Assembly (NCBI RefSeq): GCF_002976435.1
Contig: NZ_PUGF01000001.1
Location: 372,001 to 436,000 of the forward strand
DNA length: 64,000 nt
Direction of reading: 5' to 3'
From: Solimicrobium silvestre
Lineage (GTDB): Bacteria > Pseudomonadota > Gammaproteobacteria > Burkholderiales > Burkholderiaceae_D
The position numbers and the translations under genes were made by a program. Shown one piece after another: positions 1 through 64,000 of the stretch (its first letter is position 1; each line of letters begins with the position of its first letter). The notes under the pieces are model-generated. The model was not told the DNA's origin, made no database searches, and was given only the letters and a program-made list of their open reading frames with translations.

Positions 1-281
1 ATCACAACACCCTATTGATTGATTTTAATTTGAATTATGCTTGCTTAAGCAAATATATGTCAATTTATTTACAAATCAGCCGCAAGGATTACGTCACGAT
101 TCAAACTCAATAAAAACCAGCTGTACTTTCCTATCCCACTGTTTTTTTAGCATCCGGCACGACAACCAATTGGCGATCTGCTTGAATACCGTTCAACAAT
201 GCTCTATTTTTTAATAACCAAGACGTGAACGTATTCAGCTTAAGCAAGTAACCAAACGATGATCATTCAGATTGCTATTGC
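1..281. other. AT-rich intergenic leader with a repeated GCTTAAGCAA motif
   Basis: No gene is visible before the first coding region. A 12-bp perfect palindrome TTGCTTAAGCAA sits at 41-52, and its core GCTTAAGCAA recurs at 238-247, about 35 bp before the first start codon. The two copies could be an operator pair or chance. No promoter could be assigned with confidence. Confidence 0.3.
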
Positions 282-1070
282 ATGAACAACAATTTAAAAC
301 CAGTCCGACTAATTATCATTGCAATATGGGCACTTTTGATTTCCTGTGGCAACACAATTGCGGCAGAAAAGATTGAAGCATTGAGTTTTTATGAATCCCC
401 GCCCTATTTGACCGATCCAGTCAGCAACGCGGGTTTAGCCGCTGATTTTGCGGCCTACTTGAACATGGCATTGTCCGAGAAATACCAGATTCACCTGCAG
501 TTTTTACCGCGCACGCAAGTGGATAAGATGATGCGGCGTGGAGACAAAGCCTGTGTTCTTTTCATCCCATCGTTTATTTACAACGGCGTAGACAATGGCC
601 CCTATCTATGGACAGCTCCTTTATTCAAAGATCGGCAAGAACTCATTTCACGCAAAAATCATCCCTTTGAGTTTAACGGTCCAGCATCGCTGTTCGGGGT
701 TCATTTCGGAGCCATGCTTGGCCATACATTCCCACAACTGACAAAAGATATTGCGGCTGGCAAGATCAAAGTTGAACGCAATAGTAGCGGGCTTCAGTCG
801 CTAATCAACATGTTACTGGCCTCACATCTCGACGTGGTCACCATGCCTGAATCCAGCATCAGGTTAATGATGGTTGAGGATCCAAGCCTGTCGGACAAGT
901 TATGGTTTTCAAAACAAAGTCTTTCCGAGTACACACGTCATGTCATGTTTCAACAAGGGATGGAAGTGGAGAGGAATGATGTTGATCTGGTAATGCGGAA
1001 AATGAACAGTGATCCAGTTTGGTTAGCAATATTAAAAAAATATGGTTTACAGCCGATAAGTAATCACTAA
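282..1070 (+). CDS. Periplasmic solute-binding-like protein (SBP_bac_3 fold)
   Basis: A 262-aa protein resembling the extracellular solute-binding family 3 fold, probably a periplasmic sensor or binding protein rather than part of a transporter, since no permease or ATPase lies nearby. The N-terminus has a basic stretch, a hydrophobic core at residues 10-21 and then LISC at 19-22, which fits a lipobox; alternatively signal peptidase I could cut after TIAA at 28. The body has the ligand-domain pattern of family 3 proteins (an early YESPPY segment, a long helical DLVMRKM region near the C-terminus). The start has only a weak ribosome-binding site. The next gene, an HD-GYP protein on the same strand, begins 390 bp later, so co-transcription is doubtful. 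The ligand is unknown. Confidence 0.65.
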   Translation: MNNNLKPVRLIIIAIWALLISCGNTIAAEKIEALSFYESPPYLTDPVSNAGLAADFAAYLNMALSEKYQIHLQFLPRTQVDKMMRRGDKACVLFIPSFIYNGVDNGPYLWTAPLFKDRQELISRKNHPFEFNGPASLFGVHFGAMLGHTFPQLTKDIAAGKIKVERNSSGLQSLINMLLASHLDVVTMPESSIRLMMVEDPSLSDKLWFSKQSLSEYTRHVMFQQGMEVERNDVDLVMRKMNSDPVWLAILKKYGLQPISNH

Positions 1071-1461
1071 AACAATCATTAAAGCGCACATCTGGAGAAC
1101 AGAGTATTTGACGAATGAAATTACCCATTTTTAATTCTAAACTTATATTTCAGCATACCCGTATATTGCCATTTAATTAATCAATTACTCTCTTTAAAAT
1201 ACACGGTTAGCAAAATATACTATCGAAGGGGAAGGGATCAAATACGTTAAATTATTTAATAAAAAAACAGGAATATATTCTCTCCCCTTAGGTCACCTTT
1301 ATTGACACTTTTTAGCCCATAAAAGAATCCATAAACACAATTGAAAAGCTCAGTAGCTCCCAGTTCTGGAATAGCTTAGTTTTGTATATCTACGCATCGC
1401 ACCTTCTCTTTCTGACACACGCTGCTAATATTGAACTATCAAGAGTGCAAAAAAAGCGCAT
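1071..1461. other. Gene-free AT-rich interval
   Basis: About 390 bp between two plus-strand genes. It is strongly AT-rich and carries no recognisable coding region, RNA gene or strong terminator hairpin. It presumably holds the promoter of the HD-GYP gene, but no convincing -35/-10 pair was identified. Confidence 0.4.
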
Positions 1462-2748
1462 ATGAATAGCGAAGTGAAAACAATGACAATATCGGTAGAC
1501 CAATTATGCGTTGGTCTGTACGTGCATCTCGATATCGGCTGGCTGGAGCATTCCTTTGCGCGCAATAGCTTCAGAATAAAAAACGCTGAACAAATTGCCT
1601 CAATCCGTAAATTAGGCTTGAAGACTATACGCATCGAACCAGCGCGTTGTGAAGCTCGGCCTTTGCCACCTCCTCCCGTTGTTGCGCCCGCTGCCGCACC
1701 GGTAGTTGAACAACCCAGCGCCGAAGAATTAGCGATGATACAAGCCAAGAAGGAACGGGTAGAAAGGCTGATGGCTGAACGAGAAGCAATAGCCCGATGC
1801 GAGAAGGAATACCTGAAGGCAGCAAATACTCTTAAGAATATTTCGCGCAATTTATTTTCGCGGCCGGAAGCTGCCTATGAAGATGCGGATCAGCTCATTC
1901 AGCAAATGCTGGACTCGCTGCTGGCAGAAAGAGATATTGCCATCCATTTGATGAATGACAAAATTGCCGGTGAAGAGGCTTATTATCACTCGCTAAATGT
2001 CTCAATTTTAGCCATGATGGTCGCCAAAGAAATGGCATTACCGCCAGCAGATATCAAGATACTCGGCATGGGTTGCCTGTTTCACGATACGGGCAAAGTT
2101 GAGATTCCGGATCGGATCGTTCACAATAAATTTGAATTGACTAAAGCAGAGCAAAATCTGCTGCAACTGCATTGTAATTACGGTGTGGCCATCGCTGAAA
2201 AAATCGGCCTACCCAAAGGGGCGATCGATATAATTATGCAGCACCATGAATATGCCGATGGCAGCGGCTACCCCGGCCATCTAATTGCTGACAAAATATC
2301 CCTGCTGGCACGCATCGTTTGCGTCATTAATACGTACGACAATCATTGCAATCGCCCCAACCCGGCGGATTCGCTCACCCCTTACGAAGCGCTGGTACAT
2401 ATGTTTGCGCATCAACGCAAATTGTTTGACCCCATTCCACTGAACATTTTCATCCGCTGCATGGGCGTTTATCCGCCCGGCACCGTGGTCAAATTATCGG
2501 ATGGTACATTTGGTATGGTGGTGTCAGTGAACGCCGGTAAACCATTGCGCCCTTGCGTGCTGATTTATGACCCGAGCGTGCCAAAAAATGAAGCCATTAT
2601 TTTGGATCTCAACAAAGAATCTGAACTGGAAGTTAGCGCCAGCCTGCGGCCAGCAGTACTCGCGCCCGCGGTATATGCCTATTTAAGTCCGCGCAAACAC
2701 ATGACGTATTATTTTGATACGCAGAATACCCAGGCTCCGAAACGCTAG
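1462..2748 (+). CDS. HD-GYP domain cyclic-di-GMP phosphodiesterase with DUF3391
   Basis: A 428-aa cytoplasmic protein predicted to hydrolyse cyclic di-GMP. Residues about 8-65 match the DUF3391 N-terminal module (DQLCVGLYVHLD start). A Pro/Ala-rich linker (about 67-90) and a helical segment follow, then the HD-GYP domain. Visible catalytic motifs are the HDTGK metal-binding motif with His208-Asp209, and HHEYADGSGYP starting near His261, which fits the HHExxDGxGYP signature, so the enzyme should be active. No receiver or membrane segment is present. An alternative start is Met8 (MTISVDQL). It converges with the FMN reductase gene 22 bp downstream. A role in lowering c-di-GMP to favour motility is inferred from family knowledge; the chemosensory operon at the other end of the window is a possible functional partner. 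Confidence 0.9.
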   Translation: MNSEVKTMTISVDQLCVGLYVHLDIGWLEHSFARNSFRIKNAEQIASIRKLGLKTIRIEPARCEARPLPPPPVVAPAAAPVVEQPSAEELAMIQAKKERVERLMAEREAIARCEKEYLKAANTLKNISRNLFSRPEAAYEDADQLIQQMLDSLLAERDIAIHLMNDKIAGEEAYYHSLNVSILAMMVAKEMALPPADIKILGMGCLFHDTGKVEIPDRIVHNKFELTKAEQNLLQLHCNYGVAIAEKIGLPKGAIDIIMQHHEYADGSGYPGHLIADKISLLARIVCVINTYDNHCNRPNPADSLTPYEALVHMFAHQRKLFDPIPLNIFIRCMGVYPPGTVVKLSDGTFGMVVSVNAGKPLRPCVLIYDPSVPKNEAIILDLNKESELEVSASLRPAVLAPAVYAYLSPRKHMTYYFDTQNTQAPKR

Positions 2749-2770
2749 GGTATGCTGACTTGCGCTCATC

Positions 2771-3295
2771 TCATGTCAAATCAACCGCAGCCCGCATTGC
2801 AGCAAGTGCGGCTTGCAATGAGTTGGAAATTTCGGGATGAAAAACTATATCATTTTCACTGAATTTTGAGCCTGCAATAGGCACGGTGATCGACGCTGCT
2901 TCGATGATACGCGCAGACATTACGCTCACCGTTTCTCTTAACGCTGCCTGTGCATACTCAGCTCTTGGTGCTGCATTGAGCAAGGCCACTGGTTTATGAA
3001 CAAACGTCTCGTTACCGACCATCCAGTCCAGCGCATTTTTCATCACACCTGTCATGCCATGTGCATATTCAGGACTGGCAATAAGTAGCGCGTCGGCAGA
3101 TAGAATTTGTGCGCGCAGGTCAGCGACAGGTGCCGGATCACTCGCCTCAATATCAGGATTAAACAGCGGCAAATCACCAAGCCCCTGATACAGCACGACA
3201 TGAATATCGGCGGGGGCTAAACGAGCGACAGCGCGCAGCAGCATAGAGTTTACAGAAGCGGCCCGAAGGCTGCCGGAAATGGCCAGAATTTTCAT
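2771..3295 (-). CDS. NAD(P)H-dependent FMN reductase family protein
   Basis: A 174-aa flavodoxin-fold oxidoreductase of the NADPH-dependent FMN reductase family (ChrR/SsuE/ArsH-like). It is expected to bind FMN and reduce flavins, quinones or metal ions in the cytosol. Visible motifs are GSLRAASVN at the N-terminus (FMN phosphate loop) and SPEYAHGMTGVMKNALDW in the middle, the family signature. I chose ATG at 3295 (MKILAISGS) over an in-frame TTG three codons upstream because the protein family begins with that segment. It lies 46 bp downstream of the secreted-protein gene on the same strand and may share its transcript. The physiological substrate cannot be deduced. Confidence 0.85.
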   Translation of the reverse strand: MKILAISGSLRAASVNSMLLRAVARLAPADIHVVLYQGLGDLPLFNPDIEASDPAPVADLRAQILSADALLIASPEYAHGMTGVMKNALDWMVGNETFVHKPVALLNAAPRAEYAQAALRETVSVMSARIIEAASITVPIAGSKFSENDIVFHPEISNSLQAALAAMRAAVDLT

Positions 3296-3341
3296 CAAAC
3301 TCAACGTTAATAGCGATGGATAAAGGGTTTCCTGATCACGA

Positions 3342-4019
3342 TCAAATCTCGTCTACTTCAACCCAGCTCGGTTTTTCCGACAACATTACTTTCGGATTTT
3401 CCTTCTGCAGCGCTTCGTCTAATTTCAATTTGAGTTCACCCTTGCTGTCCGTCATGTAAGTTTTGGTTCCGTCCTTAGCGATCACTTGAATGGTTTGTTG
3501 CGCTGCTTTAGGGAAGTGCAAAAGAATGGCATTGAATTTAGGCAGCATAAAACGCAGCACACCGGCCTGTTCTTTGATCAAGGCATTCCACTGCGGCACG
3601 CTGGCCATCAGTTCCGCATAATTCAACTGGAGGGCTTCCGGTGTCTTCGACGCGAATATAGCGGCTATACCGGATTTTTCCGTTTTTGGCAGACTCGTAT
3701 AAATCTTTGCATCTTCCTTAATCCATTCAGCGTTCGGCACAATATCCATATAGCCTTCAGCACTGATCGGCAAGCGCTCTTTGCCGCCGGAATGCGCCAC
3801 AGTCAACACGATAGTCGACGGCGTAATAAACTTGTTTTCAGGCATGACCTGAATCAGCAGCCGGAGATGATCACGTTGACTCTGTTCGACGCGGTAGAAC
3901 TTGTCGAGGTAAGTGGCTTCCACCAATTTTTTATAAGATACCCATTCACGCTCTTCTGCGTGCGCTGGCAATGTGGTTACGATCAACAAGGTTAATGCCG
4001 TTATTAACAATTTTTTCAT
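3342..4019 (-). CDS. Secreted DUF2987-like protein
   Basis: A 225-aa exported protein of unknown function, resembling DUF2987 family proteins. I start it at the second ATG of a Met-Met pair (4019), which gives a clean signal peptide: MKK, a hydrophobic core, then AHA-EE cleavage near residue 20. A longer ORF open to 4103 would add residues that do not look like a leader. The mature part begins WVSYKKLVEATYLDKFYRVEQ, has no cysteine-rich or catalytic motif that I recognise, and ends in an acidic tail. It is followed by the FMN reductase gene in the same direction, 46 bp away. It is probably periplasmic. Confidence 0.65.
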   Translation of the reverse strand: MKKLLITALTLLIVTTLPAHAEEREWVSYKKLVEATYLDKFYRVEQSQRDHLRLLIQVMPENKFITPSTIVLTVAHSGGKERLPISAEGYMDIVPNAEWIKEDAKIYTSLPKTEKSGIAAIFASKTPEALQLNYAELMASVPQWNALIKEQAGVLRFMLPKFNAILLHFPKAAQQTIQVIAKDGTKTYMTDSKGELKLKLDEALQKENPKVMLSEKPSWVEVDEI

Positions 4020-4197
4020 CATGCTCGCGTAGTGAATAAGAATAAAAGAATGCTGCATAGCAAAACTATCAGTACAACGGTACCCTTGTTGCGATAGACT
4101 CAATAAGCAGTTTCAAATTTGCATTTTTGAGATCATATATAACTGCGGTGAATTTCGCCATATCCTTCACTAGCATTTAATCACCGGGTACCCAGTA

Positions 4198-5820
4198 CTA
4201 GTGCTCGTAAGCGCCAATATCAATGCCGGTGCTTTGCACACGTGGGTTTCCCGCTAAATCCAGGCTGCCAACTTGCGTCGCAGTTAAAGCGATACCAGCA
4301 TTAATTGCGGGTGAGCCGGCACCTAATTTAAAATTACCAGCGGTCGGGCTAATTAATACGGGGTCAGCGGCAAGGCCATTCTTCTCGTTACCGCTAGCTG
4401 TCGTAAAGGCCGCCAGACTGTTGTAAGTCGCGCCCTTCCATTGCCAGGTTCCCGTAGCGCCACCTGAAAAATACAAATCACCGTTCATCGCTGGCAGGGC
4501 GCTGGAAACGCCACTGATAAAAATGCCCTGAGTACTACTGATGACCACGTTATTGGCGAACTGGATATTAGTTAAATGGTTTTGCAATGCAATTTCACCA
4601 GTACCGGATCCAGTGGTATCGTTTTGATACAGGGTGTTATTAAAAATACCGCAGGAATCCGTGCCACCGTTGGCGGTTGCAGATGTGCCACCCAATGAAA
4701 TACCGGTCAGATTGTTTTTGTAAATCAGGTTACTGCGCAACGTCACAAAGCTTCCCAGATGCCCGGCATGTTCACTCGCAACCTCAATGCCGATATCCGT
4801 TTGATACACAATATTACGCTCCATCACAATATTGGTTCCACCATCGACATACAAACCGTCCGCGCCATAAGATCCGCTTGGATACGCAGAATTAACGTAC
4901 GACGAAATGTTATAAACCACGTTCCCGCTAACCTCGCCATTACGAGCCTGATCATAAGCGGGGTTGGGGGAAGTGCCTTCGAAGCCGATAAAATCAATCC
5001 CGATATTATCGTTATCATGCACCACGTTATTCGTTACCTGAAAATTTTCTACATTGCCGTTCACCGACACGGATTCACTGGAGCCGGTCTTAAGAAATGC
5101 AACCTCATTACCATCAAGAATCAAGCCATTAATCGAGGCTGGCGCTTCAGTACCGTAGATACCAATCCCAAACGCATTACCTGATGCGCTATTCACCGTC
5201 GTTACAATATTGTGTACGTAATTGTTGCGTAACTCGATATTGCTACCGCTACCCGAAACGAAGATTCCAGCCGGAACAATAGCTGCCGAATTGGTCGTCA
5301 AGTTGCAAATCTCAAAACCGATTACCCGGACATAACTTACGTCCGTCAAATTCACCAGTGCCATATTGGCGCTATTCGCTGACAGCACAATACTAGTACC
5401 GTCAATAATCGCCTTTTCGCCAGGATAATTTTGCAAGGTGATATACCCGCCACTGGCACTGCCCGAATTGGCAGTGGTAAAGATCACCTGTTCTGTATAG
5501 GTTCCGGCACGCGCATTAATCACCGAACCCGGGCCGACAGTGCTCACTGCTTTTTGCAAGGTCTTCCAAGGAAGCGCCAAGGTACCCGGATTACTGTCGG
5601 AACCGGTCGGCGCGACATAATACGGAGTACCGACCGGTGTCACAGGTGGTGTTATTGGTGGAATAGTCGGAGGTGTAATAGGCGGCGTTACGGGTGGAAC
5701 TATCGGCGGAGTGATAGGTGAAGTAGGTGTTGTAGACCCACCCGAGGAAGAGGAGCCACCGCCACCGCATCCTGCCAGAGCCAATGTCAACAGGCAGATT
5801 GCAAAAATTCCATTTTTCAT
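4198..5820 (-). CDS. Right-handed beta-helix lipoprotein with Pro/Thr-rich stalk
   Basis: A 540-aa predicted lipoprotein. Starting at ATG 5820, the signal ends in the lipobox LALAGC, followed by Gly/Ser-rich residues and a stalk of about 40 residues made of TPPxxPP-type repeats. The first folded segment (YYVAPTGSDSNPGTLALPWKTLQKAV) is typical of DUF1565/right-handed beta-helix proteins. Many Asn-rich rungs follow (for example NNYVHNIV, NVVHDNDNIGIDFIG), and the C-terminus (AGNPRVQSTGIDIGAYEH) matches the choice-of-anchor Q type ending. Such proteins often bind or cleave polysaccharide; no catalytic residues can be assigned here. An upstream in-frame ATG at 5859 would precede the signal peptide and is unlikely. 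It is divergent from the PadR gene. Confidence 0.8.
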   Translation of the reverse strand: MKNGIFAICLLTLALAGCGGGGSSSSGGSTTPTSPITPPIVPPVTPPITPPTIPPITPPVTPVGTPYYVAPTGSDSNPGTLALPWKTLQKAVSTVGPGSVINARAGTYTEQVIFTTANSGSASGGYITLQNYPGEKAIIDGTSIVLSANSANMALVNLTDVSYVRVIGFEICNLTTNSAAIVPAGIFVSGSGSNIELRNNYVHNIVTTVNSASGNAFGIGIYGTEAPASINGLILDGNEVAFLKTGSSESVSVNGNVENFQVTNNVVHDNDNIGIDFIGFEGTSPNPAYDQARNGEVSGNVVYNISSYVNSAYPSGSYGADGLYVDGGTNIVMERNIVYQTDIGIEVASEHAGHLGSFVTLRSNLIYKNNLTGISLGGTSATANGGTDSCGIFNNTLYQNDTTGSGTGEIALQNHLTNIQFANNVVISSTQGIFISGVSSALPAMNGDLYFSGGATGTWQWKGATYNSLAAFTTASGNEKNGLAADPVLISPTAGNFKLGAGSPAINAGIALTATQVGSLDLAGNPRVQSTGIDIGAYEH

Positions 5821-6048
5821 AGTAGTTCCATGTGTTTGATACTGAAGTAGACAGCGCATTAGTACCGGATCGTAACATTTCTCTGTGTCTATAAAAGTTT
5901 ATTCGCAGATGAGGTTAGCTAATAGCGAACTGACAGCGCCGTCACATTACGGCTATCAAACTATTGGCGACGGATATCAATCATTTGCATTTTCAACAAG
6001 CTGCAACATTATTCTATTTATTTTTATTGACACGCAGAAAATTTAAAT

Positions 6049-6086
6049 ATATCTTACGATACATCTTAAAACATATCTGGAGATAC
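6049..6086 (+). promoter_or_regulatory. Twin palindromic operators before the PadR gene
   Basis: Two related sites, ATATCTTACGATAC (6049-6062) and ATATCTGGAGATAC (6073-6086), lie 24 bp apart, each built on TATCnnnnGATA; the second is a perfect 12-bp palindrome TATCTGGAGATA (6074-6085). The second contains the GGAG ribosome-binding site of the PadR gene (ATG at 6089), so a bound repressor would also mask translation initiation. Autoregulation by the downstream PadR protein is inferred. Confidence 0.5.
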
Positions 6087-6088
6087 TT

Positions 6089-6760
6089 ATGCGTCATCAT
6101 CATGAACAGCACGGCCATCATTTTAGTCACCACGGCCATGACCGCCATTCAGACCATTTAGCCCAACATGCCATGGGACGCCATGAAGGCGGACGCGGCG
6201 GGCGCAATGGTTTTGGCGGAGATTTTGGCGGCGAAGGTGGGGGCGACGGCTTCAACCGCAGTCGCAAATTCAGTTCACAAGACTTGCAATTACTACTGCT
6301 AGCGCTACTGGCAGACAAGCCTGCGCACGGCTATGAACTGATCAAAGCGCTGGAAGCGCGTTCCAATGGCTTTTACACACCAAGCCCGGGAATGGTCTAT
6401 CCGGCGCTGACTTATATGGAAGAACTAGGGCATGTCACCGTTACGCTGGATGGCAATCGTAAATGCTACGCACTGGCTGATGAGGGCAAAGAATACTTAG
6501 CCGCGAACCAGGAACGCGTGGATATGATGCTGGCTAGAATCACCCATATTGCGCGCAAAATGGATTCAATCCGGCGCGCTTATTCAGGTGAAGCTGGTGC
6601 CGAAGTTGCCGATGAAAACAACGGATGGTTACCGGAATTGGTTGAAGCCAGACGCGCTTTAAAGAGTGCCTTGCTCCAACGTAGCGACGCGCCAGCAACT
6701 GAACAACGTCGGATCGCCGCCGTGCTGGTGCAGGCAGCGCGAGAAATTTCAGGCGAATAA
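6089..6760 (+). CDS. PadR-family regulator with His-rich N-terminus (YqjI/NfeR-like)
   Basis: A 223-aa transcriptional regulator. Residues about 60-135 form a PadR winged helix (LLLLALLADKPAHGYELIKAL, then FYTPSPGMVYPALTYMEELG), followed by a helical C-terminal dimerisation part. The first 33 residues contain 13 histidines and are followed by a Gly-rich segment. This architecture matches Escherichia coli YqjI, a nickel-responsive PadR repressor, so metal sensing through the His-rich arm is likely. The GGAG at 6079-6082 fits the start. The MFS transporter gene begins 26 bp downstream and is the probable target, in contrast to the ferric reductase target known for YqjI. Direct metal specificity is inferred, not shown. 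Confidence 0.85.
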   Translation: MRHHHEQHGHHFSHHGHDRHSDHLAQHAMGRHEGGRGGRNGFGGDFGGEGGGDGFNRSRKFSSQDLQLLLLALLADKPAHGYELIKALEARSNGFYTPSPGMVYPALTYMEELGHVTVTLDGNRKCYALADEGKEYLAANQERVDMMLARITHIARKMDSIRRAYSGEAGAEVADENNGWLPELVEARRALKSALLQRSDAPATEQRRIAAVLVQAAREISGE

Positions 6761-6786
6761 TTTAAAAAAAAACAAAGGGAATAACA

Positions 6787-8034
6787 ATGTATCAATTACC
6801 CCCCGGCCGCGAACGCGGTCTCCTCTGGTTGCTGGCCTTAACTCAATTCACCATCATCATGGACTTTATGGTCATGATGCCGCTCGGACCGCAGATCATG
6901 CACAAGTTCGCCATTGGCCCTGCGGCGTTTGCCACCGCCGTGTCTGCTTACGCGTGGTGCTCGGGATTGTCCAGCTTGTTTGCAGCAACCTATATCGATC
7001 GGTTTGACCGGCGCAAATTATTACTCGTCGTGTACGCACTGTTCGCGCTATCCAATCTGGCCTGTGCGTCAGCGCCGACGTTTTCCATGCTGTTAATCGC
7101 ACGCGCCTTCGCAGGTTTAACGGGCGGCGTGCTGTCTTCCATCATCATGGCGATTCTTGGCGATGTTATTCCACAAAACCGGCGCGGTGCGGCCACGGGT
7201 ATCATCATGACTTCATTTTCGCTAGCCGCTGTGGCAGGTGTTCCGGCGGGGATTGTACTGGGCGCTAAATTCGGCTGGTCTTCCCCCTTCTACCTGCTCG
7301 TAGTTTTGTCGCTGATTATCTGGCTGATTGGTGCCAAGCTAGTGCCTACGCTGACCGGGCATTTGGCAAAAAAACCGGCCCCACTGTCACGCACCCTGCC
7401 TGATTTAATTAACCTGATCCGCGAACCACGTCACCTACGCGCTTACATGTTGACGTTCATTATGATGACCTCACACATGCTCATCATTCCATTTATCTCA
7501 CCGGTCATCGTTGCCAACCTCAATGTCGCTCCGCAGCAGCTATCCTGGATTTACATGGCTGGCGGCGCAGCAACGTTCTTCACCTCGCGCTTCGTTGGCC
7601 GCATGGCAGACCGCTTCGGCAAACATAACTTGTTCCGCTTAACCGCCGTGCTTTCTATGTTGCCGATTCTGTTTATCACGCATTTACCAACGCTGCCATT
7701 TATGGTCCTGGTCGCGTTTTTCGCCGTGTTTATGGTCTTGGCTTCATCGCGCATGATACCGATGCAAGCACTATTAACCACCATTCCTAAACCAGCACAA
7801 CGCGGCGCATTCCTCAGTATTAACAGCGCTATTCAATCACTCGGAACCGGTTGCGGTGCCTGGATTGGCGGCATGTTATTGGCAACAACCGCCAACGGCC
7901 AAATCGCCGGTTACGGAACCAACGGTTGGCTATCGGTTGGCATGGTCGTATTCACATTGATTTGGGTCGGGCAAGTACAACCAGCTAAAGAGCCTGAGCA
8001 ATCATCGATCGCTACAAAGTTGTCGGTGGAGTGA
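6787..8034 (+). CDS. MFS transporter (DHA1-type, arabinose-efflux-like)
   Basis: A 415-aa inner-membrane protein with about 12 hydrophobic segments, typical of the major facilitator superfamily DHA1 drug/sugar efflux group. It opens with MDFMVMMPLGPQIM in helix 1 and contains DRFDRRKLL in the loop after helix 2, the family A-motif region, and GRMADRFGKHN in the equivalent loop of the second half. The start has a good AAAGGGA ribosome-binding site. It follows the His-rich PadR gene by 26 bp and is almost certainly in its operon, suggesting substrate- or metal-controlled export. The substrate is unknown. Confidence 0.85.
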   Translation: MYQLPPGRERGLLWLLALTQFTIIMDFMVMMPLGPQIMHKFAIGPAAFATAVSAYAWCSGLSSLFAATYIDRFDRRKLLLVVYALFALSNLACASAPTFSMLLIARAFAGLTGGVLSSIIMAILGDVIPQNRRGAATGIIMTSFSLAAVAGVPAGIVLGAKFGWSSPFYLLVVLSLIIWLIGAKLVPTLTGHLAKKPAPLSRTLPDLINLIREPRHLRAYMLTFIMMTSHMLIIPFISPVIVANLNVAPQQLSWIYMAGGAATFFTSRFVGRMADRFGKHNLFRLTAVLSMLPILFITHLPTLPFMVLVAFFAVFMVLASSRMIPMQALLTTIPKPAQRGAFLSINSAIQSLGTGCGAWIGGMLLATTANGQIAGYGTNGWLSVGMVVFTLIWVGQVQPAKEPEQSSIATKLSVE

Positions 8035-8171
8035 GGGGGATAAGGGTATTTTGGGATGTTTCAGATTGAATTTATTCCAGTTAGGCTATGTGCTATTAGC
8101 TGTGCTGATTTCGACTAATTTTTACATTTCCTGGCAGAATTGATCGATATTCAAATTCACGAAAAATCAGT

Positions 8172-8202
8172 TTGGAATTGCGAATATTATTCGCAATTCC
8201 AA
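8172..8202. repeat. Perfect 14-bp inverted repeat, 3-nt loop
   Basis: TTGGAATTGCGAAT pairs perfectly with ATTCGCAATTCCAA across a 3-nt loop. It lies about 140 bp after the MFS stop codon. There is no U-tract on either side, so it is not a classical intrinsic terminator; it could be an operator, a processing signal or part of an RNA. Confidence 0.6.
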
Positions 8203-8468
8203 GGACGGCTTGCTAGTGGTTAACCGCCAACGTTACGTTGATAGTGATTGAATCTAGTGTCCGCAGCCCTTACCGGTCAGTTAGGGTTCTCGAAATCAAC
8301 CATTCAAATTGCGATTAATTATTTTGTAGATTGAGCACTTTGATCGTGGCTATAAAAATTGAATCATTGCTGCGACAGTCAGCTATGTGCCACGAAGCGC
8401 TCGACACCCAAACATACTTATTGGCACCTGAACTTCGCATTGTGGCCATTCACAGGTAAGAGACATTA

Positions 8469-8500
8469 AATTAAAAATTACAAAATAGTAATTTTTAATT
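8469..8500. repeat. Perfect 13-bp AT-rich inverted repeat
   Basis: AATTAAAAATTAC at 8469-8481 and its exact complement GTAATTTTTAATT at 8488-8500 flank a 6-nt loop. The AT content makes it weak as RNA but suitable as a DNA-binding site. Confidence 0.45.
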
Positions 8501-8531
8501 AATGACTACGATGAAACTTACATCAGGCACT

Positions 8532-8554
8532 CGCCATTTCAGTCTGAAATGGCG
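8532..8554. terminator. Perfect 10-bp GC-containing hairpin
   Basis: CGCCATTTCA and TGAAATGGCG pair perfectly over a 3-nt loop (8542-8544), followed by GTTTGTC. The short downstream T content gives a weak intrinsic-terminator appearance on the plus strand. An attenuator or operator before the DcaP-like gene is the alternative. Confidence 0.35.
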
Positions 8555-8886
8555 GTTTGTCACAAAGAGCCTCCTTTTCAGGAGTAAGTTCAAGACTAGC
8601 GCTGGACAATCTTTAATCTTTTTAAGTTTTCTTGTACAGCTAAAAATCATGATCTACGATGAAAGTCTACTATGTTAATTATTAAAATTATCTATTAGCT
8701 AATTTCAATAATTGCACTGCAATTGATCCGATCGATAATTGGCAATAAATAGATATCGAGAATTCGCGGGTTTCACTCTAAAAAATAATAAATTTAGAAA
8801 AATCACTTTCGGTTTTACCGTGAATAACATTGATAGCCCGCTCCGCAGTTCCAATTAGTTCATTTTTTGCAGTGGATGAGATCATT

Positions 8887-10497
8887 ATGTTAAAGCAGAC
8901 AAGCGCTCATTTTTTTAAAGTGGTGAGCAAGCTTTATTTAATCTTGGGAATTATGCTAGCGCCAATACCAGAAGCCATTGCTGCAGACGATTCAAGAACA
9001 AACGCCGAGTTATTGCAGGAAATCGAACAGATCAAAGCACGACTGAAGCAGCTCGAAGAGCTGGTACACAAGAACGCTGATGGAGTCGAAACTGCCAAGC
9101 AAACTGCACAACAGGCACTGACAAAGGAAACACTCGTTACGGACAAATTGGCGAATGGGCAAATACCGCTCGGGCACACGAATTTGTCATTTAGCGGTTG
9201 GTTACAGGGCACGATGACCTGGCGTGATCATAATGAACTTGCTTCGGCATCCAGTACCAATTTCGGCACGCCATTCCCGAAGTCAATTGCTTATGGTGTC
9301 CACGAGTTACGAGCGGATGCACGTAATTCATATTTCGCACTAAATATGAAATCAGCAGAGGTTGATGATGTCAAACTCAGCGGGCGCCTTGAAGTGGATT
9401 TTCAGTCGATTGGATCAAATACCACCCAGAACAACAATGGATGGGCGCCGCGTTTGCGCCATGCCTTTGTTGAAGTTGATAATGCCGCAACTGGCTGGCA
9501 CTTCGTCGCAGGTCAAACCTATGCGTTGACAACACCTTATGGCAACCAAGTCCGAAGTGACGGTTCGCCAAGCGCCGATAAAGCGTGGACGATGCTTCCG
9601 TCCTTACCAATTATTAACGTTGGCCAACTCGATGACATTGGCCCCGCTGGGGTTAACTCACCCAGGCCATTGGAATTTCGTTTGATCAAAACTTTTTATA
9701 ATACGGCATTGGCTGTTTCACTTGATAGTCAGATTGTTTCCTGGGCAGGTAATATTGCCGGTGCCAGTCCCGTATATACAGGAACGACACTGTCATCAGC
9801 GGCCAATAATCAATTCAATAACAATGCGACTCAAAACCTCAGCCTGAGCACAGTGCCGGATGTATTAATGAAGGCAACGTGGCAGCCTGATCCGAGCACT
9901 TTTTATGAAACTTTCGGTATAGTGCGCAGCTACCGTGACATGAACGGAACCACGAATCTCACTGGTACGGGAACCACGCATGGCTTTGGAGGAGGAGTTG
10001 ACAGCTTTATCAAGCTGTGGCCTGGGAAACTAGATATTACTGGAGGCATCGGTTACGGTAGTCTTGGTGGCTATGCCGGAAATGGGATTGCCGACGTTAC
10101 CTTCGACGCCACGGGAAAACCAACTGTTGTTAAGGAGATGCAAGGCTGGATTGGTGTGCTGGCTCACCCCAGCCGTGAACTTGATTTGATTGCCTACGCA
10201 GGTACCGAGCATTCGCATAGCGCCGGTGTGTCGGGAACCGACTATGGATGGGGTAACCCGAACTTCCTCAATTCTGGTTGTGCAATACTCAATGGCGTAT
10301 GCAATGGCAGCGTGAAAGCCGTGGCCGATGTAGAGGTCGGTGCCATCTGGCGCTTCTATAATGGGTCGTTCGGACACGTTGACTTCATGCCGCAAATTAC
10401 CTGGTTAAAGAAGTCGCTGTTTTCCGACATCAACGATTTTGCTCCTTCTGCCCACAACGTCGCTGTTGACTTAACCATTCGATTTTACCCCTACTGA
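8887..10497 (+). CDS. DcaP-like outer-membrane channel protein
   Basis: A 536-aa outer-membrane protein. I choose ATG 8887, which gives a signal peptide ending near AIA-ADD at about residue 32; the longer ORF from 8830 adds non-leader residues. After the signal comes a coiled-coil-forming segment (ELLQEIEQIKARLKQLEELV, about residues 38-60), a hallmark of DcaP-type porins, whose trimers carry an N-terminal periplasmic coiled coil. A long beta-barrel region with alternating aromatic residues follows and ends in Phe-Tyr-Pro-Tyr (VDLTIRFYPY). DcaP proteins take up dicarboxylates and other small anions. The solute-binding-like gene 275 bp downstream may be functionally linked. The substrate is inferred only from the family. 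Confidence 0.8.
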   Translation: MLKQTSAHFFKVVSKLYLILGIMLAPIPEAIAADDSRTNAELLQEIEQIKARLKQLEELVHKNADGVETAKQTAQQALTKETLVTDKLANGQIPLGHTNLSFSGWLQGTMTWRDHNELASASSTNFGTPFPKSIAYGVHELRADARNSYFALNMKSAEVDDVKLSGRLEVDFQSIGSNTTQNNNGWAPRLRHAFVEVDNAATGWHFVAGQTYALTTPYGNQVRSDGSPSADKAWTMLPSLPIINVGQLDDIGPAGVNSPRPLEFRLIKTFYNTALAVSLDSQIVSWAGNIAGASPVYTGTTLSSAANNQFNNNATQNLSLSTVPDVLMKATWQPDPSTFYETFGIVRSYRDMNGTTNLTGTGTTHGFGGGVDSFIKLWPGKLDITGGIGYGSLGGYAGNGIADVTFDATGKPTVVKEMQGWIGVLAHPSRELDLIAYAGTEHSHSAGVSGTDYGWGNPNFLNSGCAILNGVCNGSVKAVADVEVGAIWRFYNGSFGHVDFMPQITWLKKSLFSDINDFAPSAHNVAVDLTIRFYPY

Positions 10498-10772
10498 TTA
10501 ACCTGTTTATTTGCAGGCATCCGGCCTCGAATTATTTTAAATTGCGCCCAGTACTTTTGCAGTAAATTTTATTAAGTGTGATGCTGACTTCAACGAAGTT
10601 CTAAGGATTAAAGAATTCGCAACCAAGTCGCAAACTTGGCATTTTGCGCGTAGCCTTAACATCATTGGCAGTGGTTCCAAGAAACGTATTCTAAACCTTC
10701 ACAAATCAGGTTCTGATGGGAAATTTGATATGCATCGTTTTCACAAACCTATAAGTTGCACGAGGTGATGGA

Positions 10773-11714
10773 ATGGGTTTTAATAAATGCATTATTAATC
10801 AACGCGGGCGAAGCAGATTCACCATCATGATGGTGACGTTACTGGCACTTGCGGCCTTTACTGTACGTGCAGAGACGCTCATTATTCATCCAGCCGCCGA
10901 ATCAATTTCAGACCCCCGTTATCGATATGATTGGGCTGTACTGAGGGCTGCAATGGACGAAACCCTCGAAACATTTGGGCCTTACACCATTCAGGAAGCG
11001 AGTGAACGTGGAATGGTACAAAAGCGCGTGGATTATGAAATGCAAATTCCAACTGGCTCCATCAATATTTTTGTTCGAGCAACGTCGATCGAACTTGAAA
11101 AACAATTCATTCCGATCCGCATTCCGGTCGATCGTGGCATTCTTAGTTATCGTGTATTTTTAGTTCGTAGCGCAGATCTTCCACGCTTCGCTTCTGTACG
11201 CAATTTGGACGATTTACGCAAATTTCGTTTTGGCCAGGGCAAGGATTGGGTAGATGTCCGGATTCTAACCTCTGCCGGCTTTACGGTGATTGAAGGAACA
11301 AATTACGATGGATTATTTTCGATGCTGACGCATGCGCGCTTTGATGTATTTTCACGGAGCATAGATGAAGCGTTTAGTGAATATAGTATGCAACACGAAA
11401 ATCATCCAACGATGTCTATTGAACCTACCTTGGTGCTACATTATCCTTTACCACGCTATTTTTTCGTACGACGTAATCCACAAGGCGAACAATTTGCAAA
11501 ACGAATTGAAACTGGGATGGAAATGATGTTGCGTGACGGTTCTTTAGTTAAGCTATTTTTTCAATTTAAAAGCGATCAGATTACACAAGCTGCATTTGCT
11601 AAACGTACTGTATTAAACATACCCAATCCACTACTCCCTCCCGAAACGCCGTTGTCGCGGCGCGAACTTTGGTATGATCCGTTTGATTCAATGCCGACAA
11701 TCAATAAAAAATAA
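10773..11714 (+). CDS. Exported solute-binding-like protein
   Basis: A 313-aa protein with a long N-terminal leader (basic GRSRFT, hydrophobic MMVTLLALAAFTV, then RA-ETL cleavage near residue 33). The mature region resembles periplasmic solute-binding proteins of family 3, with NLDDLRKFRFGQGKDWVD corresponding to the inter-lobe region and ARFDVFSRSIDEAF to the second lobe. An AGGTG ribosome-binding site precedes the chosen ATG; a start at the internal Met-Met pair would give a shorter leader. It follows the DcaP-like channel gene and could bind the same solute in the periplasm, but no ABC permease is encoded nearby. A signalling role is equally possible. Confidence 0.65.
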   Translation: MGFNKCIINQRGRSRFTIMMVTLLALAAFTVRAETLIIHPAAESISDPRYRYDWAVLRAAMDETLETFGPYTIQEASERGMVQKRVDYEMQIPTGSINIFVRATSIELEKQFIPIRIPVDRGILSYRVFLVRSADLPRFASVRNLDDLRKFRFGQGKDWVDVRILTSAGFTVIEGTNYDGLFSMLTHARFDVFSRSIDEAFSEYSMQHENHPTMSIEPTLVLHYPLPRYFFVRRNPQGEQFAKRIETGMEMMLRDGSLVKLFFQFKSDQITQAAFAKRTVLNIPNPLLPPETPLSRRELWYDPFDSMPTINKK

Positions 11715-11797
11715 GCGTATAGAGTTAAGCCAATTGCAGCTGAGGATCGAATTGTTATGATTAAGTTTGAAACTGTATTTTTGACCAGCGATTAGCT

Positions 11798-12016
11798 TCA
11801 CATTTCCATGAAATCAAATTTTTGAAAAAATTCAATAAATAAAAACCTTTGCACGAAAACTTCTGGCAATGGCTTTACTTCAAATGCAGACAATAGTATC
11901 TGCACAATTTTAAGAAAATTGAGTTTTGCATCGACCGGTTGAATCCGCCGCCCATTGGAGACGGTCGACCTTCTACATTGCTGCCATTCAAACTTCAATT
12001 CGTCGAATCGACTCAC
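11798..12016 (-). CDS. Small hypothetical protein, GTG start, coupled to upstream gene
   Basis: A 72-aa reading frame whose GTG start overlaps the TGA stop of the Sel1-like gene in a GTGA arrangement, typical of translational coupling. The protein is basic in its first third and aromatic-rich at the end (FLFIEFFQKFDFMEM), with no signal peptide or recognised motif. It would be the third member of a compact minus-strand operon. Because it is short and lacks its own ribosome-binding site, it may be fortuitous. Confidence 0.35.
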   Translation of the reverse strand: MSRFDELKFEWQQCRRSTVSNGRRIQPVDAKLNFLKIVQILLSAFEVKPLPEVFVQRFLFIEFFQKFDFMEM

Positions 12017-12810
12017 TGATTATTGTTGGCGTTATCGCTGGCTGCAACATAAACCTGCGCTGCGGATGTTGCTTCGCGCACTTGATCGGGTGTCAGCTGA
12101 TTTGTAATATTGGCTACAAGGGGATTTGAAAGTGGCAATTTGTGAATTTGAAAGTAGGCAATCTCAAAAGTCGCAGCCATCTGTAGATTTTTCTGCACTC
12201 CGTCACCATTTTTGTAAATGCGCGCCAGATCTAACATGGCCATTTGATTGCCTTGTGTGGCGGCCTGATTTAGATAGCCAATTGCTTGCTCGTACCATTC
12301 TTTAACATGGGGGTTCGTCGTATCGGGAATCAGTGGTCCGTCAAGTACCCAATCAGGCGGGGTGTTTATGAAAAGAGCCTGAGCATCTGCAACACCACCC
12401 TTTGCCGCTTGAGCGATGTATTTCAAAAGTTCATTGCGATTTCCGTTAAAACCATCACAAAGCTTTTGAGCCTTTCGCATATCTGCTCCGTTCAACCATC
12501 CTTCTCCTTTTGTACTTTGCGCTCGTTCGTTGCTTTTTAACCCATCACAAATCAATTCCGCTTGATATATCTTAAACGCTGCTTTGGGATCTCCCTTGTC
12601 GGCCGCGCCATAATACTCCCTCACGTATTGGGCAACTGTTTTACCGTCTAAATTTAGACCGAAAATTTCTCCTTCATCACTAGATGTCGTTTTTGCTTCA
12701 ACTGGCTGTGATGCACTAGTCACGTTAGAAAACCTTGGACTCCATGCTTTTGTCGATTGCACGATGTTTAACGCTTGATTTGAGGGGTCGTCACTAGTTC
12801 TTATACACAT
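12013..12810 (-). CDS. Sel1-like repeat protein
   Basis: A 265-aa protein carrying Sel1-like (TPR-related) helical repeats. The clearest repeat is AATQGNQMAMLDLARIYKNG near residues 190-210, and QAAKGGVADAQALF upstream is a second, degenerate repeat. Such solenoids mediate protein-protein contacts. The N-terminus has no signal peptide, and its ATG overlaps the end of the preceding gene by 10 nt (ATGTGTATAA on the minus strand), so translation is probably coupled. The first 50 residues are low-complexity Ser/Thr-rich. Function is unknown; neighbours give no pathway. Confidence 0.65.
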   Translation of the reverse strand: MCIRTSDDPSNQALNIVQSTKAWSPRFSNVTSASQPVEAKTTSSDEGEIFGLNLDGKTVAQYVREYYGAADKGDPKAAFKIYQAELICDGLKSNERAQSTKGEGWLNGADMRKAQKLCDGFNGNRNELLKYIAQAAKGGVADAQALFINTPPDWVLDGPLIPDTTNPHVKEWYEQAIGYLNQAATQGNQMAMLDLARIYKNGDGVQKNLQMAATFEIAYFQIHKLPLSNPLVANITNQLTPDQVREATSAAQVYVAASDNANNNQ

Positions 12811-13058
12811 ACCTTGCTGCGTTCGGCCTCTTCATCAGGCAGTAAATCCATAACCTCAGCTAAATCCGGGTGTCGCGACAACACATGACCTATCCCAACC
12901 GCTCGATAGATCGAAGCATCCTCTGGATGATCGTCACCGCACAAAAAACACCAATCGCCATGTTCCCGGCTGACCAACAATACCGGTCTCACATTTTCAA
13001 ATACATGAATACAAACGTAAGACTTTTGGTGGAACGGGATTGTTTCTTTGTTTTCCAT
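12801..13058 (-). CDS. Small conserved-looking hypothetical protein with CxxC
   Basis: An 85-aa soluble protein that I cannot assign to a named family. It contains WCFLCGDDHPEDASIYRAVG, which includes a CxxC pair followed by an acidic His-containing motif, then an amphipathic helical C-terminus (HPDLAEVMDLLPDEEAERSK). The composition is that of a real folded protein. It starts at ATG 13058 and its last 10 nt overlap the start of the Sel1-like gene. The small-protein/repeat-protein pairing recalls effector-immunity or partner-chaperone pairs, but there is no direct evidence for either. Confidence 0.6.
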   Translation of the reverse strand: MENKETIPFHQKSYVCIHVFENVRPVLLVSREHGDWCFLCGDDHPEDASIYRAVGIGHVLSRHPDLAEVMDLLPDEEAERSKVCV

Positions 13059-13165
13059 TTTTAACTTATTTGAGTTTAATCGCGACAGTCTCCAAAGTAC
13101 CAGAACCTGGCAGATTGTAATCTAACAGCAATGCGTAGAAATAGACCAACAACCAACAATCCTCA

Positions 13166-13552
13166 TCAATCAATAAACGTCCATGTATCAGCTCCGTCGA
13201 AGTGACGAACCTTCACCAATTCCTGAAGGCGTGGGTCAAAATTATTCAGATTCACGCCATGCCTTGATCCCAACTCTCCATCGATAGGTTCCCAATGCGT
13301 CGCGCAACCGCAAATTTTGCATCGAACTGTCCTTAAACTCTTATCACCCCAGACATAGTCGACTGTATGCTCCGGGTGACCTTCGATACGTACGGTTCCA
13401 AATGGATAGTAGGCACACAGAACGCCAAGTCGCCGACACAGTGAGCAATTGCATTTTGTTGCTGTCTCCGGCATCGATGGTAAAGTCAGAGTCACAGCGC
13501 CACAGTGGCAAGAACCTTGCAGGGTTAAGGTGTTTAACATTTCTTCAGCCAT
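13166..13552 (-). CDS. GFA-family zinc-binding protein
   Basis: A 128-aa protein of the GFA (glutathione-dependent formaldehyde-activating enzyme/CENP-V) family. Zinc-binding cysteines are visible as GSCHCGAV (CxC) near the N-terminus, CNCSLCRR in the first half and CKICGCATHW in the second. I start at ATG 13552 because it has an AGGAG ribosome-binding site six bases upstream; an in-frame TTG at 13570 is poorer. The family binds glutathione adducts or acts in small-thiol chemistry, but most members have no proven reaction. It lies in the accessory patch of small minus-strand genes, downstream of two hairpin repeats. Confidence 0.85.
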   Translation of the reverse strand: MAEEMLNTLTLQGSCHCGAVTLTLPSMPETATKCNCSLCRRLGVLCAYYPFGTVRIEGHPEHTVDYVWGDKSLRTVRCKICGCATHWEPIDGELGSRHGVNLNNFDPRLQELVKVRHFDGADTWTFID

Positions 13553-13619
13553 TCCGCACTCCTGAGTCAATGAAATTTTCTAAAAATATTCGCTTTATAC
13601 AATTTTGGAACTAGCAAAC

Positions 13620-13650
13620 TGTCACCTATGTACCGATGCCAGATCTGACA
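13620..13650 (-). repeat. Hairpin repeat element, copy 1
   Basis: The element is bounded by TGTCA and TGACA, which pair, and encloses the core ATGTACCGATGCC. It is one of five related elements between 13.6 and 15.4 kb. It lies about 70 bp upstream of the GFA start codon. Confidence 0.45.
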
Positions 13651-13652
13651 CC

Positions 13653-13695
13653 TACCCGACCGTCCCTTTTGTGCCGATTTGAGCAATCGCCGGTA
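13653..13695 (-). repeat. Hairpin repeat element, copy 2
   Basis: Core TTGTGCCGATTTGAGC, bounded by TACC and GGTA arms. It is the weakest member by stem length but clearly shares the GTGCCGATT core and the trailing CGCC with copies 3 and 5. Confidence 0.35.
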
Positions 13696-13701
13696 GCCCT
13701 A

Positions 13702-13851
13702 TCACTTTAGGTAGTGTTCGTCTTCCATGTGGAGATCAATCCAATTTATCGCACTCGCCAAATTAGCAAATGACTGTTCACTAAATTGTCCAATGTTCAA
13801 TTGCTCACTATTTACTTTAGTCACCTGAATCCAGTCCTTTATGTGCTTCAC
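13702..13851 (-). CDS. Possible 49-aa small protein
   Basis: A short open frame from GTG 13851, reading MKHIKDWIQVTKVNSEQLNI at its start and ending in HMEDEHYLK. Its amphipathic, charged composition looks protein-like, but there is no clear ribosome-binding site and a 29-aa ATG frame (13817-13906) overlaps it in another phase. It lies between two repeat elements, in the same orientation as its neighbours. It could be a decayed fragment of a larger gene. Confidence 0.3.
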   Translation of the reverse strand: MKHIKDWIQVTKVNSEQLNIGQFSEQSFANLASAINWIDLHMEDEHYLK

Positions 13852-13993
13852 ACTTCATAGGAATCGGTTTAAATGTAACGCCCGCTGAATTTGTTCTGAT
13901 TTTCATTTCGCTTCACTCCGATATATTCAATCCAGAATCCATTTGCATATTTAGAAGATTATTTGACTCTCTGGATTGTGCCGTTACCGAGTG

Positions 13994-14170
13994 TTAGGTT
14001 CGAGCATATTTCTCAGGCTTTGCAAAAAATACTAAGGGAATTGCTATAGGACCCAATACAGTCACTACCATTGCCCAGATAGCAGTTGGCTTAACATGGC
14101 GGCGCTTGGCAATGAACATGCACGCAAAAGCCGAAAGCAGCCAAATTAATGCTGGTAAATATGTACTCAT
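13994..14170 (-). CDS. 58-aa two-helix membrane protein
   Basis: A short gene with a strong AGGAG ribosome-binding site seven bases before ATG 14170. The 58-aa product has two hydrophobic segments (LPALIWLLSAFACMFIA and IWAMVVTVLGPIAIPLVFFA) separated by the basic turn KRRHVKPT, and a basic tail KPEKYART. It should span the inner membrane as a hairpin with both ends on the same side. The pattern resembles small membrane proteins often carried as accessory genes; no family is recognised. The TAA stop lies within ACCTAAC. Confidence 0.65.
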   Translation of the reverse strand: MSTYLPALIWLLSAFACMFIAKRRHVKPTAIWAMVVTVLGPIAIPLVFFAKPEKYART

Positions 14171-14220
14171 ACTTAACTCCTACTGTAGTGTTTTAAAACT
14201 AAAAATTCAGGCCAATTCAA

Positions 14221-14257
14221 TTTGGCGGCAACGTGCCGATTCCGAGCTTTAGCCAAA
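14221..14257 (-). repeat. Hairpin repeat element, copy 3
   Basis: TTTGGC and GCCAAA arms enclose CGGCAACGTGCCGATTCC; an inner CGGCA/TGCCG stem is also possible. This is the best conserved copy. It lies upstream of the 58-aa membrane protein gene. Confidence 0.5.
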
Positions 14258-14371
14258 ACCACCAACTGGCTTCCAACCCGTTCATTGCGGTCGTCCATCG
14301 ATTAAACATTGGTTCTTACAACGGAGTTAATTTTTAAAATTCAATCTAACGGTATCTGTCGCATAGAGTCA

Positions 14372-14423
14372 GGACTAGTACACATAATCCTTCAAATCAA
14401 TCCGAGTGAAGGCACTCTAGTCC
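14372..14423. repeat. Nested inverted repeat downstream of VOC gene
   Basis: Outer arms GGACTAG and CTAGTCC, inner arms CCTTCA and TGAAGG, with asymmetric spacers of 10 and 4 nt and a 12-nt loop. It may end transcription of the VOC gene or be a recombination-type fold; there is no U-tract. Confidence 0.4.
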
Positions 14424-14639
14424 AGTACTTACAGAAGTAGTACGGTAATCATGTCCCATTTCTACCATTAAAGTTGAAATCCTCTTTATTTCAATTTGCA
14501 TTCATTGTTCTCAATTAAGTCAGCTTTCCACAATTTTCCAGGGCCAGTCAGATATCGACATTGCGCCGTGAAACGTCTGTCACTATGAATACTGTAATTC
14601 TTAAGTTCATTCTAATGAGGCAATTCAACTTTGTTTCAA

Positions 14640-15128
14640 TCAGGGCGGCGCGGTGCGTTTCGGCTCCCACAATTCAATCTTGTTGTCTTCTGGATCCAGA
14701 ATCCACGCGAAGCGGCCATTCGGGTCGTCATCGGTGCGCTTTAGGACTGTGACGCCTTTCGCAAGCAGCCGGGAAATCAATGCATCCATGTCGTCGACTG
14801 CGTAGTTGATCATGAATTGACTGGTCGATGGCGCGAAGTATTTCGTCGAGGCAGGAAACGCGTTCCAGATCAGCGCCGACGGATGCTTGGGCGCGTCATA
14901 GCGCAGCGCCGCACCACCCCAGACTTCCAGCGGCATGCCAAGCACGTCGCGATACCACGCCGCAAGGGCCTTCGGATCTTTCGCCTTGAAGAACACGCCG
15001 CCAACGCCAGTGATGTGTCCGGCTGTCTCGACAGGCGCAGATTCACTTGTAACATCAGAGGACCAGGATGGACCCGACAAGCTTAGAAACAGGGCCGGGA
15101 ACAAAATGGAAATTGCGATTTTTTTCAC
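14640..15128 (-). CDS. Exported VOC-superfamily (glyoxalase/bleomycin-resistance) protein
   Basis: A 162-aa protein with a signal peptide (MKKIAISILFPALFLSLSGPSWSS, cleavage near residue 23) followed by one vicinal-oxygen-chelate domain. VOC features include GVGGVFFKAKDPKALAAWYRDVLG, FMINYAVDDMDALISRLLAKG and the ending DPEDNKIELWEP, in which Glu is a usual metal ligand. VOC proteins normally act in the cytosol on lactoylglutathione, antibiotics or aromatics, so an exported form is uncommon. The start is GTG at 15128 with AGGAG seven bases upstream. Substrate unknown; a single VOC module implies a homodimer. Confidence 0.8.
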   Translation of the reverse strand: MKKIAISILFPALFLSLSGPSWSSDVTSESAPVETAGHITGVGGVFFKAKDPKALAAWYRDVLGMPLEVWGGAALRYDAPKHPSALIWNAFPASTKYFAPSTSQFMINYAVDDMDALISRLLAKGVTVLKRTDDDPNGRFAWILDPEDNKIELWEPKRTAPP

Positions 15129-15174
15129 TATTGACTCCTTTTAAATGTGCAAATTCAGGTCTTAATCTGATCGT

Positions 15175-15208
15175 CAGCTACGTGCCAATTCGTGTCTCAA
15201 TTAGGCTG
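15175..15208 (-). repeat. Hairpin repeat element, copy 4
   Basis: CAGCTA pairs with TAGGCTG (one bulged base) around the core ACGTGCCAATTC. It lies upstream of the VOC gene, in the same relative position as copy 3 to the membrane-protein gene. Confidence 0.4.
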
Positions 15209-15348
15209 GTGCCAGCATTAGCCCAACCGCCACTAATTAGTTACTTATTTACATTAACGAAAGATTTTATAGAGTATTGAATGCAATTGCTATGCCCTAG
15301 ATAGGGCATTTTGAGCGTTATAAATAGGAAATTGGGGGAATTGGTGAC

Positions 15349-15391
15349 TGGCGCGTTTATATCGATATATGCCGATTCCAAACCTTCGCCA
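15349..15391 (-). repeat. Hairpin repeat element, copy 5
   Basis: TGGCG and CGCCA arms enclose ATATGCCGATTCCAAACC. It shares TGCCGATTCC and the trailing GCCAAAA with copy 3, while its stem differs by paired changes. Confidence 0.45.
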
Positions 15392-15706
15392 AAATTCGTT
15401 ATCTGACTCCTGACCTACACATTTCAGTCGTACGAAGACTTAATAACATTCCTTATTAGCAAGTCAACAGTTGTTATTTAATCTGACAGATTCAGTTTTT
15501 TAAAGTCACGATTACTACAAATTAACCCACATATCCGCTCCTCTTTTAACTACATTCGCCAATTCCGGTTTATTTCAATCACGGCCAATCGTGATTTACA
15601 AACTACGCACCGACAAACCAAAACCGTTGCATAAACGCCTAAAAACGAGGCACTTTAAAGTGAATCACCTCACATTTTTAATTTATTTTTAGAAACTATT
15701 CTGAGT

Positions 15707-15730
15707 CGTAATATAAATGTGTATATTACG
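15707..15730 (+). promoter_or_regulatory. ModE-box-like operator upstream of porin
   Basis: CGTAATATA, a 6-nt spacer and TATATTACG form a perfect 9-6-9 palindrome about 110 bp before the porin start. The layout and AT-rich CGxxATAT arms closely resemble the molybdate operator bound by E. coli ModE, as I recall it. A ModE-type regulator is encoded just after the porin, which strengthens the assignment. Confidence 0.55.
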
Positions 15731-15837
15731 GTTTATTGAAAAACAGCAATGCATATTGTTCAAGGTATGGATTTACTTACTCTGTTTCCTACCTGCTGTT
15801 TCCGCAATCAGAATTGATTAATTAAATGGATTTAATA

Positions 15838-17130
15838 ATGAAAAAATCATTACTAGCACTGGCTGTCATGTCGATGGCAACTACCTTCGCTCACGCTGAC
15901 ACTACCGTGCAGTTATACGGAATTTTAGATGAAGGCTTTGCCCACATTGAGCACTCTTTACCGGCTAACGACCAATTCGCGTTTAGTCTGAATCCTTATA
16001 ACGTAACGGCACAAAACCAGAGCAGTGTGAACGCACTAGTTTCCGGTGGCGCATCGATGTCACGCTGGGGTATTCAAGGCAATGAAGATTTGGGTGGCGG
16101 TATGAAGACCTTCTTCAAATTAGAATCCGCCATGAATCTTGGCAGCGGACAAATCGCCAACAATGGACAAACTGTTTTAAACAACGCCAATTCGCTATCT
16201 ACCATTAGCGGTGCAGCTGCAATCAATGGCCAGCTATTTTCTCGCGCGGCTTATGTTGGTTTGGGCGATGCTACTTGGGGTTCTATTGAGCTTGGCAGAA
16301 CCACCGCGTTCTCCTTTGATCAAACATCTGAATTCGATCCATTGCACGGTTCAGGCTTATATTCATTAATCGGTTTTTCAGGCGCAACCGGCGGCGGTTT
16401 GGGACTGACTGAAAATTCACGTTTAGATAACAGCCTGAAATATGAAAACAAAATCGGCGATGTCGGCTTTGGTTTGCAATACAAAATCGCTAACACCAAT
16501 AGCTCAGAAGCAGATGATGTCGGTTCCGTCTTAGAAGGTATGTTGTCCTATAAAAGTGGTTCATTCAGCTTGGAAGCAACCGCTTCACAGGCTAAAAATA
16601 CCCCGGCACTGTCATTCAAACTGTTTACCAATGATGTCGGCTTACGTGTATCAGACACTTCCGGCTACATGCTGACCGCTAAGTTTGAAGTAACGCCACA
16701 ATCTACCGTGAGAGCAGGGATCGAACGTACTAGCCAAAGCACGCCTTCCAGTTCCAATAACTGGAACACCCAAATCACTAACTATTACGGCATGTCGATA
16801 GCTGGTCTGGTAACGGCAAAAGCCTTCGATCCTACTTGGGGCAGTGCCGTCGTCACTACCGCATGGATCGGTGAGGGTTATCAATTCACCGATAAATTTA
16901 CCTTGGATGCGGGTTATTACAACATAAATAACGCAGCAAATAACCACAACGACCAATACACAATACAAGCCTTATCAATGATGGCTGACTACAGCTTTAC
17001 CAAACACACCGACCTCTACGCCGGCTTAATGCTGGCCCACTATAGCGGCGAGTATTTAGTACAGCAAAGCCCGCCAACACTGGCAACACGTAACGCCATT
17101 TTCGGCACCGGTTTGCGCGTAAGATTTTAA
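15838..17130 (+). CDS. Gram-negative porin (Burkholderiales type)
   Basis: A 430-aa outer-membrane porin. ATG 15838 gives the signal MKKSLLALAVMSMATTFAHA and a mature start of DTTVQLYGILDEGFAHIE, the standard first strand of beta-proteobacterial trimeric porins. SRWGIQGNEDLGGGMKTFFKLES and AAYVGLGDATWGSIELGRT are family signatures (first hairpins and the L3 entry), and the protein ends with the Phe-terminated strand GTGLRVRF. An intrinsic terminator follows directly. A ModE-box-like palindrome in the promoter and the ModE gene downstream suggest control by molybdate. Whether the channel passes oxyanions or is a general porin cannot be read from sequence. Confidence 0.92.
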   Translation: MKKSLLALAVMSMATTFAHADTTVQLYGILDEGFAHIEHSLPANDQFAFSLNPYNVTAQNQSSVNALVSGGASMSRWGIQGNEDLGGGMKTFFKLESAMNLGSGQIANNGQTVLNNANSLSTISGAAAINGQLFSRAAYVGLGDATWGSIELGRTTAFSFDQTSEFDPLHGSGLYSLIGFSGATGGGLGLTENSRLDNSLKYENKIGDVGFGLQYKIANTNSSEADDVGSVLEGMLSYKSGSFSLEATASQAKNTPALSFKLFTNDVGLRVSDTSGYMLTAKFEVTPQSTVRAGIERTSQSTPSSSNNWNTQITNYYGMSIAGLVTAKAFDPTWGSAVVTTAWIGEGYQFTDKFTLDAGYYNINNAANNHNDQYTIQALSMMADYSFTKHTDLYAGLMLAHYSGEYLVQQSPPTLATRNAIFGTGLRVRF

Positions 17131-17157
17131 TTCTGCTTTAGCTAGCTGAGTTTGAAG

Positions 17158-17190
17158 AGGCCATGATGAATTTTCATCATGGCCTTTTTT
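17158..17190 (+). terminator. Rho-independent terminator after porin
   Basis: AGGCCATGATGA and TCATCATGGCCT pair perfectly (12 bp) over a 4-nt loop and run into a T-tract. It lies 27 bp after the porin stop and separates the porin from the ModE gene. Confidence 0.9.
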
Positions 17191-17241
17191 CATTTTCATC
17201 AGTATGCTAAGCACCTTATTTGAAACTTTTGCAGACACACT

Positions 17242-18054
17242 ATGGAAACCAAAGATAACGCCATCAAGCTGGACAGCTCCGTGTGGATGACGGTCGGCGG
17301 GGAAAATTTTGGTGACCAGAGCCGCGTCGCTCTGCTGGCTAAAATTGCCGAATGCGGCTCAATTACACAGGCAGCTAAAGAAATCAAAATGAGTTACAAG
17401 GCTGCGTGGGATGCTATCGACAAAATGAATACGCTGGCGGGTGAGCCGTTGGTGGAGCGCGTCAGCGGCGGCAAAGGCGGTGGCGGTACACGCCTAACCC
17501 AACGCGGAACACAGTTAGTGCAAAACTTTAAAATCATTGAACTGGAACATCGGCGGTTTATTGATCAGCTCAGCCAGCAATCGCTAGGCATCGCGGACGA
17601 TTTATTACTAATCAGGAGAATGAATATGAAAACCAGTGCGCGTAACCAGTTTTTAGGAAAAGTAAGCGCCATCAAACACGGCTCCGTCAATGACGAGATT
17701 GAATTGCAGATTGCCGGTGGACACAAAATAGTCGCCATCATCACCCACGAAAGCACCGAAGAGCTCGGCCTGCAGGTCGGCGTTGAAGCGTTTGCCTTAA
17801 TGAAGGCCTCGTCCATTATTGTGATGACGGACTGCGAAGGTGCAAAATTTTCTGCCCGCAATCGCTTAAGCGGCGTCGTTGCACGCTTAATCTCCGGCGC
17901 GGTCAACACCGACGTGCTGATTGAATTGACTGGTGGCGGTTCAATTTCAGCCATCATCACCAATGAAAGCTGCAATACACTTGGGCTAACTGTCGGCGTC
18001 CATGCCACGGGAATATTCAAGGCCTCCAGCGTGATTCTGGGAATTCCAGCATAA
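17242..18054 (+). CDS. modE: ModE-type molybdate-responsive regulator
   Basis: A 270-aa regulator with the full ModE layout: an N-terminal winged helix (about residues 24-110, ALLAKIAECGSITQAAKEIKMSYKAAWDAID, then GGKGGGGTRLTQRG) and two C-terminal Mop/TOBE domains (about 130-197 and 203-270). Each Mop repeat has the SARNx signature (TSARNQFLGKV and FSARNRLSGVV) followed by hTxESxxxLGLxVG. Dimeric ModE binds molybdate or tungstate through its Mop domains and then DNA at a palindromic box. A matching palindrome lies upstream of the porin 1.5 kb earlier. No molybdate ABC transporter genes are in the window. Separated from the porin by a terminator, so it is probably transcribed independently. 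Confidence 0.92.
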   Translation: METKDNAIKLDSSVWMTVGGENFGDQSRVALLAKIAECGSITQAAKEIKMSYKAAWDAIDKMNTLAGEPLVERVSGGKGGGGTRLTQRGTQLVQNFKIIELEHRRFIDQLSQQSLGIADDLLLIRRMNMKTSARNQFLGKVSAIKHGSVNDEIELQIAGGHKIVAIITHESTEELGLQVGVEAFALMKASSIIVMTDCEGAKFSARNRLSGVVARLISGAVNTDVLIELTGGGSISAIITNESCNTLGLTVGVHATGIFKASSVILGIPA

Positions 18055-18104
18055 AGTGTGCGGATCTAGGATAATCATCTTCTTCGTACTTACCGGTCAA
18101 TATC

Positions 18105-19001
18105 ATGCCTGTCTCCCTTGAAAACCTACTCGTTATCGGCGTTTCTTCGCGTGCACTATTTGATCTGGAAACGGAAGAAGACATTTTTCAGCAACAAGGT
18201 TTAGCCAATTATCGGCAGCATCAACTTGAACACGAAAATACCATTTTAAAACCCGGAGCAGGTTTTGCATTGGTACGCGCCTTATTAAAACTCAACGCCC
18301 TCACGCCCGATAAACGTCTGGTTGAAGTCGTGATTATGTCGCGCAATTCGTCTGAAACATCGCTGCGCATTTTTAACTCCATCAAACACTATGATCTTGA
18401 CATTACTCGCGCTGCATTAACCGGCGGCTCCATGTTGGCACCGTATTTAAAGGCATTTAACATCAGCCTGTTTTTATCTAAGCATGAAGAAGACGTGAGA
18501 GCCGCAGCCAGCTCGGGCGTGGCGGCGGCGTTGCTTTATCAAAAGCCGGACAAGATCACACAAGAGTTAGATCAAATCCGGATTGCTTTTGACGGTGATG
18601 CGGTGATTTTCTCCGACGCGTCTGAACGCATTTATCAGGAACACGGCGTAGAAGCATTCGAGCAGCATGAACGTGAAAATGCACGCAACCCCTTAGTTGC
18701 CGGCCCATTTGCACCCGTCTTAAAAGCACTGGCGTTTATTCAAACCCACTTCAAAGCGCCTGACGGACAAAGCTCACCGATCCGCACCGCCTTAGTCACC
18801 GCGCGAGCATCTCCTGCGCATGAACGGGTCATTCGCACTTTGCGTGCCTGGGATGTACTGATTGATGAGACTTTTTTTATGGGCGGGGTAGAAAAATCGG
18901 CCGTGTTAGCCGCTTTTCAACCGCATATGTTTTTTGATGACCAGCACGGTCATTGCCAACTAGCCGCGCCCTTGGTACAAACCGGGCGCGTACTTGGCTA
19001 A
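18105..19001 (+). CDS. Cytosolic 5'-nucleotidase (cN-I-like)
   Basis: A 298-aa protein of the PF06189 5'-nucleotidase family, related to animal cytosolic 5'-nucleotidase I, which dephosphorylates nucleoside monophosphates. Characteristic segments are LVIGVSSRALFDLETEE at the N-terminus, VVIMSRNSSETSLRIFNSI, LTGGSMLAPYLKAFNISLFLS, RIAFDGDAVIFSDASE (the acidic catalytic-type loop) and VEKSAVLAAFQPHMFFDDQ at the end. No signal peptide. It starts about 50 bp after the ModE gene and could share its transcript. It converges with the thiolase gene, leaving 21 bp between the stops. Confidence 0.88.
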   Translation: MPVSLENLLVIGVSSRALFDLETEEDIFQQQGLANYRQHQLEHENTILKPGAGFALVRALLKLNALTPDKRLVEVVIMSRNSSETSLRIFNSIKHYDLDITRAALTGGSMLAPYLKAFNISLFLSKHEEDVRAAASSGVAAALLYQKPDKITQELDQIRIAFDGDAVIFSDASERIYQEHGVEAFEQHERENARNPLVAGPFAPVLKALAFIQTHFKAPDGQSSPIRTALVTARASPAHERVIRTLRAWDVLIDETFFMGGVEKSAVLAAFQPHMFFDDQHGHCQLAAPLVQTGRVLG

Positions 19002-19022
19002 CTTTTAAGTTAACGTCATTAA

Positions 19023-20225
19023 TTAGACACGTTCGATCACAATGGCTATACCCTGACCAACGCCGATACACATCGTACACAACGCATATCGCCCACCGGT
19101 GCGCTGCAACTGATACATCGCGGTTGTCACTAGTCGTGCCCCGCTCATGCCTAGCGGGTGTCCCAGCGCGATTGCACCACCGTTGGGATTTACCCGTGGA
19201 TCATTGTCCTGCAAGCCCAGCAAACGCAGCACAGCCAAGCCTTGCGCGGCAAAGGCTTCATTCAATTCAATCACATCCATCTGATCCAGCGTCATTCCCA
19301 ATTGCGCTAACAATTTTTGGGTTGCTGGTACCGGGCCGATGCCCATCAACCGTGGCGCGACACCAGCAACAGCCATACCGACTATGCGTGCCCGCGGCAC
19401 CAGCCCATGCTGTTTTACAGCGTTTTCACTCGCCAGCAATAACGCACATGCGCCATCATTAATGCCCGACGCATTTCCAGCAGTCACACTGCCATTAGAA
19501 TGAACGACACCTTTTAATTTACCCAGAGCTTCCATGCTAGTCGCGCGCGGATGTTCATCCTGATGCACAACAATCGGCTGGCCTTTTTTCTGATCAATAA
19601 TGACTGGGGTAATTTCTTGCGCAAATAGACCACTTAGTTGCGCTGCCGCTGCTTTGTTCTGACTAGCGACGGCAAATAAATCCTGATCTTCACGACTAAT
19701 GCCATATTCAGCTGCGACGTTTTCTGCGGTCTGCGGCATTGAATCGATGCCGTATTGCGCCTGCATCAGTTGATTGACGAAACGCCAGCCCATCGTCGTA
19801 TCAAAAATTTCAGCCTTGCGTGAAAATGCGCTATCGGCTTTACTCATGACAAACGGCGCACGCGTCATCGATTCAACGCCTCCGGCGATCATCAACTCCG
19901 TGTCACCAGAACGAATTGCGCGCGCGCAAGTGCCCACCGCATCCATACCAGAACCACATAAGCGATTAATCGTTGAGCCAGCGACTTCCAACGGAAAGCC
20001 AGCCAGCAAAGCCGACATGCGCGCCACATTCCGGTTATCTTCACCGGCCTGATTGGCGCAACCCAAAATCACATCCTGTACGGCGGCCCAATCCATTTGA
20101 GGATGGCGGGCCATTAGCGCACGCAGTGGAATGGCAGCAAGATCATCCGCACGCAACTCTTTTAAAGCGCCACCATAACGGCCGATCGGGGTACGAAGTG
20201 CATCGCAAATATAGGCTTGGTTCAT
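19023..20225 (-). CDS. pcaF: 3-oxoadipyl-CoA thiolase (PcaF/PaaJ-type)
   Basis: A 400-aa thiolase predicted to cleave 3-oxoadipyl-CoA to succinyl-CoA and acetyl-CoA, the last step of beta-ketoadipate or phenylacetate degradation. The acylated cysteine is in [12 protein letters not shown], the second cysteine in [10 protein letters not shown] and the histidine in [16 protein letters not shown]. The GWRFVN...[15 protein letters not shown] segment is typical of PcaF rather than of acetoacetyl-CoA thiolases. I use ATG 20225 ([15 protein letters not shown]); the upstream in-frame residues are not thiolase-like. No other pca or paa genes are adjacent, so the pathway context is missing and a broader acyl-CoA role is possible. 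Confidence 0.85.
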
Positions 20226-20360
20226 GTGTGTTCTTGAAAAAATGAAAACAGTAAAGAATAACGTCAATGATCTGATCGGTCAATTCAGCGTCACCGCGAA
20301 ATAATGAAGTACCCGAGTTCAATATCGAGGTTGCCTTGATTGTAAAAATAACTCACTTAC

Positions 20361-20389
20361 GCTATTTCACGAACGGAACGCGAAATAGC
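20361..20389. promoter_or_regulatory. Inverted repeat in the thiolase/deacetylase divergent region
   Basis: GCTATTTC at 20361-20368 pairs with GAAATAGC at 20382-20389, extendable to 11 bp with one mismatch. It lies between the divergent thiolase and deacetylase genes and is a candidate operator for either. Confidence 0.4.
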
Positions 20390-20439
20390 CAGCTGAGGCA
20401 GTACAATGTCGGCTACTTCAATCGTACTTTTTCCCTTCT

Positions 20440-21387
20440 GTGTTAATTCAATTTAGAACCTTTACTTTTCGCAAACTATTGTGCCCGCCGCCGTATCAAC
20501 TGTGCTTCACCAAGTTTTTGTTTTTTTTAACGATTACTTGCTGTTTCAGTACCGCATGCCTGGCCAATCCTGCATCTGCTGAACTTGCCGAGTCTGCAGC
20601 ACCTGCCACACCTGCGCCGATCCGCTTCCTGCTCAGTTTTGACGACGGCCCAAGCGGCAATAAATATAACAATTCAACCGAACAGGTTCTCGAGGTGCTG
20701 GCGAACAATCATGTTCAAGCTGGCATTAAGGCACTTTTTTTTACCCAGACACGCGCAGTCACTGGTGGCGGCACTGCAATCGGAAGAAAACTGATGCAGC
20801 GCGAATGGAATGAAGGTCATCTGCTAGGATTTCATACCGCGACACCACATCATTCCAATCACCGCTTTTTAAGTGAGCCAGAATTTGAACAATCACTGCA
20901 AGACGGCATTGCCGATTTAACGGAAATTACTGGCGTTGCGCCAAAATTAGTACGCCCGCCTTTTTGGAATTACGACAAACGCACATTCGCAGCGTATCAA
21001 CGCCACGGCATGCAAGTTTTACTGACTGATTTAAGTGCCAATGACGGAAAAATTTGGGGAGTAAATTTCAGCTTCCATAAACACAGCAATATGCTCAAAC
21101 AACTGGGTGAGCTACGCGCAAAATGGCTAGCTGGCAAGTTACCAGTCGTCGATGGCTGCACACCGATAGTCGTCACTTTTCATGATGTGAATACCTACAC
21201 ATCGAACCACGTTGAAGTGTACTTAGAAATTTTGGTGCAGGTTGCCGCCGAATTAGAGATGCCGACCACGACCATCCCTTTTTATACTAATCGCGATGAA
21301 CTAGAGCGCGCCGCATTAACTAGCGCCATGCATGACACATCAATCAAGCCGCCACTACCCGGAATATGGAATTGGCTATGGCAATAA
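20440..21387 (+). CDS. Polysaccharide deacetylase (NodB-like) family protein
   Basis: A protein of up to 315 aa with an N-terminal hydrophobic leader and a NodB-homology carbohydrate-esterase domain. Motif 1 SFDDGPSG supplies the catalytic Asp and a metal Asp, motif 2 HTATPHHSNHR the metal histidines, and motif 3 RPPFWNYDKR the substrate-groove Arg. Family members remove N- or O-acetyl groups from chitin, peptidoglycan or exopolysaccharide, metal-dependently. The start is GTG at 20440 without a convincing ribosome-binding site; a TTG within FTKFLFF would give a more compact leader. Its last 12 bases overlap convergently with the phosphopantetheinyl transferase gene of the aryl-polyene operon. 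Confidence 0.82.
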   Translation: MLIQFRTFTFRKLLCPPPYQLCFTKFLFFLTITCCFSTACLANPASAELAESAAPATPAPIRFLLSFDDGPSGNKYNNSTEQVLEVLANNHVQAGIKALFFTQTRAVTGGGTAIGRKLMQREWNEGHLLGFHTATPHHSNHRFLSEPEFEQSLQDGIADLTEITGVAPKLVRPPFWNYDKRTFAAYQRHGMQVLLTDLSANDGKIWGVNFSFHKHSNMLKQLGELRAKWLAGKLPVVDGCTPIVVTFHDVNTYTSNHVEVYLEILVQVAAELEMPTTTIPFYTNRDELERAALTSAMHDTSIKPPLPGIWNWLWQ

Positions 21388-22035
21388 TTTTACCCAATCA
21401 ACCGTTTCAAGTTTGGGTAATTCGCCAAGTTCAAACTCCGTGCACAGCACAATAGAAATGGCCGGATGCGGTAACGTATAACAGTAATCATTGTGCGGTA
21501 AAGCATGGCTTTGCGTAAGCTTGTAGTGCGCTTCCTTGCGACTCCAAAGTTGATAAAATGCAGCTACTTTGCTGTCATCAGCTTGCAAAGCTAGCCACGC
21601 GTTTTCATCTGCACTAAAAGCCTGCTGGCTTAATGCATGTAAATCACGGCTGGTATTTAACTCTTCAATATCAAGCCCTAATTGGGTCGACAAACTAACT
21701 GCGCAGGCAATCCAGTTGCCAGTATGCGACAAGCTAAATTCTGGGGTGTTGGTCAAATTAGGTATGTGCAATAACGGTGCGTTATTAGCTTGCTCAGTGA
21801 GCACAATACTGTTGACGGCGATGTTTAGCGTCCGAGCTAAAACACAACGCAATAGAAGCCGCCCGATTAAAAACTGACGTTGGCGCAATGGCCGCATAAA
21901 CCGTTTGTACCGCTCAATTTCCGAGATACTCAACCAAGAGAGCAAAGGAGCTAGCTGCTCATCAGTAACGGTACGGCTATCAATCAGCCATACCGTTGCG
22001 ATGCCGGCTATTTTATTTGTCGCCGATTCTGACAA
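21376..22035 (-). CDS. 4'-phosphopantetheinyl transferase (Sfp type) of APE operon
   Basis: A 219-aa Sfp-type transferase that should convert the two operon-encoded acyl carrier proteins to their holo forms. Signatures are GRLLLRCVLA, LSHTGNWIACAVS, GLDIEELN (metal-binding Asp/Glu) and LWSRKEAHYKL (WxxKEA). The only in-frame ATGs (22110, 22077) lie inside the preceding gene and before non-homologous residues. I therefore propose TTG 22035, which has AAGG six bases upstream and a 23-nt overlap with the upstream gene. This is the last gene of the 21-gene operon, corresponding to the PPTase of E. coli-type APE clusters. Confidence 0.82.
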   Translation of the reverse strand: MSESATNKIAGIATVWLIDSRTVTDEQLAPLLSWLSISEIERYKRFMRPLRQRQFLIGRLLLRCVLARTLNIAVNSIVLTEQANNAPLLHIPNLTNTPEFSLSHTGNWIACAVSLSTQLGLDIEELNTSRDLHALSQQAFSADENAWLALQADDSKVAAFYQLWSRKEAHYKLTQSHALPHNDYCYTLPHPAISIVLCTEFELGELPKLETVDWVKLLP

Positions 22036-22456
22036 AATCAGCCTTAAATGCAACGCCAGACATGATAGTACCAACATGACATTCAAACTCAGTAGCGCTT
22101 GGGTTTTCAACGTTGTTGTAGTTGTTGGTGATGTTTACGACGGCATTTGCGCCAAGTTCAACAGCACGTTTTTGCAGTGAAATCATGTCGGATAAAAATA
22201 CCCAGTTACAGGATTTTTCATCTGACTTACCAACAGCATTAGTTTTCAGACTGACCTTATCACTGCCTAGTGTTTTAATGATTGCAGGTGTAGTTTGACC
22301 AGCAAAATAAAATTTAACTGAATCACCAAGGCGCGCCTGAGCATCATTCGCAGCCATTGCACCGGCAATCGGTAACATCACTTTGGTGTCTGAAGCTTGT
22401 GCTGACATTGCTACTGCACTAGTAACCAACATTATTGCCAAAATCTTTTTCATCAT
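22013..22456 (-). CDS. Exported YbjQ-like small protein in APE operon
   Basis: A 147-aa exported protein. The leader MMKKILAIMLVTSAVAMSAQAS is followed by a domain whose second half (LQKRAVELGANAVVNITNNY, then the C-terminal GVAFKADFV strand) resembles the YbjQ/DUF74 fold of heavy-metal-binding-like proteins. Homologues are often mislabelled as excinuclease subunits. Two cysteines (in KSCNWVF and EFECHVG) may form a disulfide. It sits between the second ketosynthase and the PPTase genes, so a role linked to pigment export or assembly in the periplasm is inferred. Its biochemical activity is unknown. Confidence 0.7.
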   Translation of the reverse strand: MMKKILAIMLVTSAVAMSAQASDTKVMLPIAGAMAANDAQARLGDSVKFYFAGQTTPAIIKTLGSDKVSLKTNAVGKSDEKSCNWVFLSDMISLQKRAVELGANAVVNITNNYNNVENPSATEFECHVGTIMSGVAFKADFVRIGDK

Positions 22457-22495
22457 TTCTTCCTTTATTTAAAAAATCTACTTCGTTGAAATCAT

Positions 22496-23740
22496 TCAAT
22501 TTTGCACTTTTTTAAAAATCAATGACGTATTGATTCCTCCAAACGCAAAGTTATTACTCATCACATAGTCACACTGTAATTCTCTACCAGAGCCGACAAT
22601 ATAGTCCAGTTCAGCACACCGTGGATCAACATTTTCAAGATTAACGGTAGGCGCAAACCAGCCTTCACGCATCATCTCAATACTGATCCACGCTTCTAAA
22701 GCACCGCACGCGCCAAGCGTGTGGCCCATATAACTTTTTAAGGAACTGATCGGCGTATGTTTACCGAACACCTGGGCTGTTGCGTGCGACTCTGCAATAT
22801 CACCTTGCTCTGTGCCAGTTCCATGCGCATTCACATAGCCAATATCCGACGCTTGCAATCCTGCATCAGCTAACGCTAATTGCATGGCAATTTTCATTGT
22901 TTCAGAATTTGGTTGGGTTACATGGCAACCGTCGCTATTAGTCGCAAAGCCGACCAGTTCAGCGTAGATCGTGGCACCACGTGCCTGCGCATGTTCAAAC
23001 TCTTCCAAAATTAAACTACCTGCACCCTCGCCTATTACTAAACCATCGCGATTAGTATCAAACGGACGCGGTGTTGTGCTGGCTGCGTCATTTTTAACGC
23101 TGGTCGCAAATAAGGTATCAAACACTGCGGCTTCGGTTGCGCATAACTCTTCTGCACCGCCGGCGATCATGGCAAGTTGACGACCGCTGCGGATGGCTTC
23201 ATAGGCATAACCGATTCCCTGGCTACCTGAAGTGCAGGCACTTGAAGTGGTAATTACTCGCCCGGTTAAACCGAAGAACACGCCAATGTTTACCGGCGCG
23301 GTATGCGCCATCATTTTGATATAGGTGGTAGCGTTGATGCCTTTGGTGGTGCGCTCTTCCATCATGCGGCCAAAGTCGCCAATCGCGCTTGGCGTACCTG
23401 CTGATGAGCCGAATGAAACGCCCATTTGCCCACTTTTTATCAGCGGCGAATCTAACAAACCCGCATCAAGCAAGGCTAATTCGCTGGCGCGAGTCGCCAT
23501 TAATGCTATCCGCCCCATACTGCGAATAGCTTTACGATTATATTTTTCAGATAATTCAAACGGTACTGCCGGTGCGCCCAATTGCGTATTCAAGCCCTCG
23601 TAATCGGCCCATTCCGGCATATTGACGATGGCGTTTTGGTAACGACCAAGTCGCTCGCGTATCGTTTTCCAATCATTACCGATTGGACTAATACCGGCCA
23701 TGCCGGTGACTACCACCCGGTGGTTTTTCTGAAGCGTCAT
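22496..23740 (-). CDS. apeR: Beta-ketoacyl-ACP synthase, ApeR-like
   Basis: A 414-aa ketosynthase with a complete Cys-His-His triad: SSACTSGSQGIGYAYEAI (nucleophile), AHGTGTEQGD and KSYMGHTLGACGA. The NNFAFGGINTSLI motif closes the fold. It is the second active KS of the operon and corresponds by sequence and position to ApeR, which in E. coli-type APE clusters acts beside the main ApeO/ApeC heterodimer. Its start overlaps the end of the FabG-like gene by four bases. It could prime or finish polyene elongation; the exact step is not deducible here. Confidence 0.88.
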   Translation of the reverse strand: MTLQKNHRVVVTGMAGISPIGNDWKTIRERLGRYQNAIVNMPEWADYEGLNTQLGAPAVPFELSEKYNRKAIRSMGRIALMATRASELALLDAGLLDSPLIKSGQMGVSFGSSAGTPSAIGDFGRMMEERTTKGINATTYIKMMAHTAPVNIGVFFGLTGRVITTSSACTSGSQGIGYAYEAIRSGRQLAMIAGGAEELCATEAAVFDTLFATSVKNDAASTTPRPFDTNRDGLVIGEGAGSLILEEFEHAQARGATIYAELVGFATNSDGCHVTQPNSETMKIAMQLALADAGLQASDIGYVNAHGTGTEQGDIAESHATAQVFGKHTPISSLKSYMGHTLGACGALEAWISIEMMREGWFAPTVNLENVDPRCAELDYIVGSGRELQCDYVMSNNFAFGGINTSLIFKKVQN

Positions 23741-24462
23741 GCCATGCCTCCGTTCACTGAAATAACCTGGCGAGTCACATAGGCGGCATCGTCATTCATT
23801 AAAAAACTCACCACAGCGGCGACTTCTTCCGGCTTACCAATGCGGCGCGCAGGGATCATTTTTAACGCTTCTTCCATAGGGACACCGCTCACCATATCGG
23901 TATCGATCAAGCCCGGCGCTACACAGTTAACGGTAATAGCACGGCTAGCCAACTCAATGGCCAATGCCTTAGTAGCACCGATAATTCCCGCCTTGGCAGC
24001 GCTGTAGTTTACCTGACCGCGGTTACCTATTAAGCCGGAAACCGACGCCAAAGTGACGATACGGGCAGGCTTTTTACGACGTACCATCGGCATAATAAGC
24101 GGGTTTAACACATTATAAAAACCGTCTAAATTAGTCTGCAAAACGATGTCCCAATCTTCTCCCGACATCGCAGGGAAAGCATTGTCACGCGCCACACCGG
24201 CATTGCACACCACACCGTAATAACAGCCGTGCTGTTCAACATCGGCTAATAACGTAGTGGCGGTGGTATCACGGTCACTAATATCAAACTGTAAAACCCG
24301 GCAGGCGCGCCCCATCGCCGCAATCGTTTGAGCGACCTGATCTGCCTCATCGCGCATACTGCGGCAATGGATAACAATGTCATAGCCATCCGCCGCCAAG
24401 CGCAGCGCAATCGCTTTTCCAATACCTCGTGACGATCCGGTGACCAACACACTCTTATTCAT
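23737..24462 (-). CDS. apeQ: 3-ketoacyl-ACP reductase (FabG-like), ApeQ-like
   Basis: A 241-aa short-chain dehydrogenase/reductase that reduces the beta-keto group of the growing polyene with NADPH. TGSSRGIGKAIA is the cofactor loop, NAGVARDN the structural NAG motif, and SVSGLIGNRGQVNYSAAKAG supplies the Ser-Tyr-Lys catalytic residues. It is embedded between the dehydratase and ketosynthase genes, two bases from the former and overlapping the latter by four bases, as in other APE clusters. Confidence 0.92.
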   Translation of the reverse strand: MNKSVLVTGSSRGIGKAIALRLAADGYDIVIHCRSMRDEADQVAQTIAAMGRACRVLQFDISDRDTTATTLLADVEQHGCYYGVVCNAGVARDNAFPAMSGEDWDIVLQTNLDGFYNVLNPLIMPMVRRKKPARIVTLASVSGLIGNRGQVNYSAAKAGIIGATKALAIELASRAITVNCVAPGLIDTDMVSGVPMEEALKMIPARRIGKPEEVAAVVSFLMNDDAAYVTRQVISVNGGMA

Positions 24463-24464
24463 AA

Positions 24465-24935
24465 CTAACTTTCATTTGAACTATTCTGTAAAAAATCACT
24501 AGCATTGTCAGGCTGAAAAACCGTCACGGTTGCCGTTGCCAGTGCGTCAGCATTCGGGTCGTTCGCATCACTAATTGTGCATTCAAATGCGCCCAAACCA
24601 TTTTCATTTTGTAATACCCGCTGCACCTGCACTTGCAATACGCTGCCCAATAAAAAACTGGAACAGCTGCATTCATAACGGCGTGAGCCAAGTAAAAAAC
24701 CGACCTTCACTGCCTCTTCGCGCTGCTGTGCGGAATATCCGGCAAATGCGGCAATCGCTTGCGCCATGTATTCGATACCAATCCAGGCACCGACTCCCGC
24801 CCCATCAAAGAACCTGCTTTCAGGCGTAATGGTCAGCTCTGCACACAAGGACTCTGCATCGACCGCAATCACCCTGTCAAGCAACACCATCGGGTCTTTG
24901 TGCGGGATTAAGCTTCGAATTTCGGGAAAGCTCAT
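24465..24935 (-). CDS. apeP: 3-hydroxyacyl-ACP dehydratase (hotdog), ApeP-like
   Basis: A 156-aa hotdog-fold protein related to FabA/FabZ-like dehydratases of aryl-polyene clusters. PHKDPMVLLDRVI carries the likely catalytic His near residue 12, and IGIEYMAQAIAAFAGY corresponds to the central hotdog helix. It should remove water from 3-hydroxyacyl-ACP to give the conjugated double bond. A second dehydratase domain is fused to the ligase in this operon. The start codon abuts the stop of the ApeO-like gene with a one-base overlap. Confidence 0.87.
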   Translation of the reverse strand: MSFPEIRSLIPHKDPMVLLDRVIAVDAESLCAELTITPESRFFDGAGVGAWIGIEYMAQAIAAFAGYSAQQREEAVKVGFLLGSRRYECSCSSFLLGSVLQVQVQRVLQNENGLGAFECTISDANDPNADALATATVTVFQPDNASDFLQNSSNES

Positions 24936-26137
24936 CAGATTCGTCCCAATATTAACGTCGCATTCGATCCGCCAAACGCGAATGAATTACTAAGCGCCCA
25001 TTTTATCGGCCTGCCTAGCCGAGCACCAGGTGCAGCCACATTTAATACGGGTAAAGTCGGGTCTTGAACGCCATCCCACAAATGCGGCGGTAACTTGCCA
25101 TCGGCATTATCATCCTGCATCGCCAGCCAGCACAATGCCGCTTCAATCGCGGCCGCGGCACCTAAAGTGTGTCCGGTAAATGACTTGGTTGAACTTACTG
25201 CAACATCAGGGCCAAATAACTCATGAATCACCTTGGCTTCCATCGCATCGTTTTGACGCGTCGCCGTGCCATGCATATTAATATAATCAATCTGTGATGG
25301 CTGTAACTTTGCGCGTTGCAATGCCTGATTCATCGATAAACGCGCGCCACCACCGGCCGGATCAGGCGCGGATATATGATAACCATCCGAAGTCTCGGCC
25401 CAACCACACAATGCTACTGAAGTCGCACCTAAATTGGGTTCGCGCGTCATCAAAAACAACGCCGCGCCTTCACCAATATTGATCCCATTCCGGTTTGCGC
25501 TGAGTGGATTACATTGCTCAACACTGACCGATTCAAGAGCAGAAAACCCAGCCACGGTAAATGCGCAAAGCGTATCAACGCCGCCACACAATACCGCGTC
25601 ACACAAACCCATATTGATTAAGCGTGCGGCACTGGCAAGCGCTTTAGCGCTGGAAGAACAGGCGCTTGAATGTGCATAAGCGGGGCCGGTAACGCCTAAC
25701 TCCGTTGCCAACATGCTGGCAGGCGAACCCATTTCTTGCTGCCCATAATGGAAGTCGGCAGGGAAAGTGCCGTCAACCACAAATTGACGCAAGGCGCTTT
25801 CCGTACCGGCAATGCCTGACGTGCTGGTGCCGATCACCACACCAATCCGATCCGATCCAAAGCGTGCAATGACCGCATCCACTGCCGGGCGTATTTGCGC
25901 CAAAGCGGCTAACGCCATCTGGTTATTACGACTGAGCTGCGCAGTTGGCCAAGCGTCCATAGACGGCAACTCAGCGTCTACCTGCGCATCTACACGCCCA
26001 AGTGCCAGGCAGCGGCCGGCCGACCATGCTTCGGTCGGTTTCACGCCACTTTGGGCAAGATCAAGAAGTTGCTGTTTAATCGCACTATGCGTATTTCCCA
26101 ATGCACAGACAATTCCACATTCGTTTAGATACAACAT
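24935..26137 (-). CDS. apeO: Beta-ketoacyl-ACP synthase, ApeO-like
   Basis: A 400-aa condensing enzyme with intact catalytic residues: HSSACSSSAKALAS (Cys nucleophile), NMHGTATRQND and KSFTGHTLGAAAA (His residues), NSFAFGGSNATLI. I start at ATG 26137 (MLYLNECGIVCALG), preceded by GGAA at good spacing; an ATG 11 codons upstream lies before unrelated residues. In characterised APE systems ApeO pairs with the chain-length factor ApeC, which here is the first gene of the operon. It is expected to perform the iterative malonyl condensations. Confidence 0.88.
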   Translation of the reverse strand: MLYLNECGIVCALGNTHSAIKQQLLDLAQSGVKPTEAWSAGRCLALGRVDAQVDAELPSMDAWPTAQLSRNNQMALAALAQIRPAVDAVIARFGSDRIGVVIGTSTSGIAGTESALRQFVVDGTFPADFHYGQQEMGSPASMLATELGVTGPAYAHSSACSSSAKALASAARLINMGLCDAVLCGGVDTLCAFTVAGFSALESVSVEQCNPLSANRNGINIGEGAALFLMTREPNLGATSVALCGWAETSDGYHISAPDPAGGGARLSMNQALQRAKLQPSQIDYINMHGTATRQNDAMEAKVIHELFGPDVAVSSTKSFTGHTLGAAAAIEAALCWLAMQDDNADGKLPPHLWDGVQDPTLPVLNVAAPGARLGRPIKWALSNSFAFGGSNATLILGRI

Positions 26138-26166
26138 GCTGTGTTCCGTATTATTTTCTATTGTTA

Positions 26167-26727
26167 TCAAGGATTGTTAGATACTGACTGAATAATCAAT
26201 GAATAGTGATAACGCAAATTTTCCAACTTAACCGTACCACTCCAGCGCGGCATAGCACTGTAATTGATGATACAAACTACCTCGCCGCCCATCATTAACG
26301 TACGTCGCAACCCGTTATCTTCAATAGTCCAGCCGCTTGGCAAGGCTTTGCGAATCGATTCAATTGGCCATAAGGTGAGTTGAATATCTTCCAAAATATC
26401 TTCTGCCCGCACCTGTTTTGGCAGCATGACATGACGCCATGAGCTGACTTGTTTACCGTCGTAGTTCAAACTCAATACCCGCTGCCCAAACGCTATTCCA
26501 ACTAATTGCAACTGCGTGGCATCAACTTCCAGTGCCGCATCCAGATCATCAATTCTTCCGTTGCGTTCCACTATTAAATGCTGCTGCAATGAAATCGATT
26601 CGCCTAATTCTGCGGGCGCCAATTTCAAGTCCAGACGTGCCGGGAGCGGCGGTTGGCTCGCACAGGCGGTCAACAATAAAACCAGACAACAATTTAAACC
26701 CCAAACGCGCATCATTCTGATGTGCAT
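26167..26727 (-). CDS. apeN: DUF3261 lipoprotein, ApeN-like
   Basis: A 186-aa predicted lipoprotein: hydrophobic leader CCLVLLLTAC with lipobox LLTAC, then a DUF3261 domain (LDLKLAPAELGESISLQQHLIVE...). DUF3261 lipoproteins accompany aryl-polyene clusters and are thought to help place the lipid-anchored pigment in the outer membrane, together with the LolA-like and MMPL proteins encoded upstream. Its start overlaps the end of the flavoprotein gene by 16 bases. The first in-frame Met pair (MHIRMM) leaves the exact start uncertain by five codons. Confidence 0.82.
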   Translation of the reverse strand: MHIRMMRVWGLNCCLVLLLTACASQPPLPARLDLKLAPAELGESISLQQHLIVERNGRIDDLDAALEVDATQLQLVGIAFGQRVLSLNYDGKQVSSWRHVMLPKQVRAEDILEDIQLTLWPIESIRKALPSGWTIEDNGLRRTLMMGGEVVCIINYSAMPRWSGTVKLENLRYHYSLIIQSVSNNP

Positions 26728-27977
26728 AATGCCTCCAGAGCAGCCAGGCGACGTGCTGTTTCCTTCACCATAGGGTTAGTTAAATCCCAGGCATAACCAG
26801 CCAAGATCGATGCAATCATGCGGCGAATTTCAGGTTGATGTTCTTCATGAAAAATAATCTGCTGAAAACCGCCTGCGTACCACGATTCAACAAAAGCCCG
26901 GAAAGTATCAACGCCTTTTTTGAGTGGAATTCCATACTCAGCTTGCCAATCAACTTCTTCACCGGCAAATTGGCGCTGCAATAAAGCTGCCGCCAAACTA
27001 GCCGATTTGAATGCAATGGTGACGCCCGATGAAAACACCGGATCAAGAAATTCACCCGCATTGCCAAGCAAGGCATAGCCTTTGCCGGACAACGAAGCAA
27101 CGTTTGCTGAATAGCCGACGATATGACGCGCCGGCGTATCCCACACGGCATTTTCCAGCAAGGTTTTCAATGACTCATCTTCTGAAATAATCGCTTGCAG
27201 ACGCTCAACTTCAGTTCCTTGGTAACGATCAAGAAAACTGGTTTCCGCAACCACACCTAAGGAACAACGCCCGGCAGCAAAAGGAATCGTCCAAAACCAC
27301 ACATCGCAATGCTTGGGATGAACCGTCACCCTGATTTTATTACGGTCAAACTCCCCAGAAATGCGATCTTCAATATGCGTAAAAATTGCGCCGCGCACCG
27401 GGAAGTTGGACGGTGATTCCAACTTTAAAAGGCGCGGCAAAATACGCCCAAAACCGCTGGCATCGAGTATAAAACCTGCTTCAATTTGCGTAATCTTTCC
27501 GTCGGGATCTTTAACCGTGACTACCGGTTTTTCCTGCACAAGGTCAATCATCGTCACTTCATGACGATAACGAATTTGCGCGCCAAAACGTTCGGCTTCT
27601 TTGGCTAAAATATGATCGAATGTACCGCGTTGCACTTGATAAGTAGTACCCCAGCCGATGGTATGTTTATCGCGGAAATCAAAATCCGTGTATTGACCAT
27701 TGCGCACAAAGGCTGCGCCATTTTTAAACTGGAAACCAGCTTCCACAACGGCACGTAACATTCCCGCTTGCTCAAGGTATTCCATGCTTTGCGGCAGTAA
27801 GCTTTCACCGATTGAGAACCGAGGAAATTGCTCACGCTCCAACACCAGCACTTCACGCCCTTGTTGACGCAACAACGCCGCAGCCACTGAGCCAGCTGGC
27901 CCTGCGCCGATGATCAGTATTTCAACGGATTCCATTTGTTCCTTGGACTCATTGTCAATTTCATTTTCAATCGCCAT
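26712..27977 (-). CDS. FAD-dependent halogenase-like oxidoreductase
   Basis: A 421-aa flavoprotein of the tryptophan/phenolic halogenase superfamily. GAGPAG (residues 24-29) binds FAD, and GESLLP (57-62) is followed by AGFQFKNGAAF with Lys85 at the site of the catalytic lysine of phenolic halogenases. WFWTIP (227-232) fits the halogenase WxWxIP motif and FLDPVFSSG (310-318) fits FxxPxxSxG. The start is ATG 27977, overlapping the exporter gene by 11 bases; an ORF extending to 28031 is an artefact of that overlap. In this operon the likely substrate is the aryl head group, since xanthomonadins and some flexirubins are brominated or chlorinated. An oxygenase or reductase role without halogenation remains possible. 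Confidence 0.82.
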   Translation of the reverse strand: MAIENEIDNESKEQMESVEILIIGAGPAGSVAAALLRQQGREVLVLEREQFPRFSIGESLLPQSMEYLEQAGMLRAVVEAGFQFKNGAAFVRNGQYTDFDFRDKHTIGWGTTYQVQRGTFDHILAKEAERFGAQIRYRHEVTMIDLVQEKPVVTVKDPDGKITQIEAGFILDASGFGRILPRLLKLESPSNFPVRGAIFTHIEDRISGEFDRNKIRVTVHPKHCDVWFWTIPFAAGRCSLGVVAETSFLDRYQGTEVERLQAIISEDESLKTLLENAVWDTPARHIVGYSANVASLSGKGYALLGNAGEFLDPVFSSGVTIAFKSASLAAALLQRQFAGEEVDWQAEYGIPLKKGVDTFRAFVESWYAGGFQQIIFHEEHQPEIRRMIASILAGYAWDLTNPMVKETARRLAALEALCTSE

Positions 27978-30315
27978 GAAGATTTTCTTTTCTAAAAAAA
28001 GGAACAATAAGCCACACCAATGCAATTCCAATTAGCATCGTTAAGCCGAAAGATTGCAAAGCGGGAGTTTTACTCAGCCCCAGCAAACCAAATGAAAGTA
28101 AGGTATTTGCAGCAGACAAACCAATCGCCAGCCACGCCGTAGCATGATGCACACTGGCTTTTTCCTGCATGAATATGCCGTAATCAACGCCGATTCCAAG
28201 CAATAACATTAATGGCAAAACATGGAACAGCTGCAAGTGCTGATTAAAAAATCCAAGTATCGCCAGCGTCGCGATGCTGGCGATGGCAGCAGGCGCAATT
28301 ACCCGCCATGTGTCACGACGATAGCGCACAAAAAGCAACCCGAACACCACAAGGTATGAGCACATCACCACCCAGCCCATGTAGTGGCGATATTGACCTA
28401 GCACAGAAGAAATTTCCGCCACTTTATCTACCCACTGCACGCCATCCAGTCCATCACCAGCGTGTTGTATCAGCGGTAAATTAACATTCGACAACCCCCG
28501 CAAGGCAACGATGCTAGCGTAGTCGTCAGTGACTTTACCCAACCACAAATGCCGCCAAGGCTCACTGGCTGGCGTTTTTAAAAACTCGTCCAGCGTGAGC
28601 AATTTTCCAGAATTCAGCAAATGTGTACGCGTAGCAGCAACCCAGTCAGCATCTTCGCCTAGCTGTTGTGCCAACTGGGTTAATGCGCCGCCTTCATTAA
28701 GCAGTTTCTCTTCCAATAAGGCCTTGCGAACGCTTTGTGTTTGCGCCGATGGCACCCAATTAGATAGAGCTTGATAACCCGTAATTTTATGTTGCACAAT
28801 CAATGGATCCAGCTGCTTCTTTAATGCTTCCTCACGTTGCAAAACAATTTCCTGGGTTGCACCGCGCACCAAATAAAACTGCACGGGCGTTGGTGCATCC
28901 AATAATTTACTTAATTTAATTTGATCGGCAATTAAGTGTTGCGGAGGATTTTGCAGCAAACGAATATCATCATTGACACCTAAGCGCGCAACACCAAAGG
29001 CGGCAAATAAAACAAAAATCAGCCCGATAAATATCGTGATTTTATTCGCCTTCAAGCGCGGCCAGCGTGTCAGCGTATTGCCATAAGCTCGCACTAATGC
29101 ACCACTTTTTAAGGTGCCGCCGCTAATAAGCAGTGGGAACCAGCAAATCACTGTCAGCCATGCAAATACCAGACCTAATGCAGAAAATACCGCCATGTAA
29201 CGCAGCCCTGGAAACGGGGTAAATGCCAGTCCCATATAGCCAATCACTGCTGCCAATAAGGTTAATGAAAGTGACGGCAATAGCCGTTTTAGCAAAGCCT
29301 CCGAGCTGAGTTTAGCGTCAGCACTGAGCCGATTGCAGAGAAAATAAATACCATAATCCTGAGCAACGCCAATCAAGCTAGCTCCAAAAACCAGGGTCAA
29401 TAAATGTATCCGCTCAAATAAAATCCAGCAAATTGACAGTGAACCAAGACAGCCGATTGCGATGGATAACAGAATGAGCAAAATAGGTTTAAGCGAATGA
29501 AAAGTAACCCACATCAGTAAAATAATACCGAGCATCGAACCCAGACCGATTGTAAATACTTCATTACTCGCCTGCTCACCGGCAGCAGCGGCATGTAATA
29601 TCACACCCGCAGTAATGATTTCAGCATCGGGGGCGGTCTTATGCGCAGCTTCATTTGCCTGCTTAAGTAAAGCCATCACTGACTGCTGAACACCCATCGC
29701 AAATACGGAGTCTTTAAGTGTGAGCGACAGCAAAACATATTGTCGTTCTGCGTTAGCCACAAACAAATAGCCGTCGCGCGGGCGAACTGGCGTTTCCTGC
29801 GCTCGTTCCTGCACCCAGCCAGTAAACAGGCCGAACGGATCGTCGCGCCATGCTCCCAGCTTGGGGCCGGAAAAGGGGCTATATAAATTACGTAAAGCCG
29901 AATCAAGCCAAAATTGTGGCGATTGCGTTTTTAGCTGGGATTCTTGTTCTGAGCTTAATAAGATCAGGCTATGTTCCTGAAATTTGGCCAGCCAGTCATT
30001 TTGAGTTTGATCTGTCAGCTGCGTCGTAGTTAGTAATTCTGCTTTGGTCGACAGCACAGCGCTATACGCATCAGCTGCCCGTTTCGCGTCTGTCCAATCT
30101 TTAGCACCCAGCAAAACAATCACGCGCTGTTGTGCTGCATCGACCATGTGCGTAAACGATTGCTGCAAAACAGGATCACGTTTTTGCACCGGCAGCAACG
30201 CCATAATGTCCGTATCAGGAACTATCCGCTTGCCCAACCACAGGTAAGCGTTATGGCCCAATAACAAACAAACGACTAGCGCCCAACACAGCGCAATACT
30301 ATTACGACGGCTCAT
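27967..30315 (-). CDS. apeM: MMPL/RND-family exporter, ApeM-like
   Basis: A 782-aa inner-membrane protein with two repeats, each a large periplasmic loop followed by about five transmembrane helices (GSMLGIILLMWVTF...; later YLVVFGLLFVRY...). The GVAQDYGIYFLCN and GIGVDYGIFMQE motifs in equivalent helices are the hallmark MMPL proton-relay helix (GxxxDYG). It should export the lipid-linked pigment from the inner membrane to periplasmic carriers. Neighbours are the LolA-like protein upstream (1-base overlap, TGATG) and the halogenase-like gene downstream. Confidence 0.88.
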   Translation of the reverse strand: MSRRNSIALCWALVVCLLLGHNAYLWLGKRIVPDTDIMALLPVQKRDPVLQQSFTHMVDAAQQRVIVLLGAKDWTDAKRAADAYSAVLSTKAELLTTTQLTDQTQNDWLAKFQEHSLILLSSEQESQLKTQSPQFWLDSALRNLYSPFSGPKLGAWRDDPFGLFTGWVQERAQETPVRPRDGYLFVANAERQYVLLSLTLKDSVFAMGVQQSVMALLKQANEAAHKTAPDAEIITAGVILHAAAAGEQASNEVFTIGLGSMLGIILLMWVTFHSLKPILLILLSIAIGCLGSLSICWILFERIHLLTLVFGASLIGVAQDYGIYFLCNRLSADAKLSSEALLKRLLPSLSLTLLAAVIGYMGLAFTPFPGLRYMAVFSALGLVFAWLTVICWFPLLISGGTLKSGALVRAYGNTLTRWPRLKANKITIFIGLIFVLFAAFGVARLGVNDDIRLLQNPPQHLIADQIKLSKLLDAPTPVQFYLVRGATQEIVLQREEALKKQLDPLIVQHKITGYQALSNWVPSAQTQSVRKALLEEKLLNEGGALTQLAQQLGEDADWVAATRTHLLNSGKLLTLDEFLKTPASEPWRHLWLGKVTDDYASIVALRGLSNVNLPLIQHAGDGLDGVQWVDKVAEISSVLGQYRHYMGWVVMCSYLVVFGLLFVRYRRDTWRVIAPAAIASIATLAILGFFNQHLQLFHVLPLMLLLGIGVDYGIFMQEKASVHHATAWLAIGLSAANTLLSFGLLGLSKTPALQSFGLTMLIGIALVWLIVPFFRKENLHGD

Positions 30316-30929
30316 CAGAATAACGCCGCTTCTTCAGGCTGCATTGCCGTGTCGCCGGTCTGTATTGCTGAAAATACGATGGTGGTATGGTCGCCGCTAG
30401 CTTCATTGATGTTGATGGTTTTAACGTAAGCACCGCCGTCCAGGCTAATAGCGCCAATTGCTTTGGCTAAGGCGGGCTCACGCGCTTTTAAAGCCACGTG
30501 CCAAGTCGCAGCGTCAGCGTTTCCATCCACTTCAAACAGCGTGTCGAGCTGCGCTAAATCGCCCGCCAATAATGAAAACAGCACGCTATTAATCATGCGT
30601 ACTGTCGGTTCTTGTTTTGCATCCAGCCGCATCGCAACCCGGTCGCCTTGGTAATTCACGATTTCATCGCGCGTTAAACGTAGCGTATTCGGAAACGGTT
30701 GTAAGGTACGCCATACCACGCCCTTGCCTGCGACCACACAAAAACGGCCATTCGACGCCAACGGTTTTTTCATACCGTTTAATTGCTTGGTTTGATCAAA
30801 GCGGCCACACAGCACGGACGGTTTTGCCAACATAGATTGAATCTTGGTGACTACCGGACTAGGCGCGGCAACCGAGGCGTTAGACGCAAGCGCCGCCCAG
30901 CAAAAAAGTGTACATAGTTGTTTCAACAT
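30315..30929 (-). CDS. apeL: LolA-like periplasmic carrier, ApeL-like
   Basis: A 204-aa exported protein with signal MLKQLCTLFCWAALASNASVAAPS and a LolA-type fold (VCGRFDQTKQLNGMKKPLASNGRF is the conserved first sheet, VVWRTLQPFPNTLRLT the second). LolA proteins carry lipoproteins across the periplasm; in APE clusters the paralogue is believed to carry the lipidated polyene. Start ATG 30929 overlaps the thioesterase gene end by seven bases. Confidence 0.85.
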   Translation of the reverse strand: MLKQLCTLFCWAALASNASVAAPSPVVTKIQSMLAKPSVLCGRFDQTKQLNGMKKPLASNGRFCVVAGKGVVWRTLQPFPNTLRLTRDEIVNYQGDRVAMRLDAKQEPTVRMINSVLFSLLAGDLAQLDTLFEVDGNADAATWHVALKAREPALAKAIGAISLDGGAYVKTININEASGDHTTIVFSAIQTGDTAMQPEEAALF

Positions 30930-31357
30930 GGATCAACTCCTAACTTAGTAAGTAACGCTGGCGGCGACACAAAACACATTTCGCCGCTTGCGATATTGAC
31001 TGCCACTTGGGTCGTGCTGGCACGGGTTAAACGCTTTCCCGTTGCGGCATCACTGATCAAGTAATTAATTTTTAAGCGGCTTTCCCACTCTACAATTTCA
31101 GCCCGCAATTTCAACCGTTGATTAAAGACAGCTGCACCGACATAGCGCAACTGCATATCGATAATCGGCCAGGAAAAACCGGAGGCCAGCATTTCAGAAT
31201 AGTTGTAGCCGATTTTATTCAGCAATTCACAACGCACAATTTCAAGGTATTTGACGTAGTTACCATGCCAGACGATCTGCATCGGATCCAGGTCAAAAAA
31301 TTGCACTTTAATTTCTGTTTCAGCCCACCAGCGGCTTGATTCAGCTTGCCTACGCAT
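30923..31357 (-). CDS. apeK: 4-hydroxybenzoyl-CoA-type thioesterase, ApeK-like
   Basis: A 144-aa hotdog thioesterase. FFDLDPMQIVWHGNYVKYLE is the 4HBT signature with the catalytic Asp and the WHGNY helix start. It could release the finished polyene from its ACP or edit mis-primed carriers. The eight-base overlap with the ammonia-lyase gene (ATG inside the lyase end) indicates translational coupling. Confidence 0.87.
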   Translation of the reverse strand: MRRQAESSRWWAETEIKVQFFDLDPMQIVWHGNYVKYLEIVRCELLNKIGYNYSEMLASGFSWPIIDMQLRYVGAAVFNQRLKLRAEIVEWESRLKINYLISDAATGKRLTRASTTQVAVNIASGEMCFVSPPALLTKLGVDPC

Positions 31358-32906
31358 AGAGTGTCCAATTTTGATGTCGAATCCGTTCCAGCATTAAACG
31401 CAAATCCGGTTCCAAACGACGATCTTCAATAATCTCTGGAATGTCGGCACTTAACAACGCCATCATCTGCTGCAACGATTCTTCAGGCATTACGGCTGGC
31501 GTATGACGACAACGCAACCAAACACCTTGTCGCACGGTGATCAGCAACGCAGCAACTACCTGTTCGGTTAATTCCAAGACTCGCAAACAATCACGCGCAG
31601 CGATTGTGCCCATGCTGACTTTGTCCTGGTTATGGCATTCCGTTGACCGGGAGAACACCGACGCTGGCATAGTTAGCTTGAGCGCTTCCGCAGTCCAGGC
31701 CGAGGCACTGATTTGCAACGCTTTTAAACCATGATTAATCGCCGCACGCGGGCCGACTGCGCCAGATAAATTGGAGGGCAAATCGTGGTTATAGCGGCTA
31801 TCCACCAATAACGCCATTTGCCGATCTAACAGATCCGCTAAATTGGCAACCGCGTTTTTCATACCATCCATTGCGAAAGCAATATGCCCGCCGTAAAAAT
31901 GACCGCCATGTAAAACGTGCTCGCCTTCGGCATCAATAATCGGATTATCGTTGGCGCTATTCAATTCGTTTTCAATCGACTGACGGAAAAACGGTAAGGC
32001 ATCAGCCAGCACACCGATCACATGTGGAGCGCAGCGGATCGAATAACGATCTTGCAAGCGTTTGCCATTGCGTTCTGTTTGCTCACACTGCAAATCTTGA
32101 CGCAACCAGCTCGCCACTTTTTGCATACCGGCGTGCGGCTTGACTGAAAACAAGGTTTCATCAAAATGCTTTGCATTGCCATCCAACGCGAATGACGCCA
32201 TTGCGGTAATGCGGGTCGTCAACTTAGTTAAATATTCAGCACGGTCATAAGCAAGACAAGCAAGTGCCGTCATGACCGCAGTGCCGTTCATAATGGCCAA
32301 ACCTTCTTTTGGACGCAGGCGTAAAGGAGTAATGCCTGCTTCGCTTAATGCCTGCGCTGCCGGCACATGCTGACCGTCGCGCCACACTTCGCGCTCACCG
32401 CACAAAACTGCTGCCAAATAGGACAATGGCGTGAGGTCGCCACTCGCGCCAACTGAGCCTTCGGAAGGAATCAACGGCAAGATATCTTCTTTCAGCAAAC
32501 TCGTAATTTGCTCTAATAGGCCAACCGATACGCCTGAATATCCTTTGCATAAGGAGGCTAATCGCACGGCCATGACAGCGCGTGTTTGTGCTGGCGTAAA
32601 GTATTCACCTAATCCGCAGCCATGGTAGGTATATAAATGATGCGGTAACTCGGCGATTAATTCAGGTGGAATTTCCACCGTACATGAATCACCATAGCCC
32701 GTTGTAACGCCATAAATAGTGCCGTCTTCTGCCAGCAAGCGATCAAGAAAATCCGCTCCGCGCGTTATAGCGGCGCGAAACAACGGATCAGGTGACAGTG
32801 CAGCAGATGCTGTTTTATTAGCGATGGAAACAATATCTTCAATCTGCAAACGTGATTGATCAAAACTAATCGTGCTATGGTTTTTTGTTGGTTCAGCGTG
32901 TTGCAT
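31350..32906 (-). CDS. MIO-dependent aromatic amino acid ammonia-lyase (HAL/PAL/TAL family)
   Basis: A 518-aa lyase that should deaminate an aromatic amino acid to a cinnamate-type acid, the starter for the aryl polyene. GSVGASGDLTPLS contains the Ala154-Ser155-Gly156 triad that cyclises to the MIO group, with catalytic Tyr65 in IYGVTTGYG and the later ELNSANDNP and QDKVSMGT motifs. At the substrate-selectivity pair it reads Tyr94-His95 (LYTYHGCG), unlike Ser-His of HAL, His-Leu of Rhodobacter TAL or Phe-Leu of PAL, so specificity is open. Start ATG 32906 overlaps the acyltransferase gene by 14 bases; an ORF running to 32969 is not lyase-like. There are no hut genes nearby, which argues against histidine catabolism. 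Confidence 0.9.
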   Translation of the reverse strand: MQHAEPTKNHSTISFDQSRLQIEDIVSIANKTASAALSPDPLFRAAITRGADFLDRLLAEDGTIYGVTTGYGDSCTVEIPPELIAELPHHLYTYHGCGLGEYFTPAQTRAVMAVRLASLCKGYSGVSVGLLEQITSLLKEDILPLIPSEGSVGASGDLTPLSYLAAVLCGEREVWRDGQHVPAAQALSEAGITPLRLRPKEGLAIMNGTAVMTALACLAYDRAEYLTKLTTRITAMASFALDGNAKHFDETLFSVKPHAGMQKVASWLRQDLQCEQTERNGKRLQDRYSIRCAPHVIGVLADALPFFRQSIENELNSANDNPIIDAEGEHVLHGGHFYGGHIAFAMDGMKNAVANLADLLDRQMALLVDSRYNHDLPSNLSGAVGPRAAINHGLKALQISASAWTAEALKLTMPASVFSRSTECHNQDKVSMGTIAARDCLRVLELTEQVVAALLITVRQGVWLRCRHTPAVMPEESLQQMMALLSADIPEIIEDRRLEPDLRLMLERIRHQNWTLYA

Positions 32907-33876
32907 CAGAAATATCCAATTGAGGTAAGTGCCAATAATCGTAAAAATTAAACCATTGCAGCGGAGCACTTAAACAGTGTGCTTCAAGTCGCGCTACATA
33001 TGCTGCTACTAATTCGGTCAATGCCTGTTCGCGCCCTTTGCGTGGTAATCGCACTGCATCACGCAATAATTCAAAGTGAATTTCTGAGTGCGTTTCGGTA
33101 CCACTTTCGCGCCGCATTGAAAACAACATATAAATCGGACATTGCAAAATACTCGCCAACACATAAGGGCCGATCGGAAAAGCGGCTGGCTGTCCCAAAA
33201 ATGTAGTTACTGCCACGCGCGGATTTTCTGCCACGGGAACTCTGTCACCGGCAATAACAATAAATTCGCCCTGCGCTACCTTCTCCGCCAAAAGCATGGC
33301 AGTTGCAGGTGTCATTTCTGATACCTGCATCAAATTAAGCTGGCTGTTTGGGTTGATCGATCCCAGCATGTTATTAAATACTTGTGCATGCTTGGTATGC
33401 ACCAAAACAGTCAGTTTTAAGTTATTGCGTTTACTCGACAAAACCCGGCATAAATCCAGATTTCCCAAATGGGAACAGATCAATATCGCGCCGCGTTTTT
33501 CCGCTATCAGTTGTTCCATTTGTTCAACACCGAAATACTGCACCGATGACGTATCAAATAGCCCGCTCCATAACAACATTTTATCGAGCATCATTTCAGC
33601 AAAAGCTGCAAAGTGCTGTATCACTTTAAAAATACTTGTACCTATCGGCGCAATCTGGTTTACGCGCTTCAAATACTCGCGTGAAGCTCGGCGTGCTGAC
33701 GAGCTTACCAATACGTACCACAATAAAACCGGGTACAAAATCAACCGGAACGGCCAGCGTCCAAATACTTTACATATCCAGAACATCAGCCGAATTCCCG
33801 CTAGAAAGCTGACTTCGTTGATCGCTGCCCAATGAGCGGTTTGAGTCGCTGGAGCTTTATCCTCGCCCGGTTTCAT
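32893..33876 (-). CDS. LpxL/HtrB-like acyltransferase
   Basis: A 327-aa membrane-associated acyltransferase of the lipid A lauroyltransferase type. SHLGNLDLCRVL gives the HxxxxD/E-like catalytic motif and GDRVPVAENPRV the downstream conserved segment; one or two hydrophobic helices lie at residues 25-60. In E. coli-type APE clusters a single protein (ApeJ) combines glycosyltransferase and acyltransferase; here they are separate genes with an ATGA overlap. It probably acylates the sugar- or glycerol-type anchor of the pigment. Confidence 0.85.
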   Translation of the reverse strand: MKPGEDKAPATQTAHWAAINEVSFLAGIRLMFWICKVFGRWPFRLILYPVLLWYVLVSSSARRASREYLKRVNQIAPIGTSIFKVIQHFAAFAEMMLDKMLLWSGLFDTSSVQYFGVEQMEQLIAEKRGAILICSHLGNLDLCRVLSSKRNNLKLTVLVHTKHAQVFNNMLGSINPNSQLNLMQVSEMTPATAMLLAEKVAQGEFIVIAGDRVPVAENPRVAVTTFLGQPAAFPIGPYVLASILQCPIYMLFSMRRESGTETHSEIHFELLRDAVRLPRKGREQALTELVAAYVARLEAHCLSAPLQWFNFYDYWHLPQLDISDATR

Positions 33877-34622
33877 CGCCGATTCATCTTTCTAACTAAT
33901 AAGCGTGGAATACGCAACAACATGCCAAAAAATAAAATGATATGCATTCGTGTAATCAGCACATTGTCGAACCAAACGCGGAAATGCGAAACTCCGTCAC
34001 TCGGATACGTAACACGGGTTGGCAAGTTAACGACATCTAGCCCTTGCCAATACAAACGCACCAAAATATCAGTATCAAAATTCATCCGCGCACCGATTTT
34101 TTGATGGGCAATTAGCTCCATCACAGCTGCAACCGGATACGCACGAAAGCCGCACATGGAATCTTTAATATCGAACGACAGCGTATTTATCCAAACCCAG
34201 ATATGCGTCAGATAACGCGCATAAAGTCGAATTTTCGGCACAGATTCGTCAAAAACAGGGCAGCCAGCAATAATCGCTTCCGGCTGCTTAGCCGCTGCGG
34301 CCAAAAATTGAGGAATATCTGCCGTGCAGTGCTGTCCGTCTGCATCAACCTGCAAAACATGGGTATAGCCTTCAGAAGCTGCATAGGTAAAACCAGCTAA
34401 TACCGCCGCACCTTTTCCTGAATTAACGTTGAGCCGTAATAACTTTAATTGTGACGGGTCCGCTACTTCTGCAAGCAACGAATCAAGCTTTTGTGCACAA
34501 CCGGCTGAACTTCCATCATCCACCAAAATACAGGGCACTTTATGTGCGAGCACGGCAGCGACCACGGCACCAATCGCGTGCTCGTGATCATAGACCGGGA
34601 TCACAACGCAAAACTTAAGCAC
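33873..34622 (-). CDS. Family 2 glycosyltransferase
   Basis: A 249-aa GT-A glycosyltransferase of the dolichyl-phosphate-mannose-synthase-like group. FCVVIPVYDHEHAIG opens the domain, ILVDDGSSAG and LQVDADGQH carry the nucleotide-sugar and DxD metal motifs, and a hydrophobic helix (RMHIILFFGMLLRIPRLL) ends the protein. I assign a GTG start at 34622: it overlaps the stop of the methyltransferase gene in GTGCTTAA and has GGAG six bases upstream, whereas the ATG at 34667 adds residues out of line with the family. It should add a sugar to the polyene lipid anchor. Confidence 0.85.
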   Translation of the reverse strand: MLKFCVVIPVYDHEHAIGAVVAAVLAHKVPCILVDDGSSAGCAQKLDSLLAEVADPSQLKLLRLNVNSGKGAAVLAGFTYAASEGYTHVLQVDADGQHCTADIPQFLAAAAKQPEAIIAGCPVFDESVPKIRLYARYLTHIWVWINTLSFDIKDSMCGFRAYPVAAVMELIAHQKIGARMNFDTDILVRLYWQGLDVVNLPTRVTYPSDGVSHFRVWFDNVLITRMHIILFFGMLLRIPRLLVRKMNRR

Positions 34623-35694
34623 TTGCCACTCCAAATCGAAGCAATGAATGGCAGTAGCCAATGTCATCGCGCACCGTTAATAATTCCAAACCGGCTAATT
34701 CAGCCAAGCGTATGTAATCAGTACTCTCATATATTTTGCTATTGCCACTCGCCATCGAGGTAAAGTAAGGCGAGGTATTGATTAAGCAGTAAGAAGCGAT
34801 ATCGTAGCGCTGACGATCCCAGAACGTATCCATAATAATGAGCTGCCCTTTTGGTCCAAGAGCTGCTACGGCACGCTGCAAAATAGTAGCAATGACGGCC
34901 TCACTAAAACAGCTCAGGAACTGGCTCATCCAGATAACGTCCATACCCGATTTAAGCGGTTGTTCCGCATTGAGCAAATCAGTCGGATGTAAATGCGCCC
35001 GCTCACGCACGCCTGCATCTTGCAACGATTTTTCGGCGACGGCTAACTGAATCGGCAAATCGACCAGATGTAATTGAACTGCCGAATTGTAGGCAAGCGC
35101 GGCGCAACTGAATTTGCCAGTATTGGCACCGATATCCATGACATGCTTAGGCGCAGTTGCAAAAATATCGGCCAAAATAGTAGGGAAAGACGTATCGGAA
35201 TAATGGTGATCAAAGGCGAACCAACTTGCTTTAGCTGGTTCAGGCAACTCGGACAAACCTTCATAGATGGTTGGCCACGGGCCTAATACGTTCAGTCCAA
35301 TCGGTTGTTCTTTATCTAGCGATTCGGCCAATTTTGCCAAACCTTCATAGCAAACATCCTGATTAAAATCGAAGTTAATCTGGGTGATTTTGTCGGTGAG
35401 GATGCAGTAACCAGTTTTATCCAGCACGTAGTTTCCATCTTGAAGATAAACCACACCGGCGGATAAACATGTTTCCAGCACGACCTTTAACGCATAGTCA
35501 GTCCAGCATTTAGTTGCTGACAATTCCGCCACACTCAACCCACTTTGCCCAGCATCAGATAAGGCCTGCAACATGCCGCGTTTCCACGCATAGTGGACGC
35601 ACTGAAAAACTACCGGGCCAAAAGCAATTTTTTGCGCTTCAAATCGGGCAGAAAATGCGCTTTGGTTTTTAGGTGAAAAATTTTTATTGAGCAT
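34615..35694 (-). CDS. SAM-dependent O-methyltransferase
   Basis: A 359-aa class I methyltransferase. The N-terminal part (about 1-130) looks like the winged-helix dimerisation region of small-molecule O-methyltransferases. MDIGANTGKFS near residue 190 is the SAM-binding motif I, LHLVDLP motif II, and MDVIWMSQFLSCFSE with LGPKGQLIIMDTFW the later motifs. It fits methylation of a phenolic hydroxyl on the aryl head group, as in flexirubins and E. coli APE. It lies eight bases after the ligase/dehydratase gene. Confidence 0.85.
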   Translation of the reverse strand: MLNKNFSPKNQSAFSARFEAQKIAFGPVVFQCVHYAWKRGMLQALSDAGQSGLSVAELSATKCWTDYALKVVLETCLSAGVVYLQDGNYVLDKTGYCILTDKITQINFDFNQDVCYEGLAKLAESLDKEQPIGLNVLGPWPTIYEGLSELPEPAKASWFAFDHHYSDTSFPTILADIFATAPKHVMDIGANTGKFSCAALAYNSAVQLHLVDLPIQLAVAEKSLQDAGVRERAHLHPTDLLNAEQPLKSGMDVIWMSQFLSCFSEAVIATILQRAVAALGPKGQLIIMDTFWDRQRYDIASYCLINTSPYFTSMASGNSKIYESTDYIRLAELAGLELLTVRDDIGYCHSLLRFGVASA

Positions 35695-35702
35695 AGTGCC
35701 GC

Positions 35703-37499
35703 TTATTGAGTGTCATCGTGAATTGCATCAGCAAATAAAATTCGACCGCTGGAATGTTGCCAGGTCGATGTGAAATATGAAAAACTTAAACAGCCCTTTT
35801 GCTGGTCGAAATCGAGCTTCAGATTAACTGGGCTATCCGGCAAGATTACGTGCTGAAATTTAAGCGCATGAATGGCGCGAAACTGCGTAGGTAAATCAAA
35901 AGTTTGTCGCCCAATTTTGATGGCCCAGTCAACCTGAACTACTCCTGGCAATACCGGCGCTTCAGGAAAGTGACCTGAAAAATACAGCAGGTTTGGCGGC
36001 CAGATAACATCAAACTCAACACTATTTACATCGCTATGGCGTATTTTATAATGCGGCGTAAGCACCGCCTGCTCAGGGGCTTTAGCCTCATTCTCAAACA
36101 AGGCCTGCAACATGGCATGTGGTGTTTTTCCTTGCAAATTAATGGGGAAACTATCCACATAACGCCATTTTCGCGGTATTGCAACGGGCTCAACAATCCC
36201 GACCAGAAGATCTTTTAACTGACGGTTAACGGCCAGCTTCCCTGCGCTTAGCAGCAGATTTTTTCCCAGCTCAGAAATAACGACTACCGCCGCAAGGTGC
36301 TGACGTTGGTTCGAATTCAACTGTTCACTCAACACGATTACTTTTACTTCTGCAACCAGTGGCGACGTGGCCAACTTCTGCTCGATCGCATCCAATGAGA
36401 TACGTTTTTCTTCGATTTTAACTATCCGGTCAGCGCGCCCTTGAAGAATAAATCCACCATTTTTATGCGCTTGAGCACGATCAGCAAGCGTATGCCACGC
36501 ATCGCTTAATAAGTGCGGAGAGCGCACTTCTAACAAGCACTCATCACTCGAAGTACGCCATTCAACATTAGGCAACATCTGCCATGAGTTATCTTGTACA
36601 TCATCTTGTTCAGTCCGCCGTTGACGCCACGCGATACCGCCAGTTTCTGAACTGCCATAAATTTCAATCGGCATTTTCCCAAGCAGAGCGGCAGATGACT
36701 GTGCAACATCGGCTGGTAATGCGCCACCGGAAGAAAACACCGCATGCAAATGACTATTGGCACCGGACCAAGACAAATGCATAGGTAAACGCTTCAGGTG
36801 CGCGGGACTTGAAATCAACGCACATGAGCGCGTCGACATCAGCTGTGCCAACTCTTCAGGGAACATCACAGTGCGCGCATGAATTGCGCGTCCACTGACT
36901 AGCGGCCACAATACTTTAAAGAGTAAGCCGTAAATATGTTGATGCGTAACGGTTGAGATTATCTCGGCGTCTGCCAGTCTGGCATCAAACAATTGCTCAA
37001 GAGTGGCGACTTCAATCGCTAGCTGCGACAGTTTTTTAGGGATGGCCTGTGCGGCTCCCGTTGTGCCTGATGTATGGACTACCAAGCCGACAAATTGCGC
37101 ATCAAGCGCAGCATAGTCAAGCGCTGTCTCTGCAGTAGAGTCTGGAGTAGTGCTAGGCATAGCGTTAAGTAAAAGCGGCGCGCAATCCGCTGGGAACTCA
37201 CCTAAAAATCCATCCACGGATAGCTTCAGTGCATTGTTACTCGATGCAAGTGTGTCGGCGGTGAGCCAAATAGTTTTTCCTGCATGCCAGGCACCAAGCA
37301 AAGCCGCAGCAAACTCAATACTGTCCTCTAAATACAGTGCAAAATTTTGACCGGATAAGGGGCTTAATAACGTCTGCCAGCTTGCTACCCGTGCTATAAA
37401 GTCATCACTGCTAACAACCGCCCCATTTCGCCAGCCAATTGTTGAAGTGGATGTATTTGCTGCCATGCGCTGAAGTAAATTAAGCATCGAATCAGACAT
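35703..37499 (-). CDS. Fused acyl-ACP ligase and hotdog dehydratase (ApeH-ApeI fusion)
   Basis: A 598-aa two-domain enzyme. Residues 1-about 450 are an AMP-forming ligase: VVHTSGTTGAAQAIPKKL (phosphate loop), EIYGSSETGGIAWRQ (A5) and LQGRADRIVKIEEKRISLD (A7-A8 hinge). It should activate the aryl acid and load it on an ACP. Residues about 465-598 are a FabZ/ApeI-type dehydratase with FSGHFPEAPVLPGVVQVDWA, containing the catalytic His. In E. coli these are separate proteins, ApeH and ApeI. The start overlaps the end of the membrane-protein gene by eight bases. The fusion couples priming to double-bond formation. Confidence 0.88.
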   Translation of the reverse strand: MSDSMLNLLQRMAANTSTSTIGWRNGAVVSSDDFIARVASWQTLLSPLSGQNFALYLEDSIEFAAALLGAWHAGKTIWLTADTLASSNNALKLSVDGFLGEFPADCAPLLLNAMPSTTPDSTAETALDYAALDAQFVGLVVHTSGTTGAAQAIPKKLSQLAIEVATLEQLFDARLADAEIISTVTHQHIYGLLFKVLWPLVSGRAIHARTVMFPEELAQLMSTRSCALISSPAHLKRLPMHLSWSGANSHLHAVFSSGGALPADVAQSSAALLGKMPIEIYGSSETGGIAWRQRRTEQDDVQDNSWQMLPNVEWRTSSDECLLEVRSPHLLSDAWHTLADRAQAHKNGGFILQGRADRIVKIEEKRISLDAIEQKLATSPLVAEVKVIVLSEQLNSNQRQHLAAVVVISELGKNLLLSAGKLAVNRQLKDLLVGIVEPVAIPRKWRYVDSFPINLQGKTPHAMLQALFENEAKAPEQAVLTPHYKIRHSDVNSVEFDVIWPPNLLYFSGHFPEAPVLPGVVQVDWAIKIGRQTFDLPTQFRAIHALKFQHVILPDSPVNLKLDFDQQKGCLSFSYFTSTWQHSSGRILFADAIHDDTQ

Positions 37500-38043
37500 G
37501 GTTCAAACGCTTAAAACGTAGTCGATATAAAAACTCGCCACCAAACAGCACTCCCATCAAACCATAAGAAATTACACCTGTATAAAGCGACCAAATTGCT
37601 TCCGATGCCCAAATCGCCGTAACCAGCGCAATGGCACCATTCACGATAAAAAACACACACCAAATTTGCGTAACACGGCGCGTATAAGCAACCGCAACTA
37701 ACGGCAAATCGGGCTCGCTCATACGGGCGAAGAACTCAACCATCGAAGGTGGAAAAACCAAACTATAAGAAAACGTTGCCAACAAAACCGCATTAACCAG
37801 AACCGGATAAAGCTTTAATGGCAACAGCGCATTCCACCAAACCGCTATACCCGCTAACAAGATCACAACAGCAACCGAATAGCGCGCCAATTTACTAATT
37901 TTAAAAGAGGATAGACGCGTTGCAGCAGCCAGCAATAACAACCCTGCCAGCCAGCGTGGTTCTATTTTCCCGTGGCCTAACCAAATCGCCAGCGGGTAAC
38001 AGAGAGTAATGAGTACCGTTAATACGGTTAGTAAACGATTTAT
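37492..38043 (-). CDS. apeG: Polytopic membrane protein, ApeG-like, apparent ATA start
   Basis: A 183-aa inner-membrane protein with about five hydrophobic helices, found in aryl-polyene operons (COG4648-like); role unknown. The first standard start, TTG at 37941, would delete a stretch that reads as an N-terminal helix plus conserved-looking loop (residues 2-20 INRLLTVLITLCYPLAIWL, then GHGKIEPRW). The frame is open upstream without ATG, GTG or TTG as far as ATA at 38043. That ATA overlaps the stop of the ACP gene as ATAA, where an ATGA overlap would be expected, and has GGAG eight bases before it. A G-to-A change of the original start, rescued by coupling, is the simplest reading. Confidence 0.7.
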   Translation of the reverse strand: MNRLLTVLTVLITLCYPLAIWLGHGKIEPRWLAGLLLLAAATRLSSFKISKLARYSVAVVILLAGIAVWWNALLPLKLYPVLVNAVLLATFSYSLVFPPSMVEFFARMSEPDLPLVAVAYTRRVTQIWCVFFIVNGAIALVTAIWASEAIWSLYTGVISYGLMGVLFGGEFLYRLRFKRLNHV

Positions 38044-38312
38044 GCTAACTGCTCCGGAGTAAGTTCTGAGAGTGAATTAACCACATCCTCAATAGTGCGA
38101 ATTTCTTTAAACACTTCAGGCGCTAAACGCTTACCCGTCAACTGTTTCAATTTGACAGCCAGATCAACTGCGTCAATGCTGTCAATATCAAGATCCGCAT
38201 ATAAATTGGACTGCGGCGTTAAGCTCGATTTATCTAACTCGAACATTTGCGCAAGCAGATCAACTACCCACACATACAACTCATCTTTGCTCATTTCACT
38301 AATCATTATCAT
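38040..38312 (-). CDS. apeF: Acyl carrier protein, ApeF-like
   Basis: A 90-aa ACP. YADLDIDSIDAVDLAVKL contains the Ser of the DSID phosphopantetheine site. Three in-frame ATGs are clustered (38318, 38312, 38306); I take 38312 because GAAGGA lies six bases upstream. It is the second of two carrier proteins in the operon and needs the PPTase encoded at its end. One ACP likely holds the aryl starter and the other extender intermediates, but which does which is not visible. Confidence 0.9.
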   Translation of the reverse strand: MIMISEMSKDELYVWVVDLLAQMFELDKSSLTPQSNLYADLDIDSIDAVDLAVKLKQLTGKRLAPEVFKEIRTIEDVVNSLSELTPEQLA

Positions 38313-38325
38313 GATCATTCCTTCT

Positions 38326-38580
38326 TTATTTTTTTCTAGCGTGTTCTATCAGCTCAGTTAAAGCGCGTACCGATGCAAAATGGCGGCGTGTATCTTCTGA
38401 GTCTGCTGATAGCGTAATTCCGTAGCGCTTTTGCAGTGCCACACCTAATTCCAATGCATCGATGGAATCAAGTCCTAAACCTTCAACAAAAAGAGGTGCA
38501 TCGGAATCGATATCGGCTGCACTGATGTCTTCAAGTTGCAGCACTTCAATAATTAAATTTTTAACTTCTAGTTCAAGCAT
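38326..38580 (-). CDS. apeE: Acyl carrier protein, ApeE-like
   Basis: An 84-aa ACP with VEGLGLDSIDALELGVALQ around the phosphopantetheinylated Ser. The ATG at 38580 overlaps the stop of the preceding acyltransferase gene by eight bases (ATGCTTGA), so I prefer it to an in-frame ATG seven codons upstream. The helix II region is acidic as expected for ACP recognition by the ketosynthases. Confidence 0.9.
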   Translation of the reverse strand: MLELEVKNLIIEVLQLEDISAADIDSDAPLFVEGLGLDSIDALELGVALQKRYGITLSADSEDTRRHFASVRALTELIEHARKK

Positions 38581-39388
38581 GACGTTGGATTTCCTCAGCA
38601 AAATAGGTCTGTAAATAGGTTGTCAGGTGCCGTGCCGACATGACGTCACTCACGGCATTGTTTGTAAATTGGTCAATCTCAATATCATCTTTCACTTCAA
38701 TCCGAAAAGTGGCTGGGCGTAGCGGTATTTGCCACCATTTTTCGCCTTTACTCAATGTCTTCGGATAACAAGTAATTACTACTGGCGTTACATTACATTT
38801 TGCGCGAACGGCAATATTAGCCGCGCCTCTTTTTAAGCAAATCTGACCGTCCGAAGGAGTGCGCGTCCCTTCCGGAAATACGATTAAATTACTGCCGCAC
38901 TCTAGCGAGTTAATACAATCATTGACGAGTTCACTGCCATGATTATTAAAAATATAGCCCGCTGCGATGACTGCCCCGCGGGTGAATAGATTCGTTTGTA
39001 AATCGGCTTTTACTATGCAATCGGCACGTTTAACAAAAGCCATTAAAAATACGGTGTCAATTAAAGTGGGATGATTTGCTAAAATTAATAAACCAGAGCG
39101 ATCCAATCGCTGACGCCCAATAATTTCATAACGCAGCACACCTAGACCCTGCATCAAACCGACAAAAAATCGAAAAGCCACGCGTATCATTGTTCTTGCG
39201 AGTGCGGTCCGGTAAGCTCGGTTCCATACCAACAGATTCAACAAAGGACAAACCAAAACACGTAAAAATAGGCCGCCAATTCCAAAAACCGCAAAGCAAA
39301 ATCCTGTTGCCAACAAACGCCAACCATAGAAGGCGCGCTCAAGCACTTCGACTCCAGCTCCAAAGTCGCCTTTCGGCAGTGCGCTCAA
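38573..39388 (-). CDS. apeD: PlsC-type lysophospholipid acyltransferase, ApeD-like
   Basis: A 271-aa membrane-bound acyltransferase. NHPTLIDTVFL has the HxxxxD catalytic motif and VFPEGTRTPSDG the glycerol-phosphate-binding FPEGTR motif; two hydrophobic helices precede them (about residues 23-50). In APE systems this enzyme is thought to transfer the polyene to a lipid acceptor. The start overlaps the end of the chain-length-factor gene by 50 bases; an internal Met start cannot be excluded, since the first 15 residues are not typical. Confidence 0.85.
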   Translation of the reverse strand: MSALPKGDFGAGVEVLERAFYGWRLLATGFCFAVFGIGGLFLRVLVCPLLNLLVWNRAYRTALARTMIRVAFRFFVGLMQGLGVLRYEIIGRQRLDRSGLLILANHPTLIDTVFLMAFVKRADCIVKADLQTNLFTRGAVIAAGYIFNNHGSELVNDCINSLECGSNLIVFPEGTRTPSDGQICLKRGAANIAVRAKCNVTPVVITCYPKTLSKGEKWWQIPLRPATFRIEVKDDIEIDQFTNNAVSDVMSARHLTTYLQTYFAEEIQRHA

Positions 39389-40106
39389 ACACCGGGTCGC
39401 CGCGCAGATAAAATTTCAATACTTCTAAACTGGCTGGCATCGCATTTTGCTCAGGTAGATTCGGCTCAACAGCTTTCCAACTTAATTGAATCACATTGCG
39501 CTCTGCTGACACTGCAGACACTGCTGGCACCATCAGCCAAGCCCAAGCATGAGGTTGCTCTTCGCAATCTTCAAATTGCGACAAGAGCGAAGGCAAACAA
39601 TTGTCAAATACCACCAACAATACTGAGGGAGCGCCGTCCGCCAGCAAACTGCACGCTTCAATTACCCCATGTTCAATCGTGCACTGTCCGGCCGCTAAGG
39701 CAATATGATTAGCTTGATCACTGCGTGCAATAGAAAATAAACCAGCACTAGCATTATGCACCGCCAAGCCGAAGCTGGTAGGTGAAAGCGGCTCGTTTTG
39801 TACGACGTTTGCTAACAGCTCCATCGCGCGTGATACATCACCATGGCGCGAGCAAAAAACTGTTGGGATAGTATGTTGGTCACTAGTGCGGCCATCCAGA
39901 CATTGATAAGCCACTTCCAGCGCCATTTTGCCTAAAAAACCAGCGCGTCTACGCAACATGGAAGGCATTTTCAAGACACTTGGCTCAGCACCAGCTTGAA
40001 TAACAAAAGGCGCTTCAGCCCAGTCATTCCACTCCTGATTTGTGACTAAATTCGGAGCCCATGCGGCATGAGCTGCTACTGAAAATTGAACCTTATTGGT
40101 CTGCAT
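39339..40106 (-). CDS. apeC: Chain-length-factor-like ketosynthase subunit, ApeC-like
   Basis: A 255-aa protein homologous to the N-terminal half of ketosynthases and the first gene of the operon. It lacks the HGTGT and GHT histidine motifs. Aligning its nucleophile elbow with the operon's own KS places Gln141 (AAGQCTIEHGVIEA) at the cysteine position, the classical chain-length-factor substitution. In characterised APE systems ApeC forms a heterodimer with ApeO and sets polyene length. The ATG at 40106 has only a weak ribosome-binding site. The promoter should lie in the 540-bp gap upstream. Confidence 0.82.
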   Translation of the reverse strand: MQTNKVQFSVAAHAAWAPNLVTNQEWNDWAEAPFVIQAGAEPSVLKMPSMLRRRAGFLGKMALEVAYQCLDGRTSDQHTIPTVFCSRHGDVSRAMELLANVVQNEPLSPTSFGLAVHNASAGLFSIARSDQANHIALAAGQCTIEHGVIEACSLLADGAPSVLLVVFDNCLPSLLSQFEDCEEQPHAWAWLMVPAVSAVSAERNVIQLSWKAVEPNLPEQNAMPASLEVLKFYLRGDPVFERTAERRLWSWSRSA

Positions 40107-40645
40107 AATTTCTGGCTTAAATTGAAGCGAAGGCCCAACATGTCAATAAAATATTAATAAAGCAACTAATAATATGGCTTACATCACAATAATGCGACCG
40201 AATTATATCTTATTGCTGTTCGAGAATATTGGAATTAAGGCTCAACTACGCAACAGAAATTACAGATAAAGCCATTGAATTTGAGACTTCACGCTGCTGG
40301 TTTGAAACGCGGTGTTTTGTGCAACCCAAAAGCAATACATTTAGCGTTATTTTGATTAAAAAATGCAATTATTTAATCAAATGGATAGGGAAATAAACAC
40401 TATAGAATTTGCAAGCCATCCGTTCGTATTGCCCCTCGTCAACTTCCTGTCAAATCTGGCAATGACAGATCAATGATAGATATAGCGCAGCCCAAATACC
40501 GATATATCTTGGCAACATTGACGCGTTTTGTTCTAATATGCTGCTCTTGCCAACCCTGTTTGGAATGATTAAATACGCACAGGCCCGCTACGAGTCGTGA
40601 ATATGAGCGTCCATTTCTCAATTTAAAAAATTTGCCGGAATCGAA
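40107..40645. other. Divergent promoter region of the APE operon and prc
   Basis: About 540 bp of AT-rich sequence between the divergent ApeC-like and Prc genes. It must contain the promoter of the whole pigment operon on the minus strand and that of the protease on the plus strand. I saw no clear operator palindrome, riboswitch or credible gene; a 60-codon minus-strand frame at 40439-40621 lacks protein-like features. Confidence 0.45.
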
Positions 40646-42766
40646 ATGAAAAACAAAATACTGTGGATATTGCTCGCGTTATTTTCAACGACGCTCAATG
40701 CGACGCAAGAAAATGGTGCACTTAGCCCATTACCGCAACAAGCCAGAGCAGCGCATTTTGCCGCCAGAGTTCTTGCTCAAGAAAATTACGAACATTTGCC
40801 ATTTGACGAAAAATTATCTTCAGCCATTTTCGATAACTATATAAAAGAGCTGGACGGAGAAAAGCTAATATTTTTACAATCCGACATTGATCAATTTGCG
40901 AATGCGCGGCCCCAATTTGGCCTTGCCCTGCTCAACGAAGATCTGAGTATTCCTTTCGCCATTTTCAATCTCCGCCAACAACGCATTGCGGAACATCTCA
41001 ATTATTCCCGCTCCTTGCTGGCACATGGATTTAACTTTAAGGAAAAGGAAAGCCTTCAGCCCGACCGGAAGTACGCGACATGGCCAAAATCTAAAGAAGA
41101 AATGAATGACCTGTGGCGCAAGCGCGCAAAAAATGATTGGCTGCGCCTCAAACTCGCCGGTAAGGACGACAAAGGCATCGTCGATATTCTGGACAAGCGC
41201 TATGACAATTCGCTGAAGAGTATTTTAAGGATCAAGGGCGACGACGTATTTCAGATTTTTATGGACGCGTATGCAACGGCTAATGACCCGCACACCAATT
41301 ATTTCGGAGTGCGCGCTGCGGAGAGTTTTGACATTTCGATGAAGCTGTCGCTGACCGGTATCGGTGCCGAACTTCAATACAAGGATGAATACATCACGAT
41401 CAGGCATCTGGTACCAGGTAGCCCGGCCGAACTATCCGGTAAGTTGAAAGCTGGAGACCGTATTCTGGCTGTCGGGCAAGGCGAAAAAGGTCCAACCAGC
41501 GACGTCATGGGCATGAGTATTTTCGATGCGGTGGCCCTGATACGGGGAGCGGAAGATTCAGTGGTGCGCCTTGACGTGCTACCGGCCGAAGCAGGCCCTG
41601 ACGGCACGCATCAGCTCGTTACTCTGATCCGGAAAAAAATTACGTTGGAAAATCAGTCCGCAAAGAAATCGATCATCGACGTGCAAGACGGCGCAACAAC
41701 ACGTCACATCGGCGTAATCTCCCTGCCAGGATTTTATCGGGATTTTTTTGCACAAAAAAATGGCGATAATGATTTCAAAAGTGCCGCCAGAGATGTGTCG
41801 CTCATCCTTGAGGAATTCAAAAAAGAGCAGGTAGACGGCGTGCTGCTGGACTTACGCAATAACGGTGGCGGCTCAGTTGAGGAAGCCATTGAGTTGACAG
41901 GGCTATTTGTAGAAAAAGGTCCGGTCATGCAACAGCTTGATTCAAAAGATCGCGTAAAAGTAGACAAGATCAGCGCCGCAGGAACGCCAGTATGGAAAGG
42001 GCCGTTTGGTGTGCTGATCAATCGTGCGTCGGCATCTGCCTCTGAAATTTTCGCAGCGGCGATCCAGGATTACGGTCGTGGAATCGTAATCGGTGAAACA
42101 AGTTTTGGAAAAGGATCGACGCAGGCCGTGGTGAATCTGGATCGACTCGTGAAGAACGACAAGCCTGATTTTGGCGAACTCAAGATGACTGTCACCAAAT
42201 GGTTCCGGATTAATGGCGATGCCATCCAGTTGCGCGGCGTGACGCCGGATATCATTTTGCCGATGTTCACTGATGCGGAAAATTTTGGCGAATCCAGCTT
42301 CGACAATGCCCTGCCATGGGGAAAAATACCTGCTACCGACTACAAGTCATCGAGCGATTTAGTACATATCGTGCCGACACTAATTGCGGATCACAATGCG
42401 CGGGTCAGCAAAGACAAAGCCTTCCAGGATCTGCAGGAAGACATTACCGAGTTTAAAACGCAACGCAAAAAGAATCTCATCTCGCTCAATGAAGATGAAC
42501 GCCGTAAAGAACGTGAAGCGCAAAAGGCCAAGGTAAAACTACGGAAAAATGAGCTGGCAAAAACCAAAAGTGGCAATTCAAGCGAAAAGGATGCCGCTGG
42601 AACCGACGCATCAACACGTCAGGATGACGGCTTGCTGGCAACCGAACGTAATTTCACCAACGACAAAGATGCCGATAAAAAGGATAGCGCCGACAAGGAT
42701 GTATTGCTTAAAGAAGCCGCGCATATTATCGACGATGAGGCTTCCTTATTAAGAGCGAAACGTTAA
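40646..42766 (+). CDS. prc: Tail-specific carboxy-terminal protease Prc (S41 family)
   Basis: A 706-aa periplasmic protease. A short signal peptide (ILWILLALFSTTLNA) is followed by an N-terminal helical domain, a PDZ domain (about residues 235-330, GIGAELQYKDEYITIRHLVPGSPAELSGKLKAGDRILAVG) and the S41 catalytic domain. NRASASASEIFAAAIQDYGRG holds the nucleophilic Ser, and GETSFGKGSTQ about 27 residues later the general-base Lys. The C-terminal about 100 residues are highly charged and coiled-coil-like, as in E. coli Prc (682 aa). It degrades or trims periplasmic proteins with exposed C-termini, including peptidoglycan hydrolases. It is divergent from the pigment operon. Confidence 0.92.
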   Translation: MKNKILWILLALFSTTLNATQENGALSPLPQQARAAHFAARVLAQENYEHLPFDEKLSSAIFDNYIKELDGEKLIFLQSDIDQFANARPQFGLALLNEDLSIPFAIFNLRQQRIAEHLNYSRSLLAHGFNFKEKESLQPDRKYATWPKSKEEMNDLWRKRAKNDWLRLKLAGKDDKGIVDILDKRYDNSLKSILRIKGDDVFQIFMDAYATANDPHTNYFGVRAAESFDISMKLSLTGIGAELQYKDEYITIRHLVPGSPAELSGKLKAGDRILAVGQGEKGPTSDVMGMSIFDAVALIRGAEDSVVRLDVLPAEAGPDGTHQLVTLIRKKITLENQSAKKSIIDVQDGATTRHIGVISLPGFYRDFFAQKNGDNDFKSAARDVSLILEEFKKEQVDGVLLDLRNNGGGSVEEAIELTGLFVEKGPVMQQLDSKDRVKVDKISAAGTPVWKGPFGVLINRASASASEIFAAAIQDYGRGIVIGETSFGKGSTQAVVNLDRLVKNDKPDFGELKMTVTKWFRINGDAIQLRGVTPDIILPMFTDAENFGESSFDNALPWGKIPATDYKSSSDLVHIVPTLIADHNARVSKDKAFQDLQEDITEFKTQRKKNLISLNEDERRKEREAQKAKVKLRKNELAKTKSGNSSEKDAAGTDASTRQDDGLLATERNFTNDKDADKKDSADKDVLLKEAAHIIDDEASLLRAKR

Positions 42767-42866
42767 CGTAACAGGGAAAAACTGTACCGATCCCATCGAG
42801 TTGGCCACTTGTTATAAATTTATTTATCTTCCCAACGCCCAACGCAACGCTTCGATAGATATATTT

Positions 42867-42910
42867 AACAGCCAATCCAAATCCATTTCAGGTGCATTTG
42901 GATGGCTGTT
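42867..42910. terminator. Hairpin between convergent prc and alkylsulfatase genes
   Basis: AACAGCCAATCCAAAT pairs with ATTTGGATGGCTGTT (15 bp, one bulged A) over a 13-nt loop. It is located between two convergent genes, so a bidirectional stop is likely, although no long T-tract follows. Confidence 0.5.
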
Positions 42911-42930
42911 GATCGGAACAGTTAATTCGG

Positions 42931-44913
42931 CTACCGGATGACGATTCCAAATGTGCCGGGTTGTTTTTCAATTAGCGCAAGGAAGCGAATCAGCTCAATC
43001 TTACTACCATCAACTTTCAGGTCGTCGCTCATAATGACGTCTTTAATGCCCAAGGTACCAACCATCATTTTTACGAACAACGGCTTGGTCAGCGTTAATG
43101 TCGCATTAGCGTCATTTGCAGTTGGTGCTTTCCGATAATGTAACACTGCATTTTCTATCCACAGAACATACGATTCTTTAGCATCCGTTAACACCAGATT
43201 AAGTTTGTAATTTTTGCCTTCGGCATCGGGGCCATTCAGTGCTGCTGCCATCGCCTCCAGAAATCGCTCAGTTGGCGTTTGCATCAACAACTCTACGAAG
43301 TCAGCGCGGTTCACGCCTTTTTTCGGCGGCCCGTTTCTCAGCTCCCCGGCTGCGGTCAGATAACTATTGCGCCAGGTCGCGGATTCGGCCTGGTAACCCA
43401 TTTGTTCATAGGTTTTTGCCAGAAGCTCACTGACAGACTTGTTGCCAGGGTCGGCCAGTACTGCGTGGTTCAACAGCTCGGCGGTCCAACGGTATTCACC
43501 CTTATCATAGGCAGATTTTGCGGCCGCGAGCACCTTGTCGGCGCCGCCCATCAATTCAAGATAATGTTTGGAAGATTCGGCCGGTGCTAACGGATTCAGC
43601 TCGGCAGGATTACCGTCATAGGCACCAAGGTAAAACTGGTAGATTGCCTTGACGTTGTGTCGCAGATCACCGTAATAACCGCGAACGCCGAACTGGCTGG
43701 CCAGTGATTGCGGCAGCTTGATCATATCGGCGATTTCAAGCGGTGTGTAACCGGAGTTGATCAGGCGAACTGTCTGGTCATGCATATACTTGTAAGTGTC
43801 ACGATGCAGTTTGAGCATGTTGACGATTTGCGCGTTACCCCATACCGGCCAGGTATGTTGGCTGAACATGACTTCTATTCCGCTCACTTGATCGATAGCC
43901 TGATCCATGTAGTCAGACCAGCCCAACGCATCACGCACTTTTGCACCGCGTATCGGCAGAAGGTTGTGCATGGTTTGATTGACGAGTTCGGCTCCACAGT
44001 AGGCTTTGTACTCAGGAATCGAAAACGTCAGTTCGGCCGGAGCTTCGGCTCCAGGCACATTGTGAAACACAAAGCGCACGCCATCGACTGTCAGCTCTTC
44101 TGACGATTGCGATATCAATTTGGTCGGCTGCATAATTCCGAACGTACCGTAAACCACATCTTTCCCAAGGCCGGTATCCACCAGTCCCTTGGCATTCGGC
44201 GGTAAATTCCGGCCAAACTGGTACGCTGAACGACGTCCCATCGCCGTACCAACCAATACATTTTCGCTGGTTGCTTCCTCCATAAATCCCTTTGGCGCAA
44301 TCACTGGAATATTACGCTGCCTGACTTCGTCGGCGCTGATCACGCCCAACACGCCGCCGAAATGATCAATATGGCTGTGGCTAAAGATGATTGCACTGAC
44401 TGGTTTGTCGCCAAGCTTCTGACGCGCAAATGCCAGTGCGGCAGCAGCGCTTTCACGCGCGGTCAGCGTGTCGACAATAATCCAACCACTTTTGCCTTCG
44501 ATAATCGTCATGTTAGCGATATCGAATCCACGCACCTGATATATGCCGTCCGTAACCTTGAACAGGCCCATTTCGGCATTCAGCCTGGCATGACGCCACA
44601 GGCTCGGATTGACGGTTGAGGGTGCGGGGCCGTCGATAAATTTATAGGCATCAAAATCATGCAGAACAGTGCCGTTTGCACTGAGAATCTTGCCGGTTGG
44701 GCGAGCAATCAGACCTCGACTTGCCGCTTCAAAATCGACCGGATCATCCAGCTTCAGATCCTTTGCAAATCCTGCGTTATATTGCACCGTGCTCACTGTG
44801 GCGTCAGCCGTGCTAACCAATCGCTCAGTGTGTTTGGTAAAGTACATCGACGTGGCGACTGCCCCCGCCACCACTATTGCGGCAATCGAAACTGAAACTG
44901 AAATTGATTTCAT
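42931..44913 (-). CDS. sdsA: Linear primary-alkylsulfatase (SdsA-type metallo-beta-lactamase fold)
   Basis: A 660-aa exported hydrolase that should cleave linear alkyl sulfates such as dodecyl sulfate to the alcohol and sulfate. It has an N-terminal hydrophobic leader (ISVSVSIAAIVVAGAVAT) and the binuclear zinc motif FSHSHIDHFGG (His179, His181, Asp183, His184). The alkylsulfatase-specific segment runs GAEAPAELTF, then GAELVNQTMHNLLPIRG and AKVRDALGWSDYMDQAI. A dimerisation domain and a C-terminal SCP2-like domain (about 545-660), which binds the alkyl chain in SdsA1, follow. It lies seven bases after the GMC oxidoreductase gene and is co-transcribed with it, opposite a LysR gene, as sdsA is with sdsB in Pseudomonas. 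Confidence 0.9.
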   Translation of the reverse strand: MKSISVSVSIAAIVVAGAVATSMYFTKHTERLVSTADATVSTVQYNAGFAKDLKLDDPVDFEAASRGLIARPTGKILSANGTVLHDFDAYKFIDGPAPSTVNPSLWRHARLNAEMGLFKVTDGIYQVRGFDIANMTIIEGKSGWIIVDTLTARESAAAALAFARQKLGDKPVSAIIFSHSHIDHFGGVLGVISADEVRQRNIPVIAPKGFMEEATSENVLVGTAMGRRSAYQFGRNLPPNAKGLVDTGLGKDVVYGTFGIMQPTKLISQSSEELTVDGVRFVFHNVPGAEAPAELTFSIPEYKAYCGAELVNQTMHNLLPIRGAKVRDALGWSDYMDQAIDQVSGIEVMFSQHTWPVWGNAQIVNMLKLHRDTYKYMHDQTVRLINSGYTPLEIADMIKLPQSLASQFGVRGYYGDLRHNVKAIYQFYLGAYDGNPAELNPLAPAESSKHYLELMGGADKVLAAAKSAYDKGEYRWTAELLNHAVLADPGNKSVSELLAKTYEQMGYQAESATWRNSYLTAAGELRNGPPKKGVNRADFVELLMQTPTERFLEAMAAALNGPDAEGKNYKLNLVLTDAKESYVLWIENAVLHYRKAPTANDANATLTLTKPLFVKMMVGTLGIKDVIMSDDLKVDGSKIELIRFLALIEKQPGTFGIVIR

Positions 44914-44920
44914 ATTATCT

Positions 44921-46540
44921 TTAATAGGTTTTGGTTGATCGGCTGGCGGCTATCATGGCGGCGGCTTTTTCGCCGATCATGATGGTCGGTGCGTTAGTAT
45001 TGCCACCCACAATGGTGGGCATAATCGACGCGTCGACTACGCGCAGACATTCCATGCCGTGCACGCGCAGCTGCGCATCCACCACAGCCATCGGATCGTT
45101 TATCGGTCCCATCTTGCAAGTGCCCACCGGATGGTATTGAGTGTCTGCGCGATTGCGGACATCCTTCTCTATCTCCTTAAGGTCGGCAACATCGACCGGA
45201 TACAACATCTTCTGACGCACCGGTGCCAGATGAGCAGATTCCATAATGCGTTGCTGAATCTGTCCACCCCTGACCAACAACTGCAGATCACGTTCGTCAC
45301 TTAAAAAGCAAGGGTCAATCAATGGCGCCATGCGCGGATCGGTACTACGCAAGTTAACGCTACCCCGGCTGTAGGGACGCAACACATCGACATGACAGGA
45401 AATTCCATGACTTAAATGCGGCTTGCGCGCATGGTCATCGACCAGAGCCAGCACAAAGACCAATTGCAAATCAGGCAGCGCAATTTCCGGCGACGATTTC
45501 AAAAATGCACCGGCTGATGCAAAAGTACTGGTAATCATGCCGCGTCGCTCCCGGCGCCACTGGCCAATTGCGCTCGCGACATTTTTAATACCGCGCAGCG
45601 ATGCACCGAATGTTGCACTATTGCTTGGGGCAATCCAGCTTTGCACATAATCGATATGATCTTGCAGATTTTGTCCGACACCTGGCAGATTGACGACGGG
45701 TGTGATTCCCATTGCGCTCAATTGTTCGGCGTTACCTATGCCCGACAACTGCAGCAACTGCGGTGTACCGAAAGAACCGGCGCTCACAATAACTTCGCGA
45801 CGCGCCTTGACTGCTTTCAGTTCATTACCCTGATAAAACTGCACACCGGTTGCACGGCGTCCAATAACGTCAATTTTGGCACTAACCGCATTGGTAATAA
45901 TTTTCAAATTCGGGCGCTGCAGATTCGGTGTCAGATACCCCTTTGCAGCACTGCAGCGTTCCCCGTTTTTATGAGTCACCTGATACAGAAAAGCGCCTTC
46001 CTGCGAGGCGCCGTTGTAATCCGGATTCAGTACCACGCCGCTTTCCTGGGCAGCGCGCAGAAACATCGCGGACACGTCGCTTTCATAGCGCGGATAGGTC
46101 ACGTTAAGCGGACCACCTTGCCCATGAAATGCATCATCGAACTGCTCATTGTTCTCAGCACGTTTAAAATAAGGCAGCACATCGTCATAACCCCAATCCG
46201 GGTTACCCAATTCAGCCCAATGGTCATAATCCCAGCGATTGCCCCTAACGTACAGCATGGCGTTAATCGAGCTAGACCCGCCTAGTGTTTTGCCGCGTGG
46301 CTGGTACCCTTTTCTGCCATTCATGCCTGGTTGCGGCACGGTTTCATAAGCGTAATTATTGATTTTGGTTGGAACCATGGCAACAACCCCAGCCGGAGCG
46401 TGAATCAGCACGCTGGAATCAGAACCACCAGCTTCGAGCAGACAGACCGTGATATCCGGATTTTCTGTCAGTCGTGACGCGATTACGCACCCGGCCGATC
46501 CGGCGCCGACAATAACGTAATCAAATTCCTGATCGCCCAT
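44921..46540 (-). CDS. GMC-family FAD alcohol dehydrogenase (choline/alkanol type)
   Basis: A 539-aa glucose-methanol-choline oxidoreductase. DYVIVGAGSAGCVIASRL binds FAD, GKTLGGSSSINAMLYVRG is GMC signature 1, SAGSFGTPQLLQLSGIG signature 2, and the active-site His lies in QYHPVGTCKMG. It is closest to alkanol/choline-type enzymes such as AlkJ, so oxidation of the long-chain alcohol released by the alkylsulfatase is the natural inference. Start ATG 46540 has AGGAGA nine bases upstream. It is divergent from the LysR gene with 162 bp between them. Confidence 0.88.
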   Translation of the reverse strand: MGDQEFDYVIVGAGSAGCVIASRLTENPDITVCLLEAGGSDSSVLIHAPAGVVAMVPTKINNYAYETVPQPGMNGRKGYQPRGKTLGGSSSINAMLYVRGNRWDYDHWAELGNPDWGYDDVLPYFKRAENNEQFDDAFHGQGGPLNVTYPRYESDVSAMFLRAAQESGVVLNPDYNGASQEGAFLYQVTHKNGERCSAAKGYLTPNLQRPNLKIITNAVSAKIDVIGRRATGVQFYQGNELKAVKARREVIVSAGSFGTPQLLQLSGIGNAEQLSAMGITPVVNLPGVGQNLQDHIDYVQSWIAPSNSATFGASLRGIKNVASAIGQWRRERRGMITSTFASAGAFLKSSPEIALPDLQLVFVLALVDDHARKPHLSHGISCHVDVLRPYSRGSVNLRSTDPRMAPLIDPCFLSDERDLQLLVRGGQIQQRIMESAHLAPVRQKMLYPVDVADLKEIEKDVRNRADTQYHPVGTCKMGPINDPMAVVDAQLRVHGMECLRVVDASIMPTIVGGNTNAPTIMIGEKAAAMIAASRSTKTY

Positions 46541-46702
46541 ATTATTAAGTCTCCTGATTGTTTTATTTTTTAATTAAGTTCGATTCCGGCTCATGCTTTA
46601 TATGCAATCGACCGGATAGAAGTTGCCTGGATTTAATATATTGCAGGATCTGATGGCATGCTGTCTAATGCATCTTATGCCTACATTCCATAATTCAAAC
46701 TC
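46541..46702. promoter_or_regulatory. Divergent control region of GMC/alkylsulfatase operon and LysR gene
   Basis: A 162-bp intergenic region, typical in layout of LysR-type autoregulated divergent promoters. TATGCAATCGACCG at 46601-46614 resembles the TATGCATTGGACAT found upstream of the porin and DUF1302 genes (10 of 14 identical), making it a candidate LysR binding site. Confidence 0.45.
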
Positions 46703-47659
46703 ATGAAACTTGACCCACGCCAGCTAACCCATCTGCAAGCCGTGATTGAAAATGGTGGATTCGGACGCGCAAGCGAAGCGATTCATTTAACTCAACCCGC
46801 ACTGACCCGCAGCATCCAGGCGTTGGAGCGCAGCGTCGGCGCCAAAGTAATTAACCGTCAGCGCGGCGGGCTGGTGCTGACTGAAGTCGGTGAGTTGTTG
46901 TTAGAGCATGCCTGTCGGCTGAATAAGGCAGAGCGTGAATTGCAGCGCCATATCAGCATGATCCAAGGGCTGGAGATGGGCGAGTTGCGTATCGGCGTCG
47001 GGATGTTTGCCGCAGCCGGCCTGATTGGGCCCGCAATCGGACTATTGAACCAGCACCATCCGAATATCAAAGTGCGGGTAACCGTGGCGCCGTACCATGA
47101 GATGCCGGAAAGAGTACTGAATGGCGACCTCGACATCATTGTGATGGAGAAATCCTTGCTGACGGATCGCGATCAGTTCGAGATCGAAACCTTGTCACCG
47201 CATCCTATGGCGATGGTTTGCCGCGACGGACATCCGCTGCAATCAAGGAAAAAAGTCGGGTTGCGCGAGATGTTGTCGTTCCCTTTGGCGGCCCCTAAAA
47301 TGCCCCCAGCATTGGCCGAAAATTTTAAACACAATTTGTTGAAAACTGTGCCGGATCTGGCAGAGCAAGCCCGCGATCTGGCGACCATTGAGTGTGATTC
47401 GTGGCGTATCCTGCTCGACGTTATATTACATTCCGACGCCGTAGCTATGTTTCCAATATTTGCCATTGAACAGGAACTGCGCTCAGGGCGGCTTCACTCG
47501 CTTCCACCTTTTGACATCGGTATCGATTTTCGTTTAGCACTGGCCTATCGCGGACGCCGCGACCTGACCAGCAGCGAAGCCCGCTTTATCGAACTGTTGC
47601 ACCAGCACGACAAACAGATCTTTGCGACCATCCGCCAGTTAATGTCCGACAGCGCCTAA
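46703..47659 (+). CDS. LysR-type transcriptional regulator of the alkyl-sulfate island
   Basis: A 318-aa LysR regulator. The N-terminal helix-turn-helix is FGRASEAIHLTQPALTRSIQALERSVG, followed by the linker helix and a two-lobed effector domain starting near residue 90 (GELRIGVGMFAAAGLIGPAI). Its place opposite the alkylsulfatase/GMC operon mirrors SdsB, the LysR activator of sdsA. The likely inducer is an alkyl sulfate or its alcohol. A remnant of a paralogue's 3' end lies 3 kb downstream. Confidence 0.9.
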   Translation: MKLDPRQLTHLQAVIENGGFGRASEAIHLTQPALTRSIQALERSVGAKVINRQRGGLVLTEVGELLLEHACRLNKAERELQRHISMIQGLEMGELRIGVGMFAAAGLIGPAIGLLNQHHPNIKVRVTVAPYHEMPERVLNGDLDIIVMEKSLLTDRDQFEIETLSPHPMAMVCRDGHPLQSRKKVGLREMLSFPLAAPKMPPALAENFKHNLLKTVPDLAEQARDLATIECDSWRILLDVILHSDAVAMFPIFAIEQELRSGRLHSLPPFDIGIDFRLALAYRGRRDLTSSEARFIELLHQHDKQIFATIRQLMSDSA

Positions 47660-47767
47660 AGCTTCGCCATCACCAATTTACCCACACGCCCAATGCCAAC
47701 GCCACCAGCTGGAGCAATGTTGCCGCTCTAACCAAGCTTCGCTGCCCTCCATAACTTTGACTCATTA

Positions 47768-47880
47768 AAATGCAAATTAATATGCATTGGACATACTGAT
47801 CTACTTTCCCCGAAGATAAAAGCGCAGGGATGACAGGTACACAGGTGCTTGCTCCCTGCCAATGAAAATAATCAACAGGG
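47768..47880 (+). promoter_or_regulatory. Porin promoter segment, duplicated copy A
   Basis: The leader of the second porin contains TATGCATTGGACAT (47781-47794), then CCCCGAAGAT, GGGATG and TGCTCCCTG in the same order as copy B before the DUF1302 gene (51037-51150). The strong conservation of a non-coding block suggests a shared regulatory region, probably containing the LysR operator and promoter. Confidence 0.55.
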
Positions 47881-47887
47881 GAACAAA

Positions 47888-49123
47888 ATGAGACAAAGCA
47901 AAAAAACACAGCAGAGTAAGAAGTATTTGAAATGGATGGCGCTTGCCAGCCTGTCAGCAATCAGCATGACGGCGGCGGCGCAAAGCTCGGTCGAATTGTT
48001 CGGTGTGCTCGACCTGGGCATATTGTCCGAATCGAATACATCCAATCCGGCGCTAGGCTATCTGCCCAATCCAAGCGATAAAGGCCATTTAACCGAAATG
48101 AAGGACGGTGGCGTGACCCTCAGTTACTGGGGCATCAAAGGTGGTGAAGATCTGGGAGGCGGACTCAAAGCCAATTTTGTATTGCAAGGTAATTTGAACG
48201 CCGCAAACGGCACGGCGGGTGGCCCAAACAGTTCGGGTAGCACTTCGCTATTCAATCAGCAGGCCAATGTCGGCATTTCTGGCAATTTCGGAGCGCTGAA
48301 AGCCGGTCGGGTAATTTCACCAATCTTCGATGCATTCGCCAGTACCGATGTACGGGGCGGCACATTTTTTGGCAGCGGTTTAACCGCTGTGGTGGGGTTG
48401 AACAGTGCCACTGGCAGCTTCTCCGGTGCAAGTTCAAACGCCTCGCTTGGCGCGTTATACAACGACAATGCTATCGTCTATTCCAGTCCGGTTTTGAACG
48501 GATTTGCCGCATCCATCGAAGTGACAATGGGCGGCGTGGCCGGCAATTCAGCGGCTTTGCGTCAGTCAGCCGCAACGCTGACCTATACCAGTGAAAACTG
48601 GAAGTTCGACGGTCTGATTTACAACGGCAACGACGACGGTATAAAGGCCGCCGCCACTCCGGATGGCACCAACACTAACCGGCTCGTGCAAGTGGGTGGA
48701 ATGTATACCAACGGCGCAGTCTCGGTTGCCGCGGGTTATTTCAAAGGCAGCAACCCGTCCGATACCGGCGCTGGGATGAATCCAGCTCTATTAGGTGGAG
48801 CGCAAACATCGGGTAATTTGGACATGTACAGCGTGGGTCTCGGCTACAAAGTAACGACAGCGCTGAAGCTGACCTCCGGTTATTACGATTTGAAGGACCA
48901 GGCAAATTCAGGCAACCACGCCGCGATGTTTGTTATCGGTGCCGACTATGCCTTATCCGCGAGGACCAAGTTTTACGCCGATGCCGCAAGTGTTAATAAC
49001 GTCGGCAGCAACATGAATATGGCACCTGAATATGGCGTGCCAGTCACGGCCGGGGGCAAGGGAGCGGTCTCAGATGGGATCACGTCCACCGCCTTCATGC
49101 TCGGAATTCGCCATAAGTTCTGA
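47888..49123 (+). CDS. Gram-negative porin of the alkyl-sulfate island
   Basis: A 411-aa outer-membrane porin. ATG 47888 (AGGGG upstream) gives a long leader ending AISMTAAAQ, then SSVELFGVLDLGILSESN as first strand. SYWGIKGGEDLGGGLKANFVLQG and GNFGALKAGRVISPIFDAF are standard porin segments, and the C-terminal strand ends in FMLGIRHKF. Located between the LysR and aldehyde dehydrogenase genes, it may admit the sulfated substrate or its products. A terminator-like hairpin follows. Confidence 0.9.
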   Translation: MRQSKKTQQSKKYLKWMALASLSAISMTAAAQSSVELFGVLDLGILSESNTSNPALGYLPNPSDKGHLTEMKDGGVTLSYWGIKGGEDLGGGLKANFVLQGNLNAANGTAGGPNSSGSTSLFNQQANVGISGNFGALKAGRVISPIFDAFASTDVRGGTFFGSGLTAVVGLNSATGSFSGASSNASLGALYNDNAIVYSSPVLNGFAASIEVTMGGVAGNSAALRQSAATLTYTSENWKFDGLIYNGNDDGIKAAATPDGTNTNRLVQVGGMYTNGAVSVAAGYFKGSNPSDTGAGMNPALLGGAQTSGNLDMYSVGLGYKVTTALKLTSGYYDLKDQANSGNHAAMFVIGADYALSARTKFYADAASVNNVGSNMNMAPEYGVPVTAGGKGAVSDGITSTAFMLGIRHKF

Positions 49124-49135
49124 GTCTGACACTGT

Positions 49136-49174
49136 CTGAAAATCCGGGATTTGAATCTCTGACCGGATTTTCAG
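49136..49174 (+). terminator. Hairpin after second porin
   Basis: CTGAAAATCCGG (49136-49147) pairs perfectly with CCGGATTTTCAG (49163-49174) over a 15-nt loop, 12 bp after the porin stop. There is no T-tract, so termination is probable but not certain. Confidence 0.6.
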
Positions 49175-49305
49175 CAGCTCTCCAAAACAAGCGTAAATAA
49201 ATGCGATTTGAGCAGGTTTGCTTAGGGGTGCTCCTACAAAATACCAATCGCCCTATGTTCTATGTTATTTGCGTAAGCCCTACTCTTATTGAAAGTTCCA
49301 GAACG

Positions 49306-50742
49306 ATGAATGCAAGACTAAATAGTGAAATTCCTACCGAATTCTCTGACTGTTTTCAAAAACAGCGCGCCGCTTATTTAAAAGATCCGGTGCCAAGCTA
49401 TGACAGCCGACGTTCAGATCTTCAGCAACTGGCGCGCATGCTGAATGAAAACAAAGATGAAATAATCGCAGCAATCAACGCAGACTACGGAAATCGATCC
49501 ACGTTTGAAACCTTGTTTGCCGAATTCTTCGTGGTGCTGCAAGAAATCAAAGACAACATGAAACACTTAAAAAAGTGGATGCGGCCGCAACGACGCAAGA
49601 TCGATTTCATGCTTTACCCCACTTCACGGGCCGCTGTTATCCCGCAACCGCTTGGCGTTGTCGGGGTCATCGTTCCATGGAACTTTCCCTTAAATTTATC
49701 GTTTGCGCCTCTTGCCGCCATATTCGCAGCGGGCAATCGAGCCATGCTGAAAATGTCGGAAAATTCCAATAATCTGGCGCGCCTGTTGATTAAAATAGCG
49801 CCGCTTTATTTTTCAGCTGATAAATTACAGTTTTTCGAAGATGGAGGCGGTCGCGGCCCCGCTTTTTCTTCCATACCATTTGATCATTTGTTCTTTACCG
49901 GATCTGGCCAGACTGGTCGTGCCGTGATGGCTAATGCGGCACGCAATTTAACACCAGTCACGCTGGAGTTAGGTGGCAAATCACCCGCCGTTGTCGGCGT
50001 TGACTTTCCTATCGCAAGCGCAGTTGGCCAAATTCTGTGGGCAAAAGCGTTTAATGCAGGGCAAATTTGCACCAATATTGATTATGTTTTTATTCCAGAA
50101 GGCAGCGAAGCAGCGTTCATCACTGAAGCGCAGCAGATTATCGCCAAACGCTATCCGGACATTAACCATAATGACTACACATCCATCATCGATCAGCGCT
50201 CGTATCATCGTTTGCAAGAAACGTTGAACGAGGCAATTAAGAAAGGTGCGCGTAGTGTGAATCTTTTTGAAGGATCAAACCCAGATCCGGCAATGCGCAA
50301 ATTTCCGCTCACGCTGGTGTTTGATGTTAGCGATAACATGCAGATCATGCAGCGTGAAATTTTCGGGCCGCTGCTGCCTATTAAAACTTACCGGAATGCG
50401 CAAGAAGTGGTCGACTACATCAATGCGCATGATCGTCCATTGGCACTCTATCCATTCACGAACGACAAGCAATTACAGGATTTTTACATCACTCACGTTA
50501 TGTCTGGCGGGGTTTCTGTGAACACTGCGTTACTGCATGTGGCGCAGCATGATATTCCCTTTGGTGGGGTGGGAGCGAGCGGCATGGGCCACTATCATGG
50601 TCACGAGGGCTTTGTGACTTTCTCCAAGCTTCGTCCTATCTATTATCAAGGATTTTTTTCTGCGATTAAATTGCTGATGATGCCGCCCTACAATAACGGC
50701 GCCAATACGTTCATTAAATTATTAATCAAGTTATTCGGGTAA
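49306..50742 (+). CDS. Aldehyde dehydrogenase (coniferyl-aldehyde-dehydrogenase type)
   Basis: A 478-aa NAD(P)-dependent aldehyde dehydrogenase. VIVPWNFPLNLSFAPLAA and KMSENSNN bind the cofactor, LELGGKSPAVV carries the general-base Glu and FNAGQICTNIDYV the catalytic Cys. FTGSGQTGRAVM is the Rossmann turn. The protein belongs with the membrane-associated class-3/coniferyl aldehyde dehydrogenase group and has a hydrophobic-basic tail (FSAIKLLMMPPYNNGANTFI). I use ATG 49306; residues upstream in the same frame are not family-like. In context it would oxidise the fatty aldehyde made by the GMC enzyme to the fatty acid. Confidence 0.88.
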   Translation: MNARLNSEIPTEFSDCFQKQRAAYLKDPVPSYDSRRSDLQQLARMLNENKDEIIAAINADYGNRSTFETLFAEFFVVLQEIKDNMKHLKKWMRPQRRKIDFMLYPTSRAAVIPQPLGVVGVIVPWNFPLNLSFAPLAAIFAAGNRAMLKMSENSNNLARLLIKIAPLYFSADKLQFFEDGGGRGPAFSSIPFDHLFFTGSGQTGRAVMANAARNLTPVTLELGGKSPAVVGVDFPIASAVGQILWAKAFNAGQICTNIDYVFIPEGSEAAFITEAQQIIAKRYPDINHNDYTSIIDQRSYHRLQETLNEAIKKGARSVNLFEGSNPDPAMRKFPLTLVFDVSDNMQIMQREIFGPLLPIKTYRNAQEVVDYINAHDRPLALYPFTNDKQLQDFYITHVMSGGVSVNTALLHVAQHDIPFGGVGASGMGHYHGHEGFVTFSKLRPIYYQGFFSAIKLLMMPPYNNGANTFIKLLIKLFG

Positions 50743-50820
50743 TTCCGCGCAAAATAATCACATCAGATTACTTGGGAATGCAGTGGAATACGCTGTCATG
50801 CTGCATTCGCTTCCCGCCTT

Positions 50821-50909
50821 GCGATGACCTATTGCGCCCACGCGACCTGGTCAGCAGCGAAGCGCGCTTTATTGAACTGCTGCAAACCTACGCAAGCATA
50901 AATCAATAG
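50821..50909 (+). pseudogene. Remnant of a LysR-gene 3' end
   Basis: From 50841 the sequence reads RDLVSSEARFIELL and then QTYASINQ-stop, matching the C-terminus RDLTSSEARFIELL of the LysR protein encoded at 46703-47659. Upstream, a one-base loss breaks the frame (AMTYCA against LAYRGR). The fragment has no start and only about 30 codons, so it is a relic of a duplicated regulator gene. Confidence 0.75.
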
Positions 50910-51036
50910 GTGTTCTCCTTCATCTAAAACACCACACCTTTTGAAATTACCCACTCATCCGAATGTGATTGAATCAGTCGACGCAACGTGGTCGCTTCCC
51001 TCTGAACTGGCCTACTTTCATGAGTATTTTTTATAG

Positions 51037-51150
51037 AAATACAAAATACTATGCATTGGACATGCCAATCCAATTCCCCCGAAGATTGCAACTCTGGGAT
51101 GTCAGGCACACACGCGCATGCTCCCTATCAATAAAAATAATCAACACGCT
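51037..51150 (+). promoter_or_regulatory. DUF1302-gene promoter segment, duplicated copy B
   Basis: Non-coding block colinear with copy A before the second porin: TATGCATTGGACAT (51050-51063), CCCCCGAAGAT, GGGATGTCAGG and TGCTCCCTATCAATAAAAAT. Presumed to carry the same LysR operator and promoter for the DUF1302 gene. Confidence 0.55.
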
Positions 51151-51184
51151 CGGTTGACGAATCATCTTCTAAAGGCAAGAAAAA

Positions 51185-52963
51185 ATGAATCATCGCAAAA
51201 TATCGCTGTTTGTAGCCAGTGCAATCGCCATCATGACTGACCAAGTTTATGCAACTGATATAGAAATTGCCGACGGCACGCTCACCGTCAATGCAACTGT
51301 AGTTGCCGGTACCGCACTGCGAACTGAAAATCCTAATCCATCGCTCCTATCTCCAGCCAACGCAAAAGCAATTGGACTAAGTGGAATTTCTCCCAATGGC
51401 GGCAATGGGGACGATGGAGATCTGAATTACAAACGTTGGTCACAAACCTCAACAATATTAAAAGGCTACCTGGATCTGGACTATGTCAATCAGAACTACG
51501 GGGCGCATATGGGTATCAAGGCATGGAATGATTTTGCCTTGGAAAATCAGAATGTACTTTGGGGCAATCTACCCAATGGTTACGCAAACGGCACTCCATT
51601 GAGCGATAAAGGTTTTTCAAGTGAGGCCAAATTCAATGGTGCCGAATTAACCAGCATGTATTTATATGGTGAAAATGAAATCGGCGAGGGTAAGGTCGAA
51701 TGGAAAATCGGTGAACAAAGCTGGAATTGGGGCCGGGATTTTCAAATTGGCTGTGGCCTGAACGATTTGCTGGTGCGTGACAACAATGCTCTGGTAAGAC
51801 CAGGCGCATTACCTGAAGAGACGGTAATTCCTATTCCCGCACTACGTGCCGTGTATTCTGTAACTCCGTCAACCTCAATCGACATGATTGTGCAAACGCG
51901 TTTTCAAAGTAATGCCGCCCTGGGTTGTGGCACATTTTATTCGCAAGTGGATTTTGTTTCAAATGGCTGTAATCAGATAATCGTCGCAAATGCAATAACC
52001 GCACCAGAAGCCATAAGCAAGGGTTTTTATGTTACACGTGCTGGAGATATTAAACCGGGCAATGCAGCGCAAGGCGGTATCGGCATACGTCAAGATATTC
52101 CATCGCTGGACAGTACGGTTGGCTTATATCTGGCCCAATTTGATTCCCGACAGTTTTTTTATGGCACATACAAGTCCACCAATGCAATTCCATTTTTGCC
52201 TTCTAATCCAAACAACGGCAATCCACAATATGCGCTGGAATATCCCGGCGACATTCGAATGGTGGGTTTAACCTACGACATTGAACGCAGCGAAGGAAAT
52301 ATTTTAGCGGAATTAACGTATCGTCCGGACCAGCCCTATCATTACAACACCATTGATCTTCTCAATGCATTCGTCAGCAATACGGCGTCAACTCCATTGC
52401 GTGGCTTGGCGAATTCAACCCAAGCGGGCCAACTGTTTAACGGTTACGAAAAAATGAAAGCCGTGCAGTTTAATTTATCCGCAACTCAAACGTTTTCTCA
52501 TTTAATGGCGGCTGATGTCGTGACATTGATTGGTGAATTTGCGGTAAAAGTGGCGCCAGATTTACCTGATCAGTCGGTTATGCGGTTCGGGCGCCCTATG
52601 TTCTTTGGCAGTGCTCCAATAGGTGGTGCAGCATGTCAGTCTTCACTGACACAGATGGAATGCAGCAATGCGGGATACGATACCCGGTCATCATGGGGTT
52701 ATAAATTGCGCCTCAATTTTGACTACCCTCAATTGGTTGCTGGCGTTGATTTTGATCCGAAGATTTCATTTGCCCAGGATGTGCGCGGCTGGTCGGATGA
52801 TGGCGTATTTAGTCAAGGTAGAAAATTTGCCGTCATAGACTTGAAAACTATTTATCACAAATCAATCAACATCGATCTGGTCTGGATACCAACCTGGGGT
52901 GGCGATTTCAATCCCATGAGTGACCGTAGTACTCTTGGTATTAATGTGGGTTACAAATTTTAA
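51185..52963 (+). CDS. DUF1302-family outer-membrane-type protein
   Basis: A 592-aa exported beta-rich protein of the DUF1302 family. The signal peptide is MNHRKISLFVASAIAIMTDQVYA, and the mature part begins with TDIEIADGTLTVNATVVAGTALRTE. Conserved features include YKGYL-type first strands, IGEQSWNWGRDFQIG, PIPALRAVYSVTP and a C-terminal GINVGYKF strand ending in Phe, consistent with an outer-membrane barrel. DUF1302 proteins commonly accompany DUF1329 proteins and hydrophobic-substrate degradation genes. Here it is the last gene of the putative alkyl-sulfate island and may import the surfactant or its lipophilic product. No DUF1329 gene is adjacent. Confidence 0.8.
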   Translation: MNHRKISLFVASAIAIMTDQVYATDIEIADGTLTVNATVVAGTALRTENPNPSLLSPANAKAIGLSGISPNGGNGDDGDLNYKRWSQTSTILKGYLDLDYVNQNYGAHMGIKAWNDFALENQNVLWGNLPNGYANGTPLSDKGFSSEAKFNGAELTSMYLYGENEIGEGKVEWKIGEQSWNWGRDFQIGCGLNDLLVRDNNALVRPGALPEETVIPIPALRAVYSVTPSTSIDMIVQTRFQSNAALGCGTFYSQVDFVSNGCNQIIVANAITAPEAISKGFYVTRAGDIKPGNAAQGGIGIRQDIPSLDSTVGLYLAQFDSRQFFYGTYKSTNAIPFLPSNPNNGNPQYALEYPGDIRMVGLTYDIERSEGNILAELTYRPDQPYHYNTIDLLNAFVSNTASTPLRGLANSTQAGQLFNGYEKMKAVQFNLSATQTFSHLMAADVVTLIGEFAVKVAPDLPDQSVMRFGRPMFFGSAPIGGAACQSSLTQMECSNAGYDTRSSWGYKLRLNFDYPQLVAGVDFDPKISFAQDVRGWSDDGVFSQGRKFAVIDLKTIYHKSINIDLVWIPTWGGDFNPMSDRSTLGINVGYKF

Positions 52964-53001
52964 GAAAAATCGTTTTTCTCTACGGCCAAAATCAAGCATG
53001 A

Positions 53002-53057
53002 ATTCAATGTTGTTGCCATTCCAATTTAGTAGGAATTGAAGGTAATAACATTGAATC
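53002..53057 (+). repeat. Long imperfect hairpin before chalcone-isomerase-like gene
   Basis: ATTCAATGTTGTTGCCATTCC pairs imperfectly with GGAATTGAAGGTAATAACATTGAAT, forming a hairpin of about 20 bp with an inner ATTCC/GGAAT stem. It may terminate the DUF1302 transcript or structure the leader of the next gene, whose start is 28 bp away. Confidence 0.45.
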
Positions 53058-53084
53058 TGCAATCAATCATTTCTGAGGTAAATC

Positions 53085-53681
53085 ATGTTTACTAAATTTT
53101 ACGGTAACTTCGCGTTATCTATTACGCTATTGCTATGTCCATTTATATTTTCAAATCACGCGTTTGCTGTTGATGTTTTTGGAATTAAAGTTCCGGAATC
53201 CGTCACAATTTCTAATCAGGAATTGGTACTAAATGGGGCTGGAATTCGCACTAAATTTTCTACCAAATATGCGGTAGCTTCACTTTATCTGCACGAGAAA
53301 AAAACCACTGTGGATGACGTCATCGCTTTATCCGGTTCAAAACGACTGTGTCTGGTGTTGATGAAATCTAGCTCTTCGGATTATTTTGCGGAAGGATTTA
53401 TTACCGGCATTCGTAATAATGCAACCAGAGAAGAACGCGAAAAAGTTTTTTCTTCTATGGCTAAATTTGGGCAATTATTCTCGATTATTTCGGATTTTCA
53501 AAAAGGCGATATTGTTACTATCGATTGGATACCAAACAAAGGAATCGTATTTGCCATCAATGATAAACAACTCGGCGAATCGATTAACGATCAATTATTT
53601 TATTCCCTATTTCTGAAAATTTGGTTGGGCGATCACCCTCTCGACTCCAGTCTCAAACGGGCGTTATTAAGCGGCCATTAA
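53085..53681 (+). CDS. Exported chalcone-isomerase-like protein
   Basis: A 198-aa protein with signal peptide (ITLLLCPFIFSNHAFA) and a chalcone isomerase-like domain (Chalcone_3 type). GIKVPESVTISNQELVLNGAGIRTKFSTKYAVASLYLHEK is the conserved opening, with DWIPNKGIVFAINDKQLGE and SLFLKIWLGDHPLD near the end. Bacterial members are exported and of unknown activity; the plant-type isomerase residues are not confidently conserved. A GAGG ribosome-binding site precedes ATG 53085. No flavonoid genes are nearby. Confidence 0.82.
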   Translation: MFTKFYGNFALSITLLLCPFIFSNHAFAVDVFGIKVPESVTISNQELVLNGAGIRTKFSTKYAVASLYLHEKKTTVDDVIALSGSKRLCLVLMKSSSSDYFAEGFITGIRNNATREEREKVFSSMAKFGQLFSIISDFQKGDIVTIDWIPNKGIVFAINDKQLGESINDQLFYSLFLKIWLGDHPLDSSLKRALLSGH

Positions 53682-53984
53682 TATGGTCAAATAACCACTT
53701 CAATTAGGAATTGCGCTGTGTAGTTTGTTTGGTTGCCCTAAAACGGATGGTTGTGACCGTCTTCTTTAGGGTAGAAGCTGTGTCAATAATACAAAATTAA
53801 TCATAATTATGGTTTGGAAACAACGTGAGTACATTGCGCTATGCAAATTACTTTATTGGCGATTGCAAAGGATGCTAATGTGCGTGGCAGTCAAATTCTT
53901 GCTTTATTTTACCAAATGCGACTCAACCAACTAGGTGATTAACTATTTTCGTCATCTACATTTTACAAACTGCATCGGATAAAT
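53682..53984. other. Gene-free interval with a short hairpin
   Basis: About 300 bp between the chalcone-isomerase-like and hydrolase genes. It contains an interrupted inverted repeat CCCTAAAACGG...CCGT...TTTAGGG (53736-53771). A 41-codon plus-strand frame near 53810 has no ribosome-binding site and is not considered a gene. Confidence 0.4.
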
Positions 53985-54938
53985 ATGTACAATTTTTTTA
54001 GATATAAGCTGGAGCTTATTGTTCGATCTCTGATCATTGGCGCGTTGATCGGACTTTTCACAGCACCTGTAGCCGCCTTGGCATCTGGCAATCATCATTA
54101 TGATCCAGTGGCTGACGATGAATTTGTGGCCGACAAAGCATTTCCACCCAAATCTAAAGAAGTGGTGTTTGATAGTTTTGGGGTTTCATTGTATGGGCAA
54201 GTCTATTCAACACAGGGCAAGGGAACTCATCCAACCGTACTATACGCACGGGGTTTTCCCGATTCAACGGGAAGTAATGACATTGCGCGCGTATTGCGGC
54301 GTGCAGGCTATAACGTCATGTTTTTTAATTATCGCGGCACTTATTCAATGGGGGGTGTTTTTTCAGAACAACACGCTTATGAAGATTTGCAATCTGCGCT
54401 TGAATTTTTACGCTCAGATAATTCAGAAAAAACGATGGGAATTGATCCGAACAACATTATTCTTTTTGGTTACAGTTTTGGAGGTCCGATTGTTTTGAGA
54501 TTGGCAGCTGAAAACGCAAAAATCAGAGCGGTTATACATATGGATGGAACCGACTTACGTGCCTTTAAAGAAATGACACCACAAGATAAAGCCGAGTGGG
54601 ATGAAGGACTAACTTCAAAATTAGTTCCATCAGCAACTGGCAAACAAATTACTGATGAGATTATGCCCCACATGGATGACTGGGACCCAGCGCACTACTC
54701 AGAAGGGTTGGCTGGAAAATACGTGTTCCTCGCATGGGCATCAAAAGAAAGCTCTAAACAGGTGGATAATGTTGCTTCGCTTTCTGATTTATTTTCAAAA
54801 CGATCCCATGTAACTGCCACAATATTTAATACCGACCATGGCTTCTCCGATAAGCATATTGCTCTCACTAGAGCAATATTACATTGGTTGAAAACAATTC
54901 CTCAGGTTAAAGTTGCATCCGCAGAAAAATCAAATTAA
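53985..54938 (+). CDS. Exported alpha/beta hydrolase
   Basis: A 317-aa hydrolase with an N-terminal hydrophobic leader (SLIIGALIGLFTAPVAALASG). The alpha/beta core follows: TVLYARGFPDSTGSND (oxyanion region), FFNYRGTYSMGG, LFGYSFGGPIVLRLA with the nucleophile Ser in GYSFGG, and HGFSDKH with the probable catalytic His. It resembles dienelactone-hydrolase-like or acyl-peptidase-like esterases; the substrate is unknown. It is expected in the periplasm or anchored to the inner membrane. A strong palindromic terminator follows. Confidence 0.82.
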   Translation: MYNFFRYKLELIVRSLIIGALIGLFTAPVAALASGNHHYDPVADDEFVADKAFPPKSKEVVFDSFGVSLYGQVYSTQGKGTHPTVLYARGFPDSTGSNDIARVLRRAGYNVMFFNYRGTYSMGGVFSEQHAYEDLQSALEFLRSDNSEKTMGIDPNNIILFGYSFGGPIVLRLAAENAKIRAVIHMDGTDLRAFKEMTPQDKAEWDEGLTSKLVPSATGKQITDEIMPHMDDWDPAHYSEGLAGKYVFLAWASKESSKQVDNVASLSDLFSKRSHVTATIFNTDHGFSDKHIALTRAILHWLKTIPQVKVASAEKSN

Positions 54939-54972
54939 GCCCATTGCCGATAGTTGACAAGCGCCGTAGATA

Positions 54973-55023
54973 CTGGGTAGAAAACCCAGCATTTCAGCCG
55001 ATGATGCTGGGTTTTCTACCCAG
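54973..55023. terminator. 20-bp perfect inverted repeat, bidirectional terminator
   Basis: CTGGGTAGAAAACCCAGCAT and its exact complement at 55004-55023 flank an 11-nt loop. The inner part, AAAACCCAGCAT and ATGCTGGGTTTT, has an A-tract and a T-tract around a GC stem on both strands, the usual form of a bidirectional intrinsic terminator between the convergent hydrolase and kinase genes. Confidence 0.85.
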
Positions 55024-55096
55024 CCTTCTACAAAATCCATGCGCAAATTTAAATTTAGGAAATGAAATTACCTTCATAAAACAGATATTTTCCCAT

Positions 55097-58000
55097 CTAT
55101 TCCCTTACCCCAAGCTGCGGGTTATCAATCAAACGACGCACCAACGCCTCCGCACCGCGGAAATCAAAGCTATCGATCCGTGCCTCCAATTGAGCGATAA
55201 AATCAGGGATTAATAGGGCTTTCATGGATGCGACAAGCCGGTTTGCATTATCTGGTGCGTCACTGTCAAGCGCCTGTAGCAATTCCGGCAGTATTTGGTG
55301 TAACGGTTTAACGTTGGCAGCCACCAAGTCACTAGTCGCCTCTTCTTCCGCTTGCGCGGCGAACTTTGCAACAGAGGAAAAAGCAATGGCCAAAGCCGAT
55401 CGCAGCTGCCTCAATCCATCGCTCAAGCCGGTAGAAAGTTCAATCGCTTCAACCTCAGCAGCCAACCGGGCAACATCGAACAGTGCCATATTGCCTGCGG
55501 CTCCTTTGAGCTTATGCAAGAGTGCCTGAGCAGTTTCATGATTGCCGCTAGCAAAATAACTGTCGAGCAAATCGCTGGAGTCGGCAAAGTCACTACAAAA
55601 TTTGACCAAAAATTTGCGATACATCGCCACATCGCGCCAGACACTCAAGCCCTTTTCCACTTCAATGCCGGGAAGATTCCCGAAGTCCGTGGCAGTACCT
55701 GACCCGCGCTGCGCAGCTCCTTTCAGCAGCGGTTGGCAATAGGTCAACCGCTGTATTGTGGTGACCAACTCTTCAACGTTGAATGGCTTGCTCACAAATG
55801 CGTTCATGCCCGCCGTGAGCGCGTCATCCTGCTGCGCTTTAAATGCACCGGCCGTCAGCGCAACGATCGGTAGGTCGGCAAATTGCGGCAATGAGCGCAA
55901 TTGGCGCGTGGCCTCGTAGCCGTCCATCACCGGCATCTGCACATCCATTAACACAATGTCGACCACATTCTGACTGCTACATAACCATTCGAGTGCGTCT
56001 TTGCCGTTATTTGCAAGACTCACAATGGCACCGTCCGTCGTGACAATCCGCATCGCTACTTCGCGATTGATTTCACTGTCGTCAACGATCAATATGCGCA
56101 CACCGGGTATGCGTTTTATATTGCGTTCCTCAGATTTAGAAAGCCCCCCGGCAATGCGGCGCAGCGCCTCTGCGACGGAGTTGTAGAGCGTGGAACTAGT
56201 GACAGGCTTACATAAAATGCCGTCTACGGCATCGACATCCGGTTGGCGCAGCAATTCGTCGCGTGAAAAAGCCGCCACCATTAGCACAATCGCCGTTGGC
56301 TCATCGCTGAACTCTTCGCGCATCTTCAGTGCCGTTGTCAGCCCATCCATTCCCGGCATTTTCCAATCGACCAGAAGCACGTTGTAGTTCGCGTTAAGTT
56401 CATGCTTGGCACGTATCTTCTGAAGAGCAATCTCGCCCGATTCGGCTTTGGTGACATTCCAGCCGATTGACCTGGCGATGAGTCTCAAATTATTCAGCGC
56501 AATTTCATTGTCGTCGACAATCAGCACGTCAAGGGTGAGCATTTCAGGCGGCGCAAACTCCGTCATCGAGCTCCACTCAAACGGAACCGTAAACCAGAAC
56601 TCGCTGCCTTTTCCCGGCTCGCTGACCACGCCGATTTCACCGCCCATATTTTTAACCAAATGCCGACAAATGGTCAGCCCCAATCCGGTACCGCCGAAGC
56701 GTCGCGTTGTCGACGCGTCGGCTTGGGAGAAAGCCGCAAAAATCTGGGATTGTTGTTCAACGGGGATGCCGATACCGGAATCGGTGACTGAAAAGCGCAT
56801 CGTTGCCACCTTGTCGGTTTTCTCCAACAGATTGATGCCAACTCGAATTGCGCCATGTTCGGAAAATTTGATCGCATTGCCAGTCAAATTAATCAGGACC
56901 TGCTCTATCCGCAACGCATCGCCATATAGCTGACCACCGATATCCGGTGGCGGAGAAATGACCAGTTCAAGATCTTTGTGCCCTGCATTGGCAGCCATGA
57001 TGTCCGACAAATTGTCGAAAATATCGTTGATACGCAATGGAGCCCGTTCGATTTCCAACCGCCCCGCTTCGATCTTGGAAAAGTCGAGAATGTCGTTGAT
57101 GATTGATTGCAGCGTGCGCCCTGCGTTACGTATCTTCCTGACGAGATCCGCTGAATCCCCATCCAGTTGGCGTTGATCGAGCAAATAAGCGAAGCCTAGT
57201 ATGGCATTCATTGGGGTACGAATTTCATGGCTCATGTTCGACACGAATTCCGACTTGAGACGGTTTGCCTCCTGCAATTGCTGATTCCGCTCCTCAATTT
57301 CTTGCTGCCCCTGACGCAATAGATCAACCGCCGTTTCCAAATCCTGATTTTTTCGCTCCAGCACGGCCAACAATTCGGCCCGACTTTCCGCCAACGAACG
57401 TGCTGCGCGCGCCTCTGTTGCTTCGAGTTCCTTGCTCATCAATTCCAGACGAATGCGCCGACTCTCCTCTTCAAATTGTTTGCGGCGTAGTTGCGCACGC
57501 ACGCGTGCCTTCAACACATCCATTTCACTCGATTTCAACACATAATCATCGGCGCCGGTACTCAACCCTTCGATCATTGCTTCACGGTCTTCCATCGCGG
57601 TCAACATGATGAGAGGAATATCACGCGTCGTAGCAGATGCTTTGATCCGGCGACAGGTCTCGGTGCCGTCAATACCCGGCATGAGACGGTCAAGCAAAAT
57701 ACAATCAACGGTCTGCACTGCCAGCATATCAAGCGCCTCCTCTCCGGAGTGCGCCAAAATCACGTCATAACCCTCTCCATTTAACGTGTCGTTAAGCTCA
57801 TGTAAATAGGTCAAACTGTCATCAACTGCCAGGATCCGCTTCGGGCCTTGCAGGCTGACAGTTTCATGCCTGGCCTCGACCTTGCCGACATTGCGCAAGA
57901 CCGCTGTGACACGGGCCAGTATCATTTCCAAATCTTCTTCTTTGCGCACAAAGGCATCTGCCCCCGAGTCAAGCGCACGCAGTTCGGCGTCGAAGGACTC

Positions 58001-58654
58001 AGAGCCGGTCAGCATAATGCATGGCGTGTGGCGCAAAGCGGCGTCCAGGCGTAACTTCCGCACCACCGTTGGTCCATCGATACCAGGCAAGACACCGTCA
58101 ATGACAATGGCGGCAGGGCGATTTATCGCGGCGCTGCGCAACCCTTCTTCACCTGACTCGGCGCACAGCACATCAAACCCTTGTTCACGCAACAAATCAC
58201 CGAAGCGTTCGCGAAAGGTCGCGCTGTCGTCAATCACCAACACCAACGCTTTCTCTCCGACTTGCTCGCGTTTTCTCTCCGGCCGCTTCGTTCCTAGCAA
58301 CTCACGCGCACGCGCCATCACATGATCCCGGTCATATGGCTTGCCGATATATTCGCTTGATCCGGTCAAAAGGCCACGGATACGATCCTTGACCTCTGCC
58401 TCGCTCGACAACATCAGAACCGGAATATCAGCGCCAGCCGGGGTTGCACGAAATTCCCTTAATAGATCAATGCCATCACCGTCCGGCAACAACACATCCA
58501 AGACCACCAGGCCAATCTCTTGCGTTCCAAACGTCGCACGTGCTTGCGCAGCACTCGCGCAGCAGATGGTCGGCAAACCTTCTGCAGTAAATGCTTCTTC
58601 CAGATCGGCACGCACGGTCAGGCTGTCATCCACAATCATGATTACTTTACTCAT
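55097..58654 (-). CDS. Hybrid sensor kinase with five receivers and Hpt domain
   Basis: A 1185-aa soluble hybrid histidine kinase. Order: REC1 (about 1-120, Asp53), REC2 (135-255, Asp186), REC3 (270-388, Asp322), coiled coil (390-468), HisKA with His476 in SHEIRTPMN, HATPase_c (580-695; NAIKFSEHG, DSGIGIP, GGTGLGLTI), REC4 (707-835, Asp763), REC5 (852-975, Asp904), Hpt with His1047 in HKLKGAAGN, and a 90-residue tail. There is no transmembrane or sensory domain, so input should come through phosphorylation of the N-terminal receivers by the CheA encoded two genes upstream. It overlaps the CheB gene by four bases and ends the operon. No DNA-binding or GGDEF output is present. Confidence 0.9.
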   Translation of the reverse strand: MSKVIMIVDDSLTVRADLEEAFTAEGLPTICCASAAQARATFGTQEIGLVVLDVLLPDGDGIDLLREFRATPAGADIPVLMLSSEAEVKDRIRGLLTGSSEYIGKPYDRDHVMARARELLGTKRPERKREQVGEKALVLVIDDSATFRERFGDLLREQGFDVLCAESGEEGLRSAAINRPAAIVIDGVLPGIDGPTVVRKLRLDAALRHTPCIMLTGSESFDAELRALDSGADAFVRKEEDLEMILARVTAVLRNVGKVEARHETVSLQGPKRILAVDDSLTYLHELNDTLNGEGYDVILAHSGEEALDMLAVQTVDCILLDRLMPGIDGTETCRRIKASATTRDIPLIMLTAMEDREAMIEGLSTGADDYVLKSSEMDVLKARVRAQLRRKQFEEESRRIRLELMSKELEATEARAARSLAESRAELLAVLERKNQDLETAVDLLRQGQQEIEERNQQLQEANRLKSEFVSNMSHEIRTPMNAILGFAYLLDQRQLDGDSADLVRKIRNAGRTLQSIINDILDFSKIEAGRLEIERAPLRINDIFDNLSDIMAANAGHKDLELVISPPPDIGGQLYGDALRIEQVLINLTGNAIKFSEHGAIRVGINLLEKTDKVATMRFSVTDSGIGIPVEQQSQIFAAFSQADASTTRRFGGTGLGLTICRHLVKNMGGEIGVVSEPGKGSEFWFTVPFEWSSMTEFAPPEMLTLDVLIVDDNEIALNNLRLIARSIGWNVTKAESGEIALQKIRAKHELNANYNVLLVDWKMPGMDGLTTALKMREEFSDEPTAIVLMVAAFSRDELLRQPDVDAVDGILCKPVTSSTLYNSVAEALRRIAGGLSKSEERNIKRIPGVRILIVDDSEINREVAMRIVTTDGAIVSLANNGKDALEWLCSSQNVVDIVLMDVQMPVMDGYEATRQLRSLPQFADLPIVALTAGAFKAQQDDALTAGMNAFVSKPFNVEELVTTIQRLTYCQPLLKGAAQRGSGTATDFGNLPGIEVEKGLSVWRDVAMYRKFLVKFCSDFADSSDLLDSYFASGNHETAQALLHKLKGAAGNMALFDVARLAAEVEAIELSTGLSDGLRQLRSALAIAFSSVAKFAAQAEEEATSDLVAANVKPLHQILPELLQALDSDAPDNANRLVASMKALLIPDFIAQLEARIDSFDFRGAEALVRRLIDNPQLGVRE

Positions 58655-59727
58655 GGCGCGATCCTCCCCAACGTCGCCAACGCCGGTCCGATTTCAGACA
58701 ACGGCAACACGCGTTGTGCAGCGCCCAGCAATGCTGCTTCGCGTGGCATTCCATACACCACACAAGACGCTTCATCTTGTGCGATGGTGATTCCTCCAGC
58801 CTGGTGCAACGCAAGCAGGCCACGCGCACCATCTTGCCCCATGCCTGTCAACAGGCAGGCCACCGCGCTTGCTCCATAATCAAGTGCGACCGATTCAAAC
58901 AGTACATCGACCGATGGCCGACATGAATAGCGCTCCGGGTCATTGGTAATATGCAACCTGCGGTCACGCACGATCAGATGATGCTCTGCCGGGGCGATAA
59001 AAACACCGGGCTTATTCAATAACTGCCCTTCCGACGCGATGCGAACCTTATGGGGAGTCTGCGCATCTAGCCACTCTGCAAACGCCGTTTCAAACGGTTC
59101 GCTGATATGGATCACGATTAATACCGGCAAAGGAAAATCCGCTGGTAATGCACGTAAAACATTAACTAACGCGCTAGGCCCTCCGGTAGATGCGCCAATC
59201 GCAACTAATCGCATCGCGCACGGCATCCGTGGCTGACTAGCGAGAGTTGGAATAAAAACTGGAACTGGAGCTAGTGCAGGAGCTGGCTCTTGAAGAGCCC
59301 CCTTCCGCCCGCGTAAATGCGTCACCACCTTAACGCGTGCCACCAGTTTAAGCATCGCAATGTAACGCCGCTCCCACTCTCCCTCACCATCTTGATCCGT
59401 TGGTTTTTCCATCAATTCGACAGCACCGGCAGCCAAGGCTTCATAGGTCTTGAATATCTCGCCACGGTTAAATGACGAAGAAACTATCAGGATAGGTGTC
59501 GGGCAGTAAGCCATGATGTATTCGGTTGCTGCCAGCCCGCTCATCACCGGCAACATCATATCCAGTGAAATGACATCAGGCCGCAACGCCATACATAGCT
59601 CAATACCCTGTTTACCATCCTCTGCCTCACCCACCAAAATGATGTCCGGATCCATGCTGAGCACCTCGCACAGGCGTTTGCGCACAGTCAATGAATCTTC
59701 CACCACGAGAACACGCAGCCGGCTCAT
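58651..59727 (-). CDS. cheB: Chemotaxis methylesterase CheB
   Basis: A 358-aa response regulator with an N-terminal receiver (phospho-acceptor Asp56 in ISLDMMLP) and a C-terminal protein-glutamate methylesterase domain. Ser180 in IGASTGGPSALVNVL, His207 in VIHISEPF and the Asp in LTGMGQDGARG form the catalytic triad. It should demethylate or deamidate the MCP of the same operon. The linker (about 140-168) is Pro/Ala-rich. It overlaps both neighbours by four bases. The gene for the opposing CheR is not seen in full here and may lie beyond the right edge. Confidence 0.93.
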   Translation of the reverse strand: MSRLRVLVVEDSLTVRKRLCEVLSMDPDIILVGEAEDGKQGIELCMALRPDVISLDMMLPVMSGLAATEYIMAYCPTPILIVSSSFNRGEIFKTYEALAAGAVELMEKPTDQDGEGEWERRYIAMLKLVARVKVVTHLRGRKGALQEPAPALAPVPVFIPTLASQPRMPCAMRLVAIGASTGGPSALVNVLRALPADFPLPVLIVIHISEPFETAFAEWLDAQTPHKVRIASEGQLLNKPGVFIAPAEHHLIVRDRRLHITNDPERYSCRPSVDVLFESVALDYGASAVACLLTGMGQDGARGLLALHQAGGITIAQDEASCVVYGMPREAALLGAAQRVLPLSEIGPALATLGRIAP

Positions 59728-61796
59728 CGTTGCACCAACTCGGTAACACGTTCAAGAAATTCGACCTGGTCGAATTCGCCCTTGACGATATAAGCGCGGG
59801 CTCCACATTCCTTGCCTCGCCGTCGATCCTCAGCGGAATTACATGAAGTCACGAGTATGCTTGGCACTTCGCGCAACAAGGGATCGGCCTGCGTGTGTTT
59901 GACAAAACTAAAACCATCCATACCCGGCATTTCGACATCAACCAAAAATAAGGCATAGCTGCCACGCCGCGCCATGTCCAACCCGTCTTCGGCACATGCA
60001 GCCATTTCCACGACGAATCCAGCCGACTCCAATATGCTGCACTCCAGCATGCGCGTGGTGAGGGAATCGTCGATGATCAAAATCGGCGCAGAAGACATCT
60101 GCGACGAGCCGCTCCGGGGCAAAGAATCGCCTTCGGTATTAGCATTGCCAGACCCGCGCTGCGCAACCAACGTATCAGGGTTCAATACCATCCGTGGATT
60201 ACCTTCCTCGTCAAGGTACACGCCCAACACTATGGGGTCTGCCGGACATGAAGGCGGTAGCGCACGTAATACAACGGTATCCATCCCGCATAAGCGCTCA
60301 ACGGCCACCGCAAATAGTGCGTCGCCCGTTGCCACCACAACAGCTGTCAGAGCACGCGAAGCAAAATTCGATTTCGAGCGTACAGCTTTTTGTGGGTTGC
60401 CAAGGTACAACGGTGCAAATGGAATTTGCTTTCCTTCATACAGAACAAATTCGCCATCCGGCGCATGCACTATTTCTTCAGACGCAATACGCAACGTGCA
60501 ACGCACCGAATCAAGTGGTAATGCGGCGACATACCCAACATTCTCCACAATCAACACATCAAGCGCCGCCAGTGACAGCGGCACCGATAATTCAATAGCG
60601 GTGCCATGTCCCGATTCGGTCCGCGCAACGACTTCACCATCTAACCCCTGCATGGCTTCACGTACCAGATCAAGACCAATACCGCGGCCGGAGATTTCTG
60701 TAACAACACTGGTCGTCGAAATACCGCCTTTAAGCAGCAATGCCATCAATGCGCCGGCATCCAATTTTTCCGTATCGATCGGTGAGATTCCTTTCTTGTA
60801 TAACGCACGCCGCACCGCATCAAGATCTACACCCGCGCCGTCGTCTTTACAACGGAACCAGGCGCGATAACCACGTCGTTCAACTTCCAGGGTAATTCGA
60901 CCGATGGCTGGCTTGCCAAGCGCGCTGCGTAGGGCTTTCATCTCAATACCGTGCGCCACGGCATTGCGTACCAATTGAATCAGCGCACTTTGCACCGTAT
61001 CCAAAATGGTTCCTTCAATGCGTACATCGCCGCCGCTGGCCTGAAATTCCACCTGCTTGCCGGTAATATTGGCAGCGTCGCGCGCTGTGCGTTCCAGTGT
61101 ATTAAAAATACTGGCGATCGGTACCAATCTCAATCGCTCGGCGGCGTCACGTGCCTCGCGCAATTCACGGTCAATACGCAGAATTCCCGCCGACATATTA
61201 CGTTCAAGCGTAGCCAGCAAAGAGCACATTTCTTCCGATGCGGCATTCAATTTAGCTTGAGGTATTGCATGCTGCACGGAAATTTGCGAAGCCAGATTGC
61301 GGATACGTTCCATCGAGTCAATCGCCCGTCGCACGCCGCCCAATTCATTACCAATCTCGCCCAAACCCTCCAGCAACATATCGACTTCGATCAAGTCGGC
61401 ACGCACTACACGTACCGCAGAAATCGCAGGTATTGCGGCGCTATCCGGCACCAACGCCGACGCTGACGCGTCAGGATTATTGGGCGTTGGGAGCTGCGCA
61501 AGCCTTGCGGCAATCGCATCGAGCGCCGCAAGAACGCTGTCAACGTGCTCACGCGGAAAAGCTTGCGCTCCGTCACGATACGGTGTCAGCGTATCTTCCA
61601 GCCCATGCGCAAGATCGGCAATCTCCGATTGCTTCACGACGCGGGCTGCTCCTTTCAAGGTATGCGCCAGACGTAACAGCCGCATGACCAACTCAGCGCC
61701 GAAGCTGCCTTTTTCCAGGTCGAGCACGTTCTTGGCGAGCTGGTCCAACAACTCGCTCGCCTCAATTCTAAAATAACGGTAGGGATCTTTAGTCAT
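59724..61796 (-). CDS. cheA: CheA-type histidine kinase fused to a receiver
   Basis: A 690-aa hybrid CheA. P1/Hpt near the N-terminus has His45 in LAHTLKGAARV. A linker and P3-like helices follow, then the kinase core (LVRNAVAHGIE, DDGAGVDLDAV, GRGIGLDLVREAM), a CheW-like P5 domain (about 420-555), and a C-terminal receiver beginning PILIIDDSLTTRM with the phospho-acceptor in FLVDVEMPGMDG. The CheA-REC fusion is typical of alternative (non-flagellar) chemosensory systems such as Wsp. It starts 11 bases after the MCP gene. Confidence 0.92.
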   Translation of the reverse strand: MTKDPYRYFRIEASELLDQLAKNVLDLEKGSFGAELVMRLLRLAHTLKGAARVVKQSEIADLAHGLEDTLTPYRDGAQAFPREHVDSVLAALDAIAARLAQLPTPNNPDASASALVPDSAAIPAISAVRVVRADLIEVDMLLEGLGEIGNELGGVRRAIDSMERIRNLASQISVQHAIPQAKLNAASEEMCSLLATLERNMSAGILRIDRELREARDAAERLRLVPIASIFNTLERTARDAANITGKQVEFQASGGDVRIEGTILDTVQSALIQLVRNAVAHGIEMKALRSALGKPAIGRITLEVERRGYRAWFRCKDDGAGVDLDAVRRALYKKGISPIDTEKLDAGALMALLLKGGISTTSVVTEISGRGIGLDLVREAMQGLDGEVVARTESGHGTAIELSVPLSLAALDVLIVENVGYVAALPLDSVRCTLRIASEEIVHAPDGEFVLYEGKQIPFAPLYLGNPQKAVRSKSNFASRALTAVVVATGDALFAVAVERLCGMDTVVLRALPPSCPADPIVLGVYLDEEGNPRMVLNPDTLVAQRGSGNANTEGDSLPRSGSSQMSSAPILIIDDSLTTRMLECSILESAGFVVEMAACAEDGLDMARRGSYALFLVDVEMPGMDGFSFVKHTQADPLLREVPSILVTSCNSAEDRRRGKECGARAYIVKGEFDQVEFLERVTELVQR

Positions 61797-61807
61797 AGTT
61801 CACGTCA

Positions 61808-63277
61808 CTAAATAGCTTGCGGCTGAATCAAGCGCCGCAAATCAAGCGCCAAGCCAGCCAGTTGCGTGGCGGTTTGCAGAGTTTGCGATGAACTTGTTTC
61901 AGTCTCCTGAGTCGCCTGGGCGACGTCGGTTACAGCAATACGCACCTGCTCTGCGGCAGTTGCCTGTTGTTTGGTCGAAAGCTCGATTTCACGCGCAGCT
62001 TCGGTAGTGGTACCAACCAGGCTCGCAATTTGCTTAAATGCGACCGCTACTTCGGTGAATTGGCGTGCTCCGGCATCAACCGCTTTTGCGCCACTCTCGG
62101 TTGCCATCACGGTCGTATTCACAGCACTACGTACATCTTCTACTTGCGTGCGAATACCCTTGGTCGAATTTGCCACGCGGTCCGCCAGTTTGCGGATTTC
62201 TTCTGCCACAACGGAGAAGCGCTTGCCCGCTTCACCTGCTCCGGTCGCCTCAATGGTTGCGTTGATGGCGAGAATATTGGTCTGCTCAGCCAGCTCGGAC
62301 ACAATATCAAGCACCGCGCCAATTTCTTGCGATTTTCGCCCCAAATCCAACATGTGATTAACCACCTGATCAATCTGCCGCCGAACGCCAGAAATGGCGT
62401 CCTGTCCTTTGTCCACAGTGCCTTCGCCGGCACGTGCCGCGCCGGCGGTCTGTTCAGCGATCTGCGCTACACGTTGCGCACTCTCTGCAATCTGGCGCGA
62501 TGTCACACCCAATTCACTGATGGTGGTGCTGATCTCATTCATGGCACTGGCCTGCTCTTTGGCACCGGATGCCTGCTGGGTTGCCGCTGCCTGCAATTCC
62601 GTCGATGAACTCTGCACATGGCCGACTGCGGCACCAAGTTGCGTCGCCAGTGATCGGGTAATCATAAAAGCAGTGATTACGACAAACACCAGACAGATCA
62701 AGGTACCGACAAGAATAGTTACCTTAGCGGTGTTCACGGTTGATTCCGCCTCGGCAGCGCGTTTTTCCAGTAAATTACGTTCCTCCTGACTCAACTGCTC
62801 GGACACCTTACGCAGATTGTCCATGTATATTTTTCCCTCATTGGTGAGCACAAGTTTCAACACGTCGTCGGAACGGCCGGCTTTTTTCAACATAATGGTG
62901 CGACCCAACTCATCAAACTTGGAGGCAGTCAGCGACTCCATTTGATCAACCAACCTTTGCTGGTTGGAACTATCTACGGTCAAGGAACGCAATTCATTGA
63001 GCAATTTCGGAGCTGCAGCAACCGCCGTTGTGTATGGTTCAAGATAAGCCAGATCTCCCGTCAGCAAATAACCTCGCTGCCCGGTTTCGGCATCCTTCAT
63101 ATTGCTGAGGTATGTTGATATTTGTTCGATGACTTTATGTGTATGAGTCACCGAATAACTGGTGTCGATCAATGCATACGTACTCCAATATCCGACGATG
63201 CCGACAATAATCAAAAAAATGGAAGACACGGTAAAACCGAATGCAACTTTTCTTCCAAAAGTCCAGTTTCTATTCAT
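61808..63277 (-). CDS. Methyl-accepting chemotaxis protein with CHASE3 sensor
   Basis: A 489-aa inner-membrane receptor. TM1 lies at about 12-33 and TM2 at about 188-210. Between them is a periplasmic CHASE3-type helical sensor ([25 protein letters not shown]). The cytoplasmic part lacks a clear HAMP and leads into the signalling hairpin, whose tip reads [27 protein letters not shown]. That tip differs from the usual NAAIEAARAGE form and is typical of receptors feeding alternative chemosensory pathways. Start ATG 63277 overlaps the CheW gene by four bases. The ligand is unknown. Confidence 0.9.
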
Positions 63278-63861
63278 GATTCTTTTCTCCTTTGTTGAAG
63301 GGACAAATTCAATGACCGCTGTTTCGGCTCAAGTATTGGTGCAAGCAGTGATTGCAAATGAATAATTGGTCGGATTGCGTCGTCGGCACGCACGGCATCG
63401 TACCGATGAACGCGAGCATTATCTGGTATTGACACGGCTAACTGGGGTGCTGAAATGATGCTGCCCGGCTCCGCAGAGAAGTGGACTTCGAAGTGCTCAA
63501 AAGCCAGCGCCACCGGTTCACCCAAGCGTATCAATATCAACCAGCGCGGAGGTGTTTTGCACTTATAACCAAGTAGCGCGGCAAGATCATAGACTGGTGC
63601 AATCAAGCCACGGAATCCGGCCACGCCAAGTAAGGCTGGAACGGGCGATGGCATCGGCATGATACGGCGATCGGCATGCAGTCCGGCGATGTCGCTTACT
63701 CGAATTGCAAACGCATCGTCTCCGAGGCGAATACCCAAAAAGTTCAGAAGAGCCTCTTTTTGCACATGCGGTGCCTGCGCAAATCCAAGATCAAACTCGC
63801 GGCGCATGGCGAGCGCATCTGCACTCTTTGACGGTGAATTTGAGCGATAAGCTTGATTCAT
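63274..63861 (-). CDS. CheW-like coupling protein
   Basis: A 195-aa coupling protein with one CheW domain (about residues 35-180): [31 protein letters not shown], then [20 protein letters not shown], the canonical CheW hydrophobic core. The N-terminal 30 residues are an unstructured extension. It should dock the MCP to the CheA hybrid. Its ATG forms an ATGA overlap with the upstream partial gene. Confidence 0.88.
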
Positions 63862-64000
63862 TTATTTTCTCCCAGAGCCGCTAGTTCTGCACGACACAAG
63901 GCTAATAACGCCTCGCGCTTGAATCCACCACCAAACAGCAATACCCGCGATGCATCCTCGTGCTGCAACAATAACAAAGCCAGCCCCAAATCCTTGCGTG
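63858..64000 (-). CDS. 3' end of a chemosensory-operon gene, cut by the window edge
   Basis: The last 47 codons of a gene that runs off the window. The visible C-terminus reads KDLGLALLLLQHEDASRVLL, then FGGGFKREALLALCRAEL and AALGENK. The ATGA overlap with the CheW gene places it in the operon. A CheR methyltransferase or a second CheW-type protein is expected from context, since CheR is otherwise missing, but the fragment alone does not settle it. Confidence 0.6.
   Translation of the reverse strand, partial: RKDLGLALLLLQHEDASRVLLFGGGFKREALLALCRAELAALGENK

Follow-up and report, generated by a model that had tools for sequence, protein, structure and literature searches.

Aryl polyenes (APEs) are yellow membrane pigments of a type common in Gram-negative bacteria, and the operon described here, from Solimicrobium silvestre, is a full gene set for one. 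The apeA-R operon of Escherichia coli CFT073 (PMC8253772, APE gene table) and the operon in our window, by which we mean the whole 64,000-nucleotide stretch analyzed, have the core enzymes, the exporter, and Lol-like genes in common. The starter proposed for the E. coli pigment is 4-hydroxybenzoate, whereas the operon in the window has a lyase, and E. coli ApeJ joins a glycosyltransferase and an acyltransferase that are two genes in the window. The initial annotation predicted from an extra tailoring set a pigment different from that of E. coli. The difference in gene content was upheld for the lyase and the flavoprotein, which, like the 4'-phosphopantetheinyl transferase (PPTase), are not listed in the CFT073 table of PMC8253772, but not for the methyltransferase, since another E. 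coli strain (locus L128) has a related protein 40% identical to that of the window.

Closer counterparts are found elsewhere. The APE operon of Acinetobacter baumannii (CP035931.1, locus L127) matches the window in the order and orientation of 20 annotated genes, and the gene set of the window is therefore not exotic. The 19 matched proteins are 26-63% identical, with DUF3261 matched by annotation only. The lyase, the flavoprotein (56% identical), a small ORF, and the PPTase are all shared, and the extra tailoring set is thus present in A. baumannii too, except for the methyltransferase, which it lacks. Pseudoalteromonas APE operons likewise have the gene order of the window. Xanthomonadin and arcuflavin clusters resemble it in combining the APE core with a halogenase gene, but arcuflavin takes its hydroxybenzoate from a XanB2-type chorismate enzyme, where the window has a lyase. 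The flexirubin cluster of Chitinophaga pinensis (flx and dar genes), as far as described in the available text of PMC3992019, is similar in that it starts from a tyrosine ammonia-lyase, builds its chain in a fatty-acid-like manner, includes LolA and an exporter, and methylates the ring.

Gene content and layout of the operon

Twenty-one ORFs, all on the minus strand, occupy positions 21376-40106. ORF calling and family scans confirmed that they form a complete APE operon, as first annotated, and family matches bore out that a lyase and an enzyme resembling flavin halogenases are part of it. The description as compact, with mostly overlapping genes, was also accurate: neighboring genes, as called, overlap at 15 of the 20 junctions, and no gap exceeds 98 bp. 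Some of the long overlaps stem from upstream TTG or GTG starts and would shrink with internal ATG starts. A search for sigma-70-like promoters at 39900-40800 yielded none, with shuffled sequence averaging 2.2. The gene order was found again in related loci in a 90-locus comparison, which excludes chance, and the APE gene set is conserved across these loci.

The first gene (39339-40106) encodes an ApeC-like chain-length factor, the ketosynthase partner (PF13723, 214 bits), with 6qsp_B as its best solved match, and the ApeO-like elongating ketosynthase (24935-26170) best matched 6qsp_A, as expected of an APE ketosynthase/chain-length-factor pair. Searching E. coli genomes with the ApeO DNA gave no DNA-level match. 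Family scans further identified an ApeR-like ketosynthase (22496-23740; NF006587 (PRK09116), 717 bits, cut-off 470), a FabG-type, ApeQ-like ketoreductase (23737-24462; TIGR01831, 394 bits, over the cut-off), an ApeP dehydratase (24465-24935; PF22817, 79 bits), a fusion of an AMP ligase with an ApeI-like dehydratase (ApeH-ApeI, 35703-37499; PF00501 and PF22818), and two PF00550 acyl carrier proteins (ACPs; 38326-38601, NF006617, 97 bits, cut-off 70; 38040-38318, NF003757, 104 bits, cut-off 65). The scans also recovered an ApeM-like MMPL/RND exporter (27967-30315; PF03176), an ApeL-like LolA carrier (30315-30929; PF19574/PF03548), and an ApeN-like DUF3261 protein (26167-26727; PF11659, 142 bits). 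The remaining genes of assigned family encode an ApeD-like acyltransferase of the PlsC type (38573-39388; PF01553), an LpxL-like acyltransferase (32893-33876; PF03279), a GT2 glycosyltransferase (33873-34667; PF00535), an ApeK-like 4HBT thioesterase (30923-31357; PF13279), and, as the last gene, the PPTase (21376-22110; PF01648 and PF22624). A COG4648-like membrane protein (37492-37941) with a sub-cut-off match to the IspA Pfam family was assigned to the ApeG place by position relative to the E. coli table, and the small ORF (22013-22456), which has a signal-like N-terminus and a sub-threshold YbjQ match, has the same place in A. baumannii. In two related loci (L152 and L162) with long intervals between ApeP and ApeO, no tailoring gene was recognized by eye among the ORFs.

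We consider it highly probable (about 0.85) that this is an ordinary lyase-type APE operon making a lipid-attached, head-modified polyene. A flexirubin-type pigment, the polyene being esterified to a dialkylresorcinol, would be in keeping with the similarity of operon proteins to the FlxA, FlxB, FlxJ, and LolA2 models, but all of these matches were under their cut-offs. The C. pinensis product is such an ester, whereas a search for the dialkylresorcinol synthase DarB found no match at E 1e-10 in the 99%-complete genome to which the window belongs, and the operon ketosynthases gave no strong match to the DarB model either (22 bits for ApeR). In 14 control genomes the model matched in two, neither match being over the cut-off. 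The missing DarB match makes a flexirubin-type ester unlikely, and we regard this alternative as very improbable.

The ammonia-lyase and the methyltransferase

The aromatic amino acid ammonia-lyase (31350-32969, with an internal ATG near 32906; PF00221, 537 bits) has the MIO triad ASG, a Tyr-His pair in motif 1, and Gln in motif 2, which is the FlxA-type pattern. Among 89 loci compared, the Gln was present in all 88 covered relatives and Tyr/Phe-His in all 86 covered. This mixed pattern has been reported for FlxA, a tested tyrosine lyase (PMC3992019, available text). The protein scored 324 bits with the FlxA model NF053541 (cut-off 700) and was not filed as FlxA. Nor is it HutH: it scored 401 bits with TIGR01225 against a cut-off of 539, and the genome has its own HutH elsewhere, with a Ser-His pair and 683 bits in the same model. 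Judged by its motifs, the enzyme of the operon most likely acts on tyrosine, with phenylalanine also a possible substrate.

The initial annotation named the SAM methyltransferase (34615-35694) an O-methyltransferase, and it does match PF00891 (32 bits, cut-off 22) and, weakly, several solved O-methyltransferases. These matches are far exceeded by those to the FlxJ family (NF053543, 430 bits; the cut-off is 560, which makes it an ApeB/FlxJ relative rather than a filed member) and to 3dp7 (338 bits), which makes the name less likely to be right. The next solved relative is SibL, which we take to be a ring C-methyltransferase. The protein is 40-44% identical to E. coli and Enterobacter proteins, and the related E. 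coli enzyme stands at the place of ApeB, which is proposed to methylate the APE head. The head of the E. coli APE is C-methylated. In flexirubin feeding experiments one ring deuterium was lost, indicative of ring methylation (PMC3992019, available text). By these comparisons the enzyme is more likely to methylate the phenol on a ring carbon than on oxygen, and a methoxy head appears improbable.

The flavoprotein as halogenase or oxygenase

The FAD flavoprotein (26712-28031, with an internal ATG near 27977; PF04820) was most similar among solved proteins to 3nix (371 bits), followed by ChlB4, 3e1t, CmlS, and PltA. Flavin-dependent halogenases are defined by a WxWxIP motif and a conserved Lys, and the flavoprotein has both, as WFWTIP at 245-250 and Lys103. 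We did not accept halogenase function from the Pfam name alone; following the motif check, halogenation of the pigment was left as a motif-level possibility only.

Two readings of this protein were weighed, both of which we put at somewhat below even odds. As a true halogenase, it would give a methylated and brominated or chlorinated pigment. Retention of the Lys and WxWxIP in 90 of 90 loci, a set selected by similarity to the flavoprotein, is consistent with this, as is the position of named halogenases as the next solved relatives after 3nix. By analogy, Xanthomonas clusters with a halogenase gene correspond to brominated pigments, and Lysobacter enzymogenes, which has no halogenase gene, showed no bromine pattern (PMC3691225, available text). 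Against it, 3nix is named only "Flavoprotein/dehydrogenase," and the formula given for the C. pinensis flexirubin in the available text of PMC3992019 has no halogen, a comparison at the level of the formula. Models for QhpG, LodB, and GoxB, presumably non-halogenating, also match the flavoprotein. Slightly more credible to us is a monooxygenase acting on the ring or chain, or some other oxidase. Hydroxylases, monooxygenases, and QhpG do resemble the flavoprotein, if less strongly, but the halogenase motifs are kept through the whole 90-locus set, and of the solved proteins named for a function, those nearest to it are halogenases.

Co-occurrence of the methyltransferase and the flavoprotein

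The unusual point of the operon is that it combines two pigment-modifying enzymes mostly found in different operons. Of the 90 loci, which were selected for their similarity to the flavoprotein, two have the methyltransferase. In a set of 38 genomes of the order with ApeR, the window alone has both genes in one contiguous operon. In the relative G283, locus comparison and a tree placed the methyltransferase at exactly the position that the flavoprotein takes in related genomes. Counted per contiguous stretch, the 38 genomes gave one with both genes, 18 with the flavoprotein only, 11 with the methyltransferase only, and eight with neither (Fisher one-sided p 0.0005, uncorrected for relatedness). 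Strict mutual exclusion is contradicted by G296 and G325, which have both genes in split APE sets, the flavoprotein adjoining ApeO in a second fragment. These finds weakened the exclusion signal, the recount giving 3/18/9/8 in the same order (p 0.014, uncorrected for relatedness). Adding G267, whose flavoprotein genes lack an adjoining ApeO in the stretches taken, gave 4/18/8/8 (p 0.042, likewise uncorrected). A count by genus that predates the recounts, with two genera falling in two classes, gave 1/14/6/8 (p 0.031, uncorrected for relatedness).

What the analysis shows is which genes are present, how they are ordered and conserved, and which catalytic motifs they keep; from this we infer reactions, substrates, and a final structure. 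The lyase would deaminate tyrosine to 4-coumarate, which the ligase-dehydratase would load onto ACP activated by the PPTase. Growth of the conjugated chain would fall to the ketosynthases (ApeR and ApeO-ApeC), the ketoreductase, and the dehydratases ApeP and ApeI. The phenol ring would be methylated by the ApeB/FlxJ-type enzyme, and the flavoprotein would make a second oxidative change, either a halogenation or a hydroxylation, probably of the aryl head. The acyltransferases, GT2, thioesterase, MMPL, LolA, and DUF3261 proteins would attach the product to lipid and transfer it to the outer membrane.

More speculatively, and in our estimate rather unlikely, the methyltransferase and the flavoprotein may modify the phenol head at its two ortho positions, mostly as alternatives, and their presence together here would give one lipid whose head bears two substituents, a methyl and either a halogen or a hydroxyl. 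The operon is otherwise of little note, its value being that of a test case for the flavoprotein, whose natural presence, absence, and replacement relative to the methyltransferase offer a way to test it. If double substitution does occur, the pigment would be new, and the operon would offer a clean system in which to learn the role of the widespread APE flavoprotein.

Operon organization and genomic surroundings

The interval 21376-40106 was found to be filled by 21 minus-strand ORFs, with overlaps as called at 15 of the 20 junctions and a largest gap of 98 bp, which bears out the initial annotation of a compact operon with mostly overlapping genes. Family scans recognized the aryl polyene (APE) core, export, and tailoring genes all within it. 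The products of the ApeC-like first gene (39339-40106) and of the ApeO-like ketosynthase gene (24935-26170) had as their best solved matches chains B and A, respectively, of 6qsp, which we take to be the Xenorhabdus ApeO-ApeC complex. According to PMC8358021, a structure of the ApeO-ApeC type is known, and that paper presents one from A. baumannii.

The surrounding genome is a draft of 5.24 Mb and 99% completeness. A tail-specific protease gene identified by family scan lies at 40646 and is divergent from the operon, and a plus-strand polysaccharide deacetylase gene (20440-21387) converges with the last ORF, overlapping it by 12 bp. Relatives of this deacetylase (57-74% identity) were seen in 11 loci from Undibacterium, Duganella, Rugamonas, Massilia, and their kin, and the gene lists of the flx (PMC3992019) and arc pigment clusters likewise include deacetylase genes. 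Farther along lie an alkylsulfatase-like gene and an adjoining GMC oxidoreductase gene on the minus strand (42931-46540), a LysR regulator gene on the opposite strand at 46703, and genes for large histidine kinases, one with several response-regulator domains, on the minus strand at 55097-61796.

Gene content in known operons and related loci

The initial annotation had regarded the ammonia-lyase, methyltransferase, and halogenase-like flavoprotein as belonging to an extra set predicting a pigment different from that of E. coli. The A. baumannii operon has 20 genes in the same order as the window operon but lacks the methyltransferase, while that of Pseudoalteromonas resembles it in having both lyase and flavoprotein. 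The E. coli stretch carries the methyltransferase, as does the window, but neither lyase nor flavoprotein, a content with which the published apeA-R table agrees (PMC8253772).

A search of genome contigs with the flavoprotein matched at least 596 stretches and yielded at least 578 relatives, the best 80 of which were kept. Among the matches listed, the two top-ranking named loci came from Undibacterium MAGs (83 and 84% identity), and further Oxalobacteraceae came next, so that the host probably belongs to Undibacterium or a neighboring genus. With a threshold of E 1e-20, the flavoprotein was detected in one of four same-genus genomes searched (G002) and was not found in G001, G003, or G004, one of which is 81% complete.

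The 21 window proteins were compared with 90 loci, comprising the best 80 of the at least 578 relatives and 10 more, with three pairs probably duplicates, as their contigs are equal in length; the set is biased to flavoprotein carriers because it was picked by this protein. Present among these loci were the ligase (82), GT2 (82), DUF3261 (84), lyase (71), small ORF (61), and PPTase (44), absences at locus ends being soft because certain loci are of limited length or truncated by the flank. The methyltransferase was present in only two of the 90, L023 and L032, both nearest kin. Taxa represented include Burkholderiales, Xanthomonadales, and Myxococcota. Of 26 loci inspected for order, 20 bear the operon and keep its gene order, except that the lyase or ApeO gene has moved in L075 and L054. 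In six Cupriavidus loci (L057, L058, L065, L082, L083, and L085), a close flavoprotein homologue (65-70%) occurs near position 10001 without a surrounding APE operon. The small minus-strand ORF (22013-22456) gave no family match over the cut-off; its counterpart in A. baumannii is annotated "excinuclease." From the content of the three known operons and the 90 loci, the set that the initial annotation took as distinctive is therefore what lyase-type APE operons usually contain, the methyltransferase excepted.

Predicted functions of the tailoring enzymes

The lyase (31350-32969) carries the MIO motif along with a Tyr-His pair, and its motif 2 contains Gln. Across 89 loci with a lyase of >45% identity, probable duplicates counted in, the motif 1 pair was YH in 81, FH in 5, and uncovered in 3; motif 2 was HNQDK in 88 and uncovered in 1; and the MIO stretch was GASG in 87, GDSG in 1, and uncovered in 1. 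As described in PMC3992019, FlxA of C. pinensis combines a HAL-like motif 1 with a TAL/PAL-type motif 2, prefers tyrosine about 1000-fold over phenylalanine, and gives no product with histidine. The genome's own HutH is sited elsewhere and has a Ser-His pair. The FlxA model score of the window lyase (324 bits, versus a cut-off of 700) counts against an FlxA-type enzyme, but since HutH scored nearly equally (322 bits), the model is not discriminating here.

In the flavoprotein (26712-28031), Lys103 and the WxWxIP motif were kept in all 90 loci, which had been picked by this protein. Its top solved relative was 3nix, with 371 bits; next came ChlB4, 3e1t ("Halogenase"), CmlS, and PltA, which scored 114-131 bits. 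These residues and relatives support, without proving, a halogenase-like chemistry. Among the papers listed on APE, xanthomonadin, and flexirubin pigments and on APE together with Undibacterium, judged by titles and abstract openings and mostly outside subscription papers, none was found to describe the function of the flavoprotein or the window operon; Undibacterium itself did not occur in those listed for the last topic.

The methyltransferase (34615-35694) is a FlxJ-family relative scoring under the family cut-off, with 40-44% identity to the E. coli and Enterobacter proteins. Its solved relatives are 3dp7 (338 bits), SibL (64 bits), and weaker O-methyltransferases. ApeB has been proposed in the E. 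coli APE paper to methylate the aromatic head, and flexirubin feeding led to loss of one ring deuterium, as reported in PMC3992019. The FlxJ/ApeB kinship, the 3dp7 and SibL matches, and this deuterium loss make C-methylation the better guess for the window enzyme.

Co-occurrence and history of the methyltransferase

In a survey of 300 Burkholderiales genomes, ApeR was over the cut-off in 38 (0 of 14 controls), strong methyltransferase matches (≥319 bits) occurred in 12 (1 of 14 controls), weaker ones in G085, G150, and G239 being dropped, and the flavoprotein (E≤1e-70) and lyase (E≤1e-110) were found in 24 and 23, respectively. G167 and G302, which have the flavoprotein with ApeR not over the cut-off, were left out of the 38. 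Flavoprotein and methyltransferase shared one contiguous stretch in a single ApeR-positive genome, that of the window. The stretches of the other 37 held the flavoprotein only (18), the methyltransferase only (11), or neither (8); one of these eight, L164, is a 6 kb stretch, and its whole genome was searched. Three genomes of family f44 speak against a strict either/or rule: in G296 and G325 a second APE fragment carries the flavoprotein gene next to ApeO, and in G267 the gene lies elsewhere in the genome. Among 303 genomes of the class, counted per genome in any neighborhood, each gene was found in 16 and both in two, the window's genome and G522. In the latter, the flavoprotein gene is part of a lyase-type operon; the methyltransferase gene is on a separate contig, where APE neighbors were not found in the 14.7 kb covered.

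In L134 (genome G283), the methyltransferase sits between MMPL and DUF3261, the same slot that holds the flavoprotein in its relatives L151, L154, L155, and L158. The methyltransferase tree groups the window with L023 and L032 (97/94) and next with L134 (98/98), while the ketosynthase-reductase tree places L134 among flavoprotein-bearing f21 loci and the window among f1 loci, one of which, L022, has an operon without the methyltransferase. Judged from these sequences, the history of the methyltransferase in this family of operons may have been one of gain by transfer or of repeated loss, both of which fit.
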